NCBI GenBank assembly: GCA_007449985.2
Contig: VIIQ02000581.1
Location: forward strand, 1,008,868-1,072,867
Source of the DNA: Desmodesmus armatus
Taxonomy: Eukaryota; Chlorophyta; Chlorophyceae; Sphaeropleales; Scenedesmaceae
Reading direction: 5' to 3'
Length of the DNA stretch: 64,000 bases
In this document: piece after piece, positions 1 through 64,000 of the stretch
Layout of the letters: each line of letters opens with the position of its first letter
How positions within the stretch are numbered: position 1 is the first letter of the stretch
Made by a program: the position numbers and the translations under genes
Notes under the pieces: generated by a model
The model's input: the letters and a program-made list of their open reading frames with translations, nothing else
Databases searched by the model: none
Told to the model about the DNA's origin: nothing

Positions 1-670
1 CACACATGCTGTGCTGTGCTTTGCCACAGCATGTGTCAGAACCACATCAGAACAGCTGTCTGCGCAACCAGGCACAAGTTCACAGCTTGCGTCATCCATC
101 AAGAGAGGAAGGTTCGAATAAAGCCATAGCATGTTGAGTGAGCAAGTATGCAAGTGGCATTGCTGACCCCCCGCCCCACCACACGAGTTGCGCTCTCCCA
201 GACCATGTAATGATTGGCTGCACGGCAATATACGTGAGCATAGAGATGATTTTTCAGCAGAAGCAGTCAAGCCCGTGCCTGGCATGATTGTAGAAACAGT
301 GAATTGCACAACAGGCTGCAGGTTTTGTATGATGTTACAACAGCCAAATTGGACTTTCAAGCAAAGCCCAGACATATTATGTTGCACCAAAGCCACGGAT
401 GTTGAAATCAAACTTATCGCGGCAGATATTTCCATGACCAAACTTGTGCGTGTTGTCTGCTCTCTGTCGACAGTGATCTGACAGTGATCCACTTGCATGC
501 ATGCTGCTTTTAACAGAGGGCTCTTGAGCAAATCCCCTGGTGTCCTTAGGCACTCACATTGTTATACAAAGCTTTGTTATCGCCAGTGTCGCCTTTCAAG
601 CTCAGCCCAACAACCCACAAGGCCATTCCGTGTACAAGTGCTGTCTGCGGCCCCCAGCACTTCTAGCATC
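1..670. other. Left edge, upstream of the TDP2 gene; no gene recognised
   Basis: No coding region could be supported here. A 97-codon open frame at 188-481 resembles no family I know and has no convincing splice context. The stretch probably holds the promoter and 5' UTR of the TDP2-like gene, which would start at 671. A perfect 12-bp inverted repeat lies at 2-13 and 25-36 with an 11-base loop. No clear TATA element was found. Confidence 0.4.
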
Positions 671-3600
671 ATGGCTCAACAGGCCATCGACCTAACAGCA
701 ACAGACTCCGATGATGAAAGCCCCACAGCAGCAGCAGCACGTGAAGCAGCCCAGCGGCAGAGCATCATGGAGTTTGCTAGAGCCAAGCGTGCCCGCACAG
801 GTCCAGGACCAGCTGATGTCCAGGCAGTCAGTGCAGCAGCAGCTGGATCCTCAGGGCCAAGCAGACAAGATCCAAAACAGGACGAGATACGGAACAACAA
901 ACAGCAGCCAGCACAAGGCCAGGCAGCCGCAGCCACTGGCAACAGCACTGCTTTCGGCAATGATGACCTCAAAGCACTTCATGAGGCGCGCATGCAGAGG
1001 ATGCAGGCGCAGCAGGCAGCAGCAGGCAAGGGCAGCAGCCCTGACAAAAGCAAAAGCAGCAGCAGTGAGCGTCAGGGAGCAGCAGCAGGTGGAGCAGCAG
1101 CAGCGGCAGCAGCAGGAGCGGGCACCAGCAGGGGTGTTGCTCCTGACTGGTTTGCAGGTCAGTCAGGAGGCAGCGGTAGCAGCAGTCAGCAGGTGTCCTT
1201 ACTGACTTACAATGTATGGTGAGTGAAAGCTTGACAGCTTGATGGCTTGGTGTATGTGGTATGCTGCTCAGCACAGCACAGCACTGCCAGCATGATGGAG
1301 GAGTAGGAAGATAGTGCCATGTGCGAGCGTGATGGCAGGACGGACCTCAAACACACTGCCAGTGCCGCTGGCGGCCAGCTTGCCTCCTCACCAGTGTGCC
1401 CGCGCAGCAACAAACATCACAGCTATATTTATCACCAGCCGTCCTGCTTCATATCTTGCATGATGCGCAGGTGTACAGTGCAGTTGTGCTGTTGTGCTGC
1501 TGCTTCTATAAATTATAGAAGCCATCCTGCTGCATATCTTGCATAATGCGCAACTGTACAGTGCAATTGTGCTGCGGTGCTGCTGCTTCTATAAAATATA
1601 AAAGGAGCAGCACAGCAGCACAACTGCCCTGTACACCTGCGCATCATGCAAGATACAAAGCAGGACGGCTTATGATGGATATAGCTGTGATGCTATAGAC
1701 TATAATGCATGGCAACCTCCTCATCAAGTTGCTGTGCTGGGGTATGCTGTGTGGTGCAGGTTCCGCGAGGATGTCGCGCTGCGCCAGCGTATGCAGGGCA
1801 TAGCGGACATCATCACCGCTGCTGGCTACCCCACCTTCCTGTGCCTTCAGGAGGTCACGCCCCGCATCATGCAGCTGTTCTCCAGCATGCCTTGGTAAGA
1901 TTTTCCTTTTCTTTTGCTCTTGCTGACAGCACCCGCACCATGATTGTGCGCCATGGTAGTGTCCTGCTCCTCTCATTGGTTACAGACAGCCAGTGGTTGT
2001 TGAGCAGTTATTTACAGCTGTGCGCGCATCATGTTTTGCTTTGAGGGACAGACTCACCCCGAAAACATATGCTCCAGCAAGTCTGCTCACACTCACTTGC
2101 CCTGTATTGACTGCATACTCACCCTGCCTGTGCATATGCAGGTGGCAGAAGTATGCCTGCAGCCCTGCACCCAACGACGCCCCTTACTTCACATTGTTGC
2201 TGGTGAACAAGGCTGCTGCACCCTCAGTGTCGAGCAGTAGCTTTGAAGAGGTGCACTTTGACAACTCACAGATGGGTGAGTGCCTTGACTGTTGCCGACA
2301 GTATGCCAGGCTTGTCATTGTTGGTGCAGCACTTGTATATGAAAGTGTCAGCGTGTTAGTTCGCTCGATGAGCCTCATCAAGAAGTTCTGCCAGTTGCTT
2401 CCCTTCTGCATCAGCCAGCTGTGCGCAGCCCAACTTTTGCTGTCAGTAACTAGCGTCTGACTGCTGCTCACTGCCCAACGTTCCTCCATAAGTTCGCCCC
2501 TCTCTTCAGCATGTCCTTACACAGCGCGGCGTGCTGTGCTGTGCTGCTGTTGTGCTGTGCTGTTGTTTTGCTGCCTGCAGGACGCAGTCTGAGGGTTGCC
2601 ACTGTGACACTATGTGGGCGCAAAGTGCTGGTGGCCACCAGCCACTTGGAGAGCCCCATCCCCCCACAGCAGTGGTTCTCGCGGGTGTGTGTGTGGCCGC
2701 CATCACTTTCTAGCATGTTGTCCTTGCCACTGTGCACCTGACAAGACTTGCCCAGCATTGGCACATGCATCAATGCAGCATGTGCTGGGCTGGCTGCAGT
2801 ACAACACAAGCGTGATGGTGTAGTGCATGCACACTGGGGCGGTAAGGTTGCGCGAGTGTGATTATCCATCACTTTTATGGTCTCAGCGCACTTTATGTTT
2901 GCACATTGTATGCTCATGTGCTGCAGGAGCGACAGCAGCAGATGGGGTTCTCCCTAGCCCAGCTGCAGAAGGCGCCCTACGGCAACCTGCTGTTTGCAGG
3001 TGGGGTCAGGCTGGGGTGGGGTCACCCAGATAAGGGTGTCAGTTTCGCTCCTTCACCTCGCTACACTCGGTTCAGTCGCACCGTCATCTGGCGTCATCTG
3101 TGTGGGGTCGCCTTGTACTGTGGCAATAAAGCATGGCATACCACTGCGCTTCATCAGCACGGCAAGCAGGCTCACCATGGAGCAAGCCTTCTAGCCATGG
3201 GACAGCAGGCAGTATGGGAATGGCAGACCTGACATGTTGGTGCACCATGCCTCCACCTGCTGCCTGTCGCTTGGGGTCCAGCGTCGTCACATTGATTTCG
3301 TGCAGTCACTAGCAACTGCTGGTGGCACACCTGGAGCCTAGGTGTCTTCTTCTAAAGCCACACTTTACCAACGAGTGATATGGTGTTGCACTGGCAGACA
3401 AACTGGCCTCCAGGGGCTTTACGTGGCATCCGTCTGACCCAAAAGCTTGGACAACTGTCACTTGCGGCTGGGACAGATGATGTGTGTACACTGCTGCTTG
3501 TCGTGCCATTACCACAACCAAACTGAAGGCATGTTAGTGGGGGCACAGGCCGGCAGCCTGACGCCTGCCTTTGCTCGCAGGAGCTCATGACTCCCTTGCG

Positions 3601-4759
3601 CAGCGTCTTAGGGTCGCATGACCGAGTCATTCCATGATGCACTATCTTTTCTGTTCACTGCCTGGGTGAACTGCAGGTGACATGAACTGGACGGACAGCA
3701 GGGACGGCAGCCCTCCCCTGCCCGCCGGCTGGTGTGATGCCTGGCAGCAGCTGCACCCTGGAGACCCTGGCTTCACGTATGATGCCAGGAGCAACCCCAT
3801 GCTGCCCTACAAGAGCACCCCACCCCTCAGGCTGGACAGGTGCGGGGTGTTATTTGGGGGGGGGGGGGGGGCTGGTCTTGTCTGACGTGTCTTTTGCAGG
3901 CTTCCTCGTTTCAGGTGTACGTCTTTGGCTTACCCAGTCCATCAAGTGTAGAGATTACCGCTTTGCGATGAAAGTATCTACTTGTACCCCCCCCCCCAAA
4001 ACATGGGTTGCATCGAGCTGGCCTGCTGGCGCCTGTAGAGGGGGGTGGGGTGGGGTGGGGATGGAGCTGGGAAGCATGCAGGAGTGGCATAGGTGTGCAG
4101 GGTTGCAGCTGTGCTGTACCTAATATTGCTGCTCCAATGTGAAGCAGCGAGGCGCCTTGAAGTACTGTGTGGCGAGTCTGAAAGGGTAACAGGCCCTGGG
4201 TTTGGGGTGACACACTTTTGACTATCAGACCAACACTGTTTTTCGTTGGTGCGTGACTGGACGCACACTCACGAACGTGTTTCTGACTGTCATGATGATT
4301 GTATCGTCTGTCATCAAGCTTAGTGTCTTACACACTCCCACATGCCTTCATATCCTGCTGCTCAGGTTAGCATGCCAATGCCAGCAGGGGAGGGGGGGGG
4401 ACTGTTGGCGTCAAGCCTTGGTCGTGCCCAGTAGCTTCAGCAACAGGCTTCACAGCCAGCTTTGCTTTCATGTGCATTTGTGCCAATCAGCACCTGCACT
4501 GAGCAGCTAGAGCCCCCCCCCCATTCCCCCCCCCCCCCCCCCACCCTCCCGGCATGTGTCAACGGGTGTGTGGTTGTGTGCTGTATGCAGGGTTTTTGCT
4601 AGGCTGGCCGACTTCAAGTTGGGTTCAATCAGCATAGTGGGCAAGCAGCAGCTTGGTGGGGCCACCTACCGGCACTCCTTCAAGAATGGGGGCAGCAAGG
4701 AGCTGCCAGTGCTGCCCAGTGACCACTTTGGCCTGCTGCTCAAGCTGGAACTGTTGTAA
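671..4759 (+). CDS. TDP2: Tyrosyl-DNA phosphodiesterase 2-like nuclease (7 exons)
   Basis: Exons: 671-1218, 1760-1894, 2142-2275, 2581-2684, 2927-2999, 3677-3839, 4591-4759 (1326 nt, 441 aa); all junctions are GT-AG and keep frame. The product belongs to the Mg-dependent endonuclease/exonuclease/phosphatase fold. It has the motif series of TDP2: TYNVW (about 179-183), LQEV with the metal-binding Glu at 214, TSHLES (about 292-297), GDMNW (332-336) and C-terminal SDHFG (429-433). In the family, TDP2 removes topoisomerase II peptide from 5' DNA ends by hydrolysing the 5'-phosphotyrosyl bond, in the nucleus. Residues 1-178 are low complexity (Ala, Gln, Ser) and probably disordered, but begin with a likely SUMO-interacting motif, IDLT followed by acidic residues. 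The start at 671 was chosen because that motif follows it directly; an in-frame ATG at 497 would add 58 residues. Intron 1 holds a large inverted repeat. Confidence 0.88.
1415..1692. repeat. Foldback inverted repeat inside TDP2 intron 1
   Basis: The left arm at about 1415-1509 is nearly complementary to the right arm at about 1604-1692; the outer ends CATCACAGC and GCTGTGATG pair exactly. Between the arms, about 1525-1600 is a second direct copy of the left arm. The transcribed intron could therefore fold as a long hairpin with either of two partners for the right arm. The structure resembles a foldback/MITE-like element or a small-RNA hairpin precursor. No coding capacity was seen and no target-site duplication could be confirmed. 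Confidence 0.7.
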
Positions 4760-4779
4760 AGTTTGTAAAGCTGGTGTAA
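4755..4779 (+). terminator. Cluster of TGTAA polyadenylation-type motifs
   Basis: Three TGTAA pentamers lie at 4755-4759 (overlapping the stop codon), 4764-4768 and 4775-4779. TGTAA is the usual polyadenylation signal in chlorophycean green algae. They would imply a very short 3' UTR for the TDP2-like gene, unless a later signal is used. Confidence 0.35.
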
Positions 4780-5437
4780 AGCTGGAACTGTTGTAGAGGG
4801 CCAGGGAGGGTCAGGACTCGTGACGCAGGAGCCAGTCGGGATTTTGAGTGTGTTTGCTAGCTTGCACCGCATGGGTGTGGATAGCTTTTTGATTTTGGTG
4901 TTGCAGACAGCAGCATGGGAGGGGTGAGTTTATTGGCTTAGCTGAAGCTGCAGGACTGTGGCCACATGTGTACACCTGGCCTTCAAGGCTTGCATATGCC
5001 AAATTGGCTGCTGCACACTTCAAAAGCTGTTGTGAGTTGGTCAAATTCTGAGAAATTGATAAGATACCCAGCACCTCCAGGCCCAAGTCGACTCAAGCAA
5101 GACGCCCAGTCAGCAGCATGACATGTCATCGGCAGCATGTGATCACCATCCGAGAGGGACCATGGATCTCTGCAGAGAGCGACAGGTCAACTTGTCTCGA
5201 GCGTATATGAGACATTAAAAATGTCTTTGTGCGGTGCTTGAGCCTTGTCATGGGTTCCTCGCAGAGTCCTTGTCATCTTAACGTAGCAGTTATTCGGTAC
5301 ATACGCTGGGACCCTCACAAACTACTGAGTACATATGCACGAAAGCATGATGCTTTATTGTGTCTGCTGATCTTGCAAAGGGCCCGCAGCACTTTCGCGC
5401 GCGGAACTCTTCCGACCGTTTCAGCACAAAAGCACAG
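4780..5437. other. Spacer between TDP2-like gene and secreted-protein gene
   Basis: No gene seen. It should contain the TDP2 3' end and the promoter of the downstream secreted-protein gene. A TATA-like stretch (GTATATGAG followed by TTAAAA) occurs near 5204-5220, about 220 bases before the downstream ATG; whether it is used cannot be told. Confidence 0.35.
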
Positions 5438-6389
5438 ATGGCCCGCACAGCCGTGTGCCTGGTTTTGATTGCCATGCTGGCTTTCGCGGTTGTGGCATCA
5501 GCAGGTGGGGGTCGCAAAGGGGCAGCGTTCGTGACCATGTCAGAGAAGGGCAGCATTATATCCGTTCGATGCTGCCTGCCATGGTCTGCACAATTGAGTC
5601 TGTAGTTCAGTTCAATTGAATTTGCATGTCAGCACACACTTTTATTTTGCGGAACACCTGCGATCCGTCCTGCATGCAGCTGAAGGTGACGGTACTTGCG
5701 GTGACCCGAGCCAACAACGAAAGGCATCTAGTGAATCCCGTTTCCTGACGCTGAACACCTAATGCATTGTGCAGCTTCGGACAGGCAGCTGCTCCAGACT
5801 ACACCTGGCAGGGATGCTCGCTCGACAGTGGCAAACCAGGACGCGCAGGTGAGTTCGCTATGGTCGCATTGTACCATTGCTTACACCCAAGATATCAAGC
5901 AATGCAGCACAGCGGAGCGCAGGCACGCAGGTAGCTGATGCTGGTGATGGCACGTGCAGTGACCAGTCCGCCTAAGACTTGGCGGTGGATGTCTGTTAGG
6001 CATGCCATTATCGTCAAAGGCAAGCAGTGTTATGCATCTAGCTGGATACGTGCCCAGGGTAAGCCTGTACACATCCAGCACTGCACCATAACTGACGATG
6101 CCACGTGTGCGTGTGTGCTCTGCTTGCAGAAAGTGATTCGCCAGGCTGTCAGGCAGAACAACCAGGGCCGCACCCAGCAAGTGACCCAGCAGGGCACACA
6201 GACGGCACAAACTGCCAGCCGCAGCTCAGGTAACTGCTGTCTGTATGGCACGAGCGCACTACTGACGGTACCTTCAAGGGTGGATGCCGGTTTGGATTTG
6301 GCAACATGACAACATGGCCATCTCTAGGCGTGGCAGTCACTACTGCTGGCTCCCTGTGCTGCAGCGATACGGGTGTCTGCAACAACTGA
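5438..6389 (+). CDS. Small secreted Gln/Thr-rich protein, function unknown (4 exons)
   Basis: Exons: 5438-5504, 5775-5848, 6130-6229, 6328-6389 (303 nt, 100 aa); each junction is GT-AG and in frame. The N-terminus is a classic signal peptide: MART, a hydrophobic core of Val, Leu, Ile, Ala and Phe, and an ASA-type cleavage site near residue 22. The mature part begins ASDRQLLQ, is rich in Gln, Thr and Arg, and ends with a short cysteine cluster (CC at about 91-92, CNN at the C-terminus), so one or two disulfides are possible. The length and composition fit a secreted or cell-wall-associated peptide. No family was recognised. Exon 4 was started at 6328 because that acceptor leads to an early in-frame stop; the acceptor at 6365 would give a longer, less natural C-terminus. 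Confidence 0.6.
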
Positions 6390-7099
6390 GGCCCACCGCG
6401 TCTGGTGCCAACGTGCCTCTTGCTCTTGTTATCACAAACATACGTACGCCCTGAGCGATGCTCGACAGTGTGCTGTATGCTCTGCTCCTGCTGGTGCAGG
6501 ACCCATCCGCCCCCCCACGCCCACCCAGGGCTGACCTACATTCATGGAGTTGTTCCACAAGTTGAGTTGTTTCAACCAACCCAGTTTCCCCAAAATGATT
6601 GAGCGACAGAAGCACTGGGCACCCACAACATGTCTCTCTTGGAGTTGAAGCTGCCAGTCACTGACTCATGACCCGCCACCCTGCACAGCCTTTTGTTTGC
6701 TGAAGGCCTGGAGATGCTTATTGCAAGGGAGCACTTTTTACAATTACAGTAATTGCCTCAGCAAAAAGCTGAGCAACCCACGAGGTCTCTTTTTGAGAGG
6801 CAGGCTTCATGTGTGATTCGTGCTCAATGAGCTTGCATCTTTGGACAAACGACTGGGTCGGAAACATGTTGGGCACTGTTGGCTATTGTGTGGCAGGGTG
6901 TGATCAGTCGCTTGGGACATGTGTTGTGCAGTGTTGGCTTTTTGTTCAAGGGGGTGTGACGTGTGCTGGACAGTGCTGGCCATCAGGGAATTGTTGAACA
7001 GCGTGTGTGTTGTGCGCTGTAAGTGTTGGCTATGGTACAGCAGCGTTGGTGATGTGCGCTGTGCAGCGTCAGCTGTGTTTGATCAGGGGGTGCACACGT

Positions 7100-7345
7100 G
7101 TGACCTCTGGTGAACAGCGCTGGCTATTGTTGGACAGCCTGTGTGACAGCGGTGACACCCCAGGATGCATTTTTTGTTGTGTTTCTAATCGTGGGCGAAA
7201 GCACCCAAGTTGCAGCAAATCCTGAGCTTTTGCAGGGAATTTACACAAACAAACAGGGTGTCTGACATGTGGTGAACAGCGCTGGCTATTCTTGCAGCCT
7301 GTGTGACAGCAGTGACTCACCCACGGGTGCATTTTTTGTGTTGAG
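7100..7345. repeat. Direct repeat of about 85 bp, two copies
   Basis: Copies at about 7100-7180 and 7262-7345 share GGTGAACAGCGCTGGCTATT, then CAGCCTGTGTGACAGC, then a segment ending GGTGCATTTTTTGT or a close variant. They are separated by about 80 bases and are roughly 80-85% alike by eye. A weaker series of related GTGTTGGCT-containing pieces lies just upstream (6870-7090). No open frame spans them. Confidence 0.65.
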
Positions 7346-7667
7346 GTTTTCTGAATGAACGCACGCAAGCAGCACAAGCAAGCACAAGGGGGAGGGGACG
7401 CCAGCTGCACCACCGTGCGCTGCCCCTGCTACTCTTTGATGTTTTTTCCCTGGGTGCTACCCCTACCACCACCTGCCACCCACTAACGTCTCCATGGGTC
7501 CCATGTACAGCTGTATCTACTTACAGTGCTCTCTTGTTCTTTGACCCTGTGAGTGTTTGTTTGACCTCTTTTTTTGGCCTTTTTTGTGACTGTTTGTTTT
7601 TTGTGTTGTGACGGTTACTGTGACTGTCATTGGCTTGTTGCTGGGGGGAATTTTTTCCAGGAAAAAG

Positions 7668-7728
7668 TACTAGCAGTACTAGTAGTACTGTAGTACAGTA
7701 GTACTGTAGTACTGTAGTGCAGTAGTAC
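7668..7728. repeat. Self-complementary AGTACT/GTAGTACT microsatellite
   Basis: About 60 bases consist of variants of AGTACT and its spaced form AGTACTGT. Because AGTACT is its own reverse complement, the run can form alternative hairpins or cruciforms. Confidence 0.75.
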
Positions 7729-9394
7729 TGTCCAATTGCTGAGGGTCCCTGACAGCTCGCCTAGCACGGTGCCTCCATACCAGCTAGCAAGCCATGAGGG
7801 GACGTAAGAAATGGCACAGACTGGGTTCTCAGTCAGGCTCTGTTACTAATGGCTGATGGTCAACTCCTCCATGCTCTGTCACACAACCTCAGCCCACACT
7901 GCGGCTATATGTCACCTTGAAAGCAGGTCAAGACATTGACCTTCACATGCATAGCGGTTCGGCAAGGGCAGCAGCAAATGACACACCAAGACTTGCAAGC
8001 CCAACTGGCCTTACAATATAAGAAACAGCATGCTTCACATGCAACCACAGCAAGTCAGGGCCTTTATCCCGTGACCGGCCCTATCAAAGATTTCCAAAGC
8101 CTGAGGCAGATACAACATCATGTGTGGCACACAAACAGCAACTGGTTGAACATAGGATCACCTGTGTGTTTCTAGGTACTAGGGAGCGAAAAATCACATC
8201 ACAAGCACAACACAGCCTTGCCTGCCAGGCAATGCAGCAGGTCCCCGTGAAGATATCGTTGGTCGCTTACGCTTACGCTTACGCTGAGCAGCAGCCCAGT
8301 CAGCACGCCAGGGCAGTCTGGCGGTGCTGGTGGGCCACTAGTGGTGGCAGGAGCCAGGTCAGACAAAAAGAATCCACTGTGCACTCTCCATTTACCCCTT
8401 TTTCATTGTCTGCTGGCGGCCCTGAATGACTTGCGGTGTAGCTGCATCTGCCAGCCTGGCATTAGACAGCTGGCCACTAGTGGTACTTGGCATAGTCGGC
8501 AAGCGGCAGAATAGCAATCGCACTATGCATCAGGGTGCTCATTATGGCTGTTGTTTGATATGGGCTGCAGCTGTAGCGCCAGGGTTGCGGTTCTGGCGCG
8601 CCCCGTTCGACCCCATTGCTATATGCGCAGCCGCTGCTTGTAGACTTAATGTGCCACACCTAGGGCAGATTAGGTATTTATAAGCAGTAATCATAAAAAC
8701 TGGGGCACCCGCAACTAGGTTGCAGCGACCGGCAATTTTGAGCTTCACCTGCAGTACTAGCCGCGCTCAGAGACCATCCGAACCATCAAAGGTAGATTGT
8801 ATTATTTATTGCACCTTCCACTCAAACAAGCAGGGTCAGAACTGGAAACTACTCCGACAACCTTGGATGCCGTGCTTACCGTACTGCCACAAGTGGTTCG
8901 AGGATTTTTCATCGAATGCAATTTAAAATTGTCCCAGGCATTCGAAAAGGAGTCCAGGCAGTGTTTCCGAGGGTTCGACACCTGAATGATGGATGGTGAT
9001 CTGTGATCTGCTGCTGTTGCTGTGCGCAGTGACTAGGGCCTGAAACACACCAAACACACTACTTTATAACCATCACATGCTCTAAAACTGGTCTGGCATG
9101 TCAAACAGCCCGTTTTACGCTCCTGCAAGGGGGTGGGACTGGCAGGGGCATTTTCTGAACCATTCGACAAGGGGGCCCCAGGCAATTGTTTGGTGCATTC
9201 GATATTTCGCAAATTTTATGAAATATTTTTTATTTATCGAACCACTCGTGGCAGTACGGTACTCCCAGCTGCTGCCGCCCTTGTTTCACCTTGCACACAC
9301 CACTCGTTTGCAGGCAAGAGCACAAATACACCCAGCACAAGGCGACAAGGCATCAGGATCCAGCAACATCACTGTACATGTACTGCTAGCAGTA

Positions 9395-10905
9395 CACATG
9401 CACACACCAGTACAGGCAGAAGCAGCATATGCTTTGCTTAGCCCCAACCCCGCCTGCTGTGAGGCATCACAGTGTCGACCTACGGGCCAGCACTGTGCAG
9501 TATGTTGAGGCACCAAAGGCGACAACCATGTGGAGGGTGGGGCAGGTGTATCCAGCCCGCTCCACTACACACACACCCTCACTGGGCTCAGGGCCATGTC
9601 CTGAGTGTTTTCTGGTGGCCAAGGGGTGCTGCTGGGGTTGCTTCTCTTTGGTCCTCTGACCTCAAACATCGAGCCGACCTGATACAGACACATGCAGCCC
9701 TGCGTTCAGTTGGGCAGTGCAATTCAGGGAGGAAACAGCGGGAGCAAAAGGTTGTCTTGCCACAAGCTTAGGGCCGTGTAGCCTTGCCCCAAATATTGCG
9801 GCAAGGCAGCAGGTGAGTTGCGGAGGTGAGTCACCTTGAACCACAAGGCAGCAGGTGAGCCATATAGGTGAGTTACTAACTTTGAAAGGTGAGTTGCAAG
9901 CAGTGCATAAAGCAGTACAGCAAGCAGTAACATAGTACAGACAGCAATACAGGCAGAGCAGAAGCAGCACATGCTTTGCTTAGCCCCAATTCCGCCTGCT
10001 GTGAGGCAACACAGTGTCGACCTACGGGCCAGCACTGTGCAGTCTGTTGAGGCTCAACAGGGACAACCATGTGGAGGGCGGCTTAAGTCACTAGCCCCCT
10101 CCACTACACACACCCTCACTGGGCTCAGGACATGTTCCTGAGTGTTTTCTGGTGGTGAAGGGGTGCTGCTGAGGTTGCTTCTCTTTGGTCCTCTCACATC
10201 AAACATCGAGTCAATTTGACACAGACACGTGCAGCACTGCGTTCAGTTGGGCAGCGCAACTCACTGAGTTCCCCGGGGGAAGCAGTGGGAGCAGGGGCTT
10301 GTCTTGCCACAGGCTTAGGGCAGTGTGGCAACAGCAGGCACAGCCAGTTGCATTTCAGCATCCCAGTACTGCATTTGGGCAGACTCATAGATGTGTATGC
10401 CTTGCCGACTCGGCGGCCTGTGGGTACAGTGTGCCTGAGGTAGGACCCAACAGGCACCCCACACACATGGGGGCAAGGCAGCAGGTGAGCCACAGAGATT
10501 ACTTGCAAGCAGTGCCCACAGCAATAAAGCATCACACACAGTATTATTTGCATAGCAGAAACAGCATATGCTTTGCTGAGCCCCACCCTTGCCTACTGTG
10601 AGGCACCACAGTGTCGACCTATGGGCCAGCACTGTGCAGTTGTTGAGGCTCAACAGGGAACAACCATGAGGAGGGCGGCTTAAGTCACTAGCCCCTTCCA
10701 CTACACACACCCTCACTGGGCTCAGGACATGTCCCTGGGTGTTCTCTGGTGGTGAAGGGGTGCTGCTGCGGTTGCTTCTCTTTGGTCCTCTGACCTCAAA
10801 CAAACATCGAATCGATTTGACACGAGCAGCACAATCAGCTGGCCAGCATAGTTGCTCAGCTGGAAGCAGTGGGGCAGGGGCATGCTGAGCAAGATGCATT
10901 CCGCT
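9395..10905. repeat. Tandem array of three 0.54-0.6 kb units
   Basis: Three successive units start at about 9421, 9962 and 10560 with the shared element ATGCTTTGCTTAGCCCC or a one-base variant. Each continues through GTGTCGACCTA, CCAGCACTGTGCAGT, CACACCCTCACTGGGCTCAG, GGGGTGCTGCTG and CTTCTCTTTGGTCCTC. Spacings are 541 and 598 bases; unit three is truncated after about 340. Identity looks roughly 80-90%. The parts between conserved blocks hold AGGTGAGT-rich sequence and vary in length. No convincing protein is encoded on either strand. It behaves like a local satellite-like expansion rather than a recognisable transposon. Confidence 0.8.
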
Positions 10906-12212
10906 TGACTGCAGTGAGTGACCCTTGGCACCATCATGTACTAGATTCGTCATAGTCATTCAACAGCTTGGACTCCCCACGTGGGTCCCTTGTACAGCTG
11001 TCACAAGGGGTGTACACTGTGACCACTCTACGGTTGTAGTTGTGTCAGAGACTGCGGCTTGTTGCGTGAGTGCTGTATACAGCTGTATGCGTATAATGTG
11101 GCTTGCTCGACCTCTTTGACTTTCACCTTCCAAGTGCACGGCGGTTCAGCCAGGGACAGCAGCAGCTATCACCCACTTTACAACACGACTTGGCCTCAAC
11201 AAGCAATCAGTCATGCCGCTGCACAGCAAGTGACACATGAATACGTCCTTCCGAAGCAGTGCGGCGCGCAAAGAAGCCACAACAGCCCACTTCAAAATGT
11301 ATGTAAGTCCTGAGCGTTTCCAACAGCAACGTCTCATTTTTGGCCTGTAAGACTGGCACTGGCGTCAGGACACCTCACGCACGTCTTGGGCAGTACCACG
11401 CATGTCTTGTGCAGAAATCCGTCGTCATATAACCCAAACCGGCTCATGCTGCCATCTTTGCGGCATGCCCTGACACAGCATGATGTCCCTGCATGCCCTG
11501 CATCTGCCCACACCAGAAAATCGGCGAGGTCCACTTTGGGCCCAACTGAAGGGCCAGGTACTTTTGGCAGACACCAACCATGCCTTATGTTGCGAAGGCA
11601 ACAATAAGGCAGGCAGCAGGACAAGGACAGGGCCACCATGCCACACCAGAACATGAAAGACACGGGATGGCCAGCAGGGCGGATGCAATGCAAACTGCAC
11701 ATGGCATGTGCTGCTGACAGCACATGCTGCAACATGGTCAAAAGGTCACATTCGATACACAAGCAACACAGCCACAACCCTCTCGGGGGATGGGTCATCT
11801 CCACAACACACAAGCCACCAAAGTACCCGGCAACGACACCGCCATACAGCAAGGCGACGTCAGTCAGGTTGCATGCATGCCCACAGACGAAAGAGAGCCC
11901 ACAAGCAGGCTCAACAATACCAAACCCACCAAACCCCACCAACCGCCAGAAAGGACGCTGATGCAAGCACATCACCAGTGACGTACTTACATCAGCAGCA
12001 GGGACAACAGTCCCTTTTCATGTGGTCTACGCAGCATTGACCACACCCCAACATACAGTCGCCAAAACATGTGCTTGTGCCCAACAACCCGACACTCCAA
12101 GCACCCACAGCCGACACTGCTGGGCTGCCCCATTTGCATGTGCGCAGCGCGCACACGTCACCTCGCCCGACTCCCTCGTCGCCCACAGTGCACACACCTC
12201 CCCCCGGCCCCT
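10906..12212. other. Probable 3' UTR and downstream flank of exportin-1
   Basis: The exportin-1 stop codon is at 12213-12215 on the minus strand, so its 3' UTR runs downward through this region. A minus-strand open frame of about 210 codons (11334-11972) lies here, but it is Cys-rich, has no family match and is better seen as chance openness within a 3' UTR. Nothing else was recognised, apart from a segment near 11110-11230 that resembles 7930-8060. Confidence 0.4.
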
Positions 12213-15200
12213 TCAATCGTCACCCATGCCGTCATTGATGGAGTTGGGTGACACCATGCCAGGGATGGCCTGCAGCCGCTGCTGCGCCTCCACGATCTTG
12301 AGCTGGGTCTCCTCTGCATACAGCTGGTCTGTCTCAGCACTGCCAAAGGCCTTGGTCTGCGCGCAGCAATGCACCACAGGTGCAACCGCAGAAATGTACA
12401 GAGGCAGGCGCAGGGACAGCAGCAGCACAGCACAGAGGAAGAAAGTGAGCACGCAGTCCATCCAGGCACACAGCCGCCCACAAACGCTTCATGCACCATG
12501 GCAGCACCTATTGAACAGGCAACTGCCAAACAAAAACACTCAATACCGGAAGGCAAAGGGTGCACATGTAAATGCAGAGAGCGCAACCACACCAGAAAGA
12601 CACAGCCGCAAAAGGGATAAGCAGCCATGCATGTCAGTGTGCCACAACACAAGGCAGAGGCACGCACCTGTACCAAGAAGTCGCGCATGTGGTGCTTGAA
12701 GGCGCGCTTGTCCTCAATCTGCATCATGCCAGCCACAGCTGCCTGGATCTGGGTGGGCGTCATGTTGGGGAAGCTTGTGGCCAGCAGGCCGCACGTGTAC
12801 TCCGCCACAAACACCCCGTTGTTCACGTAGGCAGTGGGCCCCTTGGCCTACACACAAATAGAAAGACCGGCAGCACAGGGTCGTAGGTCAACAGATTGTA
12901 ACATATGCAGTCTGCCATGCAGCCGACCCTGACAGAACACTGTATTGGCTATACATAGCTAATGAGCAGGGGCACAACATGGAACCTGCCTCAGCCCACC
13001 CTGCATTGGTATTGGACCTATGACATTCACCAACAACATCAAGGATCAAAACGCAGAGCAGCCGGTCAGACACTCACAGTGACATCCCACAAGGGTGCCT
13101 TGATGACGGTCTCGTTCCTGACGATGCCGAACAGGTGCAGCAGGATCCTGCAGTGCAGCTTGAAGCCGGGGGTGTGGAAGGTGTCTGTCATCACAGCCAG
13201 CACCTCGCGCAGCAGCTGCAGGTAGTAGGCCTGGTGGAACTGGGTGGCCACGTCACTGCCAGCAAACGACTTGAGCATGTCCTGCACATTCAGACAGCAG
13301 CATCACAGGAAACAGGGGTCAGCAAAGCGCAACACAGACAAGATGAAGAGGTCTAGCAACAAATTCCCCAGCACGTGGTGCTGCCAGTAATACGCACACC
13401 AGCATGTAGCAGCCCCGTTTCATGTGATGGGCAGGTGCACGCAATACTGGCGTATGGATGCCAACAACGTGATGATGATACTGCAGACAGCAACAAGGCG
13501 TGGTGAGGCATGCTGCATTCCCTGCTGACCACCCCTTACCTCCAGCAGCAGCAGCCCTGTCTCTGCCACGTTGCGCTCGGTGTGGCGGAAAGCCCAGATG
13601 ATGCTGTCGATCAGCAGCTTCAGCTGGGGGGGGCTCATCGCAAACAAGCACTTGAAGCAGTGGTTGGTGATGGCGTGCAGCAGTGCGAAGAACCGCAGCC
13701 TGTGCTCGGGGTAGTCCTCAAAGTTGACGGTGATCATCTGCAGCAGGAGGGCACACATGTTGACAACACATCAAGGAGCGCATCATACACATGCACGAGG
13801 TCTGAGTGGACCTGTTAGCGGGTTGGCAGTGCTTTGCATGTGTCCTGTCTAAAACGGTTGTAAGCCTGCACCGCTAGGTGCCTGTGAGCAAGACACGAGC
13901 AACGTCAAGCAAAAGTGACGGTGCTGCAACGCCATAATACGTACCTGAAGTGTGGGCTCAAAGACAGCCGCGAGCACCTTGGGCACTTCGCTCTCCATGC
14001 CCTGCTTCAGGCGGCGCACGATGGCCGCAAACACACTCAGCACCTCAGACTCCCTGCGGTTTGCACACCAGACAAGCAGCGCACGCACAGTCGCCCCGTC
14101 AGTCAACAGCCATCAGCCATCCTGCTGTAATCATGATAAGCTTCATGCAACACATGTATCCACAACAGCACTCCACTCCACTCGGTGCAGGCTTGGAGCC
14201 TCAACAGTGGGTGAAAGAAGAAAAAAAGATGCCCATGCAGCTCCTGCCAGACCTCACAACAGCATTATAGATGTGGAAACACACCAGCACACTGCTAGCA
14301 GCTCAATCCCACCTTGCATCCGGCACGCTGGCTGCATAGTCTCCCAGCACAGGCTCCATCAGTGCCGGCACAAATTTCTGCACCAGCAGCGCGTCGTCCT
14401 CGCACTTCTCCACAAACACCTCCACCAGGCGCAGCACAGACTTCTTCACGTTGCGCATGTACTTGACAAAGCTGCTGCGCGCGGTGTGGGGCCCGCCGGT
14501 CACGATGGCCTGGGTGATGCCCTCGCTGTACAGGCGGTACACCTGTGGCGACAGGGGAACATAGGAAGGGACAGGTTCAGCTGTGGCGCCAAACATACAT
14601 GGGAGACATTGCCATTTAACAAATGTGCCAGCAGCCGACTGCGCAGCTGCTGGGTGCAGACGCTGACAGATGTAGGTGCTGATGGTGTGCCCAAACATCA
14701 AAGGCCATTTGCCACCGTAGATTGCATAATTCCAGTGCTGACGACTGAAGACTGCCACCCAGAAGGACCTCGGGCCCTTTTAGTTTGCACAGCATTGCCA
14801 AACAGAACCTGTCACTCCATTTGCGTTTGGCTGCGTTGTCTAACCCTTCCCCAACCCATAACAGCACGCCCCACAGCACACAGCTGCAGGATATGCGGCC
14901 CCTAACCCCTCCCCCATATTACTGGCCCACCTGCAGCATGCTGTCCACCATCTGGGCCATCTGGTTGATATAGGGGTTGCCGAGGCTGGTGCACACAGAC
15001 ACGTTGGTCTGCAGCACATTCTGCAGGCTCTTGATGACCTCCTGCTGCTTCAGCACCTCAGGGTTGACCTGGGCCTGGGCCAGGATCTGGCCCCAGGTGG
15101 TATTGGGGGGGCCCATCAGGCGCGCCAGGTACTCGCGCTGCTTCACTTGGTCACCTGTGAGTGAGGGGTCCACGGCACACAAGTCACGTTGACAAAGCTG

Positions 15201-18200
15201 ATGATTGGATGCACACACTGAAAACATGTTGGGGGTACGGTGCATGTACATGCGACAAACATGGATACGCCAGTTTGTGCATCCCAATACACCAATATGG
15301 GCGCTGGTAAAACTGGGTTGACGGGAGAGGCAGAGGGAAGGTAGCGCCCCTGTCTGGAAGCCCAGCACTCAATACAACGGCCATATCTGTCAATGTGCGG
15401 GAACCATCAACCTGTGCAGTCGTCAGGCCCGGCACAACAGCAACCCAACAGCAACCGCAGCTGCGCCCTTCAGGCCAGACAACCCCCCCCCCCAGCTCCC
15501 GCCGCGCCTTCTGGGTCCAGCCGCTCACCCTCTGCGCTGATCATGAGCCCGACAGACTCGTAGAAGCTCTGGATCTGGTGTGGCTGCAGATCCTGGATGG
15601 TGTCCGTGAGGTTGTCCAGCAGCTCCCCCACAAAGGGCTGCTGCTCCTGCAGCTGCAGCACCACAAACTTGCGCTTGCACTTGTTGGAGATCTTTAGGAA
15701 GGTGTCGCAAGCCATGTCCTGCAGCACCAGAAACGACAGGCGACAGTGTGTCAACCACGAGGGCGCATACACCGTACATGCTTGCAGTCCTGTGAAGATA
15801 CTGCTGAGCGCCCGGCCAGCAATGGCAAACAGACACAGAACACAGACCATCTCAACGCAACTTGTTGCAGGTGCACGAGATACTTTGCAGCTGCAAGCCC
15901 GAAGATCAACCGTGCTGCGCCCAGCACGCACTGTGTGACGCGTGCACATGGCATGGTATATACCTCCAGACCTGCAGGGGCTGCCGTGCCAGCACCACTG
16001 CAAAGGCTCACCTGCACTCCTGGGTGTGTCTCGTGCATGAACTCAAACAGCTTGTTGACCACTGTCTTGAGGAACTTCCAGTGCTGGCGCAGGAACTTGG
16101 GGTACTGCCCCACCACATACCTGGGGCCATGGCGCAACAGCACATCATAACACAACACGCACATGGTTAGCAGCAGCCTCTTGGTACGGGTTGCCACCGG
16201 GTGGGGCAATCCCTCAACTACCAGAGCCGCGGTGAGCGACAGCAAACCAAAGAAAGCGTACTAAAACCATCAAGGCAAACAACTGGTGAATGTTGCGGGC
16301 AAGCGCCCTGCTGTCCCTCGCCTCGTGGCAGCTGATAACAGCCGCCCAGCCGGTACTGAGTACGGCCACAAGAACCGAGGAACCACAAGAAGCCAGCAAG
16401 CAGGACCTCTGCAGCTGCATCAGGGTACCCACATGATGTTGGAGGCGATGACAGCCTTGTTGTCCTTGCCACGCGTGACCTCACACAGGTTGAGCAGGTC
16501 CCTGATGACAGTCACCAAGAAACGGTTCTCCTGCTCCTCCTGCGGCAAGCACGCGGCCAGGGTGGGGAAGGAGGCAGTTGCTGTACAGATTGGCGGCGGC
16601 AAAGGTGCAATAACTGTATTTGCATCAGCACGAAGCACATCATACCATGACTATTCAGCAACTAGCTGCATCATGCCTGACACATTGCTGATTCTACGTT
16701 GGGGTTGGCCTACTTAAACCAAACTGAATTACTGCTCCATACTGAATGGATCCCAAAGGGCTTGGCACTCTACATACTACCAACCACAGCATCTGCAGCA
16801 ACCGTCAGTTTTGGTGGCAGCTGGAGACCACGGATGCTGGTCAGCTGAGAGGAGTGCTCCACTAATCAGAGCACCGCGCAGAGCACTTGCTAGGGCAACT
16901 CAGCTTGAAGCAGACCTACTAGACCAAGACGCTGGTCCCTTACCGCCATGCTGCCGCTGATGCTGCCGATGGCCCAGCACAGTGTGTTGAGGCCGTTCCA
17001 GGTCCAGCTGCCCGCCATCTGTGCCCGCAGGCGCTCCAGCATCTGGCGCTCCGTGTCGTCATGGTCCAGGTTGCTGAGGTACACCAGCGTCTCACGCATG
17101 TTCTTGTACTGCGTCAGCACGTCGTTGTCCTTCATGGTCTCGCGCACAATGTTGCCGTTCTCGTCCTCCACCACAATCACCTCCTGCAGCGCGTGTGTGT
17201 GTGTGGGGGGGGGGGGGGGAAGGGAGGGGGGGGGGGGCGGTGGAGGTGAGACAGAGGGGGCAGGAGGGTTGCCAAAGCCATGGTTGGCAGCCAGCAGATG
17301 GCTGGCAACAAGGCACATGCCGCATATGTCTATGCATGGCTGCGGTGTGTCAGGCCATATGTGAATGTGTACGGGTTTGGCTTGGAACCAACCTGACCAC
17401 AGCAAGGGAAGTCCACAGGTGCATAATACACACTGAGGATTGCAGCCTATAAGCGACCCATCGACTGCTGCAATGTCAACACACCTCTGGCTTTGCCATG
17501 CGGGCAATCATCAGGCCACGCAGCTGGCTGAGCACTGGGCCAAACAGCATCTTGCGCGCAGCACCAGTGGACATTGAGCCGTTTGCTGTTGGGGGCACAG
17601 GAGGGCTGAAGGCAAAGCCATCATCACCGGCAGCTGCTGCTGGGGCCACTGCAGGCGGCAGCAGTAACACAAGGCAAAGGGGTCAACAGGTTGCATATGT
17701 CAAGAGCATTGCTGCATGCTGCATTCACTCAGCATCAATGACAGCCTCCCTGCACACGAACCATATGGATCCAAGACTTTTTGTTGCAGACTTGTCGTTT
17801 ATGCTGCGCAGTTGGTGTGCATGCAAGCTTGGAACAACGTGTAAAGTAGTGCGACACACAAGAAGGCCAGCCCTTGCGCAGTAAGGCCCACCTGCCAGCG
17901 TGTGTGTGGTACAGGACCCAAAGATGTCTGCCACAAACAGCTGCCAGTAGTCCAAGCAGGACTTGAACACCTCTGTGTCGTCCACGTAAGAGATCTTGAT
18001 GAGGCTGTTCAGCCCCGCCAACATCAGCTCATGCTCTGCAGGCTGGCTCTCCAGGTATGACAAGTGGCGCTGCAGGTCGGGACGCGACAGCAACGTCACA
18101 TGCACGGACGTCAGCATATGTGGGCCAGCTGCGCCATCAGCTGGCCATGCCCAGAACACTTCCCGAAATCAAAAACTGCTTTTCCCCCAACAGAAACAAG

Positions 18201-21115
18201 GACACGGCTACTTGAGAGAACCCCTGTTGACAAGCAGAGGGCAACATGAAAGCATGCATGTTGCTGCTGCACATGCATCGGCCACAAGCATGGCCCAACA
18301 GCTAGCGCATGGACCCGCCATCTCACCCTGAAGAAGCCAGTGTAGAACAGGGCCAGGTTCTGCACAAACGCCTGCTGGTCGTCCGTGCCGTTCTCATAGG
18401 CTGCCGACAGGTCGGTGTTTGGCGGGATGATGGTAGCCAGCTGCTGTGTGAACAGGCGGAAGAAGTTGCTGAAGTGGCTGTTATACTCTGGAGGCATCGT
18501 CAGGGAGCCCACCTGCAAGCAGCACCCACACGACCTCCAGGTCAGCACGGCTGGTGTGCAACAACAGCTATTAGGTGCAGGGCAACACACGCCTGGCCGA
18601 TACGGTTCTGGTGTGCAGTGGTACCCCAAGCCCAGCACAGGCAAAGTACGAAACGCCCAGTGCAGCCCATGTAGGCGTCGCTGTTGAAGCCTTGCGCCCG
18701 TGAAGACTTGTGTGTCACAGGAGACAAGACAACCACGCCAGCAGCCACACTTTAGCTGGTTCATCAGCCGAAACAAAGGACGCAGCCAGGCGCCGCTGCG
18801 CGTGCCAGACACCCACCTCCGTAAGGCACTGCAGGGCAACGTTGCGGTAGGGCGCCTGTGGGAACAGGCCCAGCAGAGCGTCCACCATCCGACTCTCAAA
18901 GATGTAGCCTGCGCAACACATCAACACACGAAATCATGGGGTGACATACAGTGGAGGTGTTCATAGATGGCGCGGCCCATTGGCTGAGAGCGCTGCGCTC
19001 TGTGCTTTTATGTCGTCACAGTGCTGCTGTTACACACACCTGCAGCGGTGCTGGTCGTCCTCACTAGAACATCCATGGTGAGCGCTGGCTGGAGCAGATA
19101 GGTATGCTGCCTGACAAGCTTGGAAATGCTGCTACTTGCTGACAAAATCGGGTGCACTGTTTCAGCACATGCTCAAAGGTCATGAGAACACACACAACAT
19201 TGGATGCCCTGCTGTGCACACACCTGGAGGAATCCAGGACAGGTAAGCTGCCAGGGCCGTGAGGGTGGCCCGCAGCAGCTCAACCTTGCGCGTGTTGGCC
19301 AGCACAAACATGCACAGCTCATGGATCGAGCGGAACTCATTGTTGAGGTTCTGCTTCAGCTCACGAGTCTTGGCCTGCAGGACAGCAGGCAGCAGCACGA
19401 CAAGCCACTTTTGTGACAACTTTTTTGACGAACATCAAGACCACTGGCCTGCACAGCCTCAGACTCAGAACCGCTATGGCCCCTGCTGTAGTCTGCCGAC
19501 CGTTAGCATTTGCGGACTCCAAGAACTGCACACCGAGAATCTTGCTGATGCTGCAGGAGCTCCCTGAAGTACTCCACAGTCAGTCAGGTTTGACTTTCCT
19601 GCCAAACTGACATGCGGGTAGGTCGTTGTCGCACTGCGCACCTGTGTCAGCTCCCCCTGGCTGAAGTCAAAGATCTCCTCGCTGAGCAGCTTGAGGATGT
19701 GCATGCTGTTCTCACACAGCGTCTCATTCGTTTTGCTGGCTGCCACCAGGTCGGGGATGAAGCTCTGCCACTTGGATGGCCAGTCCTGCAGGCAGAAAAG
19801 TCAGAGAAATCAAGGGCGCAAGACATCAACACCACATCACGCAATGATCAACTGGCTGCTTGAAGACGGAAGACAATGTCACAGCAAGGGGCCCTGCCTT
19901 ATTCTCAGCTGTCGTGTGACCTGCACACACACCCTTGCATCAGCACACACACAAATTTGCCCTGAGCTCGAGATGCTGAGGACTGCTGACGATGGTGCGG
20001 GCTGCACTGTACCCTGCTGCTGGATGAGGCACCACATTTTGTGCAGCGCAGGCTGCGCGCAGGCCGAGGGTGCGAACTGCTGCTGCCCACCCACCTGCTT
20101 GAGGATCTGCACCAGGATGAGGTTGAGCTTGTTGATGAATGTGGACTCGCTGCGGTACAGCGACTCGTTGGTGCTGTACTTGATGATCAGGTTGCTGATG
20201 TAGTTCTTGATGCCCTCACGCTGTTCCGCCGGCAGCGCAGCCCATCTGAACTTGATAACGCTCTCCAAGATCTGCAGGACACCAGCAGGCCGTGCCGCAT
20301 CAGAGACTGTTTCGTGCCAGCTGCGCATGGTCTGGCTAGGGAGCAGAGTGTGCGACAAGGAGCATGCACACTCCCCCGCCCCTGCACAGACTCCTTCAGA
20401 CTGCAGGACTGATCACGAGCTGGGATGGCAGTCAGCGTTTGACGCCAAGAGAGGAGGAAAGGAAGGCCATGGGCATTAGGACGGCCCTGACATGCAGCTG
20501 CTGCATGTGGTGGTGAGGTGCAGCAGGGGGAGCTACCCCATGCAGACAATTTTCCCGCAGACCAGGCCCATGCTCTGCCATGGTTGCAATGTATCCATGC
20601 ACGCCTGCGTGTGCTGACCTGTAGCGCGAAGTACTTTGTCTGCTGTGTCTTGGCCTTTTCCAGGATGGCATCAACCCTGGTCCAGGCATCAGGGTGCTCC
20701 TGAAAGGTTTTCAGGGCTTGCTCAGCTGCCACGCGCTGCGAAGACAAAGGCAACACCGTCGTGCAGTGGACGATGCAGTAGCAGCACAGCAGAGCAACAC
20801 CAAAACTCAACACCACACTCACGCCAGCCAGGAGGAACAGGTGGCCGACACCAACACATCCCCACAACTCTTGTGTATGTCCAGGACACAGGCTTCCCGG
20901 TCTCACGTAACTTGGGGACCAACCCCTTGGTGTGTCACAGCTGATCAGGGGTTGAACTGTTTTGGTCTCGAGGAGCCCAGTGCAGCGGCGTTTCTCACCT
21001 GATCCGGCTGCCCGGATCCGTAGAACACATTCACGGTAGACTCCACCAGCTCCACGTCCACAGGACCGCTGAAATCCAGCAGCTTTGAGAAAGGGCCGAG
21101 GTTGGCAGCTGCCAT
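12213..21115 (-). CDS. XPO1: Exportin-1 / CRM1 nuclear export receptor (20 exons)
   Basis: Exons in transcript order: 21115-20999, 20735-20619, 20271-20095, 19785-19642, 19374-19224, 18908-18817, 18512-18327, 18069-17892, 17648-17485, 17183-16944, 16539-16433, 16120-16012, 15718-15529, 15154-14931, 14542-14313, 14053-13945, 13737-13540, 13281-13078, 12847-12668, 12356-12213. They total 3261 nt and 1086 aa, against about 1070 for animal and plant CRM1. The N-terminus ([18 protein letters not shown]) and [13 protein letters not shown] are CRM1 signatures, as are [49 protein letters not shown] and [23 protein letters not shown]1 binds leucine-rich nuclear export signals together with Ran-GTP and carries cargo through the pore. 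Cys511 lies in the TLCWAIG motif, matching human Cys528, the leptomycin B target. Exon 8-9 carries an algal Ala/Pro-rich loop insertion. Confidence 0.95.
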
Positions 21116-23093
21116 CTCGCCTGTGTCCCTGCTCAACAAAAACGACTGATCCCGACTTATTGCGCCATGATGTGCCGCTGCTCTGTTGCTGGTCTTCTAG
21201 GAATGAGGAATGAAAGGAACTTTCTCAGCAACAGCAACAGAAACCACGTAATACTGAAATGATGGAGACTGACCCAAACAATCCACCCTCCCTGCAATCA
21301 TGATGCATTCGAAGGGCAGGGCTCCAAACCCAGGTTTTTGTCACCCCCCCCCCCCTTGTCACACCTTGGTGCAGGACGATCATGCATGCAGTTCTCTAGG
21401 TGATTGTGCCGTCCTCACCTGTCAATTGCACCAGCCCACTGGTGCTTAAGCCGACGGCTTGCACCCCTGAGGCAGCCGCCTGGTGTATGCTTGAACCACT
21501 CACCCCCTGGCCGAGCATGTGCACCTGTGGCCGAGTCAAGGTGATAGGGAGGGCTGTGCAGCTGAAGTGGATGTTGATGGAGGTGTTCTGCATGACTCAC
21601 GTCCAGTGTAGTGGAAGCTTCTCTTCTGTGATGTCAGTATGGGGTGGGAGATTTGTTGCTGGTTACTACTGTTCTGCATGTCACTGCAGTGAGGGATAGC
21701 CCGTGCTGATAGCAGTCTGCGCACTGACTTACGCCCCCGCTGACAAGGATAAACTGCCCGCTTCATTGTTTGGCACTGCCACTGATGGCAGCTACACTGG
21801 TGGCAGTCAGCACTCATCCTGTGCAACGCCCGTAAACTGTGTGTTGTGCCTCAGCTTCTTGAGCATAACCGCAATCAAGCCTGTTTGAAGGCTGACACTG
21901 AACGCCTGTGACCCCCATGGCAGTCTGCTTGCGGCATCGGCGGGGTAGTATGGCCACAGCAAATAGACCGCGCGGCCACAAAAAGAGAACACGCTAGCGA
22001 TAGCAATTGCCTACTAGGCCAAGGTAGCCAGGCTGCAACGCATCACCAGCCTACTGAAGGTACTGCCACGCCCGATTGACACAGCGCAGGCTCAACCAGA
22101 CCGACTGTGATTACATTTAGAGAGCGACAGGTCGCTGCAGGCAGCCTGACCTTTCAGAGAGTGCCCCAGTAAGCAGCGCGTTGCACAAAATTACAGACAG
22201 TGCAATACCGCAGGCAGACCGCCTGACTGCCACACACAACGCAGCACTCTGTCAGAATCTGTCGCTCTCCCTGCTACTGCACTCCCCACGGCTGCTGCAG
22301 CCTGGTGCCAAGCCATGTGGTGTCCTAGCCGCCCGGTGCTCAAACAGCTGGGGCTCAGTCTCGCTCTCTCTCTCTCTCTCCCTCTCCATCACTCACTGTC
22401 TCACACTCTGACTCTCACTCTCACTTCTCTGACACTCGACTCCTGCACACCAAACCAACACTCACACACCAGACCACCGAGACCGTCAAGGCAGCATGGC
22501 CACCTGGACTTGCTGTCTGCTCACTCACTCATGCAAAGAGCTGAAGCCAAATGCTGCGGAGGCAATATGATTTTGGCGAGGCATGTCTCTCCACACGCAC
22601 CCCTTATGCAGGGGTACATGCACATCACCAGCTGCACACAAGAGATAACTCATTCTGCGCAACACAAACCCAGAGCTCCACTCGGCAATGTTCTGACACA
22701 AGAGTCGCAGGGCATACGACGCACCCTCATGTCACATGCAACGACACTGTGCTGTGTGGCACAGGGCATCAGCGATGCATGTGGCAGGGGGCACCCTGCC
22801 AACTGCTGGCACGGCAGTCACCATGCACCGTTGTATCCCAGAGAGCTGGGCACAGCAACACCAGACAAAACCCTAGACACCCCTGTCACCAGGCGCGCTG
22901 CCCGGACAGAAATTTCGCAACCTGGATGTCAGCACCAGCGCCTAGAGGCTGCTAACTGCCAAGGACGAAAGGCACTGGACAAGCATCTTGAGTGGCTTGT
23001 TGAACCAGTACAGCAAGCACACACGAACAACATGACCAGACCCATAAAACGGACGATGCAGCACCAAGACCAAACAGTTGCAGCAGCTGTAGT
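21116..23093. other. Exportin-1 upstream region and 3' flank of the APH-fold kinase gene
   Basis: Both flanking genes are on the minus strand, so this stretch holds the kinase 3' UTR and the exportin-1 promoter. It contains a C-run at 21344-21356 and a CT microsatellite at about 22360-22390. A 291-codon plus-strand open frame (22315-23190) covers much of it and runs antisense into the last kinase exon; it looks like low-complexity chance coding. No other gene was seen. Confidence 0.4.
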
Positions 23094-26000
23094 TTATGCG
23101 TTTGCTGTCGCGGGTGCCAGCATCCTGTCCTTCACTGCAGTCACGATGGCCCCCCTGTTGGCGTTCACCCAGCGCACACGCTTGGCGTAGCTGTCAGCAC
23201 GAGTGGTGAGGCTCTCAATGCCGTCCTCCTTGGCAAGCGCACTGCAGGCAGCCAGAAACAACAAAACATGTTCTTTGTAAGGTGGTGGTGTGGGTCAATA
23301 AAACGAGCTCAGTGCATGCATGTGTGCGAAGCGCTGTGCATTACGGACCTGTTCACACCGCAGGAGAAGCTATAGCACAACAACGGCACCACCTGGCGCA
23401 CTTTACGAGGGTACCAAGCCCATGTATGTGCTGCGCACCTCTCCCTCCAAGATCAGAAACATGGTCATCACAAGGCTGTGATCACCTCACTTGCATCTGC
23501 ACTGTGGCGATTTGCCACACTGTGCTAGCCTACTCTACAGTGTGAGCCAGGTGCTGCACACACCCACCCTGGCGGTGCCGTCGGATGCACATTGTCTTAC
23601 TGTCGTGCCCACAACAATGTCGCTGGCATAACATTGCCCCTTCCCCCCCCCCCCCCCACACACACACATACAGACACACAAGCTTGTCTGCTCACCGCCC
23701 CGTGAAGTAGATGACGTTGCTGAAGATGCGCAGGTTGATGAGGTCAGGCAGGATCTCCATCTCAGCACTGCTCAGCTCCCCATGCTTGGCATAGCCCGAC
23801 AGGAAGTCGGTGATGAGGGACAGAGGGTCATCCTCACCAACATACTGCAGGGGACACACACGGCAGGCAGACACACTACTGAAGTTACACAGGAGAAGGG
23901 GGCTGGTTCCTGTTGTTGCATCTAATCGGGGACCCAACTCCCCACTGCTGATGAGGAAGAGAGAGTCCTCCTCACCAACGTACTGCAGGGCACAGACACG
24001 GCACACAGACACACTACCCACATTACACAGGGATTCCCTGGTGGCGTCCAGATGGGGCACCACACCTAATCACTGCTTGTGAGAGCAAAGCTAAGAGGCT
24101 GTTTGGTAAGTCATAGCAGAGCGACTGTGCTTTAAACGTCTACGAAACTAGGCTGGGGTGCAGCGCAGGCACCCAATGTTGGCTGTACTGCGACCCAATC
24201 TTGTAGCAACCAAAAACAGGGAGCAGCAACGCAGATGTACACAAGAGGGTTGCGTGCCTACCTTGCTGAGAGCCACTGCCAGCTCCATCACCCGCCAATC
24301 ACGGGCACAGAACTCAAAGTCAAGCAGCCTGCAGGGAAGTGCGAAAGAGAAGGAACGGGAATGCTGGGTCAAAAACAATCACCCACATACATGCACCACG
24401 CCTAAAACCATTGCATAAAGTGCATTGACCAGCCCATTCAGACACTCCCAAGGCGGCGTCCGCATGTACAGCAGGACGGATCCCTGCTCTACTTCAGGGA
24501 GCCAGCCGCTGCTCGCAAAGCCTGAGTGAAGCCATGGGGCAAGTGAAGAACATGACGCATTGTTCAGCCATCACTCACCCGCTGACGCTGTCGCCTGACT
24601 CCGTTGACATGACCATCACGTTGACATGACCATCTCATTGCTAGGATTCATCAGGCAATGTGGGCGGGGGGGGGGGGGGGGCAGGGGGGAGGGGGGGGGG
24701 GGGGGGGCAGGGGGGGGGGGGGGACGGCAGCGACTCACCCGCTGACGCTGTCGCCTGACTCTGTTGACATGACCATCACGTTGTCGTAGTGCAGGTCGCC
24801 GTGGATGATCTGCATCGGCAGGCCCAGCTGCTGGTAGGACTCCAGCTTGGGCTCAATCGCACGGATCTGATCCACCAGGTAGTCCATTGACTCACGGCAC
24901 ACCTACAGGCAGCATCAGAAATTGCAAGGTGCCACAGGGTTGGTGACCCGGCATGAGCTGTGCTTGAAAACCCTCGCCAGGGTGATGACGTGGCGATGTC
25001 GGTGGGGGGGGGGGGGGGGCGGGGGAAGAGTTTGTGCTGGCAGCAATGTGTGTCGACAGAGAGACTGCATGCGTGCACATGCATGCTGGCTAGCAGTCAT
25101 CGGACAAGGATAGTCGGATGTGGGTGTGAGTGTGTGTGTGTGGGGGGGGGGGGATCTGGAAGTAAAGCCAAGGTGTAGGAAGGGTGGCCATGCACTGATC
25201 TGCTCCTGCCGCACCGTGCGTCAGACGCGTGGCTCCATTTCTCAACACACCACCGCCAATGAACCCCCTGCGCACCTGCAAGGCTGGGTTGGTGGCTGCA
25301 TCCTCGTAGAACTTTTCCTTGTTGATGGCGTGGTGCACATCAAACACCTGGAAGTACGGTGGGATGGGTATCACCCTGTCACCCAGGTCCACCTTGGCCA
25401 TGGCTTGGCACAACTCCCCGGTGGCACGACCAACCTCCTCTGGGCTGGTGGTCTTGGCAAGTTCACCTATAATGACGTAAGGGCAGCAGCATAAGGACAT
25501 CAGCCTCTATCAGGTTTTGAATCAGGTTTGAATTTGAATTTGAATATTGTCTTGTGCCATGGCTTGGCACAGCTCCCCAGTGGCACGACCAACCTCCTCA
25601 GGGGCTGGTGGTCTTGGCAAGTTCACCTACCAGGTGGTCACAGGCAGCAGCACACCTGCTTGAGACTCTACTGTAACAAACAAGATTGTTGAAGCACAAT
25701 TTGCACTCGTCTGCTGCTGTTCAGCTGGGTGAAAGGTTGGCGTGGACTTGAGTGTTCTGCAGAAAGCTGCCACACTGCCAGGCCTGACACGGTTCCGTGG
25801 AGGGTCTTGCGTGCTGGTTCGTATGCAAAATCCCTCAACCAATAAAATTGCGCAATGACCAGCCCATGTGCTGCAAGGAGCACAGCAACACCAGCTGCTG
25901 ACAGAACAAATTCTGTATAAGAATGCCAAATCATCCTTGCCAATACCAGTCAGTCTCACCTGGGATGATCTCAAAGACACACGCAGCTGCTCCGTTGCTC

Positions 26001-27297
26001 AGCACCACGTATGGTGCGCCTGTGTTGAGGGCAGGCAGTGCTGTTGGCACCTTGAAGCTCAGCTCCTGCTTTGCAAGCTGCGCCAGGATTGCATGCTCTG
26101 TGGCCACCTGCATGGTACATCAGAGCATTGCCAGGGTCATCAGAGCAAAGCCAGGGGAAGCGGTGCGGCGGCAGGGTGAACGTCAGCGATCAGCCACCCA
26201 AAGAAACTTTCATCAGAGCAAAGCCAGTGGATTTTGGGGCGGGGGGGGGGGGGGAGCGCAGGCAGTGCTGTCGCGCCTTGAAGCTCAGCTCCTGCTGCGC
26301 CAGGATTGCGTGCTCTGTGGCCACGTGTGTCATCAGAGCATAGCCAGGGGCAACGGTGCGGCCACAGGGGGGATGTTTGCCAGTAGACACCTCCAAGAAA
26401 GGGGACTTGGGATGAGGGGTGGGGGGGGGGGGGGGTACGCGCGCGGGGGGGGGGGGGGGTGTTAGCCGGTGGTTACTGTACAGAGTAGAGTAACCGTCAG
26501 CGACCCGCCGCCTCCAAACGGGTATTGGGGGGGGGGGGGGGGCTGCGTGATCCGATGGTCACTGTATAGTGCAGGAGTGCCCAACACCTCAGCTAAATGC
26601 TGGGTGGGTGGACCATCCTGCTGCCCGGCAATGCTGCTGGCAGCACCTGCTGGAGCCTCCCCAAACTAGGCATGCGAGGATGCTGGCCTGTGTGCAGCTG
26701 CGGATGCAGTTGGCCACAGCCTGCGGTGGTGCCTGTGAAGAGCTGTAGGTTAGCTACTGCTTTGTGAGGCAACAACAACATGTATAACTCTCATAGTTAC
26801 TGGCTGCGCACCTTTTCTGTCTTGTTTCCGTTGTTGTAGATGCGCAGGATGTACCTGTGGCCATCTGCTGTATTGACGTACTGCACAATGTTGTTCACGC
26901 CGCCTGTGGTAGGTGCTGTGCTGGCCTGCTGTTCAGGCCTGAAGAAGAAACTGAGCGCCTCGTCACGTAGGTCGTCCTCTACTGTGTGCTGGCCAGTAGG
27001 AGGGGCTGTGGCGGAAACCTGCAGTGGTGAATTGGCAGTGAATTGCAATTAGCAAAGGGGCACTGTGTGACAGAAGTGAGGGTCAGGAACCTATATGTTT
27101 AAAGCGACTGATGGAGAGCGTGTCAGTGCAACCTGGTAGAAGAAGGAGTTTGCACTCACACCACACCAGCTGCTGCTGTGCACCAGGCGCTGCTGCTACT
27201 GCCGCACCTTGACCAGCTGGCGCGCCAAGCGCGCATTAGCAACAGCACGACCACGTGCAACGCCAGTGAGCCGGCCTGCAGACTTGTGGGCCAGCAT
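23094..27297 (-). CDS. APH/choline-kinase-fold phosphotransferase, homoserine kinase II-like (8 exons)
   Basis: Exons: 27297-27208, 27018-26812, 26107-25960, 25466-25276, 24902-24739, 24328-24262, 23844-23696, 23241-23094 (1164 nt, 387 aa); all junctions hold frame. Residues 1-30 (Arg/Ala/Leu/Lys-rich, no acids) look like an organelle transit peptide. The kinase core shows GGVNNIVQYV and YILRIYNNG for nucleotide binding, Brenner's motif HGDLHYDN (246-253, catalytic Asp248) and LLDFEF with metal-binding Asp270. This is the aminoglycoside phosphotransferase superfamily, which also contains choline, ethanolamine, hydroxylysine and homoserine type II kinases. The substrate cannot be told from sequence. 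Homoserine-kinase-II-like is my best guess because of the long VATEHAIL...LPALNTG N-lobe. The gene is peppered with partial copies of its own exons (see repeats). The C-terminus is Ala-rich. Confidence 0.75.
23950..24031. repeat. Decoy copy of kinase exon 7 acceptor edge
   Basis: Roughly 80 bases repeat the start of exon 7 plus its upstream intron (functional copy 23811-23892): GATGAGG, CCTCACCAAC, TACTGCAGGG and ACACGGCA occur in the same order. The copy lies inside the intron upstream of exon 7 and keeps a usable CTGCAG acceptor. It would read YVGEEDSLF instead of YVGEDDPLS. Confidence 0.75.
24573..24622. repeat. Decoy copy of kinase exon 5 donor edge
   Basis: About 50 bases match 24733-24782 with a single mismatch, covering the final codons of exon 5 (MSTESGDSVSG) and the GTGAGT donor. 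Long poly(G) tracts (24663-24723) separate the decoy from the real exon end. Confidence 0.8.
24661..24723. repeat. Poly(G) tract cluster in kinase intron 5
   Basis: About 60 bases are almost entirely G on the plus strand (C in the minus-strand transcript), broken by a few A and C bases. Similar but shorter G or C runs of 10-18 occur in introns throughout the window. Confidence 0.9.
25557..25629. repeat. Decoy copy of kinase exon 4 acceptor edge
   Basis: About 73 bases repeat 25398-25469, including the acceptor and the first codons (GELAKTTSP). The copy carries one extra base after CCTCCTC, so it would run into a stop if spliced in. It lies in intron 3, upstream of the real exon in transcript order, next to an AATTTG simple repeat (about 25517-25545). 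Confidence 0.85.
26118..26350. repeat. Decoy copy of kinase exon 3 plus CATCAGAGCA repeats
   Basis: At about 26258-26325 the first part of exon 3 with its acceptor is repeated, minus nine bases (functional copy 26030-26107). Around it the element CATCAGAGCAAAGCCAGG or a close variant occurs four times (near 26118, 26139, 26213 and 26331), so the whole block is an irregular tandem expansion of an exon-intron junction. Confidence 0.75.
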
Positions 27298-27640
27298 ACT
27301 GGAAACGCCTGTGATTGATGTGCTGGGTGGAGAGGACAGGGGGTGACGGGATGCGGTAGGGAGCAGCGAGAGAAGTCACCACACGGTGTAGAATACATCA
27401 GAGTTGAGCAAGAACGTGTCCTTCGCACCCTGGCAGGTTTACGTACGCTTGACTAACCGCAGCCGTTGCCCTGGACTTTGGATCAGACCGGTTCATTGGG
27501 CGGCGCACCAACACAGTGAGGTAGTTCTTGATCGGTCTTCTTTTGCTTCCGTTCAGTCTCAGCCGCAAGCTGGACACAACGTGCCAGCACAGCTCAGATC
27601 TGCTACTGCTCAGAGGTGCATTAGTGCAGCGCCTGCAGTG

Positions 27641-28221
27641 ATGCAATGTACTACTGGCCCCAGCATGTTGGAAAGGGTCATTACACGTTCAGTATCGTTG
27701 TCAGAAGCTGCACCACGCTGCATACGCTGCCACTGCAGCAAGCACAGCCCCAGCACCGCCAGGCTTGACGCAAAGGGGCTCTCCTACCTGGGAGACTCTG
27801 TCTGGACTGTAAGTATCCAATTCCAAAGGTTTCAGGTCTGTTGTACTGGGGTACCGTAGCGCCTGCCGTCTGGCTGGAACCGAGAACATGTGCTGTCTGT
27901 GCTGCAGCTGTGTGTGAGGCGTCACTTCTTTGCACCCCCCAAGCACTGGCGGACCTACCAAAGCTTGGTGCAGCCATATGTGACAGCAGAGGGGCAGGTG
28001 AGGGCGGATTACTTTGTGTTCTTTGCTGCGTGAGCAGGTGGTCACTGGACACGAATGTAGTGCAGAGTCCAACTGCTGTGGGCACAAGACGGCAGCAGTT
28101 GACACAGCCAAAAAAGTGATACTTACGTGACAACAGTCCACACATACTGCTCATGTGGGGGCGGCATGCACATGTCTGCCTACCTAGGCTCTTGGCTAGG
28201 CTCTTGGCAGATCATTTGGTG

Positions 28222-28252
<31 letters not shown>

Positions 28253-29314
28253 CCACCACGCTACCTTGTGCTGCCGCCTAATTGCCCTGCCGTGCCCTGC
28301 ACCTGTTGTGTCGTCCCCCCCCCCCCTCACACCCACTTTCTTGTTGTGCCCCTTCGCGTGTTGGATTGTGCTGCAGTCTGTGCACATTTCATATCCATGC
28401 CTTGCTGCCTCCAGTATGCCCCTCACTTGTTTGCCTGCTGCCTGCTGGCTGCCATGTATGATGCCCTGCTGTACAAACTTCCATTAAAGTTGTCCTGCTG
28501 CCTGCTGCACACACTCCACAAGGGTTGTCCTGTTGTCTGCTGCACACACTTCAAAAGCTTTGTCCTGCTGCCTACTGTGCACACTTCACATGCTGTCTCC
28601 TGGTTCCTGCAGGCTGCCCTGTATGATGCCCTGCTATCTGGTGCAGCTGGTGTCACTGCAGCAGAGCAGCAGTTGTTACAAGCCGTGCGTGCTCAGGTGT
28701 CCAACTGGCGGCTGCGCAAGCGGTTTGACACGGCGGCTGCCGCTGAAGCATACAGGAAGGCTACAGCTTTCGAGGCACTGGTGAGCATAGCCGACCAGCT
28801 ATGCAGTAGGGAGTCACAATCACCGTATTTGGCATTGAAAAGCTGTGCAACCCAGAAGGGAGCTACGGGCTCATGATGTTCAACAAGTTGTCGTGCACAT
28901 GTGACAACCAATCACAGGCAGCGCAAAGAATTATAAGTTGATATCATAGATATTTCAAGTAAAATTCTATAATATTGTTTTTTATTGATTAAATTTTTAG
29001 TATGAATCAATATTATTTCATTACAGGCAGTGCAAAGGGGATGCATCCTGTCCTGCAGCATTGCACCACCTGTGTCAAGCTCGCAACCACCTGGTAGTGC
29101 TGGTGTGGCATACAGAGATCCCAGCATGCAGTTGGCTTGCTTCTCACAGCATGGCGTGGCGCACTCTCTCCTTGACAACAGCTGTTCTGTCCTGCAGGTT
29201 GGTCACCTCCACCTGCATGACCCCAGCCGCCTGATGGTCATTACAGAGGCTTTGATGGAAGGCAGCCAGCACAGCCCAGCAGGCCCCGCAGCAAGCCCAA
29301 CACAGTCCATGTGA
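27641..29314 (+). CDS. Mini-ribonuclease III, probably plastid (4 exons)
   Basis: Exons: 27641-27808, 27908-27997, 28613-28780, 29198-29314 (543 nt, 180 aa). Residues 1-40 are rich in Ser, Arg and Cys with no recognised domain, and fit a plastid transit peptide. LSYLGDSVW (47-55) corresponds to the RNase III signature LAYLGDAV with catalytic Asp52. It is followed by LCVRRHFF, then KATAFEALVGHLHLHD, the second signature, with Glu140. There is no double-stranded-RNA-binding domain, and the length fits the MrnC/mini-III family. Bacterial MrnC matures 23S rRNA; plant plastid homologues act in rRNA maturation and intron turnover. The start is the only in-frame ATG ahead of the domain. The third intron contains a 94-base AT-rich insert, and the last exon is partly repeated downstream. 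The upstream kinase gene is divergent, with 343 bases between the two starts. Confidence 0.82.
28222..28249. repeat. CAG microsatellite in mini-RNase III intron 2
   Basis: Eight or nine consecutive CAG units followed by AACAGCC, inside the intron between exons 2 and 3. Not translated in the proposed model. Confidence 0.85.
28914..29037. mobile_element. AT-rich insert flanked by 15-bp direct repeats
   Basis: ACAGGCAGCGCAAAG at 28914-28928 and ACAGGCAGTGCAAAG at 29023-29037 differ at one base and bracket 94 bases that are strikingly A+T-rich, unlike anything nearby. The flanking repeats look like a target-site duplication. The insert has no coding capacity and no clear terminal inverted repeats. 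It could be a short non-autonomous element or a patch of organelle DNA captured at a break. Confidence 0.5.
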
Positions 29315-29488
29315 GGGCAGTCAACACTCCAGCGGCTCAGATCGGAGCAGCAAAACCAGGTTCGATGGCAGGAAGTGAGGCCCCAGTGAAAGGCAGCCAG
29401 CAGGCCCCGCAGCAACCCCCAATGCAGCCCTTTTGAGTCCATCAACAGTCCAGCAGCCAAGATCGAAGCAGAGAAACCAGGTTGATGG
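29261..29488. repeat. Tandem duplication of the mini-RNase III gene end
   Basis: The last coding bases, stop codon and early 3' UTR (29261-29371) are repeated imperfectly at about 29392-29488. Shared blocks are GGCAGCCAG, CAGGCCCCGCAGCAA, GTCAACA or ATCAACA, and GATCG.AGCAG.AAACCAGG. Only the first copy is in frame with the gene. Confidence 0.7.
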
Positions 29489-30703
29489 CCCCGATGGAAG
29501 ACAGCCGGGTTGCTCCAGCAGGTCCTGAGGCAAGTCACACCCAACTGCGCAGGTGTGAGCATAAGCAGCGCAGTGTGGCCCAGCAGCGGCAGAGCTAGGA
29601 TACAACAATTTCTGGATGGCTGCCTGGGCATGCCCCCCCCCCTGCCCCCATCTTGCCTGCAGCGCCGTGTACAGCCGGCATGCAGGAAGGTGGGGTACTG
29701 GACTTGGGCAGCAGCAGCGTTACTTCACGACAACCAAAATTCACGGGCCCTTCAGCATCAGCAACCTAATGGAGCCTCCACTAGCGGCTAGTCCGCTCCC
29801 AAGGTTGCGCCGGCTGGCCTCTGCGACTGAAGGGTTGGGACGGAGGGCGAATTCTTTGCGGGAGCTGGAACAGGTGCGCTATTGCAGGTCATTGTGGTCC
29901 AGCCATACTCTGCCAGTAGCAGCAGCAGCAGCAGGCATCATAACGCTCCTTACAGGCTTCCATGTCTTGTCTACTCAAGGTTGAACCAAGTTGCAGGTTG
30001 TCATCCATTCAGGGATGGCTCTTGCAGGGTGCTGCATAGCTTTGTGGGGCATGGAATGTTTCTGCTGCAGATTGTGCATGCACATGGCTGGTGCTTTGCT
30101 GACACCTTACATGTACCTTTTCTTCACGTGCACTTTTTCTCTGTTTGGTCAGTCACCCATCCACTGTGCTGTGCTGCTTCTTGTGCCAATGTCGCAGGCC
30201 TTTTGACTGTGCCAATGTTGCTGGCCAGACAGTGGTCACAGCCCGTCAAGTCGTCGCCCATCTGTGCATCACTGGAGGCCAGTTGATGGACATCAGAGCA
30301 GCTGTTTGAGCTGTTTCCGAAATAATTGAGCAGGCGGTGCTGTAATGAGCCCAAACTGCCAGCCTGGCACAGCCAACCCAGAGGGTGGTGGCTCAGTGCA
30401 TTGCATGTCTGAAGCAGGTACCAGTGATGTGTAAGGGAGCCTAACCAAGCATCGCAGCCATCCAAACATCGCCTGCTGGCAGCTGAGCTGTCTTGAACAA
30501 TCTACTTCAACCGTCAACAACTGCTAGATGTAAACTTTCAACGTGAGATGCATGACTGTGTTTGTCCGGGGTCACTGAACGAGTTTGGCGTATGTCTCAC
30601 ACACTGTGAGATAGGGCTGTCCATCTGATCCCATCCGAACGTGCCAAAGCTTGGATCCCACCCTGATCGCTTCGTGTGGGCACCAAAGCTCACGTCTCAA
30701 ACA
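29489..30703. other. Spacer between mini-RNase III and cysteine synthase genes
   Basis: No gene recognised. It would include the mini-RNase III 3' UTR and the cysteine synthase promoter and 5' UTR. Open frames on both strands are short and featureless. Confidence 0.4.
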
Positions 30704-33700
30704 ATGCAGCAGATGAAGCACCAACAGGGGCCTGGGGTTCGCTGGTGCAGCAGTCTCAAAGTTGGTTCCAGCTACTGCTGTCATGTTGCTCCACACCGCC
30801 CTCGTTCCAGCAGGCCACTCACCAGCAGCATAGCATCAGCAGCTTCCGTGGAGCAGCAAATCAGCAGCGACGTAGACCACTTGCAGTTGATCGCTCCTGA
30901 TGCTACACAGCTCATAGGCAATACCCCTATGGTGAGCAAGGGCCCAAAGAGAGCCTGCAACTGTTGGCAGGTGTGAGCAAGGCAGCAGCAGACCGTTAAC
31001 ACAGTTTCTCAACCTGCTGCAGGTGTACTTGAATAGTGTAACAAAGCAGGGCTGCTATGCACGCATAGCTTGCAAGCTGGAGCTCATGCAACCATGCTGT
31101 AGGTGAGGTGGATTTGCAAATGATTTGGGCCCTGTGGTTGGGTGGTGAAGCTGTTTGTTTGACCATGCAAAGCTTGCGATTGGCAAGTTGTAACACCTGT
31201 CGGCTGCAAAACAACATGTGAATGGCATGTGGGACAGTGGTGCCAGGGACCCTCCAAGCCCTGCATGGCTACTGCAGCCCGCAGCAGAGGGGTGGTTGAC
31301 ACACCATACCCTCTTTGACCACCTGACAGCAGCAGCTGCTCTGCCGTCCTGAGGCTGGGTACATTGATGCCTGGCATGTATGCGTGTACCCCCCCCCCCC
31401 CAACCCCCAACCGACCCCACCCCACCCCACCCCACCCCACCCCACCCCACCCCCCGACCCTGTTGTGCCCACTGCCTGCAGTGTGAAGGACCGTATTGCC
31501 TACAGCATGATCTCAGCAGCAGAGGAGCAAGGACTCATCACACCTGGCAAGACCCTGCTGGTGAGCTTGGGTGGTAGTGCCACAGCTGTTCATGGTGCCC
31601 CAGGGGGGGGGGGGTGCAACAGCTGTTTGTGCCCCCCCCCCTCTCCCCGGGGGAGGTGTAGTGGGACCTCATGTATGAGCCTGGGGAAGCCATTTGCTAC
31701 AGCAGCAGCACCAGCAGACAGGAGCAGTACCAGCAGCAGCAGTACAGGGTGGGGGGGGTGGGGCAGCTGGGGCTTCGTTCAAGATAACCTCAAGGCAGCA
31801 GCAGAAGCAGCGCGTCCGATTCAATGCGCGGCTTGCCTGTCAGGAATGAGTGAGGGCGAATGAGTGAGGGTGAATGTGGCGGGGGTGGGCAGCTGGAGCG
31901 CCACACCAAGCACCAGCGAGCAGCTGCAGCAGAAGCAGAGGGGTCATTTAATGCAGGCTGCTGCATGTCACTCAGCAGTTGGCGGGGTGGGGTGGGGTGG
32001 GGTGGGGTGGGGGGTCAAGATGGCAGTACGTCTTGACTGAACTTTTGTGCCTGCAGCATGCTGTTATAATAGATACAATGAAAATGCAAGCACGAACCTT
32101 TAACCCTGACAGTTATCATCGCACCACTTCGTGCTGTAATATCCTGTAATGCCCCGTACCGTCCTGCACTGTTTTCAATTCTCCGCAGGTTGAGCCTACC
32201 AGTGGCAACACTGGTGTTGGTCTTGCAATTGTGTCTTACTCACTGTATCATTCCGTAGTGCACAATCTACTGCACTGCTTCACTTGGTATGTGATGCCGC
32301 AGGTTGAGCCTACCAGTGGCAACACTGGTGTTGGTCTAGCGTTTGTTGCTGCTGCCAAGGGCTACCAGCTGGTGCTCACTATGCCTGACACTATGAGCAT
32401 TGAGCGGCGGGTGCTGCTCAGGGCACTGGGGGCACAGCTGGTGCTCACAGAGGGGCGCAAGGTAAACGCTTTTTGGGGCTCTTGATGCTGCCTGTCGTGG
32501 GGGATGTTGCCCGGAAGTTGTTAATGCATAGGGCGACAATGCTGAAAGGCCTGGTCGACCATGCCGCAGCCCCGCAGGGCAAAGGCCTGGTCTGCCTCCT
32601 GCACCATAGACAGGATTGCCAAGGCTTGTCGTGTACAAGTGCCTATGTTTCCCATGAATGTGTATCCTACATCAAGACATACTGAGTGATGGGTCACAGA
32701 TGTGTTCATGCTTTGCTCCAGCAGCATGTGACTCCATGACATGGTGTGCTGTCATGTCATGTCATGTTTGTGTAATATGTGATGCTGTGTGCAGGGAATG
32801 ACTGGTGCCATCCGCAAGGCTGAGGAGCTCGTAGCCACGCGGCCGGACGCCTACATGCTGCAGCAGTTTGAAAACCCCGCCAACCCGGCCATCCACTACC
32901 AGACCACAGGCCCTGAGATATGGAGGGACTCTGCAGGGCAGGTGGACATCCTGGTAGCTGGAGTGGGCACTGGAGGCACCATCACAGGTATGTGAATGGC
33001 TCGGGCCGCGGTTGGGACTTTGGTTCTCTGGCCTATTCGGTAATCCGACACCACAACCTGCATTGTCCGTGCAATTTCTTCGGGTGAATGGTGTCAGTGA
33101 ATGTTTGCACATAACTGCGTGGCGTCAGGTCCACTTGTTACTGCCTTGCACTCAGCAAATGCCTTGCACTCAGCAAATGTTTCCTCCTTCTACCTGCCCT
33201 TCCTTTCCTGTCTGTCTGCCTGCCTGCCAGGTGCTGGTCGCTACCTGAAGGAGCAGAAGCCCTCAGTGCAGCTGGTGGCAGTTGAGCCAGCTGAGAGCCC
33301 AGTGCTGTCGGGGGCAAACCTGGCTACCACCAGATACAGGGCATCGGGGCGGGCTTTGTACCAAAGGTGAGAGGGGGGGGCACGATGTGTGGGGGTGGGA
33401 GTGAGGGGTTCGGAGGGAAGTCTGTTGGGGTGTAGGGCAGTGGGGATGGGGGTGGGGGTTGAAGGGGAGGGCATGGATGGGTGGGGAGGGGAAGGGTGGG
33501 GGGGGGACTGCAGGATGGGGCCAGGTGACTATCCATGACAGGAAGTGCCCATTCAACTTCTTTGAAACGGATTGATTCTGGTCTTGTTCTTCATTCTAAG
33601 CTGGTCAATGCTGCCCCCCCCCCCCATTTACAGGTCCTTGACGTGAATATGTTGGATGAGGTGTTGAAGGTGAGCAGCAAGGAGGCTGTGGAGATGGCAC

Positions 33701-33798
33701 GCCGCCTGGCACTGGAGGAGGGACTGCTCACAGGAATCAGCAGCGGTGAGCTTGACAGGGGGGGGGGGGTGTTGGAGGGGCCCAGAGGGTGTGTGTGT

Positions 33799-33829
<31 letters not shown>

Positions 33830-34694
33830 CAGGGCTCAGCGGGGAAACCCGACCCGGGGGAGGTGAGGGTTGCAGCAATGCTAGTGGGTAGGGGGGCGGG
33901 GAGGTGGGACTGCTCACAGGCATCAGCAGCGGTGAGCTGGAGAGGGGGGGGGGTACTGGAAGGGGCGGGGTGTTTATTGAGGGGGGGGGGGAGGGGGTGC
34001 AGAGAGGCTGGTAGGTGGGGGAGAAATGGCTCCTTGCAGGCATCAGCGGCAGTGAGTGACAGGGGGTGGCTGCTGCAAAACGGGGTTTGAACTTTGGGGG
34101 TGTGGGGGCGGGGGTCACAGGCACCAGCAGCAGTGAGCTGCTGGGGTGAGAGGGGGGGCCTGCTGGTTGGGGGCTGGATGCAGGGGTTGCGCGTTGTGGG
34201 GAAGGTCGCGCGGGTGTGTTTTTACAGGCAGGGTGCTACTCAAAAGCAGGCTATCAAGAGGCTTGGTGGCGTTACTTGGTGACGTTACTAGGTCGCCAGC
34301 TGCTGGAGAGGTGTAGAGGTTTGCGGACCTTTCCTGCATCTTTCAAGTCCAAGTCTGCATCACAGTGACTGTAGTAGTGCAATGAACCCACAGTTGGGCG
34401 ATTGCGGCTGAGCGCAGGTGGTCAGCTGTGGCGGATGCTCTGGTTTGACCTCTGTTCCCTGTTGTGTCTGTTGCATCCCACACCACACCAGGTGCTGCTG
34501 TGGCTGCTGCGCTGCGCATCGCCCGCCGCGTCGAAAACAAGGACAAGCTGATCGTGACTGTCCTGCCCAGCTTTGGCGAGCGCTACCTGAGTACGGTGCT
34601 CTTCAACACGCTGTGGAGCTTCGATGCCGACGCTGAGAAGAGCATGCCACGGTGGAACACCAGCGTGCGGCCAAAGAGCGATACGGAGCTTTGA
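30704..34694 (+). CDS. OASTL: Cysteine synthase / O-acetylserine(thiol)lyase, with one apparent frame break (8 exons)
   Basis: Exons: 30704-30931, 31023-31102, 31482-31560, 32303-32461, 32795-32987, 33231-33366, 33634-33745, 34492-34694. They total 1190 nt, one base short of 397 codons. The enzyme condenses O-acetylserine and sulfide to cysteine with pyridoxal phosphate. Visible motifs: IGNTPM; CSVKDRI with the PLP lysine near 105; [10 protein letters not shown] (phosphate and substrate loop); [21 protein letters not shown]. Residues 1-60 are Ser/Arg/His-rich and suggest a plastid transit peptide. In exon 6, VLSG is followed by a shift: the expected [18 protein letters not shown] lies in the next frame, as if one G were missing from the run 33310-33314. 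A sequence error is the simplest explanation, a recent pseudogene the other. The C-terminal part of about 65 residues after SSGAA is normal for the family. Copies of exon edges lie in introns 3 and 7. Confidence 0.9.
31388..32012. repeat. Complementary CCCCA and GGGGT arrays flanking exon 3
   Basis: A CCCCA array ends intron 2 at about 31415-31452, and a GGGGT array lies in intron 3 at about 31984-32012. The two are reverse complements and bracket the 79-nt exon 3 (31482-31560) of the cysteine synthase gene. Longer C and G runs occur beside both. In RNA they could pair and loop out the exon. Confidence 0.8.
32183..32337. repeat. In-frame duplication of cysteine synthase exon 4 acceptor edge
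   Basis: The 41 bases at 32183-32223 are identical to 32297-32337; they contain CCGCAG and the codons for [12 protein letters not shown]. The distance is 114 bases, and the 38 codons between are open in frame. Use of the upstream acceptor would therefore insert 38 residues, including a second copy of the TSGNTG loop, without breaking the protein. I annotate the downstream copy as the exon because the remaining conserved sequence follows it directly. Confidence 0.9.
33719..34141. repeat. Repeated exon 7 donor edge in cysteine synthase intron 7
   Basis: The end of exon 7 and its donor (CAGCAGCGGTGAGCT, 33719-33750) recur three times downstream in degenerating form, at about 33907-33940, 34028-34056 and 34111-34141, each followed by G-rich sequence. 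Spacing is about 190, 120 and 85 bases. Each copy keeps a GTGAG donor. Confidence 0.8.
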
Positions 34695-37016
34695 TTGACC
34701 TGCTAAAGGGTGTGGTGCCACCACAAGAGTTGTGGTGGTGGTGGTGGTGGTGGCGGTTGCGGTTGTGGTTTGACTTGGTTTCTGGGCAGTGTTGACTTGG
34801 TTTTTGTACAGCAGGGCTTATACCTCCACAGTGACAGCAAGCGGCAAAGGAATATGGGGCAGCTGTATGCTGCCAGTGTGGCTGAAAGTGTGATGGCAAG
34901 CAGCGGTCAAGGGTGCATTGTGGCGTGCAGAAGCTGCTTGCCTGATGTTGTTGCCAGCATGTGCTGGTGGGTGGGCGGCCACTGGCAGAGTGGTCCAGTT
35001 GCGGCTGCTGGTGCGGTCACTGTATGTGCATGTCTGCGGCTTGCTGTTGCACACGGGTAAGCTGCCAGAATGGGCTTGTAGTGTGGCTCTGAGGTGTTAA
35101 GTCTTGAGGGCGCCTCGGCATGTAGCTGTGTCGGTGTGCGTCCTGTTTGATTGTACGCAACCTGTACTTCAAGCCGGCTGAATGCACCGGTTGGAGCTTG
35201 GTTGGTTAGAGGTTGAAGCTCACTTGCGATGCCCAGTGACCTTCCAGGTGTGATTGGACCGTGTGACGTGGCAGTTGCATGTACCAAAGTGCAGTGTGAC
35301 GCACGGATGTGGTCACTCCTCAGGAAGGGATGCTGTCGCTGGATGCTGTCGTTGGGCGCTGTCATGGGGTGCTCACTGAGCAGTTGTGCATAGTTGAAGG
35401 TTGAAGGCGCTGCTGCAGCTTCCTGTGCCCGTTTTGCTGCTTCTGAGTTCAATGGTATGCTCTGGTCAGATGGGTATGTGTCGTGCTGACATGATCCGAT
35501 CACACAAAGTTTGTGGTGAATTTCATGCACCAGATGTGGCTGGATGTCGCTGGTGGTCCAGGTGTGAAATGACTCCAACCAACATGTGCAGTCACCATGA
35601 CAACAGGTACAGCGCATGCACACATGTGCACACAGGTTGCGATGTAACTACAGATCTCAGGTGCTGATGACTTTGAGGCCTGTAGGGAACTGCATCTGCT
35701 ATTTACAGCAGCCAAGACTTGCAACGTACTGTGGACTGTGTGCTACAGCCATTTGACAAGCACTACAGCATGCAACATCTTTGGACGAGGTCGGTAGGAG
35801 CCCTACAGGTTTTAGCTAGGGCTACTGACCACTGGTACAGCAGTGTGCCACACAGCAGTGTCTGTCAAGTATAAAGTCAACCAAAGACAGGGAATTGTCA
35901 TGCCATGCCATGTGTTCAAGATACACCAAGTGCCAGTGCACCAGTCAAAGGGCCCATCGGAACGAAATGCTACACGTACCCTCCTTCCCCTGTGTCTCGT
36001 GCTCTGTGTAACAGCAGCAAACCCCCCATATGTTACACCAACAGCCCTGACAGCACCAGAATCAAAATAATATCCACCCAGGTCCTCCATGCATTCAAGC
36101 TTGCCAAGCTCCATCTACACTTGCGCAGCGCAGACATGCTGTCAGGTTAACAGACGGCGCTGCCAGGGGGCCTCAGCCTCCCTAGAACACAATCACTCAG
36201 CCGCTATGGTCACTTGCTCAACACACACAAGCTGTTGCGTCTATCAGTCGCACGGTACCAGTCCTCATACTGCTACAATATCATGACATCAGAACCCAGT
36301 CAGGGGCATGCATCCCACCGCTCTTTCAGGAGCAAAGGCTCATTGGGCAAACCAAGAACTTCGAAACACACCAAGCAAGGAACAACTCACAATTGAACTG
36401 AAGAAGCGTCTGGACTAACTCGCGCGAGTTTGTTCAAAGCATTGACCCTGTTGAGGGCCTCAACCCTTTCGAACATCCAGCCTTGACCGCCACCAACACT
36501 CTCAACCTCCATGGACCCACAACTACATGGACCCACTACTACAGGGATCTGCCAGCAGCGCTACAAGCCTCCTTTGCTGACAAGCCACAACGAAATCTGG
36601 CTTCTGGAAAGGTAACAGCTTGGTGTGGGGCACATGCTGCTGCACTCAGTCGGTGACATCACCACACCATAAACCCCCTGCTGCAGGATGATTCGCACCC
36701 AGTCACTGTGCCCAAGGTGTGCCAGTTGCACAGCCCGGGCCAAACGGCAGCGCCGCTGAGCAACTAAGTAACTGCATACAGCTATACAACTGTTGTGAAG
36801 GCTTCACAAGGGCATCACACATAGCCTGCACAAATCCTCATCCCGCAAAAGTCATATGCCACAGCCAGGGCTGTGTACTCAGCCGTTTTCACCACATGGC
36901 ATTCCTGCTCTCCACTTCAAGCCCTCAGGGCCGGGCCCTGCACAGTGTGCCGGGGCCCAGCTGCCACAACTTGCGGTGACCACACACCTCTGTGCGGTCA
37001 TGCTGCTCACATGCTT
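34695..37016. other. Intergenic stretch downstream of cysteine synthase
   Basis: No gene recognised. A GTG/GGT triplet run lies at about 34733-34757. A stretch around 35960-36050 resembles one around 53180-53260 (shared blocks ACACGTA, GCAGCAAACCC and TATGTTACAC), a possible dispersed repeat. Open frames of up to 238 codons on the minus strand (34907-35623) have no features of real proteins. Confidence 0.4.
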
Positions 37017-37434
37017 TCATCTCAGATGATTGGAGAGTCTCCAATCCAGCCAGTAGTTCCGGGCCCTGAGGACGTTGCATTCAAGGGCCGCTGGTCTTGC
37101 CAGGGTCTTCGATCGACGATGCAGATCAAAGAGTACCTGTCTGGCTCTGTTCCAATTTGTCTCCTCCAAGTTGTCTCCTCCAATTGTCTCCTCGACCTTC
37201 CCTTGCAGCAGTAGCTGCAGCTGCAATCCTGTCCCGCCGCCGCCGCTGTAGTCACGCCAGCCGCCGCAGCCGCCCGTGAAGTCGTGCCAGCCGCCGCAGC
37301 CGCCACTGTAGTCACGCCAGCCGCCGCAGCCGCCGCAGCCGCCGCAGCCGCCGCAGCCGCCCCCACCAACTGAATCCGCAGCTGCTGCATCCAGAGGGCC
37401 GGCATTCTGCTCCCTCACAGAGGCATGTGGCGCT
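37017..37434 (-). repeat. GC-rich codon repeat encoding GGCGGWRDYS-like units
   Basis: At about 37240-37365 a unit of about 33 bases, built from GCCGCAGCC triplets plus TGTAGTCACGCCAG, occurs three times and is followed by pure GCCGCA repeats. Read on the minus strand in one frame it gives GGCGGWRDYS, GGCGGWHDFT, GGCGGWRDYS; in another it gives alanine runs. It could be the tail of the neighbouring unknown gene, joined through a splice at the donor-like GTGAGTGAG near 37487, or a non-coding expansion. Confidence 0.5.
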
Positions 37435-39343
37435 TTACTGCTGCGAGGGTGTGATGTGCTGCTGGTAGAGGGACTTGCGCTCACTCACTGGGGGTCCCTG
37501 CACACCCTCAACATGCCACAGGATCACTGCGCTGCTGCTGCTGCTGCTGCTGCTGTTGAGGGCTGGAGGCTCAAAATGGTTGAGGTCCTCCCGTTGCTGC
37601 ATCAGGTCTGCCTCTGTCAGCTGCGCACCGTCAAAAATCCAGCTCCATGTGCTGCTGGCGCCGCCCCCGCTGCTGCTGCCCTTGCTGCGCCCCTTGGTGC
37701 CGTTGCCTCCACTGCTGTCCAGACTCTGGACTGGCAGTCTGCACACCAGTGAGGCCCCCTGCTGCGACAGTGGTGAGGAGCCTTCCTACGCTGCTCAGGC
37801 TGCTGTAGTCCCAGAAGCCGGCAAACTCCTTCGAGGCACCGCCGCTGCGGCTGGGTGGGGAGGAGGATTCGTATGCTGGCCAGTGCACCGGTCGTGCCTG
37901 CAGCACCTGGCTTGACTCCTGGCTGCAGTGAGCACTGGACCAGCCCTCACTGCCCGCCTGCACTGCAGGCCATGGCATGCCACTGTACTGCAGGCTGTTG
38001 CTGCGGCTGACTGCGGGAGTGCTGCTGTTGCTGCTGCTGTACTCGCTGCCAGAGTCAGACACAGAGCCAAAGCTGCTCTCAGTTTCCAGGCTGACGATGC
38101 TGCTGCCGGTGCTGCCGGTGCTGCCGGTGCTGCTGGTGCGCCTGAGGGTCTGGCTGACAATCAAGCCAGCAGTGCTGTTGGTGTCACTGAGGGTCCCGCC
38201 TGCCAGTAGCTCCCAAGCAGCTGGCTCAGCTGCTGTGAGTGCTGCTACAGGGCCACTGAATGCCTTGCCAGCTGCTGAGTCAGCCTGGTGACCAGCAGCA
38301 GCCTGTGAAACCTGCTCTGTTTGAGCCACACTGCGACGACTCACTGAGCTCAGCTGGGGCAGTGCTGTTGGGGCAGCCGAGGCTGTAACAGCAGGTGCTG
38401 AGGCAGCAGAGGCTGTAGCAGCAGCGGCAGCAGAGGCACTGGATGTCACCTGCCAGTTGACTTTGTGCGTGCTTGTCACAGCAGCAAAGGCGGTTGCCTT
38501 GGCCTGAGCCTCATCTGCTGCCTGCTTCTCAGTGATTATCTTCTTGAAGCTGGTGAGTGGGATCATTGGGAAGCTCAAGCTTGGCTTATTGAACAGTGTC
38601 TGCTGGTAGTCTCCCTGGTTCTTTGAAGATGGACAGGAAGGGGCGAGCAGCAGTGAGGCTCATGCTGCCAGTATCCTGCAGGCAGAAAATGCAGCAGTGA
38701 GGGGGTTCAGTGAGCATGGCAAGCACGCATCTTGACGTTGCTACAAGCCTTGCTAAACAAACGGCATCAACATTACGTACAACAGGCCATTGTGCTTATT
38801 GTCCAGGCTGGCGTGCGCAGATGCAACCGCCGCCTGCTGCTGCTGTTGTCTTACCTCATCATTTGCAAAGCTGAAGCGGTCCTGGGTGTCGAGCAGGCTG
38901 CTGAAAGGCGTAAAGCTCTTTGAAGTAGACATGCGCTCTGCCAGCTGTGGGCTGTACTTGGCATGCTGCTTCTGAGAGGTCTGGACCTTGCGCACTGCTG
39001 TCTGCTGCACACATATGGACAGCATAGGACGGATGAAGGAAGGTGAGGCACGTATGTGTGGTGAAAACTATGATACATGCTGTATCAAGCCTCAATGCAG
39101 CTGCTACGGTGCTATATTGGAGGGCAGCTCAAGCATCGTTGTACTTGTCAGGACGGCGGGTTGCCCAGGCACCTGACACGACTTGCAAATGCGATACGTC
39201 TGTCTCTTTAAAACATCTTGAACCTTTCCTTACGCTCGAACACTCACCAGTTGCGTTACCAGCTGCTGCTGCTGCTCGTCCCTCCGGGTGTGGGACAGGA
39301 GGGCGCTCAGGACCTCCGAAGGCACAACCAACCACACCCATAG
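37435..39343 (-). CDS. Unknown low-complexity protein, frame apparently broken twice
   Basis: Proposed exons: about 39343-39248 (start unresolved; ends RRDEQQQQLVTQL), 39004-38855 (50 codons, SFTPFSSLLDTQDRF) and 38675 down to about 37435. The exon 1-2 and 2-3 junctions are clean GT-AG and in frame. Exon 3 begins GSMSLTAARPFLSIFK; the evident continuation NQGDYQQTLFNKPSLSF is in another frame, as if the AAA at 38622-38624 had one base too many. A second jump seems to occur at the G run 37755-37759, after which STWSWIFDGAQLTEADL reads to a stop at 37435. In the unshifted frame the protein would stop at 37631. The middle is rich in Ser, Ala and Gly. I do not recognise the family. It may be a real gene hit by sequence errors, or a decaying one. 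Confidence 0.4.
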
Positions 39344-42307
39344 CTGCAACACAGCTGAAAGCACTCTTGCGGACACTTCAAGCGTGACTGTGGGCCATTG
39401 AAAACACTCAGTTGCTTTTGCCGCTGCTTTGCTGTTGACAGCAGCTCGCGATTGCCGACTGAATCAGCTCTCATGCAGTGCCAAACGATGGCGCTGTAGA
39501 CGTATAATGGCTGGTTCTGTATGAAGGTCGTCCTGCAGCCTGTGTTGTGCGGTTTTGGTGTTCTGCCCACACTTGTGATACACTTTACAGCAGGTAGTAT
39601 GATTTTTATCTTCAGTTCGCTACCCCAAAGGTTCATGCAGTGGCCGAGAGCAGCATGGCCGCTGGTTGCTGCTGTCAGTGGAACTGTTGCTGCAGCAACC
39701 TGTACCTGAGTGCTGTGGTGGGTGGTATGGAGCTGACAAGCTTGTCCGACACATGAAGAGACACTAAGCACATCCAGGACACCTTGGCACGCAGTGAATT
39801 GGCATCCTAGGTACACATCACCAGCCAGCATGCTGCAGTAATCCCCCCCCGCCCCCCTGGGGGGGAGCCCCCCTTCCCCCACATTCCATCGGGACAAGCT
39901 TCCAGTTATCCCCCCTTCTTGGATGCGTCCTGCCCTGAGTGCACAGGCGTTTGCCTAGCATCCAAGACAAGAGCCTTTGGGCTGTCGGTATGTAGGTGTG
40001 TGTTTTCCAGCCGCATGAGTTTTCTTGGTGACAAGCAAGCAGTGACACACGGTTTCAACAGCAAAGTGCACTCATCCTTCCTGATGCATACATAAAGAGC
40101 AGTGTAGCGCGAGGATTGTTACCGAGTTGTTTTGGACGACGCACACCACTTTTGGGCGGCACATCCTTTCCAAGTGCATGACACTGTCAGCACATTGACC
40201 TGAACCTGGCCCTTCACAGTGTGTTGTACACACATGCGGGCTCAAACCTGACACACCTGCTGCAATTGCCACGGCTTGCTGCCACAACTGCTACCACAGG
40301 ACTTCTCCAACTGCTCCAACTGCTCCAACTGCTCCAACCACTGCAACCCTCACAACCTTACTGTGGGGCTCAGGCTGATCCGACTCTGCTAGGAATGACA
40401 CAGCATTGCGTGCATTTCTACACCAAGCTGTGTCAGGCCTAGGCCGTTCCCCCCCAACCAAACAAGCCTGAGACCCACCAAAAGAGAAACCACACCAACC
40501 TCAAAGCTGCACCAGCCAAGCCACACTGGCAACTGCACAAGACAGCCGGCCAAATGACCACACACAAAACACACCAATCTGCAACGGCACAACGGGCGCA
40601 GGCAGGGACAGAGGGACAGGGCTGCAAACTGTGGCGGCAACACACGCAAAACAAGAGAAAGACAACAACCGTAGTTCCCCCCAATAATACGCACGTGTTC
40701 GATTAGAAGGAACTCAGAGACCAAACAGATGTACAGCGACAAAGGCAGCCACGTAATTTTGACGATGGCAACAGAACCGAAACACGAAACAGAACCGAGA
40801 ATGTGGACCAGACAGTGTTGTTGACTACAATCACCCGATCAAGGTGCACTGCACAGGCTGGCAGGTATAGGCACCCAGGGCCAGGTGACAGTAGGGTACA
40901 GCCAGAACCCGGCTGACACCATACCTACACTGTGCAGTGACCCTGCACTACAGCAGTGCATGCATGCACCTGCATTTGAAGCCAGGCACACGATGCAACC
41001 CCATGGCTGTCAGATGCCTGCAGCCCCAAAATCAGCTGCAGCGACAGCTATGATGGGCTGCTGTGGCCCTGTTGGCTCCTGGCAGCCGCTAAACAGATTC
41101 GCACTGCTGCTGCTGCTGCCGCTGTCGTGAATTTATGAAATCACCTGCAGTCCAGATTTTCAACGTGCACCTACAACCAGAGGCGTCAACAGCTGTGCAC
41201 ACTTTGCACACCATGACATCTCACACCTGTCGAGAGTCCTGACGCAGGACGTTGCTGAGCCTTGTTGCGGGCGTAGCCCGGACATCTACTTTCCTTCTTA
41301 TACGCTCAGGATGTAATTGTGATGCTCCTGCCGAAAGGCAGAAGAACTGCATAGGGATTTGATTCACACTCTGACTAAGTGTGATATGCAGGCAGCCAAC
41401 CGTACTAAGCTACGGCGCACAATCCCAGCACCACCTTTACACTCAGACTCCCTTTAGTGGAGCAGTGCTCGTATCCCCCAGGTGGCTCCACGCCACACTG
41501 GTAGCGGACGCCACAAGCCTCCACAGACACGAACCGTATTCAGCAGGTGCACTGAGGGATTGGGGGTGGAGACGTGTGCCACTTGGTGCCATTTTCTGCA
41601 GCAATGAAGCATGGTACACCGGAAGGGTACACCTTGTAGGTGCACACCTTGTGCAGCGTCGACGTGAGCATCCATGAGTGATCACTTGGCAGGCTGGCTG
41701 GTCATGCATGGGGACTGAGACAGTCAACATGCTGGGCTAATCAAGCAGTAAGTACATGTGGTTAGAGCCCCCCAAAGCAGTGCTCTGGAGGGAGCCAGGC
41801 TGTTGAGCTGCCGGTGTCATTCAAACTCACAACGGTTTGGTTGACTGGCATTGGTGTAACAGTTTCAGGCGTTTCAATGCCAGCTTGCTTCAACGACTGC
41901 AGTGTGCACTGCCGTGTAGCTGCTGCAACCCGTGTTTCGTGCTTTTGTTGTTTCGGTTGCCTCGAGCCCCCTTCCACGCTGGTCCCGTATATTTACTGGA
42001 ATAGATCTGGAGTAGTTCTTTCAAGGGATGCAGGATTGGGGCAACAAGGGGTTCTTGCAACCGCCCTGGAACAGCAGCAGTTGATCTCACAGCAGCCCAG
42101 CAGCCCAGGAGCTGGCTTCCTGGTATCCTTCAAGTAGGTCTTCGATCCTGTGTCACCGTATGATACGCATCAGCCTATGACATGGGTCCGAAGGCTGCTT
42201 CTGCTGGCCCACAACTCCATCGCAGTCACACAATCTGCTGATGCTCGCACTCAACCTTTCGGTCGCACGCTGCATGTGCTGCATGCAGGTGGTGCCTCAT
42301 CACATAG
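39344..42307. other. Divergent intergenic region upstream of the ZIP gene
   Basis: No gene recognised in about 3 kb. It should contain the promoters of the ZIP gene (plus) and of the unknown minus-strand gene, whose first exon may also lie here. A nonamer repeat TGCTCCAAC occurs four times at about 40304-40338. Possible short hairpins occur near 41270 and 41330, but no structured RNA could be identified. Confidence 0.4.
40304..40338. repeat. TGCTCCAAC nonamer repeat
   Basis: About four consecutive copies of a nine-base unit in non-coding DNA; an ordinary short minisatellite. Confidence 0.85.
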
Positions 42308-45300
42308 ATGGTCTGGCTGAAACGCAGTTGGGCAGCCACACTCTGTTGCACCTTCCTCCTCATAACCGGCGTGCAGCAGTTGACAGCACACCAAGGCTCT
42401 TCTTCCTACATTGACGCGCACAGCAAGCACAGCAGCACGCTTGCTGCGCGCTTGGCAGAGCTAGTGGAAGCAGAGGAGCCTTTGCACCCAGAGGACGTGG
42501 CAAGGCTTGCAGCAGCTGTCAAGTGAGTAGCCAATACTGGCATCAGATCTGTCGGATGTGCCTGCCGACAGGAGCTGTTGCTGTGCACCTGTGGACCAGT
42601 GAGGCAGAGCCGCAGCACATGCTGCTGCCGCCGCCGCTGTTGCTGCTGCCGTTGCTGCTGCTATAGTATATCATGCACTCTCCTTGTCAGCTGATGGTTC
42701 TCTGAAAGTATGATTACACCTGCATTCACCAGCAGGCTGTTGAATGTTTGTGTCTCTCCAGGGGGGGGGCGCTAAGGTTGTTTTCGGACACTATGCTAAG
42801 AAGTTGAAAGTGGGACCCCCCCACCCACCCACCCACCCCCACCCCCCCTAAATGCCCTCTGAACGTCTTGTACCTGGCCTATGCAAGGTCTAAAGTGATA
42901 TGGTATACATTTAACATGTTTCCTGAGGTAGTCAGATGGCCACAAGAGTGCTGCTGTGTTCTATCAGTCAAGAGACCTGTGGGGCACGGCATCGACGGTC
43001 AGCGGTGATCAAAGCACTGCTCTGCAGCCCTAGAAACACACATGAAACAGCACAGTTGGTACATCCAATCAGCAGGCCTGTTCAGTACATGTGTGCTCAC
43101 AACCTGCTCAAACTCTGTAGCAGTGGCACACCAGTCTTGCTGCTCCTCTGCTGTCAGCTGGTGGTCTAAGGGCATCTGCTGCCAGTGAGACAGCATGTGG
43201 TACTTCCAAACCACAGCTGGTGGGTCACTGTCACACATGGGGGCATTCATAGGGAACGTTGGTGCTGGGGGCTGACCTCGTGCTGGTCTGTGCACTCTTG
43301 TGGCGCATGTCTGGGTACTGGCATCGGCACCGTGCCACGGCTATAGTACTGGCATGGGCAGCCTCAGGGGTAAATCGTAAATGGAGATGCTCAAAACATG
43401 CTTGAATCAACTCAGTTTGTCGATAGCTTTTGAATGAGCCAACTCCCAGCTTCATCCGATGCTCCTACAAGAAGTTTGCAGCATGCCAGGAAGTTACTGA
43501 AAATGGGGGGGTGCCCAGCTTGACCCACCCACCCACCCCCCCATTTTCAAGCTGCTCAGATGGCCGAAAATTTCTTTGTATATGTTATTTAGGATGTTAT
43601 CAATCATCTGTGAAAGTACCAAGTCAAAGTCCAGCATAGTGTCCAAAGTTAACTGAAGTGCCCCCCCCCCCTGGTCTCTCCGCAAGATTTCACAGCCACC
43701 CTGGTTTGCAAGTACAAACAGACATGCGCACACGTGTGTACAGCCTATTTGTCACTGCGGAAGCACTGCTAATTGGTGCCCCGCTACACACTTGCTGCCT
43801 TGTCGTCCTGTCAAGCCCTGCAGGAAAGCCTGTTCATCTGGTGCAGCAGCGGGTGAGGCCACCCACCACTTGGACGTGTCTGACCTCCTCAAGCAGTACG
43901 GCAAGGCGCCTGGTGTGCTGGACAACAGGGCGCTAGAGCAAGCTTGCACAGCTATCATGGCCTGCCAAGTGAGGCAACAGCAGCTGTGTCTTGTCTTAGG
44001 GTGTAGTTGGACCAGATGAACCATGCACATCACAAGCCCCTGCCTCTCTGGCTGATTTCTACGATTGTGATACTGGCTCCGTCAACTCAATACTCTACTC
44101 AAAGCTTCCCTCAAACAAACCTGCACCGTCTTTCATCAGCCCTGGCGAGGTGGCAGGGCAGCTGGTGTAAATAGACTGCAACAGCTTTGACAGCGAAAGC
44201 CTGTCAGGAGGCTGAACGTGGCCAAGCAAGCAAGCACCAGCGCATTACCTTGTTTGCACTTGTATTCTGGCAGCTTCCTTCCACTGATGTACACTCCTAT
44301 AGCACTACTGACGCGCAGCTCTGCGCTCTGCTTGCCTGCTGCCCCTGCAGCTGGACAACTCATGCAACTTGCAGGTAAACACCACGGGGGGCGGCCCGGA
44401 CAGCAGTGTCCCTGTGACCAACATGCTGCGCCTGATCGCTGCAGCGGCGTTGTTCCTGGAGGGTGTGGCTGGGGTGTACATCCCTGTGCTGTTGCGCTCC
44501 CTGGAGGGCTTTGAGTGGTGCGTGTCGTGACGCGAGGGCGCTGTCTGTGAACTGTGTGGTGCAGCATCATGGTGCGAGCGCAGTAAATGGATGTGTATCT
44601 GTTCCCTCAAGCAGTGAGCACAAAAGAAAGAAAGCTGCTGCCTGGGATTTCCTGGGCTCTTGCATGTGCACAGCAGCTTCAAGGGGGCAAGACAGTGCCA
44701 TCCACCATATTCTTACAATCGTCATCTGTTTGATTAGGTCGGTTGTTTTCCCGCCCATGTGTGTGTTGAAATGCTTTGTCGTGTGCAGGTGGCTGTCCCT
44801 GTTGAACTGTTTCTCAGGCGGTGTGTTCCTTGCCGCCGGCCTGGTCCACCTGCTGCCCCACTGCCAAGAGAGCCAGGAGCGGCTGGCAGGCTTGGTGGGG
44901 GACTATCCACTGTATCTGGTGCTCATCACGCTGGGTTACATGCTGGTGCTGTTTGTGGAACGTGTGCTGTTTGATGTGCACGGCAGCGCACACGGCCACG
45001 GGCCCCACACAGGTGTGTCAGTCGGTCAGCGTGTTAGACTTCCTGGCGATTGGTGGGACTGTGGCAGAGGGAAGAAATTGGGAATCGGATCGTGTTGGAG
45101 TTTGCAGCAGTTGCCAGCCTGCGGCTTACGTGCATGCTGCATGTGTGCATCTTCTGCCAGTCATTGCCTGCCGTGCTTGAGCATCCCTTGCATGGACGCC
45201 TTTGTGCTGAAGTGCAGAGTGGTTGACTTGTTTCTTTGCTGTGCTGCCCTGTGATACCCTCCTGTTCTGTGCAGGTATTGCACCCCCCTGTGTGGACTGC

Positions 45301-47225
45301 ATCACAGCAGAGGCCGTGGTGGACCAGACCACACACACAACCTGCAGCATCGACGGGGACGCCCCAGACACCCCCTCCTCCCCCCCACCCCCCACAAACG
45401 ACATCAGCAGCCAGGTGCTGGTCGCATCCGCCGCCACTCCAAGAGCCAGCAGCCGCTACAACCTCCGCAGCAGGACCGGCGCTGCTGGCGGCAGCTTTAC
45501 CCCCTCTACAGAAGGCGGCCTGACGAAGCCGCTGCTTGCGGACACCACAGCGACTCTGCTGGCTGCTGCAGACGCATTTGGAGGACACGAACACGGCAGC
45601 GGCGGCCACCACCACCACCACCATGGTGGGCATGCTTCGCACGTGCCGCACCACCACCATGCTGTGCCCAGTGGTGACCTGAAGCAGGGTGTGGTGCTGC
45701 TGGTGGCGATGTCTGTGCACACCTTTTTGGAGTGCATGGCCCTGGGACTCATGGTGAGAGGGAGTACAAGGGGAAGGAGGGGTTTGCTTTGGTGCACGGC
45801 TGCAGGACGCATGGTCAGACCGAAAGGGGGCGGGGTCTTGGCGTGCATATCTCTGAAAGTCAAGGCCAAATTGGAAGGGAGGGATGGGTGTCCTTGCATG
45901 CATGGCTACAGGACTCATGGCCAGAGGTGGAGGGTGTGGTGCTGCTGGTGGCGATGTCAGTGCACATATTTTGAAGTGCATGGCCCTGGGACTCATGCTG
46001 AGACTGAGAGGCTGGTGGTGAGAGTGAAAGGAGGGGGGGGGGGGTAGAGAATGCGATTGTGGTGTGAGAATGTAGTCTGGTATTCCTGGTCATGCATGCT
46101 AACAGCTGGTGTGCATTTGCTGGCTACGTCCTGCAGGAGATGCGCAAGGAGTTTCTGATGCTGTTCATCGCCATCGCCAGCCACAAGCTGATCAGTGGGC
46201 TGGCACTCAGCAGCAGGTTCCTCAAAGAGGGGGCCACCACCAGACAGGTGGGGTCCGCAATGGCTTCTTGCAAAGGGTGGGAGGGTTGTGCAGAGGCGTG
46301 TTGCATGCAGCAGCAGGGCTAAGGTCAATATGCTGCAGCATGATGCAGCATGTGGTAGTGGGCAGGCCAAGCCTGGTTGTGATGGACTGTACATGGACAC
46401 CTGCCCATGCACGACCGTGCTGCTTCCATACCGACCTTACAAAGCTATCAACTACAGGTCATATGTAGGCAATCTAGCTGTTGGGTGAGCCGTCTTGAGC
46501 TTATATCAACTGCATGCTGCCCTGTGTTGGTGTTGTGCTGCAGATCACCCTGTACGTTGGGCCCTTTTGTTTTGTGGCCCCGTGCGCCATCATCGCCGGC
46601 ATGTTTGTGCGTGACGTCAACCCCATCGTGCACCTGGCGCTCTCCTGCTTTGCCACGGGCACCTTCCTGTATGTGGGCGCATCAGAGATAGTGGAGGAGG
46701 AGTTTGAGGGAGACATGCGCAGCGGCAGGTACGGACTATATAGCCACGTGCTGCCAGAGCTCTGTTGCTAGACTGAGTTGTGCCTGTCAAGGCGCGGCGA
46801 GGCTGCACATAGGGCTGGCTGCATTGTGGTGCGCATGAGTGAGTGCATGGTTGCTGTGGCTTGATTGATTGACAGGAACAGTGGCATGTGGGGAGAGGCT
46901 TTTTTGTTTGGTGCTCACAGTGTTGTTCTGGATGGCAGAAGCAGGTGCAACTAGGGCCAATCCAGCAGAAGCCTCAACCAGGCCTCTGACATAGCTGTGG
47001 TGTCAGCCCTCGCTGCTTCCTGCGTGACACTGTTTCCTGTTTCCGCCTTGCTGCTGCAGGACTGACATCTCCCAGACTTTTGCGCGCTGGGCCAAGTTTG
47101 CCATGCTGCTGCTGGGCGTTGCAGCCATTGCTCTGCTGTCGATGGTGCCTGATGCACACGACCATGGCGGCCATGCTCATGGCCTGGGCGGGCACAGCCA
47201 TGGGCACCATCACCACCACCACTGA
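42308..47225 (+). CDS. ZIP-family metal transporter with His-rich loops (9 exons)
   Basis: Exons: 42308-42522, 43824-43968, 44000-44164, 44351-44517, 44789-45012, 45275-45753, 46137-46247, 46544-46728, 47060-47225 (1857 nt, 618 aa). The N-terminus has a signal peptide (hydrophobic LCCTFLLITGV) and a long luminal or extracellular domain with conserved-looking cysteines (residues 30 to about 195). Transmembrane segments start near LRLIAAAALFLEGVAGV. The ZIP metal site is visible: MSVHTFLECMALG (His454, Glu458) in TM4 and IASHKLISGLAL (His481, Lys482) in TM5. The TM3-TM4 loop carries six consecutive His plus HVPHHHH, and the C-terminus ends in a His/Gly tail. ZIPs move Zn, Fe or Mn into the cytosol; the metal here is inferred to be Zn. 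Exon 3 has no ATG but is well supported by frame and acceptor. The start ATG was chosen because it precedes the signal peptide. Confidence 0.9.
45760..46000. repeat. Decoy copies of ZIP exon 6 end in intron 6
   Basis: About 65 bases at 45931-45997 copy the end of exon 6 (45687-45753; codons GVVLLVAMSVH...GLM). The copy has lost frame through small changes and would read MSVHIF then stop. Two shorter scraps resembling CATGGCTACAGGACTCATGG lie between it and the real exon (about 45797-45820 and 45899-45925). Confidence 0.85.
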
Positions 47226-48110
47226 GGCTTTGTTGAGAGATGATTGTTGGGAGATGAGGCGGGAATGTGTACCTGTGTCGGACTGCGGCATTCAATAGGC
47301 ATGGTGTGTTGAAGTGTGGATGTGCGATTGGGTCTGGCAAGTCGATCTGGCCATGAAAGTTGTTTGAGGGGCGGTGGGGTGCAGGAGAATTCTTCGAAAT
47401 GGTCTGCTGATGTGTGGCTAGCTGAGTGCCTACGCAAGGGACTTCGTAAGTTGGCTGATTTGTCTGGCTGCTTTTTCAAGTTGTTCTTGTGGCTTAGTCA
47501 GCTGTTGCAAGTGTCCGGAGTGTGAAGGCTGGGTGGGGTGGTGTCTGCAGGTGGTTGCTTTTCATCACCAGTGGCACGGCACAAATGTTGCCCTGCTCAG
47601 GCGTGGCCTCCTGGCCCTTGAGTAAGTGCTTACTGTGTCATTTTGTATGCTTCTGTCTGTGTGTGGTTGAGGGGCACTACCTATTGTAAAGCAGTGAGGT
47701 GCATACCTGCTCTCCACGTCGTGACCCTTCAGGGCTGGGTGGGATCCTGCATCCGGATGCACCAGCCTGTCTCATGATGGAAACAGCATGCCATCCCAGT
47801 CCTTCATCAATACAAGAAGTACTGCCCATGTTCACTGGGTACCTTCTGGGCAACCCAACAGCAGAAACTACGCCATAACTCACTATGACTAATTTGTCAC
47901 TTTCAAATTCGAAAAGACACGTACACTGTGCAGAACACTTCTCAGCAGCGAAAACGCATCACGCACCCACAGCTCCGCTACAGGCAGCCACATGGAAGTG
48001 TAGGCCGGGGCACCACATCTCTTTTTGGCAGCAAGCAGATGGATCAGCTGCAAGTTGCAGAGCTTCAGGCTCTGACGTTCTCGATCGCAGGCTGACAGAC
48101 ACACGTAACA
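47226..48110. other. Spacer between ZIP and SMP-like membrane-protein genes
   Basis: No gene recognised; it probably holds the ZIP 3' UTR and the promoter of the next plus-strand gene. Related blocks at about 47560-47620 and 47690-47750 (GGGCCAGGAGGCC-like and CCTGCTC...CGTGACCCTT-like) are too weak to call a repeat. Confidence 0.35.
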
Positions 48111-51100
48111 ATGCTTCCAACTGCCAACGGCAAGCTGTCGGCCTGCGGCCTGCAGGGCTTCAAGCTGCAGGCACCTCCCCAGCACCTGCGCAGCAGGCGC
48201 TTGCTGATCAAAGCAGGAGCCCTTCTAAGCCTGCCAGCAAGGAGCGCTGAAACTCTTGCACGCATAGAAGCCTCAGAGCCCCGGCCTGACAGCAGCCAGA
48301 CCCCTCCAAGCACCCCAGAAGTCAGCTGTGCGTCACCAGATGAGATCGCACACCAGCAACACCAGGCTACAGCCCTCAACCAGGCTGTGCAGAAGCTGAA
48401 AAGCAACTCTTGGAGGCCGCAGCGCCTGCTACCCCTGCTGGGTACTGCAGTAGTGCTGGGAGTGGCATGTGCAGGTGTGGAAACCTGGCAAAGCTTCTGC
48501 TGGGTTGCTGCAGCCTACATGCTAGCATGCAAAGCACACTTGAACATATCTGGGCATCAGTTCATATGGTGGCTCATGCCTTTTCATTTATAAGTTGTAT
48601 GGTGACTGTGCACCTGCCTGCTGTGTGTGTGTTGTGCAGTCCTGCCACTGCCCAGCATCCTGGCATGCGTGCTCCTGATCAGTGCTGTTGCCCTGATGGA
48701 GGCCTTCTGGAAGACTCTCCTGCCAGGACACCTGGCCAACGTGCTTGCAGCTGGAGGTGGCCAGCACGTCTCTGATGCCAAGCGCAAGGCTGCTGTGCAG
48801 AAGGTGCGCCAGCCACACCATGAAACCCATGCAGATGCGCACCAACTGCACTTGGCAGTGCATCGGTTGTTTTCGGCTGTCAGCATGGCACATCTGCCCC
48901 ACCAGCTTGCACCTATATGTGTGGCACACGGTAGGTTGGGCCCGCTAGCAGACAAAGTCCACATGAATTTTGCTCACACCGCACTCATGTCCGGCTGTGC
49001 TGACGTGTACGCTTGGACACCCTGTGCTTTCACCCACTGTACAGGCTCTGCAAGCTGTCAGCGCCCCAGGCCTGCAGGTCCTGTCCAAGCCTCCTGCAGA
49101 GGTCGCTGCATGGCTTCAAACAGCCCAGCAGGGCCTGTGGCGCACACTGTGGCAGCCTCTGCTGGACTTTAGGGAGGATTGGCAGGTGACCTCGAGAGCG
49201 GCAAAACTGTCTGGATATGCCTGCTGCATGCATATGTTGCCGGTCGTGATTTGCACGCACCTATATGGTGTTAGTGGCCTCTCTGACAGTAGCACATGCA
49301 GCTGGCATGACTGGTTGCAGCACTGTGCAAGGCTTGGCACGGGTGCCCACAGTCAAGTGAAAGGGCGGGTCAGCACGCGAGCGCAGTTTGTCAGCACACG
49401 CATGCTGTGCTGATCCTGGCACTGTCCTGCAGGAGGCGATGGCGGTCAATGGGCCGTATGCATGGGCCTATGACGCATCAGACATCACCATCGGCTCGCT
49501 GGCATCATGCTTCTCAGGTGTGCTGAACTGCCAAGCGCGCTGTACAGATGTGGCAGCTCAGCACACCTGCATGTTCAGCACATCTGTCAGATGATCTGTA
49601 TTTGTGCCAGGACCTCGGCTGACAGAACAATTGTCATATGCATGCGGCACAGGCACCCTTAGCAGCTGTGTGCCACGACAAGGCCACCAGACCTGCAGGC
49701 AGGGTGATCCACTCTCACTCAAGCAGGTCACTCTTGCCCTATATGGGCGCTCTAGTGCAGGTGTGCTAGCACACCTCACCTCACGAGTACAGCACAGCAT
49801 CCGTTGCACTGCCAGCTCAGCGCCCTCGTGTGTTGCCGCCTGTGTGTGCAGGAGTCCAGGTGTTGATGTGTGCCAGCACAGGTGCACTGGTTGCTGTGGA
49901 GGCTGATGTCGTGCTGGACAGCAGCACTGCGCCAGACAGTGTCCGCCTGCAGCTGCTGGCACGGGGACCAATCGGCAAATACGGCTTCACGCTGGAGTCT
50001 GCGCGCGTGCAAGGTCAGCGTGGTCCTCCTGCGCATGCTGCATTTGTGCTTCTTTCGGCTGATACATGGACTTTTTAGGAACTGCAGCAGCTGGCTGGTT
50101 TTTTGTAAAGCTGCAGGACAGTTCCTGGCTGCAGTGCAGTCCACAGTGGCGCACTGCTTGAGGCTGTCATGCATGCTTCCGTGCAGGGTTCCTTGCACAA
50201 CAACAACCCTCACCCTGCCATCACCAACTGCATGCTGCCATCACTTTTTTTTGCCTGCAGGCCGTGTGCGCCTGGTGCCTGTGCCCGAGCACGACCTGCT
50301 GTTGGTGCAGTACACGCAAGCCCCCACAGTCGATGTCGAGCTCAGCACAGCGTACCCTGCAATGCTGCCTCACAACCGCGCCAAGCTGCTGCAAGTGGAC
50401 GAGATCACAGAGATGCTGCAAGACACACTGCAAGGTGAGGCATTGCAGGAGTGCTCGTTCAAACAGGAGCCCTCTGGCTCCCTCTGGCTCCCTCTGGCTC
50501 CCAGTGGTGTGAGGTGTCGTCCTTTTGCCATGTGCTGTCCTGCGCTGCATGGCAGGGGGGCTCTTGTGACCCTCACCCCAGCACACTAAACCAGCAGACT
50601 CGCTCTTGTTTTGGTGACAAGGACGGGGGGTGCCTGCCAAGTGGCCTCACTCACTGACAACCAGGGAACAAGGGGGCCCGAGGCCGTTACACACACCTTT
50701 GTGTGGCTGTAAGCTGCGGTCGCACCCTGCAGGCCTGCACACTGCATGCACGGTTGTCTCCCTGCCTGATCCGTCTCTTGCTACTAACTCATGCACTACA
50801 CCACGTGTCAAGGCCCAGTGAGTTCAGCTCTTGCAATCATGTGCAGTGTGCATCACCTTGCGGGCCTCTGCACCAAACTATCCACACCCCCACTGATGTT
50901 GCAGGTGTGCTGGGGTCCTCTGATGTGTTGCACCTGGACTACAGACCCACAGTGAGTGTTTTGGTCCTGCTTGTGACCACATCAACATTACGGTGCATCC
51001 ATTCAGCAGCAATACAACAGTACTGTTGTGTGCCAATGGCTTGCACACGCCTGCTGCATCTCTGGCCATTTTTTCATGTTGACTTGGAGTTTAAATCAGC

Positions 51101-52646
51101 CAAATTGCCTCTCGTGGAGTGACACACGTGATGGGGACAGACCTTTCTACCATGGTACAGAGCACAGTGACCTCCTCGCTTGTTGGGTGTTATCCTGCTA
51201 GTCTGTGATTATCAGATCCCTGCTTTCGGGTACACCCGTGCGCTTCATTTGTGGCGGCAGGGCACGCCGTACAGGCTGTCCTTGTTCACAGTCGCACCAA
51301 CACTCCTTGTACCACACACCTCTGCTGCTTGCTGCGCGCAGTTCCCCAGCAGCCTGCAGTACACATTTGGTGGCCTTGTTAGGTCGGCCGCCGCACGGGC
51401 CACCAACATCAGCAGCAGCATCAGCAGATGGGCCGCCGGCCTCCACATCCCTGCAGCTCCCACGCAGCAGCAGCCAACGCCGGTCCCTGCCACTGACAGC
51501 ATCCAGCGCAGTGCAACTCCTAGCATTGGCAAGCTTGCAGCAACAGCTCGCCGGACACAACACAGTGTTGCCGTCCTTGGAACAGGCAGCAGCAGCGGCA
51601 GCAGTGCCGGTGACTTCAGCATGGCTGGTGTCAGCACAGAACCCCTCAGCATTCCAGCACCAGCAACCAGCATGAACCCAGCAGCAGGACACAGGGCTAC
51701 GATCAGCCCCAGGAATCACACAGTGTCACAGTCAGCAGCCCTGGCCCTAACCGCACAGAAAGCAGCCTGGGACCAGCAGCAACCGAACCCAACAGAACGA
51801 ACCCGCAGCCAGCTGGACAGAAAGGAGGGGAACAGTCGCACCACTGTGTCAGCAACTGTCAGCAGCAGTAGCAGTGGACAGCAGGGCAGCAGCACGGGGG
51901 GTAGCAACGTCAGCAGCAGCAGCAGTGTGGGTCTGGGCGTGGGTGACAGCAGCCAACAGGGCCGCTGGCAGCTGAGCAGCAGCTACTGCGAGGCTCTGGA
52001 GTGCTGGAGTGCGGCCGGCATCACTGCCAGGCTGTCTGCTACAGCCGCATCAGCAGCAACAGCAAGTGGCAGCAGGCCCGGTAGCACTGCAAGGGCTGCA
52101 GCCGCACTGAATGCACACATCAGCACCAGCAGCCTGGCGCTGAAGCCTGTGCAGGACCCAGGCAGAGGTAGTGTGCCCCAGCACACGCGTAGCAGCAGGC
52201 GTGCCGAGCAGCCGTCTGGCAGGCTTGCAGGGGCAGGACCCAGCAGCGAAGAACTCTCCAACTACTCAGTCTTGGCAGGGACAGCAAGCAACAGCGGTAG
52301 GGGCTTCAGCAACAGCTTCAGCAGCAGCATGGGAGGCTCAAATGAACCTGAGCCTTTGGGTGCATCCAAGGGCAAGGTCGCTGCCACAGTTGGCAGCAGC
52401 ATCAGTGGCAGCAGCAAGATGAGTCATACCAGCAGCACAGCTCAGCAGCGTCAGACAGTAGCAGCAGCAGCAGGTGGGGCGAGCCGTGCAGTATGTGCTG
52501 GTCTGTCTGGCAGTGCAGCCTCCGTATCAGGCAGCGCAGCGGCACTGGTGCTGCCGGCTGCAACAAGCCGGCGGTCACTGCTCGCCGCATCTGTGTGTGT
52601 TGCGGGGATTGGCCTCGGCTTGCTCAACAGGCTTCACAGGTACTGA
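48111..52646 (+). CDS. Membrane protein with possible SMP-like lipid-binding region and Ser-rich tail (8 exons)
   Basis: Exons: 48111-48474, 48640-48803, 49045-49185, 49433-49517, 49852-50013, 50261-50434, 50905-50951, 51342-52646 (2442 nt, 813 aa). Two hydrophobic segments lie at about 104-121 (LLPLLGTAVVLGVACAG) and 127-142 (ILACVLLISAVALM), forming a hairpin anchor. About residues 170-375 alternate strands in a way that recalls SMP (tubular lipid-binding) domains: DASDITIGSL, VAVEADVVLD, LLARGPIGKYGFTLESARV, GRVRLVPVPEHDLLLV, APTVDVELS. This match is by pattern only. The large last exon is low complexity (Ser, Thr, Ala, Gln, Gly) and ends in a third hydrophobic segment (LLAASVCVAGIGLGLLN). 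If the domain is right, it would act in lipid transfer at a membrane contact site. The basic N-terminus could target an organelle. Confidence 0.7.
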
Positions 52647-53378
52647 CATGGGCTGCAGGTGCTTGGACTTGGTTGGTATGTGTGTCTTATTGTCAACCGG
52701 TATCATGTGTCCTTGTGTGGTTGTGTGTTACACTGTAAGTTCGTCCCATGCGCCTGGAATGTGTGCTTGTGTCGCTCACGGATGCAACCCAAGACTGCCA
52801 CGCACCAACAGAAAAACCCCTTGGGGTTGGATGGCGACTGTTGCCTGTTGCCTATGCGGCAATCAATATGCCATGCCATTCTAGCCATCACACGTCAGCA
52901 GTCAACACGTTGTGTTGAGAGATTCAAATTCAAGCTGAGAGATTCAAACAACTGAGGGTTGGCAAGCTTCCACTTGTGCTGACTTCAGCACTGAGAGTGC
53001 TCCCCAGTCAGTCTCCAGCCTATGTGACAATGCATATGCCTGACGGGCCATGTCTATCAGCATTTGCTCATAAAGGTCGGCCGTTTGCAATGTAACAATA
53101 TACACAGACATTGAGCAGCATCCTCTGGATCAGTGCCGCTTGAACATGCGCTACCAGCAGCACCCGCCAAAGAGGCCCCCCGCTAGATCAAAAGGTCACA
53201 CGTAGCCCCTTCCCCGCTCTCTGTGGAGCAGCAGCAAACCCAGTATGTTACACAGCAGACGTCACCCATGACAAGCCCACAGGAGGCCTATCTGGGCTAG
53301 TCTGCCACCATAGGTGTCACAAAACGTGATCACAGCAATATCTCAGCTGTGCAGAGGCACCCCACAACCGTGCTGCTG
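52647..53378. other. Convergent intergenic region
   Basis: Two genes end toward each other here (SMP-like on plus, fibrillin on minus), so it contains both 3' UTRs. The element GAGAGATTCAAA or AGAGATTCAAA occurs twice near 52916-52950. No gene seen. Confidence 0.4.
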
Positions 53379-56300
53379 TCACCACTGGCTGCCGTTTGGG
53401 TGTGGCGGCGTGTCTTCCACGCGTACAAATATGAACGTGCCTTGTGGGCCCCGTCCTATAAGCATCTCCTCGTCCAGGTATGTCAGCAGGTAGCTGGCGG
53501 CTGCTCCTGAGCCGCGCACCACCTGCTGCGCACTGCGGAAGGGGAAGCTCAGCTTGAACTGTGGAGGCAGCAAGATGGGGGGGGGGGGGGAGCAAGGGAG
53601 GTAGGGGTGTAATGCAGGGAGAGAGGTAACTCAGCTTGAAGCATTTCGGAACCAACAGCAAGGCAGCAAGGGGAGGGGGGGGGCAGGTTTCAGTTTGCAA
53701 CGGGGACCTGCCGATATGTGGGTTGAACAGGGGCGAGAGGGGGCGACAACACGGAAGAAGCCCGGGGAAGGCAGGGGCGTGTCTGCACTTGCATTGTCTC
53801 CAATAGCCACATCCTCACCCAGCCCCCTCACCCCAATACGAGTTTGGTGAACAGCCATCCCCAGCACACGCTCAGCTCAAGTGCGCCCTGGCATGAAACA
53901 TAGTGCTGGCAGCAGCTGGCAGCCTTCAATGACACAGCCTGCTCTCAAGCGCTGCCCCCCCCTCCCTGTCCGCAACCTCCCTCAATAGTCATAAGCCACA
54001 CGTGTGTTTGATAGTACCAGTGACACTCGCAGCACAATTATGATTACCCCCCCCCCTCTCAGCCCGGCGAATGTTCCATATTTGTGGGATGAACTTACAC
54101 ACGCGGCAGCGGGTGTGGTACACCCTTAGGCTCCAAGATCGGCCCTGATCAGCTGAGAGTGCTGCAAGATGTACAATGTGACAGCAGCTTGGGAACTTGC
54201 GGAGGCCCCTGGCTCATCAAGTGGCCTTATAACATGCATGATAAGCTTGGTAATGCCTAACGCCAGCGGATGGGCTGCTTGGGGCTTTGGCTGACTCGCA
54301 CTTGTAATTACATCGAATTTGCGTTTTCAGGTGCTTTGCGTAACACGCGCTATTCAAGCTGGACGCGCACTCGTAAATGATCAACACCAATACATAACGT
54401 TTGAAGGGCTCAGCTGCCCGCGAAGGGTCCTTGGTAGTGCACAGTTGCAATTGGCCGTGACTGTGAAATTGGCAGGTTTTCGAAGAGGGCTCATGGGGCC
54501 CTGTTAATGCACAATATGCTAGCCTATAACCATTAGAAGCTTTGAGTATGGTCCAGGTCTGGCCTGCGTGCCCCAGGAGGGCACACTTGTAATTGGCCGA
54601 AATTGGGTACCACAAATACCCAACCCAGGGGGGGTTGGGCCCCCCCAGCCCGGCAGCCCCTGCTCCCCCCCCCCGAAGGTACGTGCTCACCTCCTTCAGC
54701 GCCAGCAGCTGCTATTGATCGATGCCACCGTGCCAGGGGCAGCAGTGCAGAGATCAAGTCCATTCCCCAATGAACCAGATCCCTCTTCCCTTGCGCCTCT
54801 TTGCCTGCCCCTCCCATCCCCCCCCCCCCCCAATCTGTCCTGCTTACCTCCTTCAATGCAAGCAGCAGCTGCTGATTGATGGTGCCGCATGGCAGCAGCC
54901 CCCCCCCCCCCCTCCCCGCCCCCGGCTCCAAACACACCTTCGTGTGCTCACCCCCCCAAGCACGTGCTCACCTCCTTCAACGCCAGCAGCAGCTGTTGGT
55001 TGATGGTGCCGCGTGGCAGCAGTGCAGGGGCCAGCAGCGCCTCCAGGCCAGGGCTGATCCTCCCTCATCCCCCCCCCCCCCCCCCCCCACACACACACGC
55101 CCTGCTCACCTCCTTCAGCGCCAGCAGCAGCTATTGATTGATGGCACCGCGTGGCAGCAGTACAGCAGCCAACTCCCTTCCTCTCAAATCGCCCCTCCCA
55201 AACGGGGTGAACTCCTGTCGCCCCCCAAACATGCACTCACCTCCTTCAGCGCCAGCAGCAGCTGTTGGTTGATGCTGCCGCGTGGCAGCAGTGCAGGGGC
55301 CAGCAGCGCCTCCAGGCCAGGGCTGATCCTCCCTCATCTCCCCCCCCCCCACACACACACACGCCCTGCTCACCTCCTTCAGCGCCAGCAGCAGCTATTG
55401 ATTGATGGCACCGCGTGGCAGCAGTACAGCAGCCAACTCCCTTCCTCTCAAATCGCCCCTCCCAAACGGGGTGAACTCCTGTCGCCCCCCAAACATGCAC
55501 TCACCTCCTTCAGCGCCAGCAGCAGCTGTTGGTTGATGCTGCCGCGTGGCAGCAGTGCAGGGGCCAGCAGCGTCTCCAGACCAGGGCTGATCCTGAGCTG
55601 TCCCACCTGCGCCTCATTGAATATCAAACGGATGCGGCGAGGGCTCGCGACATCGTAGCTGCAACACAATGCAATAAGGAACACAACATGGAAGGGAAGC
55701 GGGATAAATGACGGAATCAAGGGGGAAATATCAAGGTTTGTGCGCAAACAGCATAAGGTAGGGAAAGTCAAAATCCAAGATTCGGGGCAAACAGGGGCGA
55801 ATGCAAGGACAGATACTGACTGGGAGCGAAGCCCGTGGAGCGGCAAAGGGTGTGTGAGTGCGGGGAGACTGTAACCCAACGATTGCGCAGGGGTGTGCAC
55901 AGGCATCCAAGCCTGGTTTCCCCCTATCAAGCCCAGATCAACCTATGTTGCATGCCTGCCAGGCGTGGCAAGCAAGCTACCCGCGCGTTGCTTCCACCGT
56001 GCAGCCCTGTTTCACCTCCAGCGGGAGGGCTATGGTGAAGTACGTTGATGTTCTACCCCATACTCTAGGTGCGCTGCCCCCCGTCCTATGTTTGCAAAAG
56101 CTGATGATGCGCTAACTGCCATGCAAGCTGGGATGACCTCTTCAAGACTCCCAACACAACCCCAAGATTGTGACAGTGCTGTCGCTGCTAGCACAACTGA
56201 AATTCTGCAAGTATTAACCAAGCCCCACCTTGCTTCCACCGTGAATGTGCAGCCCTTGTCCTGCTTCAGCAGGAAGGGTACACTGAACTCAATGATGTTC

Positions 56301-58115
56301 TAACCCATGGCCCAAAAAATTACAGTGTGCGCTGGTGCCTGCAAAAGCTAGTGCTGCTCCAGCTGTCAATAGCATTGAGATCCCACCCATCAAACTTCCC
56401 TATGTTTATCTCCCAGACTTTGACAACAGCCGTCAATTGAAACAGAACCAACCCCACCTTGCTTCCACCGTGAATGTGCAGCCCTTGTCCTGCTCCAGCA
56501 GGAAGGGTACACTGAACTCAATGATGTTCTCAACGATGCCCCGCTCAACACTGGAAAAGCGCTGGTACACACCACCTACCCGCACAGGGGCGGGCAGGGG
56601 CCAAAGTCCGGCAAGTCCAGGCCCACAATGGGGGTCTGTGTGTGTGGTGGATGAACGCGCCGGGGGGGGGGGGGGGGGGGGGGAGGAGGGGGGGGGGGGG
56701 GGGGGGGGTGGGTGAGTGGGTGGGGGTGGGGGTGGGGGGAACAGGCATGACAACAAAGAATGGTTGTGTGCATGAAGGCAGTCGAGAGCATACCCTTATT
56801 TGTGCTGCTGCTGCTGCTGTTGAAGATGCACAAACAGCTGCACAGGATGTTGCCAGAACCCCCCCTCCCTCTCCCCACCTCGCCGGGCTGGCTCCTCATG
56901 GACCGCCCCCCCCCCCCCAACCACCCCTGTGCTGCCTTAGTGCAGCTGATAACAGGCTTCTCCCCCCCCCTCCCCCATGTCCCCCATGCCCCCTGCTGCG
57001 CCCTGTGCCCACCCACAATGTCGAGTGCGTCAGTGTACTTCCCCCCCCCTCCCCCAACCCCCCCCCCCCCCCCCGGGAAACATTTCCCCGGCTGCTCCCC
57101 CTGTCCACCCACCACGTCGAGTGCGTCTGTGTACTGCAGCAGCCACTTTCCCTCCAGCAGGCTGTAGTCCAGCTCAGGGGGGGACAGACCCTCAACTGAC
57201 ACCTGCGGGGGGGGGGGGGGGGAGGCAATGACGGTGGTGAAAGTGATGATGGAAGGGAGCGGATGGGTGGGGGCAGGGTAGGGTAGCGGGGGAGGACAAG
57301 GAAGGGGGGGGGAGGGGGGGTGGAGCAGGTCCCTGAGGCACATGGGGTGTGACTGTCTCGACAGTTGCTGACGGTCCTTCAGTGGTTGAGTGATGGGTGG
57401 TTCAAGAAACGGTTACTGGATGGCACAGCAATATGGAATGCTGCAATGATGTGCACCACCCCATGTGGTGGGACGGGACTGGACTGGAGCGTGTGCTACA
57501 AGCAGAACACCTGGGATGACTGCCCCCCCCCCCCAGCCCCTCTCAAACACACTTCATCCTCTGTTGCACCCCTCTCCTTCCTGCCGCTGCGGTGGCTGCT
57601 GCTGCTGCTGCTGTAGAGATAGCTCTGTAGAGATAGCTCTGTAGAGTGGCCCACACTCAGCGATTGCACACCAGGCATGTCTGTGGCTGATGCTCCCAAG
57701 CACATACATGTGGGGGTCTTGCCTGCCCCCCCCCCTCTCCACGACAGCAGCTGCTGCATGCCTGAGCCACGCTGTGGTTTTGCAAAGACCTCCCAGACAT
57801 TGGTGTCCCCCCCCCCCCAAAAGAACTAGTGGTACTCCAAGCCCCTCCAACACCCCGCACCCGTCCCTCTGCATGCACCTGTGCTTCCTCTATCTGCCCT
57901 CGAAGCTGCTTGGTTGTGTTGCTGCCACGTTTCGTGCCCGATATCCAGCTCAACAGCTCGTCCTTTCTCTCCCTCGCGGTTGCTGTGTCTGGACCACTCG
58001 TTGTACTACTGCTACTGCTGCCTGTTGCTACTGCTGATGACACCACACACGAACGGAGCTTCCGGTGCAATCTGTAACATGCACCACATGCTTTTGAGTG
58101 ACTAGCGAGCGCCAT
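53379..58115 (-). CDS. PAP/fibrillin plastid lipid-associated protein (5 exons)
   Basis: Exons: 58115-57879, 57202-57113, 56635-56458, 55658-55505, 53558-53379 (839 nt, about 279 aa). Residues 1-45 are a plastid transit peptide type. RKDELLSWISGTKRG is the usual fibrillin opening, LLEGKWLLQYT (94-104) the core strand, then RVGGVYQRFS, VENIIEFSVPFLLE, SPRRIRLIFNEA, LRISPGLETLLAPALLPRG and TYLDEEMLIGRGPQGTFIFV, all in family order. Fibrillins bind lipids in plastoglobules and thylakoids. Exon 3 is one base short with the best donor for exon 2: the frame leading into VRVGGVYQRF needs an extra C near 56600, or use of a weaker donor at 57108 that restores frame. Exon 4 and its donor are repeated six times in the downstream intron; exons 2 and 3 also have decoys. 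Introns are full of G/C runs. Confidence 0.85.
54691..55658. repeat. Seven-copy tandem array of fibrillin exon 4 end plus donor
   Basis: The functional exon is 55505-55658. Copies of its end, each with a GTGAG-type or GTAAG-type donor on the minus strand, begin at 54691, 54848, 54972, 55110, 55241 and 55374. Copies 3, 5 and the real exon form subtype A (plus-strand GTTGGTTGATG); copies 4 and 6 form subtype B (CTATTGATTGATGG). Same-type spacing is 264-269 bases, so the newest layer is a dimeric unit of about 264 bases. Subtype B has a stop in the frame of the exon. None of the decoys has the exon's upstream acceptor. Confidence 0.92.
55986..56535. repeat. Decoy copies of fibrillin exon 3 end
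   Basis: The end of exon 3 (56458-56535) is copied at 56229-56301 with about one mismatch in 73 bases, and again, more diverged, at about 55986-56058. The copies include the AAGGTGGGG donor. Unit length is about 230 bases, including intron sequence that starts TGCAAAAGCT. Confidence 0.85.
57004..57040. repeat. Decoy copy of fibrillin exon 2 end
   Basis: About 37 bases resemble 57103-57138, the end of exon 2 with codons YTDALD and the GTGGGTGG donor region; here the copy would read YTDALDIVGG. It lies in the downstream intron between long C runs. Confidence 0.75.
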
Positions 58116-59817
58116 GGCGACAAACTTGACGGGTTGAAGACAGGGATCTCGATCTACATGAAATACTTCTGCTGCTGGTCCACAAAAGCAGTCTTCCCAA
58201 CCCTAACACAAATAAATGCAACCCAAATCTGAGCTGGACCTAACAGTTTTTGTCGCATTCTGACTCTGGTCAAAGCAAGTTGGTCAAAGTGTGCAGTCAA
58301 CCTGCTGCCCCACCCTGTGCTGAAGTATTTCTGGGTTGGATGCACGGGGTGTACATCAGATTGTTGTGCTTTCCAGGGGTAGTAAGTGCCCTTACCACCC
58401 TTGGTGCTTTCTCACGAGAGTGACAGGCTGGTTGTTTGCACTTGCAACTTGCAATTGCCTACAATACAAAGGCAGTTGCTGAGGACGGTATTTGGCTACA
58501 CTAGGCTGGCAACTTCCCTTCGACACTGCGCCCCTACGTTTCACACTGTGGCCCCATCCTTGAAAGCGGTAGTGAAGGGGTTGTAATAAGATCACAGAGG
58601 CTGAAGCTGCCGTGTCTGTCAACGAAAAGAAGTAGTAAGTGATGCATGGTAGTGAAGGGGTGTGTGCAGGTGTCAGCTAGCACACACTCAAAGGCGTGAG
58701 ACTGTCATTCAAGAAACACTTGTGCAGCAAGCTTGCACCACACACAGATTACAACGGTACCAATACTGGCAGGTAAACAACCCAACTTTTGCCTGCCACA
58801 ACCAACACCTTGCCCTCGTGAGTAGTAACTGCAGCCAAGTGTGCCAATTGCTTCCTCAGCAATTGGACATGACGTGCTGTGACAGCAGTGCTGACCTTGG
58901 ATCTCTTAAATTGGGCTTGCGACCGCCACAGCTGACAGGCCCCGCCGAGTGTGCCATGGCATCTGTCATGCAGTGTGTCAGGATAGCATGACGGCAATGT
59001 GCAGCAACATGAAATTCGTCTCAGACCAGACTCTGTCCTTGCTAGAGGATGGCCACAACTTGTCAAATTGGTGCGGGGGCTGTTGCAACCCAGAACAACA
59101 ACCTGTGACAACACTTTTGGCACAACAGAAACAGCATCCCGGTAAGATGCGTGCATACTGTGCAACTTCACTTGGTGTGACACGCTGCCTACAATCACTG
59201 ACAACACTGACTAGGCCCTAAACAGTATACTGCTCTGTAGCATCGCTGCGCTAGGACAAATGTGCACATGAACATGAGCTCTGGGGTACACTCGATAATG
59301 ACACATGCTGAACAGTCCTGAAAACTCTTGAGGTACTGACAAGCTGAAAACAAGCTGACACTCCTACTACATCCTACAACAGACCTGGCACCTAGGGACA
59401 GAGTAAGCATGTAGCACAGCACAGGATACCTGTGCTACATGCACAGCACAGCACAGCACAGCCCACCTCAGCACAACACTCAGATAAATACAACACGCAC
59501 GTTGGTCAAGTCCTGGCCGTGCGGTACCAACAGAGCTGAAACCGTCTCTGAACAACAGAGTCAGCATACAGGGCCCTGATAGCACCAGCTGCATGATGGG
59601 GACAGATCTGCTACAAGCAGACCTAGCGAAAACTTCTACAAGCAAGCCCTGATGAAACTGCGTGTAGCACGCAGATCTAGTAGGTGTGCTAGATCAGCTG
59701 AAACACACTGGCCAGGCAGTGGTTGGTGCACAGCCCACTGCTGCCAGAACATCCTGTGCAGTCAACTCGAAGGGTCACTGACGGTCACTTCTTCAACTGT
59801 CAGGCTGCCGAGCGTGG
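58116..59817. other. Spacer between expansin and fibrillin genes
   Basis: Both neighbours are on the minus strand; this should hold the expansin 3' UTR and the fibrillin promoter. An 11-bp perfect inverted repeat with a 10-base loop lies at 59409-59440 (ATGTAGCACAG and CTGTGCTACAT), followed by a CAGCA run. No gene recognised. Confidence 0.4.
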
Positions 59818-62394
59818 TTAGAAGTTCTTCGTGCTCTTCACGTCGCCTGTGTTGGCAGTAGTCACAGCCTCACTGCAGTTGCAGAAGAAAACAAATCAGG
59901 CAGACAGGCAAGCAACATTGCAGTCAGAGGGCGAGCTTACACTGCAGCTGGTGTGCACCATCTGTGTTCTTTCTGTAACCGCTGGCAGCCTGCTACCTGC
60001 AAACCTCGCATTGTGTTTCTGACGGCTGCACCACAACCAACACCTCATTTTCTGCAGCGTACAACCACTCTTGAATGCCACCAGCACTTGTGTCAGGACG
60101 CTGGTCAGTGTTGGCAAGGCCTAAATCCATGGGGCAGTACTCACGGCAGCACGAGTGTCTTGCCAGCTGCGTTGATGAGTCGAATGTCCCAGGGCAGTGC
60201 AGGCAGGCGGCTGGCCTCCCACGCAGCACCAAACGCATTCCTCATAGGCCTCCAGGCATCAGTGCCAGCCTGCAGAGCAGCAAAATAAAGAAAATAAAGA
60301 GACGGCATGTTGTTGATATGTGAGAAACGGTCAGCACTTCACGCACGCAGCATTAAACTTTGAATGATGATCCCTTGTGGGCCGACAGGCATCAGTGCCA
60401 GCCTGCAAGCAGTCAGTTGCAGCAGCAGGAGAAGGCAACCCAAGACAGCAGGGGCAGGGCAGCATATTGTTGATGTGTTGGTCAGCCGCTGCGCAACCAT
60501 CCAGCACCAAAGCCAGCTCTCCTGAACAACCATCCAGCACCGAACCCAGCTCTTCCACCACTTCCTACTTATCCCAATCGTTATTTCTAAAGCGTCGGTG
60601 GCCAGTCAGGGCATCTCACCTTGGCGAGCTCCACCTTCTCCAGTGGTGACCCGTTGACGTTCTTGAACAGCATCCGCACCCAGCCACCCCCAGTGGCGCG
60701 GTAGGAGTCAACACGGGTGGTCACGCCACCAGCAAAGGCACAGGGCACCTGCAGGAAGGTGAAGACAGCGGCAATGCAAAAGACAAAAAGCAAAGCTTGA
60801 TGGCGACAGGTGTGGTTATTTGAGGGGAGGACTCAACCTACAGTCTTTTGCAGTGTACACCAAGGGGCCATGCTCTGGTGGGGGATTGACACACCGGGCG
60901 GGGGGGGGGGGCAGAGGGCGGGGGAAGGGGGGGGGGGAGGGTGCACCCCTCACGTGTGGGGTCCCCCCCCCTCCTCCCTCCCTTTACTATCCCGTTCAGT
61001 CTTGCAAGCACCCACCCACCCACCCACCTAGCAACACTGGATGACGCTGCATCCCAGGTTCAGAGGAGCCAAGCTGGCACTCGCCCCTCTCCCTTCCTCA
61101 CTCTGTCCGAGCCTCCCTCACCCCCCCCCTAGCTGGTTGATGCTGTCACCCACCCACCCACCCACCCACCACCTCCTAATACGAACTTGGTGCAGTGGCG
61201 ACCAAAGTCCCCCTCCCACCCACACACCCGGGTCCCACCCACATCACCCACCTCGCGGTACTGGATGGCAACGCGTCCCAGGTCTAGTGATGCCAGCTTA
61301 GCAAAAGGTGTCGCCATGAGGTTGACCTGGTTGGCCTCACACTCATCACAGTCATCAACCTGGACGGTCAGGCGGGTCTTGGGGTCATTGCAGGCCTTTG
61401 GGGGGGGGGGGGGGTGTGGGGGGGGGGCAGCAGTGGCAGGGAAAGGGGGGGGGGGTTAGCACAATGTCAGGTCATGCGGGCGTTGCACACATCATAATCA
61501 TATACTGTTGACAGTCATCAACAACCTGGACGGTCAGGCGAGTCTTGAGGTCGTTGCAGGCCTGTGGAACAGAAAGGAGGTAGGGCAGCAGGAAGACACG
61601 GTGAGGGTATGCACGAGTCAGACACTATTGAGGTGCAGGGATGGACGGAGGCAGGGTGGGTGAGAAGCGCACGTCTGGCGGGACTTGGGGTCATTGCAGG
61701 CCTGGGGGGGGGGATGTGGGTGGCGATGACGGATTGAGGGGTGGGGGTGGGGTGGTGGGGGGAGTGGGGGTGGGGTGGGGGTGGGGTGGGGGTAGGGGGG
61801 GGGAGGCAGGGCGAGGGAGGGGGCAAGGTGATGTGGCAGGGCATATTCTCACCTCATCCACACAGCGGACCTCCAGGCAGACCCCACAGCCTTTGAGGGC
61901 ATACTTGCTGAAGATGCTCTTGCTGAGTGACACACCAGCAAGGTTGAGCCCAGGGTGCTCAGCTGCAGTCAAGGCACCGTAGCCACAGGCCCCATTGGGC
62001 ACAGACGTTGCTGCAGCATCCTGGATTTGGCGGGAACATGCAGGAACAGGGTATCAAACAGCTTGTGAGCAGCAGCGAGTAAGTAGCAGCTGCAGCAACA
62101 CAGTAGCATCAACCCAGCATCTGGCGGGCAGCAGACATGTGATCTAGATTAAAGGTTGTTGAATGCGGTTTCACTGTGGTTAGTGCGAGCATTGAAGGCT
62201 TCTCGGAGCAGCAGCTGTCTTGCTGCCAGCAGATCTGTCAGACTTCAAAACTGCGGATGCGCAGCAGGGACTGTCTGGTGCTTGATTACCTCTCCGCTGA
62301 ACGTTGCGACTCCAGGCGTCCAATTTTGGGCCTGGGATTGGGCCACGGCAAGTCCTGCTGCAACCAACAGCACCAACGCTGTGCGGATTGCCAT
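59818..62394 (-). CDS. Expansin (6 exons)
   Basis: Exons: 62394-62290, 62020-61853, 61395-61252, 60748-60620, 60269-60145, 59872-59818 (726 nt, 241 aa), close to the usual length of about 250. The signal peptide is about residues 1-20 (ALVLLVAAGLAVA). NWTPGVATFSG and GACGYG (45-50) open the six-stranded double-psi barrel domain, which continues with paired cysteines (CGVCLEVRC, DDCDEC) and GRVAIQYREV. The C-terminal CBM63-type domain follows: VPCAFAGGVTTRV, WVRMLFKNVNG, DAWRPMRNAFGAAWE, and a short C-terminal strand. Expansins loosen cell walls without hydrolysis. The plant HFD motif is not obvious; the corresponding place reads NQVNL. The last acceptor was placed at 59873 because it alone gives a natural C-terminus (LPEAVTTANTGDVKSTKNF). 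Exon 3 has two partial decoys in intron 2. Confidence 0.88.
61511..61702. repeat. Decoy copies of expansin exon 3 acceptor edge
   Basis: The start of exon 3 with its acceptor (functional 61343-61400; codons ACNDPKTRLTVQV) is copied at about 61511-61563, with a good CTGTTCCACAG acceptor, and as a 28-base scrap at about 61675-61702. The first decoy reads ACNDLKTRLTVQVVDD and then diverges. Confidence 0.85.
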
Positions 62395-62630
62395 GGTGTG
62401 TGAGATTTCTTTGTGATTAACGATGTATGATCGTTGTATGATGAGCGTAGCGAGCAGCAAAAGGATGCTAGGAATTGGGAATGCTGTATTTATCGCATAA
62501 ACGTGTGTGTACCTCGGTGTGACCGTCGCTCATTTCTGGCAGACTGGAACGTGCCAGAAGGTGCCACGTAACACTGTTAGCACAACAGCTTTCAGATCGA
62601 TCTTTTTTGTCTGATCTGCGCAAGTAGGCG
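62395..62630. promoter_or_regulatory. Divergent promoter, expansin / ATG18
   Basis: Only 236 bases separate the start codons of the expansin (minus) and the PROPPIN gene (plus), so both must share this region. On the minus strand ATAAATA at 62493-62487 lies about 95 bases upstream of the expansin ATG and could be its TATA element. No clear TATA was seen for the plus-strand gene. Confidence 0.5.
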
Positions 62631-64000
62631 ATGTCTACCACCGCCCGACGTAGAAAGCAGGAAGCTTCCGCGCACGAAACTGTCGGACCAAGGGCATTGG
62701 TCGATGTTGTTTCAGCAGGGGATAAGGAGGAACTGCAACCTTCGTTAGAGGATGAGCTCAATCAGAACGACGAGGTCTAGATCTGGCCACGTCCCTGCCG
62801 TGCATGCCCATGCATGCCATGCACACGCCCATGTACATGATTTGCACATGCACACAAGGTGCATGATGCGCGTCAAAACCGCCGCAAGCCAGCGCGGAAG
62901 ATACATACACCCACATGCACATGCACCTGGATGGTGCCCTTTCCTGCACCCCCTCCTCTACAGCAGGGTAGGGTTACGTGCAAACTTGTCTGCTGTACAT
63001 GTCTGCTAGTAGGCCGTTGATACAACGTACACGCTTCCCTACGGACATTTCCATTGCTGATGGCATGCTAGTCTCGTGCTAACTGCACTGCTGTGGCGTC
63101 CCTTGTGCCCACCCTTTGACCGCTTGACCGCTGAACCACAGTGCAGCAGTGGGGGTTTTGTACAGTATACTCAAGCTCTGACAACGGCTCTTCAGATCGC
63201 AGTCCTTCAGTATGGTTTTTCCCACTCGATTTCGCTCGTTTCTCAAGCGTTGCAACGCTTGTGGTACCTGAAGTTGGCTTGGTGCTGCTGTTGACCCTCT
63301 GACACCGCTGATGTGAGCCTGAGAGCGCATGTCCCTAACTTGTTCCGGCAGTCACAAAGCTGGACTGCTGCATATAGCATTCAATCAGGACACAGCTGCA
63401 TAGCTATAGGAACCTCGGAAGGCATTCGGATCTATCACACATCGACACACACCAAGTATGCTATCGAGACGATGTTGGAGCTGTCGGTTATTATTTTTGA
63501 CGCTTGAAACTCTGTTATCTTTGTTTGCAAGCCGGGGGAGTGCATGGTTGCGATCCAATGATCTTGGCACCCTCACAACAGTAGCATTGCTGTTGATGTG
63601 AAGCCAGTGCAGCTGGTGTTTGCAAGAGCTGTACCTAAAGTCAAACGGCACTTTCTGGTGTTTCAGGGTGGCAGAGATGCTGTTCTGCACCAGCCTACTG
63701 CCTATGTGGGTGCAGGTGAGCAGCATGCATATGCCTGCTTGGCGTGGTGTGACAGACTTCCCTGCCTCACTAGAGCGCGCGTGCTTTGGTCAGCTCTCAA
63801 AGACTGCAGCGTAGATGGAAGCTTTGCAGCAGCGGCTATGGCCCCAGCATGTTGTGTCTTGAGCCGCCCCCCCCCCCCCCCCCCCACAAAAACCGGGGCA
63901 TCATCCTCAGAGGTACAGAAGCAAATGAGCCAACACAGCTGTGACCAAAGATAGTGCACAGCAGCAGATGCCTGCTGTCTGCCTGGCCCCCTGCCTGTGT
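62631..64000 (+). CDS. ATG18: ATG18/PROPPIN (WIPI) autophagy protein, 5' part only
   Basis: Exons seen: 62631-62774 (48 codons), 63352-63455, 63667-63715 and beyond; the gene runs off the right edge. After a polar N-terminal extension, SCIAIGTSEGIRIYHTS matches propeller blade 1 of PROPPINs. VAEMLFCTSLL followed by YVGAGEQ matches the next strand pair and is closest to plant ATG18b-type sequences from memory. PROPPINs are seven-bladed propellers that bind PI3P and PI(3,5)P2 in autophagosome formation. Between CTSLL and YVGAG the frame jumps: one G seems missing at about 63700 (CTGCC for CTGGCC). The lipid-binding FRRG motif would lie beyond the window. The first donor, GTCTAG, is weak, so another exon between 62775 and 63351 is possible. 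Confidence 0.62.
63244..63261. repeat. Perfect 18-bp palindrome
   Basis: CAAGCGTTGCAACGCTTG is its own reverse complement. It lies in the first intron of the ATG18-like gene. It could bind a dimeric regulator or be chance. Confidence 0.8.

What the first reader, a model, noticed from the sequence alone, without database searches (positions are those of the whole stretch)
23950..61702. Recurrent duplication of exon edges with their splice sites into neighbouring introns
At least six genes in this window (APH-fold kinase, mini-RNase III, cysteine synthase, ZIP, fibrillin, expansin) carry partial copies of one or more of their own exons. The copies nearly always include a splice donor or acceptor and stop within the exon, so they are decoy half-exons. 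They lie next to the real exon, often beside poly(G/C) or short simple repeats, and are mostly out of frame or lack the partner splice site. Two long genes (exportin-1, TDP2) show none. This looks like a genome-wide process, for example templated repair or replication slippage at exon-intron junctions, and I know of no standard name for it. It may create or buffer alternative splicing.
Basis: partly seen in the sequence, partly recalled or inferred. Interest (0 to 1): 0.85.

Follow-up and report, generated by a model that had tools for sequence, protein, structure and literature searches.

The report
Decayed tandem duplications at exon edges
In a green-alga genome many introns hold a dead, partial copy of the neighbouring exon with its splice site; these look like remnants of ordinary short tandem duplications whose exon half stays recognisable longest, not the product of a process aimed at splice junctions.

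Summary
The half-exon copies lie almost always on the intron side and carry the donor or acceptor. They are best explained as short tandem duplications (spacing 69-287 bp) of a segment running from inside an exon into the intron. In 23 of 33 scored pairs the "spacer" is itself homologous to its expected tandem partner. In those 23, divergence is 0.10 and 0.07 at codon positions 1 and 2, 0.18 at position 3 and 0.17 in the intron: about the 1:2:2 expected if the exon is constrained and its copy drifts. Whole repeat regions touch splice edges no more often than random relocation predicts (30 against 25; p = 0.24), so no junction-directed process is needed. Repeats inside exons keep multiples of 3; edge repeats do not. 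Introns with poly(G/C) runs carry copies far more often (13 of 51 against 9 of 321), a lead on the mutational cause. Comparable duplications across splice sites are published. Open: 10 of 33 spacers show no significant homology, including a 98%-identical kinase pair, and high-identity gapped pairs are still edge-rich (6 of 12 against 2.2 expected).

The parts
23811..24086 (-). Kinase exon 23696-23844, acceptor side: unit 23811-23948, tandem copy from 23949; alignment runs through the 138-bp unit
   Evidence: spacer p=0.003; 101/140
24573..24783 (-). Kinase exon 24739-24902, donor side: real 24733-24783, copy 24573-24623 (50/51 identical), poly(G) spacer
   Evidence: spacer p=0.449: no tandem homology; unresolved
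25393..25652 (-). Kinase exon 25276-25466, acceptor side: real 25393-25491, copy 25551-25652
   Evidence: (p=0.040)
26027..26352 (-). Kinase exon 25960-26107, acceptor side: real 26027-26139, copy 26254-26352; copy lacks 9 nt and its AG reads AC
   Evidence: (p=0.003)
28434..28635 (+). Exon 28613-28780, acceptor side: real 28599-28635, copy 28434-28470
   Evidence: spacer not scored (only 23 nt of exon)
29276..29489 (+). Exon 29198-29310, donor side: real 29276-29369, copy 29397-29489; donor GT of the copy reads TT
   Evidence: (p=0.003)
32183..32346 (+). Cysteine synthase exon 32303-32461, acceptor side: copy 32183-32232, real 32297-32346
   Evidence: p=0.027; 78/108 over the unit
33714..34158 (+). 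Cysteine synthase exon 33678-33745, donor side: real 33714-33767, copy 33900-33953, weaker copies further on (33982-34115, 34096-34158)
   Evidence: (p=0.096, not significant)
45686..46003 (+). ZIP exon 45275-45753, donor side: real 45686-45759, copy 45931-46003 (GT reads CT), two older degraded copies near 45788-45819 and 45894-45927
   Evidence: inner copies score 30 and 35; null 99th percentile 22
54661..55594 (-). Fibrillin: array of several copies of the donor end of exon 55505-55658 separated by poly(C)
   Evidence: two copies were called as exons by the gene finder; spacers not significant
56216..56542 (-). Fibrillin exon 56458-56575, donor side: real 56446-56542, copy 56216-56313 (94%)
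   Evidence: (p=0.003)
56962..57135 (-). Fibrillin exon 57109-57202, donor side: copy 56962-57039, real 57058-57135
   Evidence: p=0.003
60247..60412 (-). Expansin exon 60145-60269, acceptor side: real 60247-60280, copy 60380-60412
   Evidence: (p=0.003)
61348..61722 (-). Expansin exon 61252-61359, acceptor side: 61348-61401 with copies 61511-61567 and 61673-61722, poly(G) between; by eye the true exon runs on to about 61396
   Evidence: 85/126; only 12 nt of the predicted exon, so not scored
61010..61295 (-). Same expansin exon, donor side: a weak second copy (real 61234-61295, copy 61010-61071, exon part 30/44)
   Evidence: spacer p=0.037
1437..1604 (+). TDP2 intron-only tandem duplication, period 83 (same process, no exon edge)
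7098..7339 (.). Intergenic local duplication, spacing 162 (same process outside genes)

Best explanation
Short head-to-tail duplications (spacing 69-287 bp) arise along this genome, most often where introns carry poly(G/C) runs. When the unit starts inside an exon and ends in the adjacent intron, the result is a second splice site with a truncated exon piece on the intron side. Splicing can keep using the original site, so the insertion is tolerated; duplications wholly inside exons survive in multiples of 3. Afterwards the intron part of both copies drifts (two diverging lineages) while the exon piece drifts freely in one copy only, so the exon half stays recognisable after the rest has faded. 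That makes the copies look targeted to exon edges. Shown: tandem homology of 23 of 33 spacers, divergence ratios, frame filter, random-like placement of regions, poly(G/C) association in this sample. Inferred: the mutational step (template switching or error-prone end joining at G-rich barriers) and continued splicing at the original sites.
For: Spacer homologous to its tandem partner in 23 of 33 scored exon-edge pairs at p<0.05, 20 at p<0.01; control flanks 8 of 32 (one unit further out, where arrays can hold more copies) and 5 of 33 (far side of the exon). Unit alignments in the window, e.g. 101/140 for 23811-23948. Divergence in the 23 homologous pairs: codon positions 0.102/0.068/0.178, intron 0.169 excluding gaps; all 38 edges 0.105/0.089/0.180. 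Clusters pairing an exon interior with noncoding sequence: 2 against about 5 expected of 55, as contiguity demands. Placement 30 edge/8 intron/8 intergenic against 25/8.2/12.9, p=0.24. Exon-only repeats: 7 of 8 (start) and 8 of 8 (end) shifts multiples of 3; edge repeats 9 and 15 of 30. A young intermediate, L026:2014, is a 150-bp array at 96% containing 44 nt of exon end plus donor. Introns with G/C runs of 8 or more: 13 of 51 with copies against 9 of 321, odds ratio 11.9; 9.2 for introns of 200-700 bp.
Against: 10 of 33 spacers show no significant tandem homology; three of these are in the fibrillin array, two of them on exon models later judged copies. Worst case: kinase pair 24573/24733 (98%), where so young a tandem copy should have a recognisable spacer. 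A first, linear-gap spacer test was weak: 8 of 41 pairs of all kinds and 4 of 19 exon/noncoding pairs at p<0.05. Among gapped clusters of at least 90% identity, 6 of 12 are edge-noncoding against 2.2 expected, and 3 more contain copies miscalled as exons; slow fading of the exon half explains this less well than it does for old pairs. 8 of 61 filtered exon hits do not reach an exon edge. Gene models are self-trained, without RNA; six predicted exons were removed by hand before the placement test. 20 of 23 sampled stretches are on the window's contig. The poly(G/C) link by stretch, without the window, is weaker (5 of 124 against 6 of 446 edges, p=0.067; Spearman 0.14, p=0.52).
Confidence: 0.82

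Rival explanations
1. Templated insertion: during break repair or a double template switch, a 30-100 bp piece of nearby sequence is copied into the intron without duplicating the spacer.
For: The 98% pair 24573/24733 with an unrelated poly(C)/filler spacer, and 10 of 33 spacers without significant homology. Proximal repair-mediated duplications are published (PMC2671141, passages).
Against: 23 of 33 spacers are homologous. Templates would often lie wholly inside an exon, yet only 2 of 55 clusters are of that kind against about 5 expected; 8 of 61 filtered exon hits are.
Confidence: 0.1
2. A process directed at exon-intron junctions (for example linked to splicing or R-loops) preferentially duplicates exon edges.
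For: By detectable arms, edge pairs are 21 of 55 against about 10 expected; among gapped clusters of at least 90% identity 6 of 12 against 2.2 (9 of 12 if three clusters with copies miscalled as exons are counted).
Against: Whole regions touch edges at the random rate, p=0.24; intron-only and intergenic duplications exist as well (8 and 8 clusters); choosing gapped pairs favours those whose intron part has faded.
Confidence: 0.07
3. Copies are functional alternative splice sites or exons kept by selection.
For: GT/AG kept in 31 of 33 copies against 27.6 expected from drift, possibly inflated because the alignment had to reach the edge. The gene finder called some copies as exons.
Against: Substitution pattern is that of a neutral copy against a constrained exon. 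Some copies lost the splice dinucleotide (26254 and 29397; 45931 by eye) or 9 nt of exon (26254).
Confidence: 0.04
4. Assembly artefact (haplotype junctions or collapsed reads).
For: Assembly in 831 contigs with many homopolymers.
Against: Pairs span a wide range of identity (68-98% among edge clusters) with codon-position structure and decayed intron parts; artefacts would be near-identical. No second long match to window 24000-26000 among the 40 candidates scored of 381.
Confidence: 0.02

Closest known systems
Tandem duplication crossing an intron-exon boundary, potato RdRp gene (PMC4974935; passages seen)
   Same: Local tandem duplication of a segment spanning one intron-exon boundary; the same paper mentions an 83-bp duplication inside an intron
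   Different: There a cryptic donor turned the copy into a new intron and inserted exon; here gene models keep the old splice pattern and the copy is intron sequence
Repair-mediated proximal duplications in primates (PMC2671141; passages seen)
   Same: Short local duplications (mean 162 bp) that can include partial exon plus intron; no sign of constraint on the two copied whole exons
   Different: Cases within 50 bp of their template were removed there to exclude tandem duplications; 4 of 824 donors were partial exon/intron; here 23 of 33 spacers are duplicated too
Tandem duplications formed by polymerase-theta end joining in helq-1 worms; G-quadruplex-induced breaks (PMC8654963; start of abstract and passages seen)
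   Same: Tandem duplications from about 100 bp up, and breaks at guanine runs, as a plausible source
   Different: Median about 1 kb, in worm mutants; the G-quadruplex events described there give deletions, and no breakpoint evidence is available here
Tandem exon duplication (recalled) and intron gain by duplication of AGGT (Rogers model as cited in PMC4974935)
   Same: Tandem copy of coding sequence near splice signals
   Different: Here copies are partial, single-edged and drifting, and the gene models show no new intron or exon from them

Membership tests
Short tandem duplication | Copies head-to-tail, same orientation, close together | tested here: met
   Same-strand pairs, nearest copies 69-287 bp apart; the searches for local pairs looked at one strand only, so inverted copies were not counted there
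Short tandem duplication | Whole unit duplicated, including the stretch between the visible arms | tested here: met
   Met for 23 of 33 scored pairs, not shown for 10
Short tandem duplication | Microhomology at the junction | not tested
   Only seen by eye (GGAGG in L013, and at 33714); no count made
Repair-mediated (templated) proximal duplication | Inserted copy separated from its template by unduplicated sequence | tested here: not met
   Not met for 23 of 33; possible for the other 10, e.g. 24573/24733
Intron gain by tandem duplication | A new intron appears within former exon | tested here: inconclusive
   Copies lie inside introns of the predicted genes, but no relative with the intron absent or present was compared
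Tandem exon duplication | Whole exon with both splice sites copied | tested here: not met
   37 of 38 edges reach one exon end only
Introner-type dispersed introns | Related copies spread through many genes | tested here: not met
   Tested for window 24000-26000 only: its exon-edge repeats find no match elsewhere; matches fall on a 105-bp dispersed repeat and on the poly(G) stretch

The most novel reading that the evidence does not exclude
Poly(G/C) runs in introns of this alga make patchy hot spots of tandem duplication through G-quadruplex stalling and end joining, so that a sizeable share of introns with such a run (13 of 51 here; 4 of 25 outside the window) carries a duplicated splice site: a standing supply of raw material for splice-site shifts and intron lengthening.
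Probability: 0.3. Interest if true: 0.5.

Novelty: new member of a known kind. Interest (0 to 1): 0.3.

Why it matters
It shows how one-sided decay can make an ordinary mutation look aimed at splice sites, and gives a simple test (divergence 1:2:2 across exon positions 1-2, position 3 and intron). It also points to poly(G/C) introns as possible duplication hot spots, and warns that half-exon copies mislead gene finders (6 predicted exons in this sample were judged to be such copies).

Tried and rejected
Linear-gap spacer test: 8 of 41 pairs at p<0.05; replaced by affine local alignment with masked homopolymers after an indel beside the splice site at 32183/32297 was seen to break it; both results are reported. 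Anchored identity profile into the intron: 0.58-0.69 beyond the first 6 nt against a null of 0.51-0.58, blurred by indels. The idea that high-identity pairs prove non-tandem origin was dropped when L013 (GGGA spacer) and 32183/32297 proved tandem, but stays open for 24573/24733. Target-site duplication by a mobile element and inter-haplotype chimeras were considered; no dedicated test was made beyond and the codon-position pattern. Poly(G/C) in spacers: 8 of 25 against 1.0 expected from introns of the whole sample and 3.9 from introns of the same stretch. Rows dropped before counts: 165 exon hits, 61 after filters (complexity, E, identity, distance), 53 reaching an edge, 8 internal; 35 nearest copies on the intron side, 33 scored. 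In one search the printed '28 in unbiased stretches' wrongly includes the window; the split is 14 window, 14 stretches, 10 in L002-L008. In one search it is 14, 11 and 8. Six predicted exons judged to be copies were dropped by hand before the placement test. The 1.5-fold lifetime weight is my own estimate. Part of the output was cut from view; its counts come. On checking, the expansin entry was split in two, counts were mended and two confidences changed (0.85 to 0.82, and 0.05 to 0.07) because the high-identity gapped result is now weighed. Paper searches (listings seen) that gave nothing closer than the papers cited.
Full report
Setting. The window is the last 64 kb of a 1.07-Mb contig (C552) of an unnamed 115.8-Mb eukaryotic assembly in 831 contigs. 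A named close relative of the ZIP protein is from Scenedesmus sp. NREL 46B-D3 (64% identity over 87%), so it is probably a sphaeroplealean green alga (inference). A gene finder trained on the sequence itself recovered clean splice signals (AG|GTRAG, CTGCAG|G) with median intron about 273. Of six predicted proteins given to Pfam, all six match the expected families; exportin was not scanned. No RNA was available.

Observation. Self-comparison of the window shows many local direct repeats. With 23 further 10-kb stretches (20 on the same contig, 3 on others) there are 112 local pairs in 64 clusters in 294 kb; shuffled sequence gives none. Searching each exon against its flanking introns gave 165 hits; 61 passed the filters, 53 of them reach an exon edge and 8 do not. 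They fall on 38 exon edges: 14 in the window, 14 in the stretches, 10 in seven small loci that had been fetched for another repeat. Donor copies lie downstream in 30 of 33 hits and acceptor copies upstream in 17 of 19. The window is denser (14 of 175 edges against 11 of 592).

What the copies are. A tandem duplication predicts that the sequence between the two visible arms is duplicated as well. With affine local alignment and masked homopolymers this holds for 23 of 33 scored pairs (20 at p<0.01); flanks one unit further out give 8 of 32 and flanks on the far side of the exon 5 of 33. An earlier linear-gap test was much weaker (8 of 41 pairs of all kinds, 4 of 19 exon/noncoding pairs). Unit alignments, of varying strength and without a null in that call, were drawn for nine window repeats (23811, 25393, 26027, 29276, 32183, 33714, 56216, 60247, 61348); 23811, 26027 and 56216 run through most of the unit. 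Array L026:2014 (150-bp unit, 96%) is a young case carrying 44 nt of exon end, the donor and about 100 nt of intron. In ZIP the spacer holds two older copies.

How they evolve. Across 38 edges, exon-against-copy divergence by codon position is 0.105, 0.089 and 0.180. In the 23 pairs with homologous spacers it is 0.102, 0.068 and 0.178, with 0.169 in the intron part plus 130 gap columns. Positions 1 and 2 mostly record the copy's lineage only; position 3 and the intron record two lineages. The ratio near 1:2:2 is that of a dead copy beside a constrained exon. The intron figure comes from best local alignments of the significant pairs and so leans low. Splice dinucleotides are kept in 31 of 33 copies against 27.6 expected, no firm sign of selection either way.

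Why exon edges. Relocating the observed repeat regions at random gives 25 edge, 8.2 intron-only and 12.9 intergenic against 30, 8 and 8 observed (p=0.24); with a 1.5-fold longer visible lifetime for edge pairs, my own estimate, the expectation is 29.5, 6.4 and 10.1 (p=0.66). Six predicted exons judged to be copies were removed by hand first; the other 9 of the 55 clusters are exon-only (8) or at a gene end (1). Counted by arms instead, edge pairs are 21 of 55 against about 10 expected, and exon-interior-to-noncoding pairs 2 against about 5: the first follows from one-sided decay, the second from contiguity. Against this, gapped clusters of at least 90% identity are still edge-rich: 6 of 12 against 2.2 expected, 9 of 12 if three clusters with miscalled copies are counted. 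Choosing gapped pairs favours those whose intron part has faded, but with so few cases a modest junction preference cannot be excluded. Exon-only repeats have shifts that are multiples of 3 (7 of 8 at the start, 8 of 8 at the end), edge repeats do not (9 and 15 of 30), so selection appears to remove frame-breaking duplications inside exons and to tolerate those that can be spliced out.

Cause. Of 372 introns, those with G or C runs of 8 or more carry an edge copy in 13 of 51 cases against 9 of 321 without (odds ratio 11.9; window 5.9, L010 not significant, other stretches 10.5 with p=0.034; introns of 200-700 bp 9.2). Runs are about equally G and C on the coding strand (53 and 47). By stretch the link is strong with the window (19 of 226 against 6 of 518 edges) but not significant without it (5 of 124 against 6 of 446, p=0.067; Spearman p=0.52). 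Runs within the spacers themselves: 8 of 25 against 3.9 expected from the same stretches. Guanine runs that block replication, and tandem duplication by polymerase-theta end joining, are described in worms (PMC8654963, passages); applying this here is inference.

Unexplained. Ten of 33 spacers lack significant homology. The kinase pair 24573/24733 is 50 of 51 identical but its 109-bp poly(C)-rich spacer is unrelated to the sequence beyond the copy; a templated insertion or a later replacement of the spacer is possible.

Known kinds. A tandem duplication crossing an intron-exon boundary is published for a potato gene (PMC4974935, passages), and short proximal duplications including partial exons for primates (PMC2671141, passages). 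The full-text searches made here (listings of the top rows seen) showed no description of such copies at scale in a green alga; that is a statement about those listings only.

Noticed in passing
window 25047-25154: A dispersed repeat of about 105 bp: about 40 of the 54 match rows (only 40 of 381 candidates scored). In 6 of 7 fetched loci it lies inside a predicted gene, and in none of the 7 does it overlap a predicted exon.
   Followed up: partly
window 21-32 kb and 53-64 kb; L010; L002, L003, L006: Poly(G/C) runs are patchy: 2 to 8 per kb of non-exonic DNA in these pieces, 0 in 11 of the 23 sampled stretches.
   Followed up: partly
window 9380-10823: Intergenic region with three related copies of 250-420 bp (82-88%).
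   Followed up: no
window 41065-41124 and 51905-51963: Short inverted match 10.8 kb apart (78%).
   Followed up: no
window 54972-55040 and 55241-55309: Two fibrillin repeat copies were predicted as in-frame 69-nt exons repeating nearly the same 23 residues; RNA would tell whether they are used.
   Followed up: no
L015:1808-3000: 318-bp (106-codon) repeat units at 99-100% identity inside a long predicted exon.
   Followed up: no
protein P0007 (relative of ZIP): An ORF from a relative (96% identical over 15% of the query) reads through the orthologous intron and shows no in-frame copy of the exon end, suggesting the window's copy is lineage-specific; only one of three frames is visible.
   Followed up: partly
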